Shown here: in pieces, positions 1 to 45,228 of the stretch | Layout: the number at the start of each line of letters is the position of its first letter | How positions within the stretch are numbered: position 1 is the stretch's first letter | Origin: Oscillospiraceae bacterium | Lineage (GTDB): Bacteria > Bacillota > Clostridia > UBA1381 > UBA9506 | Length of the DNA: 45,228 nucleotides | NCBI GenBank assembly: GCA_015069045.1 | Contig: SVJJ01000012.1 | Location: 1 to 45,228, forward strand | Direction: 5' to 3' | Notes under the pieces: generated by a model | Database searches by the model: none | What the model saw: the letters and a program-made list of their open reading frames with translations, nothing else | What the model was told of the DNA's origin: nothing | Translations under genes and position numbers: made by a program

Positions 1-49
1 TCACACGATGCATAGCTATACATCGCTGCTTGCCATCAATCTATTACTT

Positions 50-126
<77 letters not shown>

Positions 127-174
127 ATGCCACATTATAGGCGATAACCCTTTACATTTGCGCCAACCTGACCT

Positions 175-203
175 ATTATAGCACAAAAAAATAGCGGTGT
201 CAA
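175..203 (-). promoter_or_regulatory. Proximal promoter of tRNA-Ile
   Basis: On the minus strand a perfect -35 TTGACA (198-203) and a perfect -10 TATAAT (175-180) are separated by 17 bases. The -10 is preceded by GTGC, as in the distal promoter, and lies about 50 bases upstream of the tRNA. Confidence 0.85.
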
Positions 204-275
204 CACTTTTTATTTATTTTTTCTACTTGTCTTAAGTCTGCCAGAGAAGTTCCCTCTCTTTTGCGGGTGCATATT

Positions 276-305
276 ATTATAGCACACAGAATCTGACATT
301 GTCAA
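276..305 (-). promoter_or_regulatory. Distal promoter of tRNA-Ile unit
   Basis: A second consensus pair on the minus strand: -35 TTGACA (300-305), an 18-base spacer, and -10 TATAAT (276-281), again preceded by GTGC. Tandem strong promoters of this kind are typical of stable-RNA operons. Confidence 0.8.
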
Positions 306-389
306 GAACTTTTTTCTTTTTTGATTTCTTACCAAATTCTTAATTCTTGCATTTAAGTAATTATAACCAAAATCTCCTTTTTATATGTA

Positions 390-1259
390 CTATTTTGTCT
401 GATTTAATGCGGTTTTCAAAATTAATTCAGCACTTCTTCCATGGGGACGATTGAAACGAAATAATTCAAAAAGACAGGCGGCATCACGAGTCAAAAAATT
501 AATACCTTCTCGGCAACTTAAGGTCATTTGAAATCCCAGTTGTTCAATAACAGGTCTGGATGTTTCAGAAATAAATCCATATGGATATGTATAACAAAGG
601 GAATATTCACCTGTTGCTTCCATAATTCTATCCTGGGTTTTCTTTAAATCCTCGGCCAACGTCTTTTGATATGTAGATGCCGGTTCATTTTTCATTTGCT
701 GGCTCCCTTTTCTTACACTCAATTCGTGAAGATTATAGCTGTGGTTTTCTACATCCACATATCCGCTTTCAGCTAAATAGGCAACATCCTGCCAATTAAC
801 ATGGGCATAGGCTACATTTCTATCCTTTTTTTCGGTATAAATATCTGAATGTTTTCCAATAACAGACAATACCGCTTTATAATGATATTGTTCCAATAGT
901 GGCATAACATATTCACAAAAGGATAAATAACCATCATCAAAGGTAATCATAATGGGTTTTTGAGGCAAGGGGATTCCACTATGTACATAATCAATAACAT
1001 CACGAACACCCACAGTTTCATACCCTTGCTCTTTTAAGTAGTTGAAATCAGCCTCAAGTTCTTGAGGAGAAATCACGAATTTTCCCCACATGTTTTGGTT
1101 GCGTAGAACATGATGATACATTAAAATCGGCAGTTTTGTTCCCTGTCCGCTGACAGATATAATCTTGGGACTGTGAAGACCTATAATATAAAATAAAATC
1201 AGACCTGTAATGCATATAGTTCCTGGGATGCAGAGAGCAGCGAATACTTTTCTTTTCAC
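390..1259 (-). CDS. Polysaccharide deacetylase (NodB domain), membrane-anchored
   Basis: The 289-residue protein belongs to carbohydrate esterase family 4, which removes acetyl groups from peptidoglycan, chitin or other surface polysaccharide. An N-terminal hydrophobic segment (about residues 5-25) suggests a signal anchor with the enzyme outside the membrane. The NodB metal motif TFDDGY is intact, and a histidine-containing NHSYNLH matches the second metal motif. I chose the GTG start because GGGAGG lies seven bases upstream; an in-frame TTG five codons earlier has no spaced ribosome site. The gene is divergent from the M23 peptidase, so both may concern wall or envelope. The substrate cannot be told from sequence. 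Confidence 0.88.
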   Translation of the reverse strand: MKRKVFAALCIPGTICITGLILFYIIGLHSPKIISVSGQGTKLPILMYHHVLRNQNMWGKFVISPQELEADFNYLKEQGYETVGVRDVIDYVHSGIPLPQKPIMITFDDGYLSFCEYVMPLLEQYHYKAVLSVIGKHSDIYTEKKDRNVAYAHVNWQDVAYLAESGYVDVENHSYNLHELSVRKGSQQMKNEPASTYQKTLAEDLKKTQDRIMEATGEYSLCYTYPYGFISETSRPVIEQLGFQMTLSCREGINFLTRDAACLFELFRFNRPHGRSAELILKTALNQTK

Positions 1260-1346
1260 ACGGGCACCTCCCAAAACATTTACCTGTTTGCTGTCATTAT
1301 CATTTTATACTTTTTTAACTCATATATTACTCATGGAGGTGGTTTT

Positions 1347-2390
1347 TTGATTATCAAAATTGTTCGAAAAAAAACAGTTCTATGGATAACCACTATTCTC
1401 TTTCTTTGCACGATGGCAATTTCTGTTCCAACTGCTATATATACTGTTGCAGAGGAGAAACATTCAGAAGAAAGTTTTATTAAATGGGTTGACTTTGGGG
1501 TTTCTTATGAAGCACTTGCACAGACAATGGATGTAGATATACGCTCTCACACAGAGGAAAAGGGTGTTCCCTGCAGTTGGATTGACCTGCTTGCTTATTT
1601 GGCTGCCAAATACGGCGGCGATTTTTCTCACTACAAGAAAAGCGATTTAACTAAGCTGACAGATCGACTCTCTGCCGAAGGCACAACAGTCGACACCCTG
1701 GGTGCTGACTTATCAAACTACCATTATTTTAAAGAAGCATACAGCGCTGTCCTTGATGGCTTTGTGGGAACATACTCAATCGAGATTCCTGATCCGAATA
1801 ATCCAGAGGAAAAACAAATGGTCACGCGATATGGTCTTAAGGCATTTTCTCCCATTGCCAAAGGTTACAGCTATAGTCATTTTGATGATTTCGGTACTTC
1901 CCGGTCTTATGGTTACAAACGTCGGCATTTGGGTCACGACATGATGGGCGGTGTTGGTACACCCATAGTAGCCATTGAATCCGGTATTGTAGAATGTGTA
2001 GGCTGGAACCAATACGGAGGCTGGCGTATTGGCATTCGTAGTTTTGACAAAAAGCGCTACTATTATTATGCACATCTGCGTAAGGACCATCCCTACAATG
2101 ATATGTATGAAGGGAAAATCGTTACAGCCGGCGATGTTATTGGCTATTTAGGTATGACAGGTTATAGTTCTAAAGAAAACGTAAATAACATCAACACACC
2201 TCACCTGCATTACGGATTACAATTAATTTTCGACGAAGCAACACAAAAAGATGGAACCAATCAAATTTGGATTGATTTATATGCTATTACCAAGCTTTTA
2301 GAGAAAAATCGGTCGGCGGTTTATCGTGATGAAGAGCTAAAAGAATATTTTAGAAAATATGAAATGTTTGAGGAGGCCACCCAGGAATGA
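1347..2390 (+). CDS. M23 family metallopeptidase (LytM domain)
   Basis: The 347-residue zinc endopeptidase probably acts on peptidoglycan cross-links at the outer membrane face. A hydrophobic segment at residues 8-32 serves as signal peptide or anchor. The M23 zinc motifs are present: HLGHD (H194, D198) and HLH (H286, H288) before a typical YG. The region between the N-terminus and the peptidase domain (about 40-180) has no recognisable domain. The start is TTG, placed by GGAGGTGG six bases upstream. Its stop overlaps the start of the next gene by four bases, so the two are probably translationally coupled. It could be a sporulation-type or a vegetative hydrolase. Confidence 0.9.
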   Translation: MIIKIVRKKTVLWITTILFLCTMAISVPTAIYTVAEEKHSEESFIKWVDFGVSYEALAQTMDVDIRSHTEEKGVPCSWIDLLAYLAAKYGGDFSHYKKSDLTKLTDRLSAEGTTVDTLGADLSNYHYFKEAYSAVLDGFVGTYSIEIPDPNNPEEKQMVTRYGLKAFSPIAKGYSYSHFDDFGTSRSYGYKRRHLGHDMMGGVGTPIVAIESGIVECVGWNQYGGWRIGIRSFDKKRYYYYAHLRKDHPYNDMYEGKIVTAGDVIGYLGMTGYSSKENVNNINTPHLHYGLQLIFDEATQKDGTNQIWIDLYAITKLLEKNRSAVYRDEELKEYFRKYEMFEEATQE

Positions 2391-2881
2391 ATGGTCCGGA
2401 AAAAAGAACTGACATTATTGTGACCTTTGATGTGGTGCTTGTTTATGCAACGTGCAAAAAAACAGATGCCGATGCTGTAGCCATTCTATTTGAAGAACTT
2501 TCACGAATTGGCATCAATATTGATTTGATCAGCTTAATTCCACCCCGACATGCTGCGGGGATACTTTCCTTTACGGTATTTAATTATGATTTCGCTAAAA
2601 TATTGCGGGCGGTAGCCAAACTAAAAAACAGTTGTGACACCATGCGCATGGAGGTTTGTGGCGGCTACGCAAAAATTGCATTGCGAGGCCACTATTTTGC
2701 ACAGGAAACAGGGATTATTTCAGCTTTTTTCAGCGCATTACGTCGAGCAGATTCTGAAACAATGATTATTTCCTCCTCCGATACAACCATTGCCGCTTTA
2801 GTTCCTGTCGAGGCGTTAGATGAGGTCGTAGCGGCTCTGGAGACTGCCTTTCCTGACGCTGAAACAGAGTATCATTTCTGA
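2387..2881 (+). CDS. ACT-like domain protein
   Basis: The 164-residue soluble protein shows two repeats of a beta-alpha-beta pattern resembling the regulatory ACT domains of aspartate kinases: the stretches around residues 10-75 (FEELSRIGINIDLIS) and 85-160 (FFSALRRADSETMIISSS) each look like one ACT unit. ACT domains bind small ligands, often amino acids. There is no kinase domain, so it is not an aspartate kinase. The ATGA overlap with the M23 peptidase gene is unexpected for an amino-acid sensor. No function can be assigned beyond possible ligand binding. Confidence 0.7.
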   Translation: MNGPEKRTDIIVTFDVVLVYATCKKTDADAVAILFEELSRIGINIDLISLIPPRHAAGILSFTVFNYDFAKILRAVAKLKNSCDTMRMEVCGGYAKIALRGHYFAQETGIISAFFSALRRADSETMIISSSDTTIAALVPVEALDEVVAALETAFPDAETEYHF

Positions 2882-2960
2882 TTGTTTTGCGAAAGAATCA
2901 AGTGGCAATTCCAAGCTAAATTCACTCCGTACTTAAAAGAGAAAATTTTTTAAAAAGGTC

Positions 2961-2989
2961 TTGCAATCCGAGAAAAAATATGGTAAAAT
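2961..2989 (+). promoter_or_regulatory. Promoter of tRNA-Glu
   Basis: -35 TTGCAA (2961-2966), a 17-base spacer and -10 TAAAAT (2984-2989) end about 30 bases before the tRNA. No other gene lies between. Confidence 0.75.
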
Positions 2990-3019
2990 AACATTGTTCA
3001 GTTTTTAAATGGTACATAT

Positions 3020-3094
3020 GGCCTGTTGGTCAAGCGGTTAAGACGCCGCCCTCTCACGGCGGAATCGGGGGTTCGATTCCCCCACGGGTCACCA
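3020..3094 (+). tRNA. tRNA-Glu (CTC anticodon)
   Basis: The cloverleaf is complete: a 7-base acceptor stem with G-U pairs, an anticodon arm CCGCC-CTCTCAC-GGCGG with CTC in the loop, a T arm GGGGGTTCGATTCCCCC, and an encoded CCA. It reads the glutamate codon GAG. It stands alone as a single-gene transcription unit with its own promoter and terminator. Confidence 0.97.
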
Positions 3095-3126
3095 AAAAAG
3101 CGTTTGCGAAATGCAAACGCTTTTTT
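3095..3126 (+). terminator. Rho-independent terminator of tRNA-Glu
   Basis: The stem AAAAGCGTTTGC / GCAAACGCTTTT with a five-base loop begins directly after the CCA end and finishes in a run of six T. It could also act on the minus strand, where the stem ends in T as well. Confidence 0.9.
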
Positions 3127-3257
3127 CAACTAAATCCCTTTTGCAACGACATAAATCGGCTTTACAGATGAAAACACGGACATCTTTTTTGCTGCTTCTG
3201 TTTCCTCGTGAGCGAGGCGTTTCCATAATGTAAATTTCCGATTTTATGTACATTGGT

Positions 3258-4118
3258 TTAATTTGGAACCTCAGAAATCACCGGTTCCACTAACAGATGT
3301 GTCTTGTTGCTGACTGCATTTTTTTCGGTCTGAGGAGAGATTCCCATATGATTCTTATAGGTTTTTGAAAAATATGACAAGTTTTCAAAACCGCTTTGTT
3401 CGGCCGCATCGCTAACGGAACATTGATTTGTAACCAACAAGGCTTTCGCATGATTGCAACGCAAGTGATTGATATAGTAAACTAAGGTGCAGTTAACGCA
3501 TTCTTTAAATAAGTGAGATATATAATACCGACTATACCCAACATGGGTTGCAATATCCTCAACTGATATAGGCTCCTTATAATGATTTTGCAAAAATCGC
3601 AGAACGTCTTTTATAATATCTGCCCTTCGTCCTATTATGGAGGCGTGGTTTTTCTGCTGTGAAACAGTATGACAACGGGCTAATTCAACAATAATGTTTA
3701 AAATTTCTGCCTTAATTTGCTCTTGAAAATATTTTTTTTCTTCGGAAAATTCCTGAGCAATATGCAGGAAACTGTCCTCTATTTTTGGGGAGTATAGCAT
3801 CCGCTCAAAGAGCAGAGTATCAATTGAAAAACCTACATCATTTAAAAATTTCTTATCAATAATCAAGCTATAATACTCTGCAACAGCGTCAGGCGTGGCA
3901 TAATGTAAATAGTTAGAGTTAATAACAGCAATATGTCTTTGGGGAACAGAAACTGTCACATGGTTAGTGGTCACATGAATCTCGCCCGAGATGACATAAA
4001 ACAGCTCCAAATTTTCATGCCAATGGATGTCCATTCCTTGCGAGCTGACTTTGTTATATTGAAATATGCAGGCATCTCTTGCACCAAAACGACCTAAATG
4101 TGATTCGTACTGAAACAT
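3258..4118 (-). CDS. AraC family transcriptional regulator with cupin sensor domain
   Basis: The 286-residue regulator has an N-terminal cupin-type AraC ligand-binding domain (about 1-150; HWHENLELFYVISGEIHV is the typical histidine-rich entry). The C-terminal DNA-binding domain (about 185-280) has two helix-turn-helix units, including VEDIATHVGYSRYYISHLF and SDAAEQSGFENLSYFSKTYK. The ATG chosen lies seven bases after GGAGG; an in-frame start ten codons earlier has none. It is divergent from the sugar ABC operon and is most likely its substrate-sensing activator. The ligand is presumably a sugar or oligosaccharide from that pathway, which is inference. Confidence 0.92.
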   Translation of the reverse strand: MFQYESHLGRFGARDACIFQYNKVSSQGMDIHWHENLELFYVISGEIHVTTNHVTVSVPQRHIAVINSNYLHYATPDAVAEYYSLIIDKKFLNDVGFSIDTLLFERMLYSPKIEDSFLHIAQEFSEEKKYFQEQIKAEILNIIVELARCHTVSQQKNHASIIGRRADIIKDVLRFLQNHYKEPISVEDIATHVGYSRYYISHLFKECVNCTLVYYINHLRCNHAKALLVTNQCSVSDAAEQSGFENLSYFSKTYKNHMGISPQTEKNAVSNKTHLLVEPVISEVPN

Positions 4119-4195
4119 ATGTAATCCTCCAAATAGTAAAAAGCACAATAGTATTAAAAAAACGCACTTTTCTTTCTTTACCTTTTATTATAAAT

Positions 4196-4224
4196 ATTAT
4201 ACAATAATATCGAGGATTAGGCAA
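4196..4224 (-). promoter_or_regulatory. Promoter of the AraC-type gene
   Basis: On the minus strand, -35 TTGCCT (4219-4224) and a perfect -10 TATAAT (4196-4201) are separated by 17 bases, about 75 bases upstream of the start codon. Confidence 0.7.
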
Positions 4225-4463
4225 GTATTTTTTAGTAAGAAAGAATGAAAACCAGGCACAAATTTTCAATCGATATTTTATTTAACAGTTTATGGTAAAT
4301 TTTTTCGAACTGTGTCTTAACAATCGACGCACAAAACAGCAAAAATGCGTTGTACTCATAAAAAAGTTTGGAACGTATTTATTTGTTGGCAGCTATCGAC
4401 CGTGGGACTTTTGCTGGCGAATGCGTAAAACATACCCAGCTCATTGCTTTTGCCTAACATTTC

Positions 4464-4489
4464 CATAGCTTTTTTATTATAGCTATGAT
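4464..4489 (+). promoter_or_regulatory. Inverted repeat over a probable -10 of the ABC operon
   Basis: CATAGCT (4464-4470) and AGCTATG (4481-4487) are perfect inverted arms ten bases apart. The right arm overlaps TATGAT (4484-4489), a plausible -10; at the right distance upstream there is only a poor -35 (TTCCAT, 4461-4466). A weak -35 fits an activator-dependent promoter. The repeat could instead bind a dimeric repressor or form a small hairpin. Confidence 0.45.
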
Positions 4490-4516
4490 AAAATTTTAAT
4501 TGCGAGGGAAGCAGAA

Positions 4517-5485
4517 ATGGACATGAAAAGAAAAAAAGAAGTCTGCGCAGGTGTAGCGGCAGAACAAAAAGAGAAGTCACAAAGTTATGCGATTAAGTGC
4601 TTGAAAAAAAACAAGATGACATACGCATTTCTTATACCTGCCATAGTTTTCACCATAATTTTTTGTTATATTCCCCTGGGCGGGTTATATATGGCGTTTG
4701 TAGACTATAATCCTTTTAAAGGCATTTTTGGCAGTCCCTTTGTTGGCTTGGAAAACATTAAAACAATTTTTTCTATGCCTGCATTGTATGGCTCCATTTT
4801 AAATACGATATGGCTTAGCTTATTGCGAATGTGTGTGAATTTTCCGTTGCCTATCATTTTTGCTTTATTACTGAATGAGGTAAAAAATCAAAAGTTTAAA
4901 CGAATTACACAAACGGTTAGTTACTTACCTCACTTTTTGTCCAGTATTGCGGTGGTTGGTATTGCCACCACGATTTACTCAAGTTCCGGTATTATTAATG
5001 ATATTCGCGCTATGATATACGGCCCGGACGTTCAGAGAATTCTATTTTTAGGTCAACAGAATTTCTTTGTACCAAACATAGTAATTCTTACAGCATGGCA
5101 AGGGTTGGGCTGGGGCACAATTATTTATCTGTCAGCTATTTCCGGTATTGACCCTGAGCTGTATGAGGCAGCAGTTATTGATGGTGCTGGCAAGTTTAAA
5201 CAATGTTGGCATATTACCTTACCCAGTATCAGTATTACAATTATGCTTTTGTTTGTTCTTGAAATTGGTAACCTGCTCGCATCAAACTTTGACTTAATTT
5301 ATGGTTTGCAAAACCCCTACATAAACTTTGAAGTTATTTCTACGGTGGTTTACAAACAGGGTATTACCCAGGGTAATTACCCGGTTGCAACAGCGTTTAG
5401 CTTTATAAATGGTCTTATCAGTTTGGTGTTAATTTTAATCGGTAATTTCATTTCTAAGAAAATTAACGATGTTTCACTTATATAA
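4517..5485 (+). CDS. Carbohydrate ABC transporter permease, LplB-like
   Basis: The 322-residue inner-membrane permease belongs to the CUT1 (oligosaccharide) family and resembles LplB and YteP. After a charged cytoplasmic tail (1-35) come about six membrane segments. The cytoplasmic EAA loop that contacts the ATPase is clear (EAAVIDGAGKFKQCWHITLP). With the next gene it forms the heterodimeric channel, fed by the lipoprotein encoded third. No ATPase gene is present anywhere in the locus, as is usual for this subfamily, which shares an MsmX-type ATPase encoded elsewhere. The ATG follows GAGGG by eight bases. Confidence 0.93.
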   Translation: MDMKRKKEVCAGVAAEQKEKSQSYAIKCLKKNKMTYAFLIPAIVFTIIFCYIPLGGLYMAFVDYNPFKGIFGSPFVGLENIKTIFSMPALYGSILNTIWLSLLRMCVNFPLPIIFALLLNEVKNQKFKRITQTVSYLPHFLSSIAVVGIATTIYSSSGIINDIRAMIYGPDVQRILFLGQQNFFVPNIVILTAWQGLGWGTIIYLSAISGIDPELYEAAVIDGAGKFKQCWHITLPSISITIMLLFVLEIGNLLASNFDLIYGLQNPYINFEVISTVVYKQGITQGNYPVATAFSFINGLISLVLILIGNFISKKINDVSLI

Positions 5486-5499
5486 AGGAGGCGTTTGCA

Positions 5500-6423
5500 G
5501 TGTTTATTAACAGAATGAAAAATGAAGGCACAGCTTATGGCGTCTTCAAAGTATTTAACGGCATTGTTATGGTTGCTGTTATCCTGATTACATTAATTCC
5601 CTATTTGAATGTTTTGGCTAAGTCCATAAACGATGGGGTAGATAGTATGCGTGGTGGTATTTTCCTCTGGCCTCGAGTTTTTACTCTGGAAAATTACAAG
5701 GTGCTTTTAAATGATAGTAGCATGTACCGTGCAACGCTTGTTACAATAGCGAAGGTAGTTCTTCAGGTTACAGGTTCAATCCTGTTGCAGTTTACAGCAG
5801 CTTATGCATTGTCTCGTCGGGAACTGTGGGGTCTTAAGGCAATCAATATATTCTTTTTAGTTCCCATGTATATTGGTGGCGGTTTGATTGCCAGCTACAT
5901 ACTGTTCTCTTATGTTGGCCTTTTAAATAATTTTTGGGTATATGTTATCCCATGCATCTGGAATTTTTACAATGTTATTATCATTCGCTCCTATATGGAG
6001 TCTAACATACCAGATGCTGTTATAGAAGCGGCGCGTATTGATGGTGCTCAGGAATGGACGTTATTTAGCCGAATAGTTCTTCCGTTATGTAAGCCGATTT
6101 TGGCTACCATTGTATTGTGGGTTGCTGTCGGCGCTTGGAACGAATGGACAACTACTTTGTACTACATACAAAACCCGGATCTGTACACTTTGCAATATAA
6201 GTTGATGCAAACCCTGAAAGAATCTGAACGAATCAGAGCTCTCATGCAACAAGCAGTTGAAAGCGGTAAAAGCGTTGAGGAGGTTGCTCAGGGCATGAAG
6301 GTCACCACAGATTCCATGCAGTCCGCACAGATTATTATTGTTACCTTACCTATTATTGCAGTATATCCCTTCTTGCAGAAACACTTTGTTAAGGGTGTTA
6401 CCTTAGGTTCCGTTAAGGGTTAA
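5500..6423 (+). CDS. Carbohydrate ABC transporter permease, LplC/YtcP-like
   Basis: The 307-residue partner permease has about six membrane segments and the EAA loop EAARIDGAQEWTLFSRIVLP, with the CUT1-type WNEWTT stretch behind it. It starts 14 bases after the previous stop with GGAGG upstream, so the two are cotranscribed. A polar segment at about 225-275 (LKESERIRALMQQAVESGK), before the last membrane helix, is typical of the YtcP/LplC branch. Confidence 0.93.
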   Translation: MFINRMKNEGTAYGVFKVFNGIVMVAVILITLIPYLNVLAKSINDGVDSMRGGIFLWPRVFTLENYKVLLNDSSMYRATLVTIAKVVLQVTGSILLQFTAAYALSRRELWGLKAINIFFLVPMYIGGGLIASYILFSYVGLLNNFWVYVIPCIWNFYNVIIIRSYMESNIPDAVIEAARIDGAQEWTLFSRIVLPLCKPILATIVLWVAVGAWNEWTTTLYYIQNPDLYTLQYKLMQTLKESERIRALMQQAVESGKSVEEVAQGMKVTTDSMQSAQIIIVTLPIIAVYPFLQKHFVKGVTLGSVKG

Positions 6424-6450
6424 TCAATAAACAAACAATTAAATTGCACT

Positions 6451-6478
6451 CCCTCCCTCGGTATAGAACGGGGGAGGG
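6451..6478 (+). terminator. Intercistronic hairpin before the binding-protein gene
   Basis: CCCTCCCTCG (6451-6460) pairs with CGGGGGAGGG (6469-6478) with one G-U pair and an eight-base loop. No T run follows, so it is unlikely to terminate fully. A hairpin at this place may protect or trim mRNA so that the binding protein is made in excess over the permeases; that role is inferred. Confidence 0.5.
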
Positions 6479-6613
6479 TACTGTGGCTTTTAGAGAGGGC
6501 AATTTATATGTCTCTATTAAATAGGAAGAAACTCGGGTCAGTTTTTAAAAGCGGGGTCATTATTACCGCATTAAAATAACAAAAACAATGTAAAAAACAG
6601 GGAGGAAATGAGA

Positions 6614-8548
6614 ATGAAAATGAGAAGATTGATTGCTCTGCTTATGGGAGTTATCATGCTGACTGCATGCTTATCCGGTTGCGGCGGCACAAAAGAGGTA
6701 GTAACAGAATTGCCTTGGGCAATTAATGAAATGGATGTAGACGTTATTGACGATTTGCCGGATTGGACAGGTGAACAACTTGAGTTATCAGTTTGGCATG
6801 CCTATGCCTCTAACCATCCTTCTGCAGGTAAAACAATGAAAAATGACGTTTTTCATAGCGAAGTAGCACGTGTTTCCGGTATTACACTGGACAAGAAAAA
6901 TTCCTTTGATAATGGTGGTGACGGCTCTGCTGATGCGAGAGTTGCACAAATGGTAGCAACCAAAGCCTATCCTCATATTGGTGTTGGCGTTCCTACAACT
7001 GTTATTGAGGACCTGGCAGGGGGCGACAAGCTTTGGGCATTAGATGAATACATTCCTAAGTATATGCCTAACTATTGGAGTATAGTTAATAAAAATGATG
7101 AAATCAGAGCCCTGTGGGAGCATGATCGGGCTGAAGACGGTAAAACATACAATTTAACAACCATTGGTAATATTGCTTATAAATACATTGATCCTGAATT
7201 TTACGAATATCGCAAGAACCTGCTGGGCGAAGTTACTGAAAGCAGACAATATATTTATGTTCGTGATGATATTTTAAAAACCATACATCCTGAAGCGTAT
7301 AGCTTGAATGAACTGCAGGATATTTATGTAAAGAACGGATCCTTTACGGAAGAAGAACTGACTGACTTTACCATTAAGAGCATTGATGAGTTTAAACAAC
7401 TTCTTGTAGATATTAAAGGCTTAAACCTGAAAGAAAACGGCCGTACCATTTGGCCTACCTACACTGCTAACGGTGGCGATAACTGGTCCGTATTATATTC
7501 TATGATGGTATTATTGGGTACACCTTACAATGGCGCAAACAGCTACTTTATTTATCTCGACAGAGAAGATGGAAAGCTTAAAAACACATGGAAAGAAGAT
7601 TGGTATAAAGAATATGTAAAATTCTGGGCAGAACTTCCTCGTGAGGGCTTAGCTCCGGAAGAAGCGCTGATTGATAATAATGCAGCGTTTGAACAAAAGG
7701 TTAACAATGGCGAATATGCCGTTCTTTATGGTACATTACCACCGACACAAGAAGCTTTAAAGGCTGCCGGCAAAGATTGCGGCTATCGTAAGGTTTTCCT
7801 GGACATTACTCCGGATGACACAAGATTTACCCATTTCGGCACCAAAGCCCTTACAGCAGAGCAACCCACATGTTTCTTTAAAGATAAGATCACAACTGAG
7901 GCACAACTTGAGCAGGTTCTGCGTTTAATAGACTTCTGCTACAGTGATGCCGGCATGAAGTTTGCAATGTGGGGTCCCCAAAAGGCCGGACTGTATACGG
8001 AAACTGAAGATGGTTTGCGTTACACCGATCCCGCGCTTGAAAAAGCCATTATTTCAGATGGTGACACAGAAGTTCTCTTCGATTATGGTTTCAGCACTTA
8101 TCCTGTTATTCAGCACCTCACCGGTATTCAGAATTTAAACGGTATTAAATTTGCTGCCATTAATAAATACGCAGCTAATTTAGAGTATGCTAAGGGTGAA
8201 CAGGAGAGAGCACCGGAAGGATACACAAAGAGATTTAACTACGGCTTTATTGCAGAGATACCGGACGCTCCAACTGTTCGACTTCCCTGGCATATCTTCA
8301 GCCTGGCAGGTTATAGTGAAACCTGCAAGACTTTGTGGAGTGGACGTTCCGCTCTTGAAACTGAAATCAAGAGAGTTTTAGCTACCAAAACCGATGAGGA
8401 ATTTGAAAAAGCTTACCAAAACGTTATTGATTTAGAAGAATCTATGGGTTACACAGATGAAGCCTTTGAGGAAATTAATCAAATCTTTGTTGAAATGAAT
8501 GGTCAGGAGACAATTGATGCATTGTGCGAATGGGAATTCGATCAATAA
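6614..8548 (+). CDS. Extracellular sugar-binding lipoprotein of the ABC transporter
   Basis: The 644-residue family-1 solute-binding protein has a lipoprotein signal ending in the lipobox LSGC (cysteine about residue 23), so it is tethered to the outer membrane face. The body has the two-lobed LplA/YtcQ-type pattern, and the length exceeds most maltose-type binding proteins but fits this branch, which takes oligosaccharides. I chose the ATG at 6614, eight bases after GGAGG; the ATG at 6608 is only two bases from it. Its last 33 codons recur as a decayed fragment about 4.6 kb downstream. Confidence 0.92.
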   Translation: MKMRRLIALLMGVIMLTACLSGCGGTKEVVTELPWAINEMDVDVIDDLPDWTGEQLELSVWHAYASNHPSAGKTMKNDVFHSEVARVSGITLDKKNSFDNGGDGSADARVAQMVATKAYPHIGVGVPTTVIEDLAGGDKLWALDEYIPKYMPNYWSIVNKNDEIRALWEHDRAEDGKTYNLTTIGNIAYKYIDPEFYEYRKNLLGEVTESRQYIYVRDDILKTIHPEAYSLNELQDIYVKNGSFTEEELTDFTIKSIDEFKQLLVDIKGLNLKENGRTIWPTYTANGGDNWSVLYSMMVLLGTPYNGANSYFIYLDREDGKLKNTWKEDWYKEYVKFWAELPREGLAPEEALIDNNAAFEQKVNNGEYAVLYGTLPPTQEALKAAGKDCGYRKVFLDITPDDTRFTHFGTKALTAEQPTCFFKDKITTEAQLEQVLRLIDFCYSDAGMKFAMWGPQKAGLYTETEDGLRYTDPALEKAIISDGDTEVLFDYGFSTYPVIQHLTGIQNLNGIKFAAINKYAANLEYAKGEQERAPEGYTKRFNYGFIAEIPDAPTVRLPWHIFSLAGYSETCKTLWSGRSALETEIKRVLATKTDEEFEKAYQNVIDLEESMGYTDEAFEEINQIFVEMNGQETIDALCEWEFDQ

Positions 8549-8567
8549 AGAGTATTACATAGGGTAT

Positions 8568-8589
8568 GAGGCCCATATTTCTGGGCCTC
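8568..8589 (+). promoter_or_regulatory. Leader hairpin before beta-helix gene 1
   Basis: GAGGCCCA (8568-8575) and TGGGCCTC (8582-8589) form a perfect eight-pair stem with a six-base loop, 30 bases before the start codon. There is no T run. A shorter counterpart sits at the same place before copy 2. Confidence 0.55.
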
Positions 8590-8619
8590 TCCCAATGCAA
8601 AAGAAAGGATGATAAGGGG

Positions 8620-11600
8620 ATGAACAAGAAAATACTACGTCGCTGTAGCACATTGTTTATTGTGCTAACCTTAGTATTAAGTATATGTGTTCCAATGCTG
8701 ACCGGCGGCGCAGAGTCGGATTACCGCTTGTCCCCGGGTCCGGTATCGGCAACGCCGGAAAGCAAGTATTTGCTTTCCCAAACCAATGTTACTATTAGCG
8801 GTACAACTTGGAATTTTTCCACTGGTGGATCTGTCAGCTACGACATTTTCATTCCCTTTGAAAGTGATCGATTAGTGTTTAACCATCCGGGGGATGGAAA
8901 GGACGCAAATCTTACCATTACGGTAGATGATTTGGTTTATCAAACATCCTTGAGTGATGAGGGCAACGCAACCAGCACAGAAATTGCGATTCGCGTTCCC
9001 AGAGGAAGCCATGTTCTCACAGTTTCGGCTGCCAGCGCAATTACCATCAGTAACCTTACTTTCCATAAAATTAACGAAACATGGTATTGGCAGCATTGCT
9101 CCACTCTGGACATTTCAGATTATGAGTCTACTCTCTTAACCACCATTGCCGTTAAAGAGGGTAGCAGAGCCTTCCGTTCCGGTGGCTCTATGAGATATTG
9201 GGACATGTCAACCAAAGACCTTATGCCCATGAATGTATCCGGTGTTATGTATGTGCCTCTAGAAATGCTGGCAGAGAGCATGCGCTACTATTGCGAGGAC
9301 TATCCTGACAAAAACTACATTCTTCTCCGTGGCGAAACCCGCGACCTTGAAATGCAAGGCGGTGTTGGCTACTTAACAGAAGGGTTCGATACTAAAACAC
9401 CTGTTTCCATGGAAATTATTTATAAAGATGGAGTTACCTGGGTGCCCCTGCGTAAGATTGCAGAAACCTTAGGCTATGGTGTTTCCTATCGTGACGGTAT
9501 TGCGGTTGTTGATGACCGTATACTGGCTCGTGAAGTTGTAGAAGACAACACAATTTTTACTGAACTGAAAGCAGAGTTTGCGAACTATGATGCAACGGAT
9601 ATCATTGTTGGTAAAACCTACCATGTTGCCAAAACTGGTAGCGATGCTAACGACGGAACAGCTGCATCGCCGTTCTTAACTTTAAATAAAGCCGGGTTAG
9701 AGGCCCAGGCAGGTGACACGGTTATTATCCATGAGGGTACCTATCGTGAAACCTTTACCCCACAAAACAATGGTACACTGACCTCTCCCATCATTTTCCA
9801 GGCTGCTGAGGGAGAAGGGGATGTTATCATTTCCGCATTAGAACCCATTAGCGGATTTACCCAGGGCGATGATGGTTTATGGTATGCAACCCCCACCGTA
9901 AATATGGGCTTTGGTAACAACCAATTGTTCTATCAGGGCGAGGAACTGCACGCCGGCCGTCACCCTAACACCCACACCAAAAAGGGTGCAATCGGTTGGC
10001 CCGAAGGCATCTCCAAGGTTTGGCCCACCATGGGTAACATGATGATTACCGAAAAGGGTGGCTTTGATGTTTACAGTGATACCGACTTGAATCAAGAAGA
10101 AGAAAACTACTGGGCAGGCGGTACCTTTATTACCGTTAAAGGTGAAGCCTGGACCTATGTTAGTGGTGATATTGTTAGCTCCGAAAAGGGCAAATTAACC
10201 GTTAAAGACCATGATGACTGGGTAGACTATACCTTAGGTACAAGTGACTTCTTTAAAAATGTTACCAATGAAGACTTTGGTTATATTACTAACCATTACA
10301 ACACCGTTGATATGCCCGGCGAATGGTATATGGATGCAGCGGGTAGTCTGGTCTTAAAAGCACCGGATGGTGCTAACATGGCCGATGCCTCTAAGTTTGA
10401 AACTAAAGCAAGATATAATGTTATCAACATGAATAACAGAAAAAATATTGTAATTCGTGGCATTAAAACCATTGGTGGCAGCTTAATTATGGAAGACGGC
10501 GAAAACAACGTGGTGGATAGTTGCACAATGACACACATGAGCCACTTTACGTTGTATATCTGCCCCGGCCGTATGCTCCGTGACCCCAGCGTTTCTCACA
10601 ACGCTGACAGAAGCCGTCAGCGTGGCGAATCCGGCAACTGGGTTGGCGGAACAAGAAATGCCCTTATTAACAACATCTTTGACCATAGTGCCGGAACAGG
10701 CTTATTCCTACAGGGCATAGGCCACTACATTAAAAACAACCAATTCCTAAACTGCGGTTACTCGGGTGGTTATCCCGGTGCTTTGTGCGTAACGGAACAG
10801 CGTGGTTTACCCTCCGGTACACCTAAGGGCGGTCACATCATTATTTATAACGATATTATCAATGCAGCCCGTCAAGGTCTTAACATTGGTGGTGGCGAGA
10901 CAAGCGACGGCATGTCTCCTGCTTACATTCCTTGCGATGTTGCATATAACTACCTTGAAAACTGTACCATGGGTACCCGTGATACCGGTGCTACTTATTC
11001 CTACGCTTTAAATATTGGTACAGACTGGGCTCGTTCTGCAACACATCACAACATGTATGCCGGAGAGCATTTCATTGGTGCAGGTTTCCACAAACTGTGC
11101 AACACCTTCTACATTGATGGTGGTGTAACAGCTATGGATAGCTACTTAAACCTTTCTTTCACCAGCCAGCCTAAGTGGCCAACCAGCGTTCAGTCTAAAA
11201 CCCATGTATATGGCGATGAGCAGGCAACACCGGGTAGCCGTGGCGGTAACGACCGTGACCTGCAGTTTGTCCCCGGCGGTGAAGATTCTCTCCAAATTGC
11301 AGACTATCCTGATGGCAAACCTTTCAGAGCGGGTAGTACCCATCGCCGTACAGACCGGTTCATGCTGAACTACAATAACTTTAAAGCCGGCAACCCCGGT
11401 GTTTACAAACCTTCAAACAATCCTGCAGATACCAGCGTTACACCTCAAATTTTTGAGAATGTTCAAATTGGCGGCGATTACAGACATTACATTACCATGT
11501 TCTTAGATGTAGAGCCCGAGTGGTATCCCACCAGGGATGGTGTTAAATATTCACCCATTGTTACCTTAAATGTTAAGAATACAAGCGGTGAAACTGTGGC

Positions 11601-12939
11601 AGAGGTAGAAAGCCGCATCGGTATTGATGCAACAAATTCCTTTAACCGTTGGTATTATTATAAGACCTTTGAAAAGGTTATGACCTTGCCCAAACTTCCC
11701 GCAGGTACCTACACATTAGAAATAATGTTCGAATCACCGGAGGCTCGGGTACAGGCACTCCGTGCCACCTCCTTAAACGAGGTAACCATTCAAGCTGTTG
11801 AAGGTGCGCAACCGAACTACATTTCACCTTCCAGTTATGACCAGTTTATCCAGCAGGGCGGTTATGGTTTGGTTCCTGTCCCGTCAGAGAATTTGGTTGG
11901 TGCTTATGCCGGTTGGCCGCTCTTTGGTAAAAATGTTGGTAACACATGGGCACACACCTTTATCTATAACAATGTTTACCTTGAAACCGCAGCTGACCAA
12001 ATTGAGTTCATTCTCAACACAGGTGGAACTTATGTCAGCCAGGGTCTTAGTGTTTTCCTTTGTGATGATGAAGGCAACCAGATTGAACGAATTGGCCGGG
12101 ATGTCATTGCAGATGAACAACGGTTCAAAGAGTCAAGCTGGTTATTAGGTGGCTACAGTTCAATGCCCTTAAACCGGGTTTTAGAGCCGGGTACCTATAA
12201 CTTTATGTTTAAATTTGACCCCACTGTTGGCGGTGCAAACGCAGGCGCTAACACAACCATTGAAGAGATTTACTTCACAAGAAGTGACCGCGCATTTATA
12301 GCCAGCGCAAATTTTGACAACATTGGTGTTACAGACACGAATTATTCCTACACCGACATATCAACACTCACTGGCATTACCTGTAGCAATGCATCAACCA
12401 CAAGTCGCGATTCCATTCAAATTGTGGCAGATTCAACCACAGGCAGTCGCATGTTAAAGGCAAGCCATTCTATCTACGACTTACTTGTCGGCATCTACCG
12501 CTTTAACATGTCGAAAACCTTTGCTACAGCCATTTCCGATGGTTCTGTAACGGCCTCCTTCAAAATGAAGGGCGATGGTCAGGTTTACATTGGCAAGTTC
12601 TTATGCGGTAGCGAGGAGATAAATGCATACCATACCGACATGTCAGGTACTGCACCTGCTGCGGGTGCTGATGGCACCAGCGCCGAATGGCAAGGCACAT
12701 GTCCTGCTTTGGTTAAAGATAGCCATGGTTGGTTGCATATTAGTGTAACTGCTAAACGAACGGCCACCGGTTGGGATATTACCTATGACGATTTAAATTC
12801 CGCAGAGGATGTATTCCCCGTTCGCAGTTATGAGACAACAGCAGCCATCACAGGCATTAACCTGGTAAATACTGTTGACACATCTTACAGAGCAGTACAC
12901 TATTTTGATGATATTGTCATTACCAGCAGTCCTTCTTAA
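8620..12939 (+). CDS. Giant secreted right-handed beta-helix protein, copy 1 (putative polysaccharide lyase or hydrolase)
   Basis: The 1,439-residue protein has a signal peptide (about 1-30). It then has a beta-sandwich-like segment (40-155) and a copper-amine-oxidase-N-like stalk domain (about 205-300; VPLRKIAETLGYGV), which is structural, not an oxidase. A parallel beta-helix (about 335-800) opens with VAKTGSDANDGTAASPF, the usual entry of DUF1565/pectate-lyase-like folds. Next come beta-rich, probably carbohydrate-binding modules (about 900-1,220) and a C-terminal LamG-like domain (1,224-1,439) that copy 2 lacks. The enzyme family and catalytic residues are not clear to me, and it could be binding-only. 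The start at 8620 matches copy 2 and follows AAGGATGA; an in-frame ATG at 8566 lies inside the leader hairpin. It lies 71 bases after the binding-protein gene and is likely cotranscribed. Confidence 0.85.
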   Translation: MNKKILRRCSTLFIVLTLVLSICVPMLTGGAESDYRLSPGPVSATPESKYLLSQTNVTISGTTWNFSTGGSVSYDIFIPFESDRLVFNHPGDGKDANLTITVDDLVYQTSLSDEGNATSTEIAIRVPRGSHVLTVSAASAITISNLTFHKINETWYWQHCSTLDISDYESTLLTTIAVKEGSRAFRSGGSMRYWDMSTKDLMPMNVSGVMYVPLEMLAESMRYYCEDYPDKNYILLRGETRDLEMQGGVGYLTEGFDTKTPVSMEIIYKDGVTWVPLRKIAETLGYGVSYRDGIAVVDDRILAREVVEDNTIFTELKAEFANYDATDIIVGKTYHVAKTGSDANDGTAASPFLTLNKAGLEAQAGDTVIIHEGTYRETFTPQNNGTLTSPIIFQAAEGEGDVIISALEPISGFTQGDDGLWYATPTVNMGFGNNQLFYQGEELHAGRHPNTHTKKGAIGWPEGISKVWPTMGNMMITEKGGFDVYSDTDLNQEEENYWAGGTFITVKGEAWTYVSGDIVSSEKGKLTVKDHDDWVDYTLGTSDFFKNVTNEDFGYITNHYNTVDMPGEWYMDAAGSLVLKAPDGANMADASKFETKARYNVINMNNRKNIVIRGIKTIGGSLIMEDGENNVVDSCTMTHMSHFTLYICPGRMLRDPSVSHNADRSRQRGESGNWVGGTRNALINNIFDHSAGTGLFLQGIGHYIKNNQFLNCGYSGGYPGALCVTEQRGLPSGTPKGGHIIIYNDIINAARQGLNIGGGETSDGMSPAYIPCDVAYNYLENCTMGTRDTGATYSYALNIGTDWARSATHHNMYAGEHFIGAGFHKLCNTFYIDGGVTAMDSYLNLSFTSQPKWPTSVQSKTHVYGDEQATPGSRGGNDRDLQFVPGGEDSLQIADYPDGKPFRAGSTHRRTDRFMLNYNNFKAGNPGVYKPSNNPADTSVTPQIFENVQIGGDYRHYITMFLDVEPEWYPTRDGVKYSPIVTLNVKNTSGETVAEVESRIGIDATNSFNRWYYYKTFEKVMTLPKLPAGTYTLEIMFESPEARVQALRATSLNEVTIQAVEGAQPNYISPSSYDQFIQQGGYGLVPVPSENLVGAYAGWPLFGKNVGNTWAHTFIYNNVYLETAADQIEFILNTGGTYVSQGLSVFLCDDEGNQIERIGRDVIADEQRFKESSWLLGGYSSMPLNRVLEPGTYNFMFKFDPTVGGANAGANTTIEEIYFTRSDRAFIASANFDNIGVTDTNYSYTDISTLTGITCSNASTTSRDSIQIVADSTTGSRMLKASHSIYDLLVGIYRFNMSKTFATAISDGSVTASFKMKGDGQVYIGKFLCGSEEINAYHTDMSGTAPAAGADGTSAEWQGTCPALVKDSHGWLHISVTAKRTATGWDITYDDLNSAEDVFPVRSYETTAAITGINLVNTVDTSYRAVHYFDDIVITSSPS

Positions 12940-13024
12940 AACCTTGTCAGGTAAAACATTTGTCAAAGCAATGTAAGTGTTTTTTCGGGCGCTGCCGTCC
13001 GCTTTGCTGTGGCGGCAAGCACCC

Positions 13025-13122
13025 ACACAGATAAAAATCATGAGTTCATTAACAAAATCTTTGTTGAAATGAATGGTCAGGAAACAGTTGACGCATTGTG
13101 TAAATGAAAATTCAATCAATAA
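13025..13122 (+). pseudogene. Decayed 3' end of the sugar-binding protein gene
   Basis: Reading in frame gives TDKNHEFINKIFVEMNGQ, then ETVDALCK, a stop, and KFNQ before a final stop. It matches the end of the intact binding protein (TDEAFEEINQIFVEMNGQ, then ETIDALCEWEFDQ). The Trp codon TGG has become TGA (13105-13107). It has no start and is a by-product of the tandem duplication, marking its left breakpoint near 13025. Confidence 0.92.
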
Positions 13123-13141
13123 AGAGTAGTATATATGGAGC

Positions 13142-13164
13142 GGGGGCCATATTTTTGAGCCCTC
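13142..13164 (+). promoter_or_regulatory. Leader hairpin before beta-helix gene 2
   Basis: GGGGGC (13142-13147) pairs with GCCCTC (13159-13164), including one G-U pair, around an 11-base loop that keeps the CATATTT of copy 1. The primary sequence has drifted but pairing is retained at the same distance from the start codon. Confidence 0.45.
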
Positions 13165-13192
13165 CCTACGCAAAAGAAAGGATGATAAATGG

Positions 13193-16100
13193 ATGAACAA
13201 GAAAACCCTACGTCGTTGTGGCGCATTGTTTGTTGTGCTAACCTTAGTGTTTAGCATGTGCGCTCCAATGCTGGCCGGTGCTGCACCAGAGGATTACGTT
13301 ATGTCCCCGGGTCCGGTATCAGCAACACCGGAAAGCAAGCATTTGCTTTCTCAAGACAATGTAGCCATTGATGGCACAACCTGGACTTTTTCTGCCGGCG
13401 GATCTGTTACCTACGACATTTTCGTTCCCTTTGAAAGTGATCGTTTAGTTTTTGGCCATCCCGGCGATGGAAAGAACGCAAACCTCACCATTAAAGTAGA
13501 TGATGATTTAGTTTATCAAACAACTTTAGCTGAAGACGGCAACGCAACCAGCACAGAAATTGCGATTCGCGTTCCCAGAGGCAGTCACGTTCTTACGGTT
13601 TCAGCCGATAATGCTATTACCATTAGTGATTTTACTCTTCATAAAATCAACGAAACATGGTACTGGCAACATGCCTCCACGTTGGATATATCTGAGTATG
13701 AGTCCAAGCTCATGACTGCATTTGTTGTTCATGAGTCAAGCAGAGCATTCCGCTCCTTTGCTTCTATGAGATATTGGGATATGTCTACAAAGAGCGTTAC
13801 ACCTATGTATGTATCCGGCAGTTTATATGTTCCTTTGAGAATGTTTGCCGAGAGCTTGCGTTACTATTGCGAGGATTATTCTGATAAGAGCTATATTCTT
13901 CTTCGTGGCGAAACCCAGGATTTAGAGATGTTGGGCGGCGTTGGCTACCTGACCGAAGGTTTCGACACCAAAACACCTGTTTCCATGGATATTGTTTATC
14001 AAAATGGTCTCACTTGGGTGCCCCTGCGCAAAATAGCAGAAACCTTAGGCTATGGTGTTTACTATCGTGAAGGTATTGTGGTTATTGATGACCGCATGCT
14101 GGCTCGCGAAATTATTGAAAATGATGAATATTTTGCAGAACTCAAAGCTGAGTTCAAACAATATGATGCTACGGATGCCATTGTTGGCAAGACCTATCAC
14201 GTTGCCAAAACCGGTAGCGATGCTAACTCCGGAACAGCTGAATACCCCTTCTTAACCTTAAATAAAGCCGGAGCAGTTGCCCAGGCAGGTGACACGGTTA
14301 TTATCCATGAGGGTACCTATCGTGAAGTGTTTACCCCTCAAAACGATGGTACACTGACCTCGCCCATCACCTATCAGGCTGCTGAGGGCGAAGGCGATGT
14401 TATCATCTCTGCCTTAGAGCCGGTTAAGGAATTTATTCAGGGCGGCGATGGTTTATGGTATGCCCGTCCGGTTGTTGATATGGGCTTTGGTAACAACCAG
14501 CTGTTCTATCAGGGCGAAGAGTTGGTTGCCGGCCGTCACCCCAACACCCACACCAAAGTAGGTGCAACCGGTTGGCCGGAAGGCACCTCCAAAGTTTGGC
14601 CCACCATTGGTAACATGATGATTACCGAAACAGGCGGCTATGATGTTTACAGTGACACCGACTTAAATCAGGAAGAGGAAAATTACTGGGCAGGCGGTAC
14701 CTTTGTTACAATTAAAGGTGAAGCTTGGACCTATGTCAGCGGTGATATTGTTAGCTCCGAAAAGGGCAAACTAACCGTTAAAGACCATGATAACTGGGTA
14801 GACTATACTTTAGGTACATCTCAGTTCTTTAAAAATACTACCAACGAGGACTTTGGTTACATTACCAATCATTACAACACCGTGGATATGCCCGGTGAGT
14901 GGTATATGGATAAACAGGGCAGCCTGGTCTTAATGGCACCGGAAGGTGCTAACATGGCCGATGTCTCTAAGTTTGAAACCAAAGCCAGATACAACGTTAT
15001 CAACATGAACGATAGAAAAAATATCGTGCTCCGTGGTATTAAAACCATTGGTGGTAGCTTAATCATGGGCGGCGAGGCTGAAAATAACGTTGTGGATAAC
15101 TGCACAATGAAGCACATGAGCCACTTTACGTTATATACCTGCCCCGGCCGTATGCTTCGTGACTCCAGCGTTAGTCTTAATGAGGATAAGAGCCGTCAGC
15201 GCGGCGAATCCGGCAACTGGGTAGGCGGAACGAAACACACCATTATTAACAACACCTTTGACCATAGTGCCGGAACCGGTATGTTCTTAGAAGGTATAGG
15301 TCACTACGTTAAAAACAACCAGTTCCTAAACTGCGGCTACTCAGGTTCCTACATGGGTGCTTTATCTATAACGTATGATGAACGTAATGCGCCTTCCGGT
15401 ACCCCCAAGGGCGGCCACATGGTAATTTATAACGACTTTATCTATGCAGCCCGTCAGGGTGTAATCATTAACGGTGGGGAAACCAGCGATGGTATGTCTA
15501 ATTCCTACTTCCCCTGCGACATTGGTTATAACTACTTTAAAAATTGTACCATGGGTACCCGTGACACCGGTGTAACTTATTTCTACGCTCTGAACGTAGG
15601 TACCGACTGGGCACGTTCGGCTATGCATCACAACATGTATGCCGGCGAACATTTCATTGGCGCAGGCTTCCACAAGCTGCCCAACACCTTCTACATTGAT
15701 GGTGGTGTAACAGCTATGGATACCTACTTAAACCTCTCCTTTACCGACCAACCTAAGTGGGTAGAAAGTGTTCAGTCCAAAACCCACGTGTATGGCGATC
15801 AGCCGTATCCGGGCAGCCGCGGCGGTAATGACCGTGATCTGCAGTTTGTTCCCGGCGGCGAGGCTTCCTTACAAATTGCCGACTATCCTGATGGTAAACC
15901 CTTCAGACCGGGTAGTGACAGACGTTTGGATGACCGGTTTATGATGAACTACGAAAACTTTGTAGCCGGTAACCCCGGTGTTTACAAGCCTGTAAACAAT
16001 CCGGAGGATTCCAGCAAAGAGCCTCAAATTTTTGAAAAGGTTAAAATTGAAGGCGACTATAGACATTACATTACCATGTTCTTAGATGTAGAGCCGCATT

Positions 16101-16897
16101 GGTATCCCACCAAGGACGGCGCCACTTATTCACCAAAAATTACCATGGATGTTAAGAATGCAAACGGCGAAGTCGTTGCTGAGCTTGAGAGCTACTTTGG
16201 TATTGATGAGGTTAACGTCTTTAACCGTTGGTATTATTACAAGACCTTTGAAAAGGTTATGACCCTGCCGAAACTCCCCGAGGGTGAATACACTTTGGAA
16301 ATTATGTTTGAAACGCCGGAGGCTCGGGTGCAGGCTCTGCGGGCCAACTCCTTAAACGAGGTAACCATTCAGGCTGTTGAAGGCTCGCATCCTAACTACA
16401 TTACGCCTGCTAACTATTCTAAGTTTATCGAAAATCCTAACTACGGTTTGATTCCACACCCAACAGAGAGATCGGTTGGTGCTTATGCCGGTTGGCCGGT
16501 TCTCTTTAGACTGATTGGTAACACATGGGGTCACACCTTTATTTACAATGATGTTTACCTGGAAACCCCGGCTGATCAGTTCGAATTTGTTATTAACACA
16601 GGTAAAAGCTTTGCTAACCAGGGTCTGAACATTTATATTTGTGATTATGATGGCAACAAGATTGAAAAGATTGCCAGCGATGTCATTGCAGGTGAGCAAA
16701 GATTCTTAGAGACTGCTTGGTTGTTGGGCGGTTATTCCTACATCTCCTTAAACCGCACATTGGAGCCGGGAACCTACAACTTTATGTTAGAATTTGACCC
16801 GACTATTGAGGGTGCAAATAAAAATGCTTGTACAACCATTGAGCACATTTACCTCACCCAGCGCCCAGTTTACAATACCGAGGAGGTATCTGAATGA
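13193..16897 (+). CDS. Giant secreted right-handed beta-helix protein, copy 2
   Basis: The 1,234-residue paralogue of the preceding gene has the same order: signal peptide, beta-sandwich segment, stalk domain (WVPLRKIAETLGYGVYYREG), beta-helix beginning VAKTGSDANSGTAEYPF, and C-terminal beta modules. It ends about where the extra C-terminal domain of copy 1 begins; the last residues (NTEEVSE) are unrelated to copy 1 and encode the AGGAGG ribosome site of the next gene. Differences from copy 1 are spread along the protein, so both seem to be under selection and may differ in specificity. The ATG overlaps none of its neighbours and follows AAAGGATGATAAATGG. Confidence 0.87.
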   Translation: MNKKTLRRCGALFVVLTLVFSMCAPMLAGAAPEDYVMSPGPVSATPESKHLLSQDNVAIDGTTWTFSAGGSVTYDIFVPFESDRLVFGHPGDGKNANLTIKVDDDLVYQTTLAEDGNATSTEIAIRVPRGSHVLTVSADNAITISDFTLHKINETWYWQHASTLDISEYESKLMTAFVVHESSRAFRSFASMRYWDMSTKSVTPMYVSGSLYVPLRMFAESLRYYCEDYSDKSYILLRGETQDLEMLGGVGYLTEGFDTKTPVSMDIVYQNGLTWVPLRKIAETLGYGVYYREGIVVIDDRMLAREIIENDEYFAELKAEFKQYDATDAIVGKTYHVAKTGSDANSGTAEYPFLTLNKAGAVAQAGDTVIIHEGTYREVFTPQNDGTLTSPITYQAAEGEGDVIISALEPVKEFIQGGDGLWYARPVVDMGFGNNQLFYQGEELVAGRHPNTHTKVGATGWPEGTSKVWPTIGNMMITETGGYDVYSDTDLNQEEENYWAGGTFVTIKGEAWTYVSGDIVSSEKGKLTVKDHDNWVDYTLGTSQFFKNTTNEDFGYITNHYNTVDMPGEWYMDKQGSLVLMAPEGANMADVSKFETKARYNVINMNDRKNIVLRGIKTIGGSLIMGGEAENNVVDNCTMKHMSHFTLYTCPGRMLRDSSVSLNEDKSRQRGESGNWVGGTKHTIINNTFDHSAGTGMFLEGIGHYVKNNQFLNCGYSGSYMGALSITYDERNAPSGTPKGGHMVIYNDFIYAARQGVIINGGETSDGMSNSYFPCDIGYNYFKNCTMGTRDTGVTYFYALNVGTDWARSAMHHNMYAGEHFIGAGFHKLPNTFYIDGGVTAMDTYLNLSFTDQPKWVESVQSKTHVYGDQPYPGSRGGNDRDLQFVPGGEASLQIADYPDGKPFRPGSDRRLDDRFMMNYENFVAGNPGVYKPVNNPEDSSKEPQIFEKVKIEGDYRHYITMFLDVEPHWYPTKDGATYSPKITMDVKNANGEVVAELESYFGIDEVNVFNRWYYYKTFEKVMTLPKLPEGEYTLEIMFETPEARVQALRANSLNEVTIQAVEGSHPNYITPANYSKFIENPNYGLIPHPTERSVGAYAGWPVLFRLIGNTWGHTFIYNDVYLETPADQFEFVINTGKSFANQGLNIYICDYDGNKIEKIASDVIAGEQRFLETAWLLGGYSYISLNRTLEPGTYNFMLEFDPTIEGANKNACTTIEHIYLTQRPVYNTEEVSE

Positions 16898-18273
16898 AAT
16901 TTTCTAAATTAGCTATTTTTATGAGCGTTGTTATGGCTCTGTCGTCATGCTTATGCATGACGGCAGGCGCCACCACAGAGAGTGCCCTTTCCATGAGCAA
17001 CGGCACCCCTTTAGTTGACGTAGATTTTGAAGAGATCGGCACCGTAAACTCACCTTATACTTTTGCCGATATGTCAACATTAATTGGCGTTACCTGCCAT
17101 AACACAGCCTATGGTCCTTTTGGCGGTCAGGCTAAAATTGTTGAAGATGCAACAAGCGGAAACCGCATGCTGGAAATTGACCTTGGCACTATCACTAGCT
17201 TCATGTATCGTTTTGGCTTTACCCACACCTTTGCCACTCCCGTTTCCAGTGGTGTTGTAACAGCATCCTTCAAAGTTAAGAGTACCGGTGGTCAGGTGTT
17301 TGACTGGGGTATGTTCTCCGCCGGAACGGCACTGAATGATACTTTCGACACAGACATACGCGGTATTGTCCCCGAGGCATGGCAAGGCACATGCACAAGC
17401 TTTGCTAAGGATAGCAATGGTTGGTTCCATGTTGGCGTTTATGCCAAAAAGACAGCCACCGGCTGGAGCATTTCCTATGACGATTTAAACGCAGAAGGGG
17501 AAACCTTTGTGGTTGAAAGCTATACAACAGCCTCAGCCCTTACAGCTTTTAACCTTATAGGCCTAACCTTGGACAGTACACCACCACCAAAAATTTATTT
17601 TGATGATATTTCCATTGTTCATACCCCAAACTTAGCCATTGATGGTACGCAGCCGGCCCTAACCCCCCAGCCGGACCAGGAGAGCTTTGCCGTAACCTTA
17701 ACCCAGGCTCTTTCCGGCACCAAAATCGGTGCAACCATTACCGATGCAGGGGATAGCACCATTGTGATTGCGGCAGATTGCGTAACCAATCCAACTGATA
17801 AAACCATTACCATTTCTCCCAAAAGCTATTTGGAGCATGGTAAGACGTATACACTTGCTTTCACCGGCCTTGACACGTGCTTAATGAAAAACGGTGTAGC
17901 GGTAGATATGTCCTTAGCACCTACCGCCTTTACAACTACATCGCAACCCGGGGTAACAGCTTCTCCTGCAACTGTTTCTTATCAAACAGCGGAAGGTGCA
18001 CCTGTTAGTCTGCCCTATGTAGGCACCTGTCAGGCAGTTGGAACTGCAACTTTAAACAATGATGGCAGCGAAAAAAGTGTTATGGCGCTGCTTGCAGCTT
18101 ATGACGTCAATGGTGTTGTTTTAAAGGCTGCAAAAACAGAGATTACCCTTGCTGCCAACGCCATCAATGCGCCCATATCTGTTACACTGACCGGCTTAAA
18201 CGGCGAAAAGGTTGACCATACAGCCTGGTTCGTGGTAGATGTTACAGATGGCCGTTGGACATTACTTCCTTAA
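16894..18273 (+). CDS. Secreted LamG-like/Ig-like protein, split-off partner of beta-helix copy 2
   Basis: The 459-residue protein has an N-terminal export signal (1-27), possibly a lipobox at LSSC. Residues about 35-245 are homologous to the C-terminal domain of beta-helix copy 1 (shared TASFK, EWQGTC or AWQGTC, ATGW, YDDLN, YFDDI). An SbsA/Big_5-type Ig-like domain (250-345) and a beta-rich C-terminal domain (350-459) follow. Its ATG overlaps the TGA of copy 2, with AGGAGG seven bases upstream, so translation is coupled and a 1:1 partnership is likely. No catalytic motif was seen; glycan binding is the likely role. Confidence 0.82.
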   Translation: MKFSKLAIFMSVVMALSSCLCMTAGATTESALSMSNGTPLVDVDFEEIGTVNSPYTFADMSTLIGVTCHNTAYGPFGGQAKIVEDATSGNRMLEIDLGTITSFMYRFGFTHTFATPVSSGVVTASFKVKSTGGQVFDWGMFSAGTALNDTFDTDIRGIVPEAWQGTCTSFAKDSNGWFHVGVYAKKTATGWSISYDDLNAEGETFVVESYTTASALTAFNLIGLTLDSTPPPKIYFDDISIVHTPNLAIDGTQPALTPQPDQESFAVTLTQALSGTKIGATITDAGDSTIVIAADCVTNPTDKTITISPKSYLEHGKTYTLAFTGLDTCLMKNGVAVDMSLAPTAFTTTSQPGVTASPATVSYQTAEGAPVSLPYVGTCQAVGTATLNNDGSEKSVMALLAAYDVNGVVLKAAKTEITLAANAINAPISVTLTGLNGEKVDHTAWFVVDVTDGRWTLLP

Positions 18274-18336
18274 AAACCTAATTAGGTTTATTATATATAT
18301 TCAATAACTATATTATTAAAAAGGATGTGTAAAGTA

Positions 18337-20295
18337 ATGAAAAAATTTCTCAGCTTAGTTCTAACTTTCTGCTTAGTGGCAAGTTGCTTTATCTGCTTGC
18401 CCGTTTCAGCGGCTGCAGCCGATGGCGCTCTCGGCCAAGGTATTGTTCTCTTTGAGCAAGACTTTGAAGGCATGACACAGGATGCCACTCTAGCCAAAGC
18501 CGACTTTAACGATTATGGCTACATTTCCAACACAAGCCTTGCAAACTCTGCTGCAACCTCAGCCTACGTTAAAGATGGAGACAATATGATTTGCCGTGCA
18601 ACCGGAACAGCCGGCTATGGTCTCAGTTCAAGACTTATCTTTGACATGCCTGTTGACAAAGGCGCTTTAGTGGTTGAATATCGTATGCATAGTACGAACG
18701 ACTGTGCGTATAACAATGCCAACTCTGCCATAGATACCAATGGCAACTTTATTTACAAAATGGACGTTCACTATGGTGGCGGCAGCTATGGCGGCGGTGG
18801 CCGTAATCTTACGCACACGCAATTTACCCAAACGAATTTCTGGATTTCCTTTAAAACTGTTTTAACCAGAAACGCAGCCAACGATGGTTGGGATGTTGTT
18901 GTGTATGACAACGCTACCGGAGAAGTACATGCCCAAGGTTCCTTCACAGGCGGTGCTATTGGTTCTTATACCTTGCATGAATACAGAATAGAATCCTCTG
19001 GTGCTGCCGTTGGAAAAACTGCAGATGTGGATGATATTAAGGTTACCTGGTACCCCGGTTCAGACTATGTTTACAACGAAACCTTTGAAGATAACACTGC
19101 TGCTGATGCAACCTATTCAGTTTCTGCACTTCCAAACTTCACCAGCTTACGTTCAGACGTTCTTCCGGATGTAGCAAATAACGGTTCTATTGCATTTAAC
19201 GAAGTAAAAGGGGATACCTATTTAAGACTTGTAGGTCCTAATGCTGCTTCTGCCACATTGCCTTTGCCCCAAGCCTTAAAAACCGGTACCATTACTGCAA
19301 TTTGGCACAGCCAGGCGAGCACTGGTCCTGACTGGGGTTATTTTGGCGGTCCCTCTTTTGGTGCCCAAACAGCCGGTGGCAACTTAGATAAACATCTTGG
19401 TTTCTTTACCACTGCTAAAGGCGATAACCCATCCGGCGCTCATCAAGGTACATGGTGTACCAACACCATGACAGCAACCCGCGCTTCCGAGAGTGATCCC
19501 TGGACCTTTACCTTTAAAAACAGTGCAAGAACGACCGATCCAGTCGCTACCAACACTACTGCTAGTAATGAGGCGATAGATGCGGTTCAATTCCAGGCTT
19601 TGGTTGGTTTTAATGCATTTAGCTTTGATCTTGATGATCTTATTGTTATGATTGACAGCCCGGGCTATGCTACAATGGATAATGCCCTCATTCGTGCACG
19701 TACCAACGCTGTTAACGATTACTTTGTTGATATTACAATGGCAGAAGATGCAGAGATGCCTTTGACCAATTATGTTACTAACAACATTGTGGTTCGTGAT
19801 ACCACAACAAATGCCTTTGTATATCCGTTTACTGGTGACGGTGGTGTCAGCGTAAATAAAGACTATGTTGCCGGACAGTACAATATACTTGATGGTAGCG
19901 CTCCTATGCCCACTGGCGATGGCCGTTTGATGGAAGTAGAGTTCCGCGGTCTGCGCACAACTTATCGTCATTGGGGTAAGGATAGTGTTGTTTTCAACCC
20001 AACCTTTACCAAGGCTACAGAAGGCAATGTGGACACCATTACCTACAACGCAAAGATCTTTGGTACCATAACTGGTGCAAAACAGGCTTATTTGGCAATT
20101 TATAACGACAACACTCTGGTAGCTGTTTCTGCTCCTGTTGCCGTAACACCTGATTCTGATGGTGCTAACCTTGCCGTGTCTGTTTCTGCCCCTGCCGGCG
20201 GTTGGACACATGTTAAGGCTATTTTATTAGAAAGCTCAGCTTCCTTAACTCCTGTTGGCCCCGCGGAGGTGGCCACAGCCGCTCAGTTTCAGTAA
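18337..20295 (+). CDS. Secreted multi-domain LamG-like/Ig-like protein (probably cut short by a frameshift)
   Basis: The 652-residue product has a signal peptide (1-29; VASC could serve as a lipobox). Two LamG/concanavalin-like beta-sandwich domains follow (about 35-245, ending DIKVTW, and 250-440, ending DLDDLIVMID), then an Ig-like region (445-560) and a terminal beta domain (565-645). The ATG is 12 bases after AAGGATG's GGA; an in-frame ATG at 18325 overlaps that site. The stop at 20293 is followed at once by a long open frame in +1. No enzyme motif is visible, so binding is the likely role. A short palindrome (18274-18289) precedes the gene. Confidence 0.8.
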   Translation: MKKFLSLVLTFCLVASCFICLPVSAAAADGALGQGIVLFEQDFEGMTQDATLAKADFNDYGYISNTSLANSAATSAYVKDGDNMICRATGTAGYGLSSRLIFDMPVDKGALVVEYRMHSTNDCAYNNANSAIDTNGNFIYKMDVHYGGGSYGGGGRNLTHTQFTQTNFWISFKTVLTRNAANDGWDVVVYDNATGEVHAQGSFTGGAIGSYTLHEYRIESSGAAVGKTADVDDIKVTWYPGSDYVYNETFEDNTAADATYSVSALPNFTSLRSDVLPDVANNGSIAFNEVKGDTYLRLVGPNAASATLPLPQALKTGTITAIWHSQASTGPDWGYFGGPSFGAQTAGGNLDKHLGFFTTAKGDNPSGAHQGTWCTNTMTATRASESDPWTFTFKNSARTTDPVATNTTASNEAIDAVQFQALVGFNAFSFDLDDLIVMIDSPGYATMDNALIRARTNAVNDYFVDITMAEDAEMPLTNYVTNNIVVRDTTTNAFVYPFTGDGGVSVNKDYVAGQYNILDGSAPMPTGDGRLMEVEFRGLRTTYRHWGKDSVVFNPTFTKATEGNVDTITYNAKIFGTITGAKQAYLAIYNDNTLVAVSAPVAVTPDSDGANLAVSVSAPAGGWTHVKAILLESSASLTPVGPAEVATAAQFQ

Positions 20296-20860
20296 TCCCA
20301 TTTATCAAACCGAGTGGTTTTTGCGGGTTAACAGCGGAAGTTTGTTAGACAGCACAACGGTTACAAAAGCAAACTTTACCCTTACAGCAGGGGATGGGGC
20401 AACAATTCCTGTTAAGGATGTTACCTACTACTCTAATGCACAAGAGGTTGCTTTATACCCCGCAACAACGATTGTACCTCAAGACGGTGTTTGCCTGGTA
20501 GAAAGTGATTCACTTTTAGACCCGGACGGTCAGGCAGTTTCCATTAGTCAAACTGCTTCGGTTTTAACAGAGAACGAGTGTGCACTTTTTGATATGTCTG
20601 TTAAAAACCTGCAATGTTACCGGAACAATGTGCCGGTTTATGGCTGGCTGGCAGAAGGCACATACACCGCACAAGCGACTGTGATTAACACAGCTGCAAC
20701 CGAAAAAACTAAGAATTTGGTTGTTTACAAAACAAACATTAACAATCAAACATCGGTTCTTTACCGTCTGGGTGTAACGCTGCAGCCGGAGGAGGAAAGA
20801 ATTGTAACATTTAGCTTTAACGCCAACAGTGGCGACAGAGTTGAAGCTACAATGGAATAA
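20255..20860 (+). pseudogene. C-terminal Ig-like segment in the +1 frame, probable continuation of the previous protein
   Basis: About 190 convincing residues begin near 20290 (NPIYQTEWFLRVNSGSLL), with a Big_5/SbsA-type Ig-like domain followed by a second beta domain. There is no signal peptide, and the only early in-frame start, a TTG at 20255, has no ribosome site; the residues from it to about 20285 look out of frame. Removing one base, for example one T of the TTT at 20287-20289, would join both frames into a single protein of about 840 residues. It may be a true frameshift mutation, a sequence error, or less likely a separate reinitiated gene. Confidence 0.65.
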
Positions 20861-20875
20861 AACAAACTGACATGT

Positions 20876-20909
20876 TTTGCAGAGGCCTTTTTAAAAAGGC
20901 CTCTGCAAA
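20876..20909 (+). terminator. Perfect 34-base palindrome, probable terminator or attenuator hairpin
   Basis: The 17-base left arm starts TTTGCAGAGGCC and ends TTTTT; the right arm is its exact complement, ending CTCTGCAAA. It follows the previous frame by 15 bases. No T run follows, but the symmetry makes it active on either strand. A second, weaker repeat (CAGAGC/GCTCTTTG, about 20917-20940) lies downstream. Confidence 0.6.
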
Positions 20910-21027
20910 TAACACACAGAGCGGGATGGATTGCTCTTTGTGGGTAGTGTCATGGGCGTTATTTAAAAAAACGATATGATAAAACATCATACCATTATTT
21001 TTACCCCAACGGAAGGATGAATGATAT

Positions 21028-24000
21028 ATGAAGAAAATTATGGCCTTATTTCTTACCGCTGTGTTGGCCATGTCGCTATGCATTCCGAGCTATGCTGACA
21101 ATGTTTTCAATTTAACCCCAAATGATGTTACGGAGGATTCCAACTACAACACAGAGCAGCTTTCCACCTCAGGAAAGTTGTTGGGCGGTCAGCATTATCT
21201 CGGTATTGAAATAGATACTGGTAAAGAACTCATTAATATGGTTACCATTCGATACAGAACAGGTACAACTCCTAACAGTATTGCGCAACTTTACTTAGAC
21301 AGTCCGCAAGGTCAACTGTTGGGCGAAGTTGACATTGTTGCAGCATCCAACGGTGCTTGGCAATATTCTGATGCTGTTTTTATGCCCCAGATTCCCATTA
21401 AAGGAAAAGTTAAACTTTACCTCAAGTTAACGGGCGGCGACATGTGGGTTCATAACTTCAAGATTAACACCATTGAAGACTTGGGTAATGCAAGCTTTGG
21501 TCATTTCCCACAGCCCATTGATAAATATGTAGACATTGACTCATCCGACGACGAAATGATTATTGATGCACTTACCACCTTAGGCGTTTTGGAAGAATAC
21601 ACCGATTCTGATTTTCGTGGTTATGTTCCCATGACCAGAATGGAGTTTGTGCGCCTGGTTGGTAAAGCTATGCAGGCAGAAAATTTTGCCGTAGCCAATA
21701 CAGCATTTTTGGATGTGCCCGCTGAAAACGCCGATGCTAAATTGTTAGACGGTTTGTTCCGTTTAGGCGTTGTTCGCGGTGATGGCTTTGGCAATTTTGC
21801 TCCTAACAGCTTTATTACACTGCAGGAAGCAACGGCCGTTTGCTTAAATGCCTTAGGTTATGCACCCTTAGTACAAAAATCAGGGAATGCTATTACCGTG
21901 GCAAACCAAATTAAACTGCTTAAGGGCGTTGAAATTACTTCTGGCGGTGTTGCAAAGCTGAATGGTATTCGCTTGATTTACAACATGCTTCTGGAAGAGA
22001 CTTTATTAGCAAATGAAGTGCATACAGAAGGCATGATTTATGAAACAGGCGCTACACTGTTAGAGAAAAATCTAAAGATTTATCATGACCAGGGGGTTGT
22101 AACCGGCAATGAGAACACAGGTCTTTATTCGGTTCAACATACCTATAAGACCCTGACAATTGATAACCAGGTTTATGTTGAAAATGACACAGGTGCATCT
22201 GACTTGCTGGGTACACTTTGTGACTATTTCTACACAATTGAAGATGGCGCACGCGTATTAAAAGCAATTTATCCCGCAGTTAAGTCAAGCACTGTTGTTT
22301 TAAAGAGCGGTCAAGGATATGATTTTACAGAAATCAGCACCGAAAAAGTTGTCTGCGAGGATGATGAAGACGAATATGAATATGAATTGAGCCAAACAGC
22401 AGCCATTATTTACAATGGTGTTGCTTTGGATCAATATTTACATCAACTGGTTACACCTTCAACCTTTACAGGTATTCTTACCTTGATTGATAATGACCAG
22501 GATGAACTGATTGACTGCTTGCGGATTGACCACAGCAGAGACATTGTTGTAACAGCAATGAACGGCAATCAGTTATATGATACAATTGCCGGGGAGACTA
22601 TTAATTTCCCTGCAAACGGCAAAATTCTCGGTTTTGATGATGGCCAGCCCCGGTCACTTGGCACCATGCCTTTAAACAGCGTGGTAAGCTATTTCGCCAG
22701 CGCTAATGCTACCGGCAAACAACTGGTTCGTATGTGCTGGAACAATGGTGAAGTTGTTGGTCGCTTAACAAGCAAAGCTGGTAAGGACATTACCATTAAT
22801 GATCAGACCTATACAATTGCCAACAATTGTCGCGATACCTTAACAGTTGGCATGTACGGCCAATTCAGCTTTAACATGTTTGGTCAGGTTGTGGCCTATG
22901 ATCCTGTTACAGACGATAGCAAAAAGGTTGGTTATGTGTTAGGTACATCTTCCGGCACAACCACCAATCTTGTAACAAAAGCACAGATTCGAGTACTGAC
23001 AGAAGATGGCATTGTTATTTTAGATCAGGCCGACACCGTTTTGGCTGATGGTTTATCCATTCGCAGTAGCGAAGCCTTATACAATGGTGTAAACGATTCA
23101 GAAGGCGCACCCATTTTTGTTGGTTTGGATGAGATTGCTAGCCAGCCGATTTTATATCGCCTTAATCAAGCTGGTCAGTTCACTATGATTGACACAGTGA
23201 ATCCGGGTGCCGGCGGTGTTGATGACGGTTTAACCGAGCTGAGCAGCGGTCCAAGTAGCTATATGAATCTGTCCAACATCTTGGCGGATACAACCATGAG
23301 CGGCTTCCCCGGACGGTTCCCGCTGAAAGGTGACGAAACCAGATTTATCAAATTAACCGCTGATGGTCTTGAGAAAAACTATCGTATTGACAGAGGTTTC
23401 TCAAACCGTACCAATGAACCTGTATCTAACCTGCGCGTTTACTCCTTCGCACAGGATTCTATTATGGCTGACCTTATTCTGGGTACCGGCTATAACTATG
23501 AGGCTAATCGTCGCAGCACACCCTTTATATTTAAGGGCACAGGCAACACCACTGACGATGAAGGCAATGTGGTTAAGTACATTGATGGCGTAAGCTATTT
23601 GAAAGATGAACGCTATGTAATTGAAAACACCAGTTACACCGGCGACTTAAAGACTTTAATTGATTCCTTGCAACCCGGTGATTTGGTACTGCCTTATTTG
23701 ACCGATGGTCTGCTTGTTAACATGGAGTTAATCTATATTTCCGATGGTGCAGCTACAAACGATGCTGGCATTGCTGCTAAGCTTAACAAAACAGATTTAT
23801 TCGAATATACCGGTGGTGGCGAATTTTACATTGGTAAAATTTTGACCACAGAAGGTAATTACAGTCAGTTTAATATTTCCGGCAAAACCACATGGGAAAC
23901 CTATGTTACCAGCAGCACCTCCGTGGGAAGCTGTACAGAAGGTGAAGGCGGCAAATATTCCATTATTTCAGGACAAGGCATAAGCTCTATTATGGAAGGT

Positions 24001-24069
24001 GAAGTTTTCATTGCTTGCACATCCGATCAGAGCATGAGCGGTGCTTTTGTCTATCGCTTAGCTGAGTAG
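21028..24069 (+). CDS. Secreted SLH-domain surface protein
   Basis: The 1,013-residue protein has a signal peptide (1-23, cut near SYADN). A beta-sandwich, CBM6-like segment (25-155) is followed by two S-layer-homology units: 167-215 (YVDIDSSDDEMIIDALTTLG) and 227-280 (FLDVPAENADAKLLDGLF, GDGFGNFAPNSFITLQEA). A possible degenerate third lies near 290-325. SLH domains hold proteins on secondary wall polymers. The remaining 680 residues are beta-rich and unrecognised; no catalytic motif was seen. Placing SLH near the N-terminus is unlike the next gene, whose SLH block is C-terminal. The start has AAGGA about ten bases upstream. Confidence 0.83.
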   Translation: MKKIMALFLTAVLAMSLCIPSYADNVFNLTPNDVTEDSNYNTEQLSTSGKLLGGQHYLGIEIDTGKELINMVTIRYRTGTTPNSIAQLYLDSPQGQLLGEVDIVAASNGAWQYSDAVFMPQIPIKGKVKLYLKLTGGDMWVHNFKINTIEDLGNASFGHFPQPIDKYVDIDSSDDEMIIDALTTLGVLEEYTDSDFRGYVPMTRMEFVRLVGKAMQAENFAVANTAFLDVPAENADAKLLDGLFRLGVVRGDGFGNFAPNSFITLQEATAVCLNALGYAPLVQKSGNAITVANQIKLLKGVEITSGGVAKLNGIRLIYNMLLEETLLANEVHTEGMIYETGATLLEKNLKIYHDQGVVTGNENTGLYSVQHTYKTLTIDNQVYVENDTGASDLLGTLCDYFYTIEDGARVLKAIYPAVKSSTVVLKSGQGYDFTEISTEKVVCEDDEDEYEYELSQTAAIIYNGVALDQYLHQLVTPSTFTGILTLIDNDQDELIDCLRIDHSRDIVVTAMNGNQLYDTIAGETINFPANGKILGFDDGQPRSLGTMPLNSVVSYFASANATGKQLVRMCWNNGEVVGRLTSKAGKDITINDQTYTIANNCRDTLTVGMYGQFSFNMFGQVVAYDPVTDDSKKVGYVLGTSSGTTTNLVTKAQIRVLTEDGIVILDQADTVLADGLSIRSSEALYNGVNDSEGAPIFVGLDEIASQPILYRLNQAGQFTMIDTVNPGAGGVDDGLTELSSGPSSYMNLSNILADTTMSGFPGRFPLKGDETRFIKLTADGLEKNYRIDRGFSNRTNEPVSNLRVYSFAQDSIMADLILGTGYNYEANRRSTPFIFKGTGNTTDDEGNVVKYIDGVSYLKDERYVIENTSYTGDLKTLIDSLQPGDLVLPYLTDGLLVNMELIYISDGAATNDAGIAAKLNKTDLFEYTGGGEFYIGKILTTEGNYSQFNISGKTTWETYVTSSTSVGSCTEGEGGKYSIISGQGISSIMEGEVFIACTSDQSMSGAFVYRLAE

Positions 24070-24084
24070 GAGGGAGAGAATTAA

Positions 24085-25842
24085 GTGAAAAAGATACTAA
24101 CATTATTTCTCGCCATTACAATGATTATGAGTTTAGCATGCTTTAGTGTTAGCGCTACAGGCAGTGCACCAATCACTTTAGAGCTGACTTTTAATCCGGA
24201 TGGCAACACACTGACAGCCACCGGTTATGTTGTGAGTGCGCGGGACAGAATCCCTATGTTTTTAATTATCGAGAGCGATAATAACGACCCTACCGGTGCA
24301 AGTGATACGGTTGTTGATGTAAAGAGCACATTGGCAGTTGGTCATGAAGGACCTAACGTTCCTTATACCTTCCCGACTGTGCAGCTGCCGAACAATTTGC
24401 CCGGCGGCACACTGACAGCCACTGTTTCAGCTAATTGGCTCAACGTGAGCGCAACAGATAGCTATACCTATGTTGGTGCAGTGGATCAGTTACTTGCATT
24501 GCAGAATTTAAACAGCTACAGTGCTGCAGAGAATACTGCGGCCTATGAAACAGAACTGTTAGCTAATGACGACCTTTTAGGTCTGGATACCACAACCTTT
24601 ACAGATATGGGTGAAACAGCATCTGCAGCAGTACTTAGAAATTTAATGAGTGTTCAATACACCTTGCCTACAAATTCTATAGAGAATTTGACAGATGAGG
24701 ATTGTTTGACCATTAAAGAAGCTGTTTCAACATGCTATACCCAGTTCCAGGAAGCCATGGCATTAGGAACCTTCTTTGACTGTGATACCACAGAAAAGCT
24801 TGCAGCATGGTACAACACATATAAAGGTACCTATGGCTTTGAGGCTAACGTTCCGGGTACAACGGTAGATGAAACCAAGTTCTTATCTTACTATAATGAG
24901 GCTATGGCTTCGGCAGCATTTTTAGGACGGTCTGCCAACGTTAGCGATGTTACAACAGTTGCTGAATTAAACCTGGCAATGAAAGATCAGGCTCTTCTCC
25001 ATGCAGTTGAACATTCCGGTCAGGTGATTATTCACACTCTTTTAGAAGATTTTGAAGAACATTTGACTTTGATTGACTACACCGCGTGGGATGGCCTCTC
25101 TATTGAGAAACAGAATGAAGTTTGTCAGTTGTTAACCGGCGAGAACTTTGCTACCATTTCCGCTTTTTGTGAGTTTGTGAATAGCTCAATTGAAGAAGTG
25201 GAAGAGGCTGACGACGATGACGATGACGACGATGGATATCGTGGTGGCGGCGGCAAGGATAAGCCCATTGGCATTGGACAGCAATTGGTAGATGATACAA
25301 AACCAATGGTTAGCCAGGTGTTCTTTACAGACATCTCTGACGTAACATGGGCAAAGGATGCCATTGTTTACTTACAATCAAAGGGTGTTGTTAGCGGCCG
25401 TACCGCTGAAACCTTTGACCCCAACGCACAGGTTACCCGTGCAGAGTTGTTAAAAATGCTGGTTGCAGGATTTAAGTTGACCGGTAGCAGTGATGCTCGC
25501 TTTGGTGACGTTTCTGCAGATGCTTGGTATGCTGATTATGTTGCTATTGGTGCAGCAAACGGCCTCATTACCGGTGACGAAAACGGAAACTTTAATCCCA
25601 ATCAGGCAGTTAGCAGACAGGATGCAGCTGTTCTCATGTATCGGGCTCTGAATCCTTCAGAATCTGCTGCAAAGGCTTCTTTCGTTGATTATGGCAGCAT
25701 TTCTGAATATGCGAACACTGCAGTAAATTATATGTACGAAAAGGGCGTTATTAACGGTGTTGGAGATGGATGCTTTGCACCCCTTGCAGAGCTCTCCAGA
25801 GCACAGGCAGCTAAGATGTTGTATTACATGCTGCAACAATAA
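24085..25842 (+). CDS. Secreted protein with three C-terminal SLH domains
   Basis: The 585-residue protein starts at GTG (24085) after GGAGGG, 15 bases behind the previous stop. It has a signal peptide (1-25), a beta-sandwich segment (28-135), a largely helical middle (140-370), and an acidic, glycine-rich linker containing eight aspartates in a row followed by GYRGGGG (about 373-390). Three SLH domains end the protein (about 412-465, 470-525, 530-585; motifs FTDISDVTWAKDAIVYL and FGDVSADAWYADYV). The triple SLH block is the standard wall-binding unit. With no enzyme domain it may serve as a wall scaffold; the acid run could bind calcium. Confidence 0.87.
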   Translation: MKKILTLFLAITMIMSLACFSVSATGSAPITLELTFNPDGNTLTATGYVVSARDRIPMFLIIESDNNDPTGASDTVVDVKSTLAVGHEGPNVPYTFPTVQLPNNLPGGTLTATVSANWLNVSATDSYTYVGAVDQLLALQNLNSYSAAENTAAYETELLANDDLLGLDTTTFTDMGETASAAVLRNLMSVQYTLPTNSIENLTDEDCLTIKEAVSTCYTQFQEAMALGTFFDCDTTEKLAAWYNTYKGTYGFEANVPGTTVDETKFLSYYNEAMASAAFLGRSANVSDVTTVAELNLAMKDQALLHAVEHSGQVIIHTLLEDFEEHLTLIDYTAWDGLSIEKQNEVCQLLTGENFATISAFCEFVNSSIEEVEEADDDDDDDDGYRGGGGKDKPIGIGQQLVDDTKPMVSQVFFTDISDVTWAKDAIVYLQSKGVVSGRTAETFDPNAQVTRAELLKMLVAGFKLTGSSDARFGDVSADAWYADYVAIGAANGLITGDENGNFNPNQAVSRQDAAVLMYRALNPSESAAKASFVDYGSISEYANTAVNYMYEKGVINGVGDGCFAPLAELSRAQAAKMLYYMLQQ

Positions 25843-25874
25843 TTGTGTTATCCTTTCTAGAATCCATATTAAGG

Positions 25875-25906
25875 GCGGGCAACATCTTTTTTAAGATATT
25901 GCCCGC
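25875..25906 (+). terminator. Terminator after the SLH protein gene
   Basis: GCGGGCAACATCTT pairs with AAGATATTGCCCGC, with one G-U pair and a short T loop, followed by TTCTTTC. It ends the surface-protein run and separates it from the GH3 gene. Confidence 0.75.
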
Positions 25907-26041
25907 TTCTTTCGGCAGTAGAGAACAATCATTTAATTAAGGAACAGGGCAGGACAGTTGCCCCAGCTACATTAATTTACAAATTATTAAGAAACAAACA
26001 GCAGCAGAATATTTATCGTAACAATGAAGGAGAGAAATACC

Positions 26042-27709
26042 ATGCAAAGACCAAAAGTCAGCGACTTAACTGTTAGAGAAAAAATCGGCCAGGTTCTTAT
26101 GATTTCCCAGGGTGTGTTATTTACCAAAGATGATGGCAGTTGCAGAACTAATGAGGAAGCCTACGAGCTTATGTCAAAATACCAATTCGGCGGCATGTGG
26201 ACCGCCGGCGGGATAGCCATGGATGTAGTTAATGTGGGAGATTGGTCAGCTGACGCAGTTTTAGGCACTCTGGAGGACAGTAGAGTTTTTATGGAAAAAC
26301 TGCAAAAGACAGTGAAAATCCCCATGTTCATTGGTGTGGACTGCGAAAGGGGAACGGGTGATAATTATTCAGATGGTACAACAACCCTTGGTGCCCTATC
26401 TGTTGGAGCGGCTAATGATGAGAAATTAACCTACGAGCTAAATGCTGCCGTTGCCCGAGAGGTAAAAGCCGCCGGTGCCAACTGGCGCTGGTTCCCTGTT
26501 GTCGATTTAAACAGTCGCTTTTCGTCTCATTTGATGCGGAATTTCTCTGATGATATAGATCGTATGTCCCGTCATGCCATTGCAGCTATGCGTGGTGTGC
26601 AAAGCGAGGATGTTGTTTCAACAGCGAAACATTTCCCCGGTATTGATCCTTATGAATACAGAGATTCTCATATGGTAACAACCATCATTAACCTTTCTGT
26701 AGATGAATGGAGAAAGACACAGGCTAAAACCTTCCAGGCGATGATTGATGCCGGTGTTATGAGTATTATGAGTTCTCATATTGCCTTCCCCGCGGCAGAT
26801 GATGAAATGATTAATGGCAGATATATCCCTGCCACTGCATCCTCGAAAATTCTGAAGGGTTTATTGCGCGACGAAATGGGATTTGAAGGGGTTCTTATTA
26901 CAGATGCACTTTGTATGGGTGGCATGTCTACAATGTTCTCCCGTCAGGATATGATCATTCGTGCCTTCAATGCCGGTAATGATATTTTGCTTGATGTAAG
27001 ATTTAATGATGTTGAGCTATTCTATGAGGCTGTTTGCGATGGACGTATTCCTATGGAGCGCCTTGATGAATCTTGCGAGCGCGTGCTTGCCATGAAGGAG
27101 AAAATAGGATTGTTTGGCGAGAAAAAGGCGCCTGGTGATTCGGCAACGATTTGCAAGCAGACTCGTGAGATTAATCAAAAGGTTGCTGAAAAATCCATGA
27201 CCTTATTATATGATCGCAATGAAATGCTTCCTTTATCCAAGGAAAAAATTAAAAAGGTAGCCATTATTTGCAGTTCGCATTTCCCTGCATTCCGGGACAT
27301 GTTGTCGGTTACGGAGGAAGAATTTAATAAGCGTGGAGCAGAGGTTACCCTTGTTGACGATATTCCCAGCGGGAAAGTTTTGAAAGCCCTGGCCGAGGAA
27401 TATGATTTATTGATTTATGCCGGATATGTGGCACCCCATAGACCCATGGGCTTCCCCTCGCTGTATGGCGATAAAGCGTTGACCTATGTATTTGCTTTTT
27501 CGGCCGGGAAAGAAAAATCACTAGGGGTTTCTATGGGATATCCTTTTCTCCATCATGATATCATGCAAGGGGCAGAGACCTTTATTAACACATACTCCCC
27601 TGATGCAGAAAGCCAAATGGCATTTGTAAAGGCGCTGTATGGCGAAATTGCCTTTAACACAGACTCTCCTGTTGATGTAAAACCCAAGATGAGACAGTTC
27701 TATTGCTAA
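26042..27709 (+). CDS. Glycoside hydrolase family 3 enzyme, NagZ-like motif
   Basis: The 555-residue enzyme has no signal peptide and is cytoplasmic. The GH3 barrel (about 10-340) has KHFPG at 196-200, an Asp-Ser-His motif at 208-210, and the nucleophile aspartate D288 in ITDALCMGGM. A smaller C-terminal alpha/beta domain (about 380-555) follows. In NagZ-type GH3 enzymes an Asp-His pair in this loop acts as acid/base, which points to beta-N-acetylhexosaminides and leaves phosphorolysis possible. The GHGDT of classical NagZ is replaced by IDPYEYR, so it is a divergent member. It would act on imported oligosaccharide. The ATG at 26042 follows GGAGAG; an earlier in-frame ATG at 26024 has no spaced site. 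Confidence 0.9.
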   Translation: MQRPKVSDLTVREKIGQVLMISQGVLFTKDDGSCRTNEEAYELMSKYQFGGMWTAGGIAMDVVNVGDWSADAVLGTLEDSRVFMEKLQKTVKIPMFIGVDCERGTGDNYSDGTTTLGALSVGAANDEKLTYELNAAVAREVKAAGANWRWFPVVDLNSRFSSHLMRNFSDDIDRMSRHAIAAMRGVQSEDVVSTAKHFPGIDPYEYRDSHMVTTIINLSVDEWRKTQAKTFQAMIDAGVMSIMSSHIAFPAADDEMINGRYIPATASSKILKGLLRDEMGFEGVLITDALCMGGMSTMFSRQDMIIRAFNAGNDILLDVRFNDVELFYEAVCDGRIPMERLDESCERVLAMKEKIGLFGEKKAPGDSATICKQTREINQKVAEKSMTLLYDRNEMLPLSKEKIKKVAIICSSHFPAFRDMLSVTEEEFNKRGAEVTLVDDIPSGKVLKALAEEYDLLIYAGYVAPHRPMGFPSLYGDKALTYVFAFSAGKEKSLGVSMGYPFLHHDIMQGAETFINTYSPDAESQMAFVKALYGEIAFNTDSPVDVKPKMRQFYC

Positions 27710-27728
27710 GTATATTCATAAAACAAAG

Positions 27729-27763
27729 AACAGGCTCTCCAGCAAAATGCTGGAGAGCCTGTT
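27729..27763 (+). terminator. Terminator after the GH3 gene
   Basis: A perfect 15-pair stem (AACAGGCTCTCCAGC and its complement) with loop AAAAT, ending in TTTATATAG. It can work in both directions and also faces the convergent small gene. Confidence 0.9.
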
Positions 27764-27792
27764 TATATAGTTAATATATTTTATTGCCTGCT

Positions 27793-28026
27793 CTAAGTTG
27801 TTGCATCCCCTCTTCGCCTTAGCACCAAAATCTCAGCATTTTCATAATCACTCATTCGAATACATCGCAATGCCGAACGACGGGTATTATAAGGGGTGGC
27901 AAAATCAATGCTGTGGGTCAACGTACGATGGTTGTAGGCATAACGGTCCCCTTCATCTGTATGGACGCAAACAATGTAATAATATTCAAAATCCTCGGGA
28001 TACAAGCTGTATTTTTCGTTTTTCAT
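27793..28026 (-). CDS. Hypothetical small protein (77 residues)
   Basis: I do not recognise the family. The frame is open far upstream, but the part with protein-like composition starts at the ATG at 28026, six bases behind GGTGAT and 20 bases downstream of a near-perfect promoter. The sequence is rich in Tyr, Arg and Asp/Glu (YPEDFEYYYIVCVHTDEGD, later RRSALRCIRMSDYENAEILV), with no membrane segment, so it is soluble. A beta-alpha-beta pattern is possible. It is a monocistronic unit. Confidence 0.65.
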   Translation of the reverse strand: MKNEKYSLYPEDFEYYYIVCVHTDEGDRYAYNHRTLTHSIDFATPYNTRRSALRCIRMSDYENAEILVLRRRGDATT

Positions 28027-28045
28027 ATCTATCACCGCCAAATTG

Positions 28046-28074
28046 AGTGTATCATACACACCCCAATATGTCAA
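28046..28074 (-). promoter_or_regulatory. Promoter of the 77-residue gene
   Basis: On the minus strand a perfect -35 TTGACA (28069-28074), a 17-base spacer and -10 TACACT (28046-28051). The predicted start point is only about 14 bases before the ATG, so the leader is very short. Confidence 0.75.
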
Positions 28075-28104
28075 GAGAGGATATTTTGTTTTTACAAAAA
28101 GGGT

Positions 28105-28137
28105 AAGCCGCCTCGCACAAGTTATGCGAGGCGGCTT
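28105..28137 (-). terminator. Terminator of the zinc-ribbon/beta-propeller gene
   Basis: A 13-pair stem (AAGCCGCCTCGCA and its complement) with a seven-base loop, followed on the minus strand by ACCCTTTTT. It lies about 90 bases after the gene's stop and just before the next promoter. Confidence 0.8.
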
Positions 28138-28225
28138 TGTAATTTGGGGCATTTTCATGAAAAAATTCATGTATTTTGTGAGGTCAAATATAGTATACCC
28201 CGTTATTTTTATTTTATACTGATTT

Positions 28226-30043
28226 TTATTCTGCAGTTTCGGTACCTGAGCTGTCTGCTTGTGTTGTATTTTCTGCAGTTGCAACGGTGATTTCCTCATA
28301 GCCGTTTTTGTCGTAGGTTGTTTTCATAAACTGTCCTGTTCCCATAACGTACAGGGTATATCCATCGGCCTGATTAAATAATTGACAATTTTCTGCAACC
28401 ACAGTGTCGGTTTCGCCGGAACGTTTATGGAGTTGGAACATGCCATCAGTATTATAGTTAATATAGTAAAGATCCTCCTCTTCCGGTCCGAAACTAATAA
28501 TCATACCATCATCTACCAGGGTTTCACGAAATGTTCCATCTAATTCAGCAACAGAGAGAATCATTTTTGGTAAGCCTATGGCATTAACATCAGCACTGGC
28601 ATCTGCATAATAAATGGCATCGTTCATTACATTAAAACTATATACGGGGCCGCTGATAAGTTTTTTCACATCTTTTCCGTGACGGTCCATGCTGTAGAGT
28701 GCGGACTCTGTTTGATCAAGGTAGTAAATACGGTCTTCGTAGTTTGCAAAAATGGTTATATCCTGGTCAGATACAAGTTTTGGCGTTTTTTTGCCTATTG
28801 GCAGCCGATACAAACGAGTCTGATAGCTGCTGCCACCGGTTTGAGCAAGGGATTCCTGCATTTCCGGAGTTAAATCCTTAATGGGCTCTTGAAGAACGAA
28901 GAATAGTTCATTGCCTACTAAAGCGAGGTTGCCGAAATATCCGTCTTCTGATTCGTAAACAACTTCCTCAGTAGCACCATCGGTGCTGACTCTATGAATA
29001 GCTTGACCGGTGGATGCATTCAAATAATACAACCAGCCATCTGAAACATTGAGAAAAATACCCATAGTTTCGCTTATTTTTTCTTTTTCGCCGGTTGTTT
29101 TATTTTCCTTATATATGGTGTAGGAGGGGTCAATAAAGTACAGGTTTTCATCATCGGCTGTCATTAAGCCCTTTTGCATTAGGTTACAGGTGGAATTCCC
29201 CCGTACCTCTTCTGACACCTGTGCTATTTTGCCACTGTTACCTGTTGTAGCATAGCGGGTATAGGCTGTTAAAAAATCTCCCTTTTTAGCAGCGCTATTA
29301 CCTAACAAGGTCATAACACCGCCATAGGCCAGGTAGACTAAAACACAGAGAATAGCTGCTGCTATAACGCCGCCCAAACCCATAGATATAAAGCGGAGTA
29401 TTTTGCGATTCCGTGCCTTTTTTTCTGCTAATTTTGCCTGCTTTTCAGCTTCCTCCCTTATGCGGGTTTCCTCTTCTATTTTAACCAGAGTTTCAGCTAC
29501 AGACTCCGCAGAATGGTAGGCATTAAGCACACAACTCTTATCCCGTCCACAACGTACACAGTTTTCTGCATCAACCACATTAGGACGGCCACAAACACAG
29601 AGCCAATAAGCCTCTTCTTCTTTAGCATAGTACAGGGCATCCTCACCTGCAGCAGCCTGTAAATTGTTTTTTTCCTCATCGGGAACATCAGACATTGTAA
29701 TCTCGGTTTTGTTGTCTTCTTTTATGTAAGGATCACCTTCTGTAAAGTGTATCTCTAAAAATTCTGTCTCAATTTGCGTAACACCGGGCAGTTGGCCCAA
29801 GGGAATCATTCTGGCTGATGCAAAATATTCCTTAGGTTGGCCATTTACATCGCCAATATCAACAGAAAAGGCACCAATTTCGTTTCCCTCATCATCGTAG
29901 CCATATAGCTTTAAGGCAATAGCTTCTACCACACGGTCACTTAAGTTAAAAAGCCTTAATAAAGCATAGGGCTTTCCGGTTTGAGAATTTGTTTTTACGA
30001 TAGTGCCTTGATTTTCTACAGGGCACAGCAAATCAATCTGCAT
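28226..30043 (-). CDS. Membrane protein with zinc ribbon and extracellular DUF5050-like beta-propeller
   Basis: The 605-residue protein has an N-terminal beta-rich cytoplasmic region (1-105). A zinc ribbon follows (about 148-170; CVC and CVRC pairs of cysteines), then a charged, probably coiled-coil helix (185-215), one membrane helix (about 218-245) and an extracellular region (250-590). The extracellular region has repeated YYL/YYIN blades of the kind found in DUF5050 (examples DGWLYYLNAS, EDRIYYLDQ, EEDLYYINYN). The tail is rich in Thr, Ser and Glu. Such proteins are common in Clostridia and their function is unknown. GGAGGC precedes the ATG. It is divergent from rpmH. Confidence 0.82.
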   Translation of the reverse strand: MQIDLLCPVENQGTIVKTNSQTGKPYALLRLFNLSDRVVEAIALKLYGYDDEGNEIGAFSVDIGDVNGQPKEYFASARMIPLGQLPGVTQIETEFLEIHFTEGDPYIKEDNKTEITMSDVPDEEKNNLQAAAGEDALYYAKEEEAYWLCVCGRPNVVDAENCVRCGRDKSCVLNAYHSAESVAETLVKIEEETRIREEAEKQAKLAEKKARNRKILRFISMGLGGVIAAAILCVLVYLAYGGVMTLLGNSAAKKGDFLTAYTRYATTGNSGKIAQVSEEVRGNSTCNLMQKGLMTADDENLYFIDPSYTIYKENKTTGEKEKISETMGIFLNVSDGWLYYLNASTGQAIHRVSTDGATEEVVYESEDGYFGNLALVGNELFFVLQEPIKDLTPEMQESLAQTGGSSYQTRLYRLPIGKKTPKLVSDQDITIFANYEDRIYYLDQTESALYSMDRHGKDVKKLISGPVYSFNVMNDAIYYADASADVNAIGLPKMILSVAELDGTFRETLVDDGMIISFGPEEEDLYYINYNTDGMFQLHKRSGETDTVVAENCQLFNQADGYTLYVMGTGQFMKTTYDKNGYEEITVATAENTTQADSSGTETAE

Positions 30044-30087
30044 GATTTTGCCTCCTAAATATGTAATTTCTAAATAGAATCACATTT

Positions 30088-30116
30088 ATTCTATCATAAA
30101 AATATTAAAAATACAA
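30088..30116 (-). promoter_or_regulatory. Promoter of the zinc-ribbon/beta-propeller gene
   Basis: On the minus strand, -35 TTGTAT (30111-30116), a 17-base spacer, and -10 TAGAAT (30088-30093). Confidence 0.6.
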
Positions 30117-30136
30117 CTTTTTTATTCATAAAACTA

Positions 30137-30165
30137 TTGACAAGTTTTGTTTTGAAGGATATAAT
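30137..30165 (+). promoter_or_regulatory. Promoter of the rpmH operon
   Basis: Perfect consensus: TTGACA (30137-30142), a 17-base spacer, TATAAT (30160-30165), 45 bases before rpmH. Confidence 0.88.
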
Positions 30166-30210
30166 AAAAGGGTATATGATAACGTGGTATGCATGTAGGA
30201 GGTGGAGCAC

Positions 30211-30345
30211 TTGCTTAGAACATATCAACCAAACAGAAGAAAACGCAAAAAAGATCATGGCTTCAGAAACAGAATGAGTTCACGTTCTGGCAGAAAAGTA
30301 TTGGCCAGAAGAAGACTAAAGGGCAGAAAGGTTCTATCTGCATAG
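30211..30345 (+). CDS. rpmH: 50S ribosomal protein L34
   Basis: The 44-residue, very basic protein [19 protein letters not shown]... ending [12 protein letters not shown] is unmistakable L34, the small protein of the large ribosomal subunit, at its normal length. The start is TTG, eight bases after GGAGGTGG. It heads the conserved rpmH-rnpA-yidD-yidC-jag run. In most bacteria dnaA lies directly upstream in the opposite direction; here a beta-propeller gene occupies that place. Confidence 0.97.
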
Positions 30346-30356
30346 TTATGAAACTC

Positions 30357-30386
30357 AGTCGCTGAGAGCTTTCGCTTTTAGCGACT
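30357..30386 (+). terminator. Hairpin between rpmH and rnpA
   Basis: AGTCGCTGAGAGC pairs with GCTTTTAGCGACT through G-U pairs around loop TTTC, followed by TTATTTC. It is probably a partial terminator that lets more L34 than RnpA be made. Confidence 0.6.
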
Positions 30387-30422
30387 TTATTTCATAATTC
30401 CCTGTGACTGCGGGTGTAAGGC

Positions 30423-30794
30423 ATGAAACAAACGATCAGTTTAAACAAAAACGAGTTGTTTTTACGGGTATATAAAAAAGGAAAAAGGACATACCACAAG
30501 TATTATATTTTATATTACCTGCCCAACGGCACAGACATTAATCGTCTTGGTATTCGAGTTGGCAAAAAATTAGCCGGTGCCGTTAAACGCAACCGAATTC
30601 GCAGACTTGTTAAGGAAGGTTATCGACTTATGGAGTCGGAACTAAAACGCGGCTATGATGTTATTATTTCTGCAAAAGAAGGGTGTTTGACCGCGGATTC
30701 CTTAGATGAAACCATGGGGAGTTTGCGACAGATGTTTGAGGCAGCACACCTGATTAAACCCTTCTCTGGCAACCATTCGGCGTCCCAGATGTAG
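30423..30794 (+). CDS. rnpA: Ribonuclease P protein component
   Basis: The 123-residue basic protein assists the RNase P RNA in removing 5' leaders from tRNA precursors. The family RNR motif is present (AVKRNRIRRLVKEGYR, about residues 56-71), and the N-terminal FLRVYKKGKR matches the usual substrate-contact stretch. Length is normal. The ribosome site is modest (TAAGG). Confidence 0.95.
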   Translation: MKQTISLNKNELFLRVYKKGKRTYHKYYILYYLPNGTDINRLGIRVGKKLAGAVKRNRIRRLVKEGYRLMESELKRGYDVIISAKEGCLTADSLDETMGSLRQMFEAAHLIKPFSGNHSASQM

Positions 30795-30853
30795 GAAAAC
30801 GCAGCTCAAACAGTAGCCGTTTTCAGAATGATTTATGAAACGAGCAGTTTAGC

Positions 30854-31063
30854 ATGAAACGATTTTTAATTGCTATGATTCGATGGTACCAGCGATATTT
30901 GTCACCATTGAAAAAACCGAGCTGTCGGTTTTATCCCACTTGCTCCCAGTATGCTATTGATGCTATTACAAAAAAAGGAGCATTACGCGGCACGTGGTTA
31001 GCTTTCTGCCGAATTTTAAAATGCCATCCCTTCCATAAAGGTGGTTATGATCCGGTGGATTGA
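30854..31063 (+). CDS. yidD: Membrane protein insertion efficiency factor YidD
   Basis: The 69-residue protein has the family signature: YQRYLSPL, then [11 protein letters not shown] and GGYDPVD at the end. It has an amphipathic N-terminus and associates with the inner membrane face, helping YidC. It sits in its conserved place between rnpA and yidC. Confidence 0.96.
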
Positions 31064-31132
31064 AAATGCTAATTTTTAGTTTGTTTTATTCGTTGTGTTG
31101 CAAAACAGGTTGGTCAAAAAGGAGGCCATACA

Positions 31133-32035
31133 TTGGGTATTTTTGATATTATTAATATTCCATTAGGATATCTATTCCGTTATATTTATTTACTGTTGCA
31201 AAACTATGGTTGGACATTGGTGGCTTTCACTCTTGTTACAAAAGCCATTTTGTTACCTCTTACTATTAAACAGCAAAAATCCATGTCCAAAATGCAGGCA
31301 ATTCAGCCAAAAATGCAAGAATTGCAAAAGAAATATCAATATGATAAAGAAAAGCTTAATCAGGAAACCATGAAACTATACCAGGAGAATAAAATTAATC
31401 CTATGGGAGGGTGCTTACCCCTTTTAATTCAGTTTCCGGTTTTAATTGCTTTATATAATATTATTCGTAGTCCGTTAACCTATGTGGTGCAGCTGGGTAA
31501 GCACGGATTACCAACTATTGAAGAAGTGTATACAGCTTTAACCAATTTAGGCTCTACGGTTGCGGTTAAGGACCAAATAGGTATTGCTGCTGAAATGACG
31601 CGGTTGTCCGAAGGGCTTTCTGCGGCTTTTCCCGGTGCGGATATGATGCATATCGACTTTACATTTTTTGGTTTGAATTTATCTCAAACGCCAACATTAA
31701 CTGTACTTTCACCGTTGTTGCTTATTCCTGTTCTGGCAGGTTTAACAACGTATTTATCCTCATGGCTGTCAACTAAGATGAATAAGCAAACATCTTCTTC
31801 CTCTAATACAGAGGGCGCAGCCGGTACTATGCAAATGATGACGTATTTTTTCCCGCTTATGACTGTATTTTTCTCTGTTTCTTTACCAGCGGGCCTGGGA
31901 TTTTATTGGATATTATCCAATGTAATTCAGATTATTCAACAGTTTGTTATGCATCGGTTTTTCCCCGCTCAACCCCCTGAGCATGTTGCGCCAAAACATT
32001 TTAGAGAACGCGAAGCCGAAAGGAGAAAAAAATGA
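31133..32035 (+). CDS. yidC: Membrane protein insertase YidC/Oxa1
   Basis: The 300-residue insertase has the Oxa1-type five-helix core and the short Gram-positive form without the large periplasmic domain. The first core helix carries a lysine in TLVTKAILLPLT where many relatives have the groove arginine. It has the charged coiled hairpin (about 45-85; KMQAIQPKMQELQKKY) and the NPMGGCLPLLIQFPVLIALY stretch. The TTG start follows GGAGG by seven bases. The N-terminus lacks a clear lipobox. It overlaps jag by four bases. Confidence 0.95.
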   Translation: MGIFDIINIPLGYLFRYIYLLLQNYGWTLVAFTLVTKAILLPLTIKQQKSMSKMQAIQPKMQELQKKYQYDKEKLNQETMKLYQENKINPMGGCLPLLIQFPVLIALYNIIRSPLTYVVQLGKHGLPTIEEVYTALTNLGSTVAVKDQIGIAAEMTRLSEGLSAAFPGADMMHIDFTFFGLNLSQTPTLTVLSPLLLIPVLAGLTTYLSSWLSTKMNKQTSSSSNTEGAAGTMQMMTYFFPLMTVFFSVSLPAGLGFYWILSNVIQIIQQFVMHRFFPAQPPEHVAPKHFREREAERRKK

Positions 32036-32658
32036 GTAAACCTGTAAAAAAATCGGCCAAAACTGTACAAGAAGCTATAAGTCTTGCTTTGTCCGAACTG
32101 CATTTATCAGAGGATAAGGTTAAGGTTGAGGTTATTGAAGAAGGATCAAAGGGTCTGTTTGGAATCGGTGCGCGAGATGCCGTTGTGTTGGTTACCTCAG
32201 ACGTTACCCCTGAATCTCGTGCCAAAGATTTTTTAGATGATGTGTTTACATGCATGGGTATGCGTGTGGATATTGCTATTGAGCGGGTAGACAAGCTAAT
32301 GAAAATCACCTTATCTGGTGAAGGTATGGGCCTTATCATCGGCAAACATGGGGATACCTTAGATGCTTTGGAGCATTTGGTGAGCTTGGCTGTTAACCGT
32401 GGTGACGGAGACTATGTTAAGGTCGTGCTGGACACGGAGAATTATCGTGAGAAGCGTCGGGTTACTCTGGTTCGGCTGGCTGAGAATTTAGCACATTCTG
32501 TTGTAAATAACAAAAAGAAAATTACCTTAGAGCCTATGAGCGCCAACGAACGTCGTATTATTCATTCTACCTTGCAGAGCAACCCGCAGGTAGAAACCTA
32601 TAGCGTGGGTGAGGAACCATATCGTAGATTGGTTATTGCCTTAAAAAAGCAGGCATAA
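32032..32658 (+). CDS. jag: Jag/KhpB RNA-binding protein
   Basis: The 208-residue protein has a Jag_N domain (about 1-50), a KH domain (about 75-150; GLIIGKHGDTLDALEHL) and an R3H domain (about 150-208; ANERRIIHSTLQ and VGEEPYRRLVI). It binds single-stranded RNA, and KhpB in other Firmicutes affects cell-wall elongation. ATGA overlap with yidC indicates coupling. It closes this operon, followed by a terminator. Confidence 0.95.
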   Translation: MSKPVKKSAKTVQEAISLALSELHLSEDKVKVEVIEEGSKGLFGIGARDAVVLVTSDVTPESRAKDFLDDVFTCMGMRVDIAIERVDKLMKITLSGEGMGLIIGKHGDTLDALEHLVSLAVNRGDGDYVKVVLDTENYREKRRVTLVRLAENLAHSVVNNKKKITLEPMSANERRIIHSTLQSNPQVETYSVGEEPYRRLVIALKKQA

Positions 32659-32705
32659 TCTTTGCACGTAATTTAAAAATTGCATACTACCCGTGAGGGT
32701 TTGGG

Positions 32706-32739
32706 AGCTGTAAAAAATCCGGCCGGGTTTTTTACAGCT
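32706..32739 (+). terminator. Terminator after jag
   Basis: AGCTGTAAAAAA pairs with TTTTTTACAGCT around a ten-base GC-rich loop, followed by TTAATTTTT. Confidence 0.88.
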
Positions 32740-32770
32740 TTAATTTTTATGATGAAAGAAGGGAATTTTC

Positions 32771-34051
32771 GTGAGTAGTCCTTTAGCAGACAGAATTCGT
32801 CCTCAGTCGTTAGAGGATTGTGTGGGTCAACAGCATTTGTTTTCCGAAGGGAAAATTCTCCATCGGTTGTTGACTTCAGGAAACATTCCTAACATGATTT
32901 TCTATGGTCCATCCGGTACGGGCAAAACGACGGTAGCGAACATTGCAGCACGCCTTTCCGGCAAAAAATTATATAAGTTAAATGCTACAAATGCCTCTGT
33001 AGCCGATATTAAGGCGATTACAACAGACCTTGGCAGCATGGGGAATACGGAAGGTGTTCTTTTGTATTTAGATGAGATTCAAAATTTTAATAAAAAGCAA
33101 CAGCAATCTCTTTTGGAGTTTATTGAAAACGGCTCTGTGACCTTAATTGCCAGTACAACGGAAAATCCTTATTTTTACATTTATAATGCCATCTTATCTC
33201 GCTGTACGGTTTTTGAATTTATGCCGGTAGATGGAACTGATATTGAAAATGCCATTAAACGGGCTATTACTCTCTTAGAACAGGAAATTGGAGCTGCTAT
33301 ATGCATAGAACCCCAGGCTCTTTCCCATTTATCTGTCTCATCAGCAGGGGATGTGCGTAAGGCGCTCAACGCCTTAGAGCTTTGTGTACATGGAGCAGTC
33401 CTATCTAAGGAAGGTTTTGTTATTACTTTGGCTTTGGCCGAGCAATGTACGCAAAAAAAAGCCTTTCGTCATGATAAGGACGGCGACAGCCATTATGATG
33501 TTATTAGTGCCTTTCAAAAATCTCTGCGGGGTAGCGACCCTGATGCCGCCATTCATTACCTTGCAAGGCTTCTTACCGGTGGGGATTTGCTCATTGCATG
33601 CAGGCGACTGCTTGTTACAGCAGCGGAGGATGTTGGTTTGGCTTATCCGCAAGCGATTCCCATTGTTAAGGCTTGTGTTGACAGCGCCTTGCAGCTTGGC
33701 TTGCCGGAAGCTCGTATTCCTTTGGCAGAGGCCACAATTTTATTGGCTACAGCACCGAAAAGCAACTCAGCTATTATGGCCATTGATGCAGCCATGGGGG
33801 ATGTGGCAACCACCGATACCGGTGATGTACCTATGCATCTGCGGGATGCTCACTATGGCGGCGCTCAAAAAATGGGCAGAGGGCTGACCTATCAATATCC
33901 ACATAACTATCCGGACCACTATGTTCCTCAGCAATATTTGCCGGATAAGATTAAGGATACGGTTTACTATCAAAGTGGCGATAATAAACATGAACAGGCT
34001 TTCACGCAATACTGGCAACAAATTAAGCAGAAAAAGGAAGACACACCATGA
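32771..34051 (+). CDS. rarA: Replication-associated recombination protein A (AAA+ ATPase)
   Basis: The 426-residue clamp-loader-like ATPase acts at stalled replication forks. It has Walker A GPSGTGKTT (about 46-54), Walker B YLDEIQNFNK, sensor 1 ASTTENPYF and the C-terminal MgsA tetramerisation region (about 250-420; typical GGDLLIACRRLLVTAAEDVG). Normal length. The start is GTG after AGAAGGG. It overlaps the methyltransferase gene by four bases. Confidence 0.95.
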   Translation: MSSPLADRIRPQSLEDCVGQQHLFSEGKILHRLLTSGNIPNMIFYGPSGTGKTTVANIAARLSGKKLYKLNATNASVADIKAITTDLGSMGNTEGVLLYLDEIQNFNKKQQQSLLEFIENGSVTLIASTTENPYFYIYNAILSRCTVFEFMPVDGTDIENAIKRAITLLEQEIGAAICIEPQALSHLSVSSAGDVRKALNALELCVHGAVLSKEGFVITLALAEQCTQKKAFRHDKDGDSHYDVISAFQKSLRGSDPDAAIHYLARLLTGGDLLIACRRLLVTAAEDVGLAYPQAIPIVKACVDSALQLGLPEARIPLAEATILLATAPKSNSAIMAIDAAMGDVATTDTGDVPMHLRDAHYGGAQKMGRGLTYQYPHNYPDHYVPQQYLPDKIKDTVYYQSGDNKHEQAFTQYWQQIKQKKEDTP

Positions 34052-34788
34052 GCATGTATCAGGACTTTGCCACGTTATATGATATGTTGACATTTGACGT
34101 GGACTACGAGCAAATGGCAGATTTTATACAATCTCGACTAAAACAAAATGGCCACGACAAGGGCCTTGTACTGGATTTAGCCTGCGGCACGGGAACCCTG
34201 ACGCTGGCTTTATCGGCCCGTGGGTACGATATGTTGGGCGCAGATAATTCTGAGGATATGTTGTCGGTGGCACGTCAAAAAAAGGGGGCAGAGAAGATTC
34301 TGTTTTTACACCAGCCCATGGAATCCTTTGAACTGTATGGTACGGTGGATGCGATTGTTTGTGCCTTGGATAGTGTAAACTATTTGACAGAGGCAGAAGA
34401 TTTTACCTCTATGCTGCGGTTGTGTGCCAATTATCTGAACCCAGGCGGCATACTAATTTTTGATGTTAATTCCGAATATAAATTTAGCCATGTTTTAGGG
34501 CAGGAAACCTATACCTATGAGCAGGACAACATTTATTACATATGGGAAAATGATTTTGAAAAAGAGACAGGATTGTGTCAATTATATTTAACCTTTTTTG
34601 AAAAAACAGAGAAAGGTTTATACCGCCGCATTGATGAGGAACACACTCAACGGGTGTATACACATGAAGATATAAAAAAAGCGTTGGCCCAAGCAGGATT
34701 AAGCCTGCAAGCCTGCTATGACGGCTATAGGGATAAAGCGCCGGATGCAACAACGCAACGCATTGTATATGAAGCGATAAAAAATTAA
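34048..34788 (+). CDS. Class I SAM-dependent methyltransferase
   Basis: The 246-residue soluble protein has the Rossmann-type methyltransferase motif I LDLACGTGTL (about 42-51), an acidic second strand (GADNSEDML) and motif III-like GGILIFDVNSEYKF. The substrate is not known from sequence; similar proteins occur in clostridial housekeeping operons. It is coupled to rarA and lies 13 bases before thiI, so perhaps it is linked to RNA or small-molecule modification, which is only a guess from context. Confidence 0.85.
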   Translation: MSMYQDFATLYDMLTFDVDYEQMADFIQSRLKQNGHDKGLVLDLACGTGTLTLALSARGYDMLGADNSEDMLSVARQKKGAEKILFLHQPMESFELYGTVDAIVCALDSVNYLTEAEDFTSMLRLCANYLNPGGILIFDVNSEYKFSHVLGQETYTYEQDNIYYIWENDFEKETGLCQLYLTFFEKTEKGLYRRIDEEHTQRVYTHEDIKKALAQAGLSLQACYDGYRDKAPDATTQRIVYEAIKN

Positions 34789-34801
34789 CGGAGGCAAAGC
34801 A

Positions 34802-35965
34802 TTGAAACAGCTGATTTTGATTAAATATGGTGAAATTATTTTAAAAGGTTTAAATCGTCCCTTCTTTGAGGAGGCCCTGGTAAAAAATATTAAGGCAGCC
34901 TTACCAAAGGATTTTAAGGGCACTGTGCATCGCGCACAAGCAACGATATACGTAGAGCCGGAGGACCCTACGACCATCGATGCCATTATTCACCGATTAA
35001 CCAAGGTTTTTGGTATTACCTCGCTAACCCGGGCTTTTGTATTACCTAAAGATATTCCTGCTATTCAAAAGGGTGCAGCAGAGGTTTTGGCGCCGGTGCT
35101 TCGCAACATTAAAAGTTTTAAGGTTGAGGCCAAACGAGCCGATAAAAAATTCCCCTTTACCTCTCCTGAAATTTGTCGCGAGGTGGGGGGCTATCTGCAC
35201 GATGCCTTTCCAAATCTCACTGTTGATGTGAACAGCCCGGAGGAAATTGTTATGGTGGAGGTACGGGAACGATATGCCTATGTATATTGTGGCCGTGTCA
35301 AAGGTGCAGGGGGTATGCCGGTTGGCTCAAACTCCAAAGCAACGTTACTACTTTCCGGCGGTATTGATAGTCCTGTAGCTGGCTATATGACGGCAAAGCG
35401 TGGTGTTAAACTGAATGCAGTCCACTTTTTTTCCTACCCTTATACCGGCGAGCGGGCCAAGGATAAGGTGATGTCTTTAGCTAAAATTTTGGCTGAATAT
35501 GCGCCGCGACTCGATGTTCACGTTGTGCCGTTTACAGAGGCGCAGCTTGCGATAAAGAAGAACTGCCCCGCAGAACAGCTTACCATTATAATGCGGCGGC
35601 TCATGATGCGTATTGCGGAAAATATTGCAGTTAAAACCGGGGCTAAGGCACTGATAACAGGCGAAAGCATTGGTCAGGTAGCCAGCCAAACGGTGGAAGC
35701 CTTGGCTGTGACGGATGCCGTTACTACCATTCCGGTATTTCGCCCGGTTATAGGGATGGATAAGGAAGAAATTGTGACGATTGCAAGAAAAATTGGAACC
35801 TTTGAAACCTCTATCTTGCCCTATGAAGATTGCTGCACTATCTTTACGCCAAAGCATCCCAATACAAAACCTAAATTAGACCGTATTCAAGCCTCTGAAA
35901 CTCGTTTAGATATAGAGAGATTAGTATCTGTGGCCGTAGACGGCACAGAAATCATTACGGTATAG
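34802..35965 (+). CDS. thiI: tRNA 4-thiouridine sulfurtransferase ThiI
   Basis: The 387-residue enzyme makes 4-thiouridine at position 8 of tRNA, and in some bacteria also supplies sulfur for thiamin. It has an N-terminal ferredoxin-like region, a THUMP domain (about 60-165) and the PP-loop SGGIDSP (about 185-191) that adenylates the uridine. There is no C-terminal rhodanese domain, the usual Gram-positive form, so a cysteine desulfurase must give the sulfur directly; CC in YEDCCTIF is a candidate for it. No nifS-like gene lies next to it. The start is TTG after GGAGG. Confidence 0.95.
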
Positions 35966-36005
35966 TTGTATACAGAGAGTCAAAATGAAAAAAGGGGGGC
36001 ATAAC

Positions 36006-36782
36006 ATGTCACTTCATGTTGAATTACTGCAACACACCGGAGAACCGGAGAAAATTATTTCTGCAGCAGCAAAATTGTGCTATTCAAGTGCGGGTGTATC
36101 GGATATTCTGAATGGTTTAGACCAGGCAGGCATACAGAGGTTTTTAAAAATGCTGATGGAAATGGGTCACGAAAGCCCCATTGAGCATGTGAGTTTTACC
36201 TTTGGCATTGAGGGCGTAAGTCGTGCCTTGCTTGCTCAAATTACACGCCACCGAATAGCCAGCTATTCTGTTAAATCACAACGCTATGTAAAAGAAGGCC
36301 AGTTTGAATTTATTACACCACCGGCCATCGCGGCAGACGAAGCAGCACATAGCCTTTATCAACAATCCATGGAAATGGCTCAACAAACTTATAATCAATT
36401 AGCAGACATTTTATTTGAAAAATACTATGCTGAAAACATAAAAGAGGGCTTGGATGAGAAAAAAGCGCGTAATCAAGCAGAAAAAAAGGCCATTGAGGAT
36501 GCTCGTTTTGTGCTTCCTAATGCTTGTGAAACTAAAATGATTGTCACGATGAATGCCCGCAGCTTAATGAACTTCTTTCATCATCGCTGTTGCAGTCGTG
36601 CTCAATGGGAAATTCAGGCTTTGGCCAACGAAATGCTTCGTTTGGTTCAGGAGGTTGCACCTACTTTGTTTGCACATGCCGGCCCCTCATGTGTGGCAGG
36701 CCCTTGTCCGGAGGGAAAAATGAGCTGTGGCCGTGCCACCGCTATGCGCAAGCAATATAAAAAGGAGAACGAAGATGGGTAA
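36006..36782 (+). CDS. thyX: Flavin-dependent thymidylate synthase
   Basis: The 258-residue enzyme makes dTMP from dUMP using FAD, NADPH and methylenetetrahydrofolate, and is unrelated to ThyA. The ThyX signature RHRxxSxxxxSxR is perfect ([13 protein letters not shown], residues 81-93), and the late [19 protein letters not shown] stretch is typical. I chose the ATG at 36006 after GGGGGG; an in-frame ATG at 35985 has no site. It overlaps the dTMP kinase gene by eight bases, so two successive steps to dTTP are coupled. Confidence 0.96.
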
Positions 36783-37449
36783 ACTGATTGTTATTGAAGG
36801 GGTCGATGCCAGCGGTAAGGCCACTCAAACAGAGTTGTTATTTCGGTATTTGCAGCAAGAGGGTAGAAGGGTGCGTCAAATATCCTTTCCGGATTATGCA
36901 AGCGATTTTTCCCTGCCTATTAAACGATATTTAGCCGGAGATTTGGGCAACCAGGCAGATGATGTCAATCCCTATGCAGCCTCCTTGTTTTATGCAATTG
37001 ATCGTTATGCCAGCTTTAAACGGGATTGGGGCGCATTTTATGAGGAAGGCGGCATCTTAGTTGCTGATCGGTACGTCACCTCTAATTTGGTGCATCAAGC
37101 TGCTAAAATTAGTGGTGATAAAAACGACTTTATTCAATGGCTTAGCGCATTAGAATATGATAAACTGACACTGCCACAACCGGATTTGGTATTGTTTTTA
37201 GATATGCCTCCTGCTTATGCACGGAAGCTTATGGAAAGTCGGGCCAATAAAATTACCGGACAGGCACAAAAAGATATTCACGAGCGGGATGCCGGTTATT
37301 TAGAACGGGCTTACGATAATGCTATGGAAATTGCCTCTTTAACCGGTTGGCAAATTATCTCCTGTGTGAAAGACGGCTCTATTCGCTCCATTGAGGAAAT
37401 TAGTGAAGAAATTTATCATTTAGTGAAAATGAACTTGGAGCATTCGTGA
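36775..37449 (+). CDS. tmk: Thymidylate kinase
   Basis: The 224-residue kinase turns dTMP into dTDP with ATP. It has the P-loop [14 protein letters not shown] (about 8-21), the DRY motif in [13 protein letters not shown], and LDMPPAYA before a lid region. The sequence is of the divergent, slightly longer clostridial type. The ATG at 36775 follows AAGGAG by six bases inside the end of thyX; upstream in-frame starts lie within thyX and lack sites. Confidence 0.93.
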
Positions 37450-37516
37450 GCTATAAAGAGAAAAACGAAGAAAATGAAACTTTGTCAAAAGTATTTTAAT
37501 TTTTGCAAAAAAGCAC

Positions 37517-37545
37517 TTGACAAACTATAGCAGATAGATTATAAT
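37517..37545 (+). promoter_or_regulatory. Promoter of rplM-rpsI
   Basis: Perfect TTGACA (37517-37522), a 17-base spacer and perfect TATAAT (37540-37545). The leader to rplM is about 47 bases, too short for a complex structured regulator; I saw no L13 leader fold. Confidence 0.9.
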
Positions 37546-37599
37546 ATTACATGTTGCATTTTGAAAATATTGTTTATAAAATACAGGAGGTAAAGATTT

Positions 37600-38037
37600 A
37601 TGGGTACATTTATGGCAAAAGCTCATGAACTGCAAAGACAATGGTATATCATAGATGCAGACGGCAAACCTCTGGGCAGAGTTGCAGCACAAGCTGCAGC
37701 AATTTTGCGCGGTAAGCATAAGGCCGAATTCACCCCTCATTGCGATTGTGGTGACCATGTGATTATCATTAACGCAGCAAAAGCTGTTTTAACCGGTAAA
37801 AAGCTGCTACAGAAGCATTATTACAGACATACGGGTTATGTTGGTGGCATTAAGGCTGTTCGTTACGACAAGCTGATGAGCGAACGTCCCGAATTTGCTA
37901 TGACCAAGGCAATTAAAGGCATGTTGCCTCACAATACTGTGGGTGACTTAGCTGCAAAGAGGTTGCGTGTATATGCAGGCGATACCCATGAGCATGCAGC
38001 ACAAAAGCCTGAAGCCTGGACACAGGAAATTAAATAA
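37600..38037 (+). CDS. rplM: 50S ribosomal protein L13
   Basis: The 145-residue protein of the large subunit is full length. Signatures include [19 protein letters not shown] at the N-terminus, [14 protein letters not shown] in the middle, and [20 protein letters not shown] with HEHAAQKPE at the end. The ATG follows GGAGGT by eight bases. It pairs with rpsI 16 bases downstream, a nearly universal pair. Confidence 0.97.
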
Positions 38038-38053
38038 GGAGGGTTTGTAAGAA

Positions 38054-38446
38054 ATGGCAGAATTATTTTATGGTACCGGTAGAAGAAAAAAATCTATCGC
38101 CAGAGTTAGATTAGTTCCCGGCAAAGGCGATATTGCAATTAATAACCGTTCTTTAGATGATTATTTCGGTTTGGAAACCTTAAAGGTTATCGTTAAGCAG
38201 CCTTTGGTTGCTACCAAAACCGAGGGTAAATACAACGTTATTGTTAGTGTTGTCGGCGGTGGTTTCACCGGTCAGGCAGGTGCAATTCGTCATGGTATTG
38301 CAAGGGCATTGTTAGAGGTTGATTCTGAAACCTATCGTCCTATTTTGAAGAAGGCGGGTTTCTTAACACGTGACCCAAGAATGAAGGAAAGAAAGAAGTA
38401 CGGACTCAAAGCTGCTCGTCGTGCTCCACAGTTCTCAAAACGTTAA
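38054..38446 (+). CDS. rpsI: 30S ribosomal protein S9
   Basis: The 130-residue small-subunit protein begins [15 protein letters not shown] and ends RRAPQFSKR, the tail that reaches the P-site tRNA. Normal length, with GGAGG upstream. Confidence 0.97.
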
Positions 38447-38466
38447 TTATTATTATTGGATATTGT

Positions 38467-38496
38467 CAAAGCCGCAAGCATTTGCTTGCGGCTTTG
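38467..38496 (+). terminator. Terminator after rpsI
   Basis: A 14-pair stem (CAAAGCCGCAAGCA and its complement) with a two-base apparent loop, followed by TTTTGTGTTCTT. Confidence 0.9.
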
Positions 38497-38591
38497 TTTT
38501 GTGTTCTTGATTGTATAAATTAGTTGTGGATTTTTTGCGGCAGCTATGATACAATAAATATAAATGTAACGATAGGGTTTGTGATGTATAT

Positions 38592-39587
38592 ATGAAAACA
38601 AAAACATTTAAAGAAATTACTCTTTTAAATGCGGCCCTTTGCTTAGGCGTTGTTATCATTCATCTTACTTCTTTTCCTTTGGCAGAACTTCAACAGGAGA
38701 GCATTTGGTATTTGCTTATTTTTGTTGTGAATAAATTTTTCTGTTTTTGCGTTCCCGCCTTTCTTTTTTTAAGCGGTTTTAAGCTTTACCATAAATATCG
38801 GGAGGGAATTCCCCTTAAGGCATTTTATCAAAACAGATTTTCCAAGATTGTTGTGCCTTATTTAATTGCAACAGCTGTTTATTTTATTTATTTTTTATTA
38901 AAAGGGTGGGCTACCTTTCGAGAACTGCCACAATACGTGTTTTTGGGTACTTTATCTGCTCATTTTTATTATATTATTATTTCTGTTCAGTTCTATTTTC
39001 TTTTCCCACTTTTGGCAAAAGCCTTGATGAAACATGATACCTTGGTGTTGATTTTGTCCGGCATTACAATAGTTGTCTTTCAGCAATGCATCCGTATTCC
39101 GTATGGAGATAGATTTTTTGGCTCCTACATTTTGTATTTTGTTTTTGGTATGTATGCAGCAAAAACCAAACTTTTTGATAGAATGTTTGTACATTGGAAG
39201 GGGATGATAGTTGCGTTTATCGGCGTGGCCGTCTTGCACATTGGTTTATCTTTTCTTTCAACTCGCGGTATTATATTTTATCATTTTGCAGAAATAGTCA
39301 ACATTGTCTATGTCCTTCTTTCCATACTCGTCTTACTGTTTGTAAGCCGATGTTGTCGAAATGTATCCCTTCTCCAAGAGGCGGCGACTGTAATGAGTAA
39401 TACATCCTACCAAATCTATCTCTATCATTGTTTGGTTATTTCATTTTTGCGATATGATATTTTAGCACGATTTCATCTATCTGTTCGTTATGAATTTTTG
39501 TGTGTCAGCATCATGCTGGTGTGTACTATTGCATTGTATTGTGTCCTCGGCAATTATATGAAAAATAAGAAAAACCATTCATTATAA
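38592..39587 (+). CDS. Acyltransferase family 3 membrane protein
   Basis: The 331-residue integral membrane protein has about ten hydrophobic segments and belongs to the OafA/YrhL-type acyltransferase-3 family, which transfers acetyl or similar groups to surface sugars. The early NAALCLGVVIIHLTSFP, with the catalytic-region histidine, and VPAFLFLSGFKLY are characteristic. There is no C-terminal SGNH domain. It is monocistronic between two terminators. The acceptor is unknown; wall polysaccharide or teichoic polymer is possible. Confidence 0.88.
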   Translation: MKTKTFKEITLLNAALCLGVVIIHLTSFPLAELQQESIWYLLIFVVNKFFCFCVPAFLFLSGFKLYHKYREGIPLKAFYQNRFSKIVVPYLIATAVYFIYFLLKGWATFRELPQYVFLGTLSAHFYYIIISVQFYFLFPLLAKALMKHDTLVLILSGITIVVFQQCIRIPYGDRFFGSYILYFVFGMYAAKTKLFDRMFVHWKGMIVAFIGVAVLHIGLSFLSTRGIIFYHFAEIVNIVYVLLSILVLLFVSRCCRNVSLLQEAATVMSNTSYQIYLYHCLVISFLRYDILARFHLSVRYEFLCVSIMLVCTIALYCVLGNYMKNKKNHSL

Positions 39588-39597
39588 TCCGGTATAT

Positions 39598-39644
39598 AAA
39601 AAGCTGTAGCAACGTGATGTTTCATCAAGTTGCTACAGCTTTTT
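39598..39644. terminator. Bidirectional terminator between acyltransferase and azlD
   Basis: AAAAAGCTGTAGCAAC and its exact complement form a 16-pair stem with an internal secondary pairing (TGATG/CATCA) in the loop. A-run and T-run flanks suit termination from both convergent genes. Confidence 0.92.
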
Positions 39645-39660
39645 TATTATGAATAAGTCC

Positions 39661-39960
39661 TTACCAAATGAGTCCTGCCGTGAAGGCGGCCATACATGCA
39701 CCTAAAGCCACGATAATTAAGGAACGCTTTAGAAGGGCTAAAATGATGGCGGCAAACAAGCCTACAGCGGCACAGATAGGATTTTTACCATCATAGAGCA
39801 TATGAGGTAAAGTCATTGCGGCTAAAACGGCATAGGGGATATAGGCAAAAAAGTATTGCAAAAAGGGGGATCTGACCTTTTCCCGAAATAAGGTAAAGGG
39901 CAAGACACGAATAAGATATGTTACCCCCGCCATTATAATTAAATACCATGCAAGTTTCAA
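39661..39960 (-). CDS. AzlD-family branched-chain amino acid transport protein
   Basis: The 99-residue membrane protein has three to four hydrophobic helices and the AzlD pattern: early GVTYLIRVLPFTLF, then FFAYIPYAVLAAMTLP. AzlD is the small partner of AzlC in branched-chain amino acid export. No azlC lies next to it, so it is an orphan unless the partner is elsewhere. The start is TTG after GGAGG. It is the last gene of the gyrB-gyrA-XRE run. Confidence 0.85.
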   Translation of the reverse strand: MKLAWYLIIMAGVTYLIRVLPFTLFREKVRSPFLQYFFAYIPYAVLAAMTLPHMLYDGKNPICAAVGLFAAIILALLKRSLIIVALGACMAAFTAGLIW

Positions 39961-39971
39961 GGGATTGCCTC

Positions 39972-40190
39972 CTACTCTTTGTCCTTACCGTCAGTTAGGC
40001 CTAAAATCCAGTCGGACGAGGTTTTGTAGAAGCGACATAGCTTTGTGAGATGCTCAATAGGTAGAGAACGAACACCCAACTCGTATTTGGAATAAACCTG
40101 CTGACGTATACCCAGCACCTCTGCAATTTGTTGTTGTGTTAGCCGACGATTTTCTCGTAAATCTCGAATTCTGTCGTTATAGTGTTTCAT
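39972..40190 (-). CDS. Small XRE-family helix-turn-helix regulator
   Basis: The 72-residue protein is a single Cro/C1-type DNA-binding domain (residues 5-65; LTQQQIAEVLGIRQQVYSKYELGVRSLP), with SDWILGLTD at the end, typical of stand-alone XRE proteins. It starts 25 bases after gyrA and 11 bases before azlD, so it may be cotranscribed with gyrase or act on azlD. The target is unknown. Confidence 0.9.
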   Translation of the reverse strand: MKHYNDRIRDLRENRRLTQQQIAEVLGIRQQVYSKYELGVRSLPIEHLTKLCRFYKTSSDWILGLTDGKDKE

Positions 40191-40215
40191 GCCATTACAC
40201 CTCGATTAGAATCAA

Positions 40216-42756
40216 TTACTCCGTTTCAGCCAGTTCCTCTCCGCCGGATGCGTTAACAACACCATCTTCGGCGTTCTCATCGGCTGGATTTTCTTCTTCT
40301 TGCTCGTCGGTCCGTGCTACGCTAACCACCTGAACACCATCTAGCCGCATAAGGTGTACGCCCTTGGTTAAACGGCCAATACGACTAATTTCGCTGGTTT
40401 TCATACGGATAATAGTACCATCGGAGGTGATAAGCATAATATCGTCGGTTTCTGTTACCACCATAATACCGGCGACAGATCCTGTTGCCTCAGTTAGGCG
40501 ATAGGTATTCACGCCTTGGCCACCACGATTTTGGGTTTTGTATTCGGTTAGTGAGGTCTTTTTACCATAGCCGTTCTCCGTTACAACCAAAAGGTCTGCA
40601 TCCTCACGGGCTACGCCCATGCCAACAACATAGTCATTCTTTGAGGCTAAACGGATGCCACGAACACCGTGAGACACACGCCCTAGGGAACGAACATCCT
40701 GCTCATTAAAGCGAATACACATGCCATTATAAGTGGCCAGCAGGATGTCTTGCTTACCATCTGTTAATTCCACATTAATCAGCTCGTCGCCTTCTTCTAG
40801 GACAATGGCAGCCAAACCACCCTTTCTAGCTGTGTTATAGGCCATAAAGTCAGTTTTCTTTACAACACCCTTACGTGTGGCAAAGAATAAATATTTATTG
40901 GCCTCAAACTCCTTAACACAAATGGTGGCTGTAACCTTTTCATCCTGATCTAATTGCAACAGATTTATAATGGCGGTTCCTTTAGCCTGTCTGCCGGCCT
41001 CAGGAATTTGGTAGGCCTTCAAACGATACATTTTACCCTTGTTTGTAAAGAACAGCACATGGTTATGGGTGCTGGTGACAAAGAGATGTTCCACGAAGTC
41101 CTCTTCGCGAGTGGTAATGCCTGTAATCCCTCGGCCGCCTCGACGCTGGGATTTATATGTATCAGCCGGCAACCGTTTAATGTAACCAAAATGGGTCAGG
41201 GTAATGGCCACATCCTCTTCTTCAATTAAATCTTCAATGTCGATTTCATCTTCCGAATCTAACAGTTCAGTTTTTCGCTCGTCACCATAGCGGTCGCGAA
41301 TTTCGATCAATTCATCCTTAATCTGTTCCATTAATTTTCCTCTATCCGAAAGGAGCAGATTGTATTCCTTGATTTTTTCAACCAGGTCTGCATATTCAGT
41401 CTCAATTTTTTCACCGTTTAGCCTTTGCAACTGAGCGAGACGCATGTCCAACACGCTTTGTGCCTGAATATCAGACATGGAGAAACGCTCCATCAAGCGT
41501 TCCTTAGCATCATCATAAGAATTTCTGATGATATGGATAATTTCATCTATATTTGCAAGAGCAATACGCAAACCTTCCAAAATGTGCATCCTGGCTTCTG
41601 CTTTTTCCAAATCGAAACGTGTTCTGCGTGTTACAATTTCTTCCTGGAAATTAATAAAGTGGTTCAGAACCTCCATAAGCCCCATAGTTTTTGGCCGTCC
41701 ATCATGAATAGCAAGAAGATTTACGGAAAAACTGTCCTGCATGCGGGTATATTTATACAGTTGATTTAATACGACATGAGGATTTGCATCTCTTTTTAAG
41801 GAAATATCTACTCGAATACCTACACGGTCGGAGGAATGGTCATCAATATCAGAAAGGCCTTCAATCCGTTTTTCCTTTACCAGCTCTGCAATGGATTCAA
41901 CTAGCATTTTCTTATTAACCTGGTAGGGAAGCTCCGTAATGATAATAGAGGAGGTTCCGTCACGATGTTCCTCAATGGTGGTTTTAGCTCGTACAACAAT
42001 TTTGCCACGACCGGTTTCGTAGGCACTTATAATGCCACGTTTCCCCATGATAGAAGCGCCCGTTGGGAAATCGGGACCTTTGATATATTCCATCATTTCG
42101 GCTACGGTAATATCCGGATTGTCAATTTTGGCGATAACACCATTTAATACTTCAGTTAAATTATGAGGTGGAATGTTAGTTGCCATCCCAACGGCAATAC
42201 CAGAGCTACCATTGATAAGCAGAGTGGGAATTCGAGTGGGAAGTACAGTAGGTTCCATACGTTTTTCATCAAAGTTTGGCAGGAAATCTACGGTATTCTT
42301 CTCAATATTTTCCAACATTGTGTTGGCCAACTTACTCATTCGGGCTTCTGTATAACGGTATGCAGCCGGCGGGTCACCATCCACAGAACCAAAGTTACCA
42401 TGACCATCCACGAGCATATAACGCATGGAAAAGTCTTGGGCTAAACGAACCATGGCATCATAAACAGAGGCGTCGCCATGGGGATGATATCGACCAATAA
42501 CGTTACCAACAGTGGTAGCAGATTTAAAGAAAGGCTTGTCATAGGTTAAGTGTTCCTCGTGCATAGAATATAAAATTCTTCTGTGAACAGGCTTTAAACC
42601 ATCACGCACGTCAGGCAGTGCACGACTCACAATAACACTCATGGCATAGTCAATAAAGGCCTCGCGCATTCTTTTTTCTATATCAATATCAACAATTTTT
42701 TGGGTTTCTAAATATTCCTCAAAATGAGAATCTTCGTATTTTTTATTTTTAGCCAT
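40216..42756 (-). CDS. gyrA: DNA gyrase subunit A
   Basis: The 846-residue subunit cuts and rejoins DNA. The catalytic tyrosine is Y135 in [10 protein letters not shown]. The C-terminal beta-pinwheel has the GyrA box QRRGGRG, which marks gyrase rather than topoisomerase IV ParC. The quinolone-determining region reads HGDASVYD, so the place of E. coli Ser83 is alanine (A96) and that of Asp87 is aspartate (D100). The tail is acidic ([13 protein letters not shown]). The ATG at 42756 follows GAGGTG; a GTG three codons earlier overlaps that site. It lies 15 bases behind gyrB. Confidence 0.97.
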
Positions 42757-42771
42757 TTCAATCACCTCAAC

Positions 42772-44709
42772 CTACACATCAAGATTTGTTACATACTGAG
42801 CATTTTCTTCTATGAAGATTCGCCTGGGTTCAACCTCGTCGCCCATCAAAATGGTAAAGATTTCATCTGCCCTTTCTGCGTCTTCTAAGGTGACCTTCAA
42901 CAAAATACGGTTCTTTGGATCCATAGTAGTTTCCCAAAGCTCTTCGGGATTCATTTCACCAAGACCTTTATAGCGGCTAATTTCCACCTTGGCATTTGGG
43001 TCGCCGCCTTTCAATTCCTCACTAATAGCATCGCGCTCTTCATCGCTGAAGGCGACCTGACTCTTTTTGCCGCGGGTCAGTTTGTAAAGAGGTGGTTTTG
43101 CCAAATAAACATGGCCAGCTTCAACTAAGGGCCGCATAAACCGGAAGAAGAAGGTAAGCAACAAGGTTTGAATATGTGCACCATCTACATCGGCATCGGC
43201 CATAATAACAATTTTATCATAGCGAAGCTTTTCCAAATTAAATTCATCAGCGATGCCAGTACCTAAGGCCTGGATAACCGGGGTTAACTTCTCGTTTCCA
43301 TACACCTTATCGGCCCGTGCTTTTTCTACATTCAGCATTTTTCCCCAAAGAGGGAGAATGGCTTGATATTTACTGTCGCGTCCGCTTTTTGCGGAACCGC
43401 CTGCAGAATCACCCTCTACAATATAAATTTCGGTTTTGCTTGGATCTTTTACAATGCAATCAGTCAGCTTACCCGGGAGTGAACTGGACCCAAGGGGGGT
43501 TTTTCTGTTGGCTTCCCTTGCTTTTCTGGCTGCGATTCTGGCACGGGAGGCCATTAAGGCTTTTTCTAAAATAGCCCTGGCTACAGTTGGATTTTCTTCC
43601 ATGTAGTCAGCCAATTTTTCTTTTATCATGCTTTCAACAAAGCTGCGCATTACAGAATTCCCCAATTTGGTTTTGGTTTGACCCTCAAATTGCGGTTCCT
43701 CTAATTTAACTGAAATAACAGCAATCAGACCTTCTCGGATGTCTTCACCCTCAAGTTCTTCATTATCTTTTAGAATTTTAAACTTCTTACCATAATCAAC
43801 AAAAACCTTCTTCAAAGCCGTTTTAAAACCGGTTAGATGCATACCGCCCTCTGTGGTGGCAATGTTATTGGCAAAGGTTTCAATTTTTTCGTCATAGCCG
43901 GTATACCACTGAAGGGCTATTTCTGCCATGTTACCATCTTTTTCGCCCTTGACATAGATAACCTCTTCGTTAACAACCTCCAGGCTATCTCTTCTTGCTT
44001 TCTTTTCATTAAATAAGTATGAAACAAAGTTTTTAATACCACCCTCATAATGAAGGAGTTCCTCTGTTTTTTCTTCACGATTATCGATAAAAATGATTCT
44101 TAGACCACCATTTAAGAAGGCTTGTTCTCTTAAACGTTTTAAGAGCACCTGGTAGTCATAAACAGTTTCTTCAAAAATATCACCATCAGCCCAAAATGTA
44201 ATTTCTGTTCCGGTTTTGTTTGTATCGCCAATGGTGTGTACCTGACCTTCAGGAACACCCCGATTATAGCTTTGGAACCAAATCTTTTCACCATCATAAA
44301 CCTTAACTTCCAAATGGGTGGAAAGAGCATTAACAACGGAAGCACCAACACCGTGTAAACCGCCGGATACCTTATAACCGCCACCGCCGAATTTACCGCC
44401 GGCATGCAAAACAGTAAATACAACATCAATAGTGGAAATACCCATTTTAGGGTGAATACCATGAGGAATACCACGACCGTTATCCCTTACCGTAACGGAA
44501 TTATCCTCATTTAAAACAACCTCAATTTGAGTACAATAACCGGCCAAAGCTTCATCAATAGAGTTGTCTACAATTTCATATACCAAATGATGCAGACCTT
44601 GGGATGAAGTAGAGCCAATGTACATACCGGGACGTTTACGAACGGCCTCCAGGCCCTCCAATACTTGGATTTGGGTTTCGTCATATTGAGTATTTACTTT
44701 ATTTTCCAT
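42772..44709 (-). CDS. gyrB: DNA gyrase subunit B
   Basis: The 645-residue ATPase subunit powers negative supercoiling. It has a GHKL ATP site ([34 protein letters not shown]), a toprim domain with [13 protein letters not shown] and DADVDGAHI, and the C-terminal [16 protein letters not shown]. It is the short form without the E. coli insertion. The ATG at 44709 has GGAGGT four bases upstream; an in-frame start nine codons earlier is less likely. It starts the gyrB-gyrA-XRE-azlD run. Confidence 0.97.
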
Positions 44710-44764
44710 TTTTACCTCCGATGGCTTCTTGCCCAAATTACTTTCAAAATTAGCCTTCTGTTAT

Positions 44765-44793
44765 ATTATACCATAAAACAATATAAAAAGCAA
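44765..44793 (-). promoter_or_regulatory. Promoter of gyrB
   Basis: On the minus strand, -35 TTGCTT (44788-44793), a 17-base spacer and perfect -10 TATAAT (44765-44770). Confidence 0.8.
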
Positions 44794-44981
44794 GGTTTTT
44801 CTTTTAAAAGAATATAGAGGTAATTTTGAGCCAAATCAAAAATTTTTACATTTTTACAAAGGAAAAAGTATATATTTATTACCCCTTTCACAATTCTGTA
44901 GTCGCCTTGCAACAACCCCTTTGTAAAGGTGTTTTTTTACATAGGCGACAAGGGTTGCAGAGTAGGTTCTTTTAATAAAAA
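44794..44981. other. Intergenic region between the insertion sequence and the gyrB promoter
   Basis: No gene is seen in these 188 AT-rich bases. GTCGCCT (44901-44907) and AGGCGAC (44943-44949) are inverted arms 35 bases apart, and the loop holds a smaller palindrome, CCTTTGTAAAGG. This may be an old terminator, a gyrB regulatory element, or a remnant of mobile DNA. No T run follows on either strand. Confidence 0.4.
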
Positions 44982-45228
44982 GGCTCTTTGTCAACAGTTG
45001 GGGTAAAATAAAATGGAATTGGTGCGGCAACTTAAACTGCCGCATTGGGTTTTTCCTTTTCACTCTTATATCTAAACATATGTAATATACGTTTTCTAAA
45101 CCTTTCAAAATTGCGATATCCATAAGCATTTCTCTTTAATACTTTTATCTTGTTATTACATCCTTCCGTAAATCCGTTTGTGTATGGAACTTCAAAGGAA
45201 TTTAAAATACCCTTTTGCCAATTTAATA
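44982..45228 (-). mobile_element. End of an ISL3-family insertion sequence (cut by window)
   Basis: The 3' end of an ISL3-type transposase lies here. The outer edge begins at GGCTCTTTGTCAACAG (44982), which resembles the terminal inverted repeat of that family. The AT-rich bases just outside (TAATAAAA) suit its usual 8-base target duplication, but the other end is outside the window, so neither repeat nor duplication can be confirmed. The IS lies about 190 bases upstream of the gyrB promoter. Confidence 0.8.
45032..45228 (-). CDS. ISL3 family transposase, C-terminal part
   Basis: Only the last 65 residues are in the window; the 5' part is beyond the right edge. The reading includes VPYTNGFTEGCNNKIK, with the catalytic-region glutamate of DDE transposases in the order NGxxEGxNNKIK, and ends RNAYGYRNFERFRKRILH, characteristic of ISL3 transposases. 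The frame is intact to its stop, which lies inside a small hairpin (TGCGGCA/TGCCGCA, 45023-45044) that may end transcription. Confidence 0.9.
   Translation of the reverse strand, partial: LNWQKGILNSFEVPYTNGFTEGCNNKIKVLKRNAYGYRNFERFRKRILHMFRYKSEKEKPNAAV

Follow-up and report, generated by a model that had tools for sequence, protein, structure and literature searches.

Positions 3258–27709 of the window (the entire stretch of 45,228 nucleotides that was analysed) quite likely form an AraC-controlled glycan-utilisation operon, in which a +1 slip would give two versions of the second LamG protein. Its products look equipped to bind a complex glycan at the cell wall, cleave it and take it up; substrate, catalysis and assembly at the wall are inferred.

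Gene content and conservation of the locus

Open reading frames (ORFs) and Pfam scans give a divergent AraC gene followed by genes for LplB, LplC, a lipoprotein, two beta-helix proteins, LamG/Ig-like proteins, two SLH proteins and a cytoplasmic GH3 enzyme. All genes named in an earlier note on this DNA were found again and run in nearly one direction: only AraC lies on the minus strand, and all genes from 4517 to 27709 are on the plus strand. An overlapping +1-frame ORF (20255–20860) is absent from the gene list of that note.

The AraC-family regulator (3258–4148; Pfam HTH_18, 1.3e-19) carries a cupin-type sensor domain (AraC_binding, 4e-05). The sugar ABC permeases of LplB type (4517–5485; BPD_transp_1, 5.3e-16) and LplC type (5500–6423; BPD_transp_1, 1.1e-15) share 66–69% and 71–73% identity, respectively, with their orthologues in loci L052 and L057. 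The solute-binding lipoprotein of the importer (6608–8548) has a lipobox in its signal region, matched no family in the Pfam scan and is 33–47% identical over about 640 amino acids to the product of the same-position gene in relatives. Two permeases, a lipoprotein binding protein and one sugar-ABC ATPase, encoded elsewhere in the genome, together give the composition of an LplB/LplC-type (CUT1) importer. The last gene (26024–27709; Glyco_hydro_3, 1e-62) encodes a cytoplasmic GH3 enzyme of the NagZ/BglX type (KHFPG...DSH), whose best solved relative is the BglX beta-glucoside phosphorylase 5vqd (2.9e-52). A strong terminator-like hairpin with a 16-pair stem (27729–27763), listed on the minus strand because of its T-rich tail, closes the locus, and its outer edge coincides with the end point given earlier, 27763.

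Beyond this genome, at least five others of gut Clostridia carry the same genes in a largely unchanged order. The order regulator, LplB, LplC, binding protein, beta-helix, LamG and SLH is kept in L052, L055, L056/L108, L057/L110-111 and L058/L112-113 and partly in L054, L059 and L060. In the profile search of contigs BH2 (the second beta-helix protein) alone gave no match, and an alignment of six relatives gave matches; no further copies turned up in a phylum-wide sample of 398 genomes or in the order of genome G107. A joint glycan-use locus, as proposed earlier, was to be given up if relatives of the beta-helix genes were never found with SLH and ABC genes elsewhere. They do occur in such company, and the proposal withstands this test because regulator, importer, beta-helix, LamG and SLH genes co-occur in other genomes; that these genes, both permease genes and the binding protein gene included, travel together supports the joint locus.

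Beta-helix proteins

BH1 (8566–12939) and BH2 (13193–16897) are 78% identical and both start with a CBM6-like domain. In BH1 this domain, Cu_amine_oxidN1 and the beta-helix are fused to a C-terminal domain that resembles one in the LamG/Ig protein encoded next (residues 1226–1456, 41% identity to the product of 16894–18273). Among 15 members of the beta-helix family, CBM_6 was detected in ten and GH141_M in two, the proteins of the window not being among the two.

The AlphaFold2 model of BH2, a confident one (pTM 0.80), has BT_1002 (5mqp) of family GH141 as its closest solved structure (Z 22.5, rmsd 3.2, 472 residues). Residues 302–883 superpose on residues 18–616 of BT_1002, a right-handed beta-helix catalytic fold, and profile comparison matched 5mqp at E 6.1e-07. 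Compared with GH141 (BT_1002, Xyn141E, fucanases) the identity of BH2 is only about 16%, and the N-terminal CBM6-like and Cu_amine_oxidN1 domains are additional. D791 and D836 of BH2 are invariant and 45 residues apart, and the catalytic pair of BT_1002, D523 and D564, is 41 apart. The sub-profile search meant to align these residues returned no match and hence no residue alignment, and the two aspartates of BH2 are a candidate catalytic pair. On the basis of the model, BH1 and BH2 are assigned to a recognisable enzyme fold class, as predicted GH141-like hydrolases with CBM6-type modules. The earlier statement that, apart from the beta-helix and GH3 folds, no common polysaccharide-degrading family is recognisable is therefore not supported as a sign of something outside known families; a structure-based search of this kind had been suggested in that same note.

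LamG and SLH proteins at the wall

A secreted LamG/Big_5-type protein (16894–18273) overlaps BH2 by ATGA and is followed by a second secreted protein of LamG type, the zero-frame part of which spans 18325–20295. The label LamG/Ig-like is clear in relatives, with Laminin_G_3 in four of seven (best 2e-31) and Big_5 in three, and weak or absent in the copies of the window itself: the former protein matched Big_5 at E 0.00086 only, below the cut-off, and the Pfam scan of the latter matched no LamG/Ig-like family.

The larger SLH protein (21028–24069, termed the hub; Pfam SLH, 1.5e-07) has one SLH repeat above the family cut-off, a CBM6-like domain (CBM_6 in five of six family members) and a large uncharacterised C-terminal region; it is conserved in relatives. 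Its model matches SpaA-SLH and CBM6 structures at low confidence (pLDDT 61). The other SLH protein (24085–25842; SLH, 3.3e-35) ends in three repeats above the cut-off, and its N-terminal region is conserved; most of its length aligns at 29–38% identity with the equivalent gene products in L047 and L052. SLH anchoring usually needs the pyruvyl transferase CsaB, and a CsaB gene is present in the genome (G000:C14, 255.6 bits, cut-off 213.1). Real SLH repeats and an encoded CsaB make wall anchoring plausible, and in the wall-bound arrangement proposed earlier the SLH proteins may hold the secreted ones. Its other element, the lack of cohesin and dockerin, was borne out by Pfam scans of the locus proteins, which found neither. 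The cellulosome likewise is a multi-protein system for glycan degradation at the cell surface with SLH anchoring, but the proteins of this locus are without those two domains.

Two other functional readings have to be weighed. The beta-helix proteins might be lyases (PL9/PL6-like) or GH120 xylosidases, which we consider possible though rather unlikely. By sequence the N-terminal cap, to which the similarity to GH120 XylC is confined, is best matched by GH120 3vst (2e-18) and also matches PL9 5olq, and GH136, GH120 and PL9 reach structural Z scores of 19–21 (GH120, Z 20.3 over 363 residues); nevertheless, 5mqp has the longest structural match, 472 residues against at most 363, and GH141_M is matched by two family members. 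It is still less probable that the task of the locus lies in the envelope of the cell itself, in wall or S-layer remodelling or adhesion, rather than in nutrition. SLH, Cu_amine_oxidN1 and Ig-like domains do predominate, and NagZ-type GH3 enzymes also have a role in wall recycling, but every complete locus includes the LplB/LplC importer and its binding protein, a GH141-like fold and CBM6 modules are present, and the locus is patchily distributed among close relatives, like accessory nutrition loci.

A +1 junction in the second LamG gene

The zero-frame part of the second LamG gene ends with TAA at 20293–20295 and continues in the +1-frame ORF at 20255–20860, which extends about 188 codons past the putative shift site. 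Including that of the window, the gene is split at nine loci in seven genomes, always by +1 and always into a homologous domain of about 190 codons, the downstream frame being open for 187–196 codons. The junction reads CTT TGA at seven loci, TTT TGA at one (L052) and TTT CAG TAA in the window. Eight of the nine thus show the release-factor-2 (RF2) type of site, YTT TGA with coding in +1, the exception being the window's copy, and at six the stop codon is followed by C (TGAC). Four of the junctions were found after the rule had been noted, and all four obeyed it; not every junction counts as fully independent, L077 and L078 being closely related. Against a background of one CTT-TGA in 279 ORF ends, the binomial probability is about 3e-16. 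Among 302 ORFs sampled over 399 kb of a single relative genome there was one other CTT TGA, with 6 open codons only, and prfB of the genome that contains the window carries CTT TGA C as well. One further match, CTT TGA C in L042, belonged to a spurious antisense ORF. Predicted junction peptides are ...PSLDTFGVIVYNPER for L060 and ...QGLDELGQAFTVK for L078.

The site in the window, TTT CAG TAA T (20287–20296), corresponds by homology to TTT TGA T in L052 and CTT TGA C in other loci. It has the slippery TTT and lacks the adjacent TGA; for this reason it was not filed as a canonical RF2-type site, and use of the shift is less certain here than in relatives. A GGAGGT element (20265–20270) precedes the slippery TTT by 16 nt, a spacing shared with L052. 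The stimulator known from prfB, a Shine-Dalgarno-like stretch some 3 nt before the slippery codon, stands out at two of the nine sites, L091 (GGAGGTGGG) and L055 (GGGGTG), and is weak or absent at the rest. Downstream stem-loops are very strong at three of seven tested sites (L055, z −6.4; L057, z −7.1; L052, z −4.1) and missing in this strength at others, so that they are no general stimulator. Upstream hairpins around an AGG loop seemed common to the window, L052 and L060, but were dropped because none of the sites tested showed unusual upstream stability on folding (z −1.4 to 0).

The appended domain comprises about 190 residues, is beta-rich and has homologues in the eight other split loci; in L058 it is fused in frame with the first part. 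It gave no significant Pfam or PDB match and none to Ig families, and its resemblance to the end of ORF1 (the zero-frame part) is weak and non-significant, wherefore 'Ig-like' is a loose description of it.

These sequence features suggest that programmed +1 frameshifting probably yields a short and a long version of the second LamG protein; from the nine junctions and the signal we infer the actual shift and the ratio of its products. Many ORFs of these operons overlap and have coupled starts, and ORF2 (the +1-frame part) could be an independent, translationally coupled gene that re-initiates near the stop of ORF1. We regard this as very unlikely: ORF2 lacks a signal peptide, yet it lies behind the gene of a secreted protein, which has a signal-peptide-like N-terminus of its own, and in L058 it is joined to such a protein. 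Moreover, the +1 frame of L057 extends just 8 open codons upstream, with no start codon before the conserved domain, the sole start in L077/L078 lies 38 nt before the stop and has no Shine-Dalgarno sequence, and coupling would not need the CTT/TTT TGA with which ORF1 ends in eight of nine cases. As all sequences come from metagenome assemblies and the site in the window departs from the rest, one might suspect decayed genes or assembly errors, but this is the most improbable reading of all. The loci agree in direction, position, motif and downstream length, and the downstream frame is conserved as protein (about 20% identity) with a codon-position bias: between L077 and L078, changes in the +1 frame number 34, 17 and 51 at the three codon positions, a third-position excess.

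Discussion

According to the proposed mechanism, the AraC regulator would control the operon in an uncultured gut Clostridium. The two secreted GH141-like hydrolases with their CBM6-type modules would cut a complex glycan, which the LamG/Ig-like proteins and the CBM6-SLH protein would retain at the wall, the SLH repeats being bound to pyruvylated wall polymer. Oligosaccharides would enter through the LplB/LplC/lipoprotein importer, driven by a shared MsmX-type ATPase encoded elsewhere, and the NagZ/BglX-type GH3 would complete their breakdown in the cytoplasm. Gram-positive polysaccharide-utilisation loci with a CUT1 importer likewise combine an AraC or two-component regulator, LplB, LplC and a lipoprotein with secreted hydrolases and a cytoplasmic GH. 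The present cassette differs from these in that CBM6/SLH wall proteins and LamG proteins belong to its conserved set and no common endo-acting GH family is present.

With frameshifting, some ribosomes would stop at the zero-frame end and yield a short surface lectin, and others would slip +1 at a pyrimidine-rich codon beside a slow stop codon and append the beta-rich domain. The signal in most relatives, CUU UGA C, is the RF2 signal: the prfB shift has the consensus YTT_TRA_C (PMC3711429), and the prfB site is CTT TGA C with an upstream SD-like element (PMC12421855). Most loci of the present family share with prfB the YTT TGA at the zero-frame end and the +1 continuation, and at six of the nine a C follows the stop. 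Here, however, the site falls towards the end of the gene for a long secreted protein and not at its beginning, the shift would add a C-terminal domain instead of controlling RF2 synthesis, the SD-like element is mostly missing, and the window has its variant site. In phages (T3, A2, Listeria PSA), shifts of +1 or −1 give a fraction of the coat and tail proteins an Ig-like C-terminal extension (PMC5009743); the Listeria phage tail gene shifts +1 at CCC_UGA. A fraction of a structural protein is extended C-terminally there, as is proposed here, whereas the protein considered here is cellular, wall-associated and glycan-related, and its added domain has no significant match to Ig families.

Few conserved programmed frameshifts are known in stable bacterial chromosomal genes (PMC5009743), and no report was found that places the RF2-type site in a gene for a surface protein rather than in prfB. 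The frameshift is for these reasons of wider import than the cassette. The latter is a testable unit of glycan harvest at the wall by uncultured gut Clostridia, with GH141-like enzymes and no cellulosome. If the frameshift is real, proteins of this kind would be split or cut short as a matter of routine by gene callers and in metagenome annotation. We consider it slightly favoured that a conserved, cellular, non-mobile family outside prfB uses an RF2-type +1 signal to produce a glycan-binding protein, associated with the wall, in a short and a long version. As the signal is in competition with RF2, the proportion of the two versions may change with the level of RF2 or the state of growth. If so, translation termination would tune the make-up of the glycan-capturing layer at the cell surface.

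Gene order and surroundings of the locus

The window is one complete contig of a 1.48-Mb genome that is 97.5% complete. The gene for an AraC regulator (3258-4148, minus strand) is divergent from the remaining locus genes, which follow in the order LplB, LplC, lipoprotein, two beta-helix, LamG/Ig-type, two SLH and GH3, and a strong terminator-like hairpin (27729-27763) marks the locus end. All genes from AraC to GH3 that the earlier note had listed are indeed present. A DUF5050 protein gene (28226-30043, minus strand) adjoins the locus, and a strong inverted repeat (28105-28137) separates it from the GH3 gene; from about 31 kb onward the translations read as housekeeping-like.

The beta-helix proteins BH1 (8566-12939, plus strand) and BH2 (13193-16897, plus strand) share 78% identity. 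Over its last ~230 residues (12241-12936), BH1 is 41% identical to the N-terminal domain (16963-17628) of the LamG/Big protein encoded 3′ of BH2, apparently the trace of a tandem duplication that is fused in one copy.

Fold and family of the beta-helix proteins

Sequence search alone gave only an N-terminal cap common to GH120, PL9 and others. A profile of the 15-member family alignment matched BT_1002, a GH141 enzyme of solved structure (5mqp, 6.1e-07), and CBM6 structures; Cu_amine_oxidN1 is present in all 15 members, CBM_6 in ten and the GH141 insertion domain in two. An AlphaFold2 model was obtained for BH2 residues 30-1000 (pLDDT 75, pTM 0.80). Its top Foldseek match was 5mqp (3.3e-16), which a second structural aligner placed on the model over 472 residues (Z 22.5, rmsd 3.2), and 5mqp covered more of the model than GH136, GH120 or PL9. 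BT_1002 requires Asp 523 and Asp 564 (PMC10154630, PMC12786026). Asp 791 and Asp 836 are invariant in the BH2 family and similarly spaced; a residue-level alignment of the two Asp pairs was attempted and gave no match. Characterised GH141 members differ in what they act on (rhamnogalacturonan-II, xylan or fucoidan; PMC12786026), so likeness to this family does not reveal the substrate.

Related genomes also encode shorter beta-helix proteins, of ~620 aa, that lack a signal peptide (L104:109-1986, L037:10905-12761, L036:7463-9319). Their N-terminal cap is 40-52% identical, an AraC regulator often adjoins, and they look like GH120-type cytoplasmic enzymes.

Possible wall anchoring and conservation of the locus

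The hub protein (21028-24069) was modelled as CBM6, an SLH unit and an uncharacterised C-terminal part (low confidence), and three SLH repeats occur in the small protein next to it (24085-25842); the SLH proteins may hold the enzymes at the wall. The genome encodes CsaB, and the locus proteins showed neither cohesin nor dockerin. The only OB_MalK-type ATPase of the genome lies away from the locus, and such separation from the importer genes is usual for LplB/LplC systems. The GH3 enzyme is of the NagZ/BglX type.

Full-length beta-helix relatives were found at nine loci (L052-L060) in gut Clostridia assemblies, most of them recorded as gut samples of water buffalo, water deer or goat, with one RUG assembly; contigs recovered by two search routes (L052, L054-L060), matched by length and position, were counted once, and L056 and L060 belong to one genome. 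In five loci (L052, L055-L058) LplB and LplC are followed in turn by the lipoprotein, one or two beta-helix proteins, LamG, the CBM6/SLH hub and the small SLH protein. The importer, a beta-helix protein, one SLH protein and the hub are present at L054, and L059 and L060 are interrupted by a contig end or rearranged. The relative at L053 (9914-13129) has no adjoining LplB/LplC importer, thus the cassette can be split up. Permease identity to relatives reaches 73%. No full-length close relative of BH2 was found in other sampled genomes of the window's own genus, and the distribution of the locus is patchy.

The earlier note had read these genes as a joint glycan locus, a view that would be refuted if beta-helix relatives never accompanied SLH and ABC genes elsewhere. 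They do so at L052 and L054-L058, so this objection falls away. The interpretation is borne out in part, and is extended to a putative wall-linked, GH141-like glycan-use operon.

A conserved +1 junction and a probable frameshift

The zero-frame ORF of the LamG protein (18325-20295) overlaps a second ORF (20255-20860) in the +1 frame. When all loci examined were scanned for long overlaps open in the +1 or −1 frame, the same split appeared in the same gene, 5′ of the hub, in L052, L055, L057 and L060, and a profile of the +1 part led to L077 and L078, then to L091 and L092. The shift is +1 at all nine loci, with 187-196 codons open downstream. The zero frame ends in CTT TGA at seven loci, in TTT TGA at one and in TTT CAG TAA in the window; this junction rule was noted after five loci, and the four found later all fit. 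Among other ORF ends in the loci examined CTT TGA occurs once in 279, a background that gives the junctions a binomial P near 3e-16; this single ORF was considered as a further case and rejected as a spurious antisense ORF. In 399 kb sampled from the genome of one relative, CTT TGA ends one of 302 other ORFs, and there the +1 frame spans 6 codons. Independent start codons for the second ORF are missing or poor, and in L058 both parts are fused in a single frame. Changes between L077 and L078 number 34, 17 and 51 at +1-frame codon positions 1, 2 and 3.

Nearly perfect, very strong stem-loops lie inside the coding sequence just 3′ of the shift site at L057:21411-21443 (z −7.1) and L055:18751-18785 (z −6.4); they share GTGTATG...CATACAC and are not present at other sites. 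In the window a perfect 28-base inverted repeat, GCAGAGGCCTTTTTAAAAAGGCCTCTGC (20879-20906), lies between the +1-frame ORF and the hub gene and is possibly an attenuator or processing site.

Because GGAGGT-N16-TTT is common to the window and L052, TTT at 20287-20289 was taken as the homologous slippery codon. It is followed by CAG with the stop one codon further on; in the +1 frame 188 codons remain open. Slippage at TTT_C would read F-S-N-P, with F-D-N-R as the L052 counterpart. Judged from the sequence, either the shift persists via TTT_C or the site is decaying.

The genome's own release factor 2 (RF2) gene, prfB, carries CTT TGA C with GAGGGA upstream; no CTT TGA C outside prfB was found in the literature searched (PMC3711429, PMC12421855, PMC5009743). 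Relevant to the TTT codon of L052 and the window are UUU_U, which a minority of prfB genes carry (PMC5009743), together with UCC_UUU_CGU, the +1 site in influenza A virus expression (PMC3498833). The nearest functional parallel to the split LamG protein is provided by Ig-like C-terminal extensions of phage coat and tail proteins, which arise by frameshifting (PMC5009743). The most interesting feature of the locus is a putative RF2-type programmed frameshift that would be conserved in one surface protein of the window's relatives.
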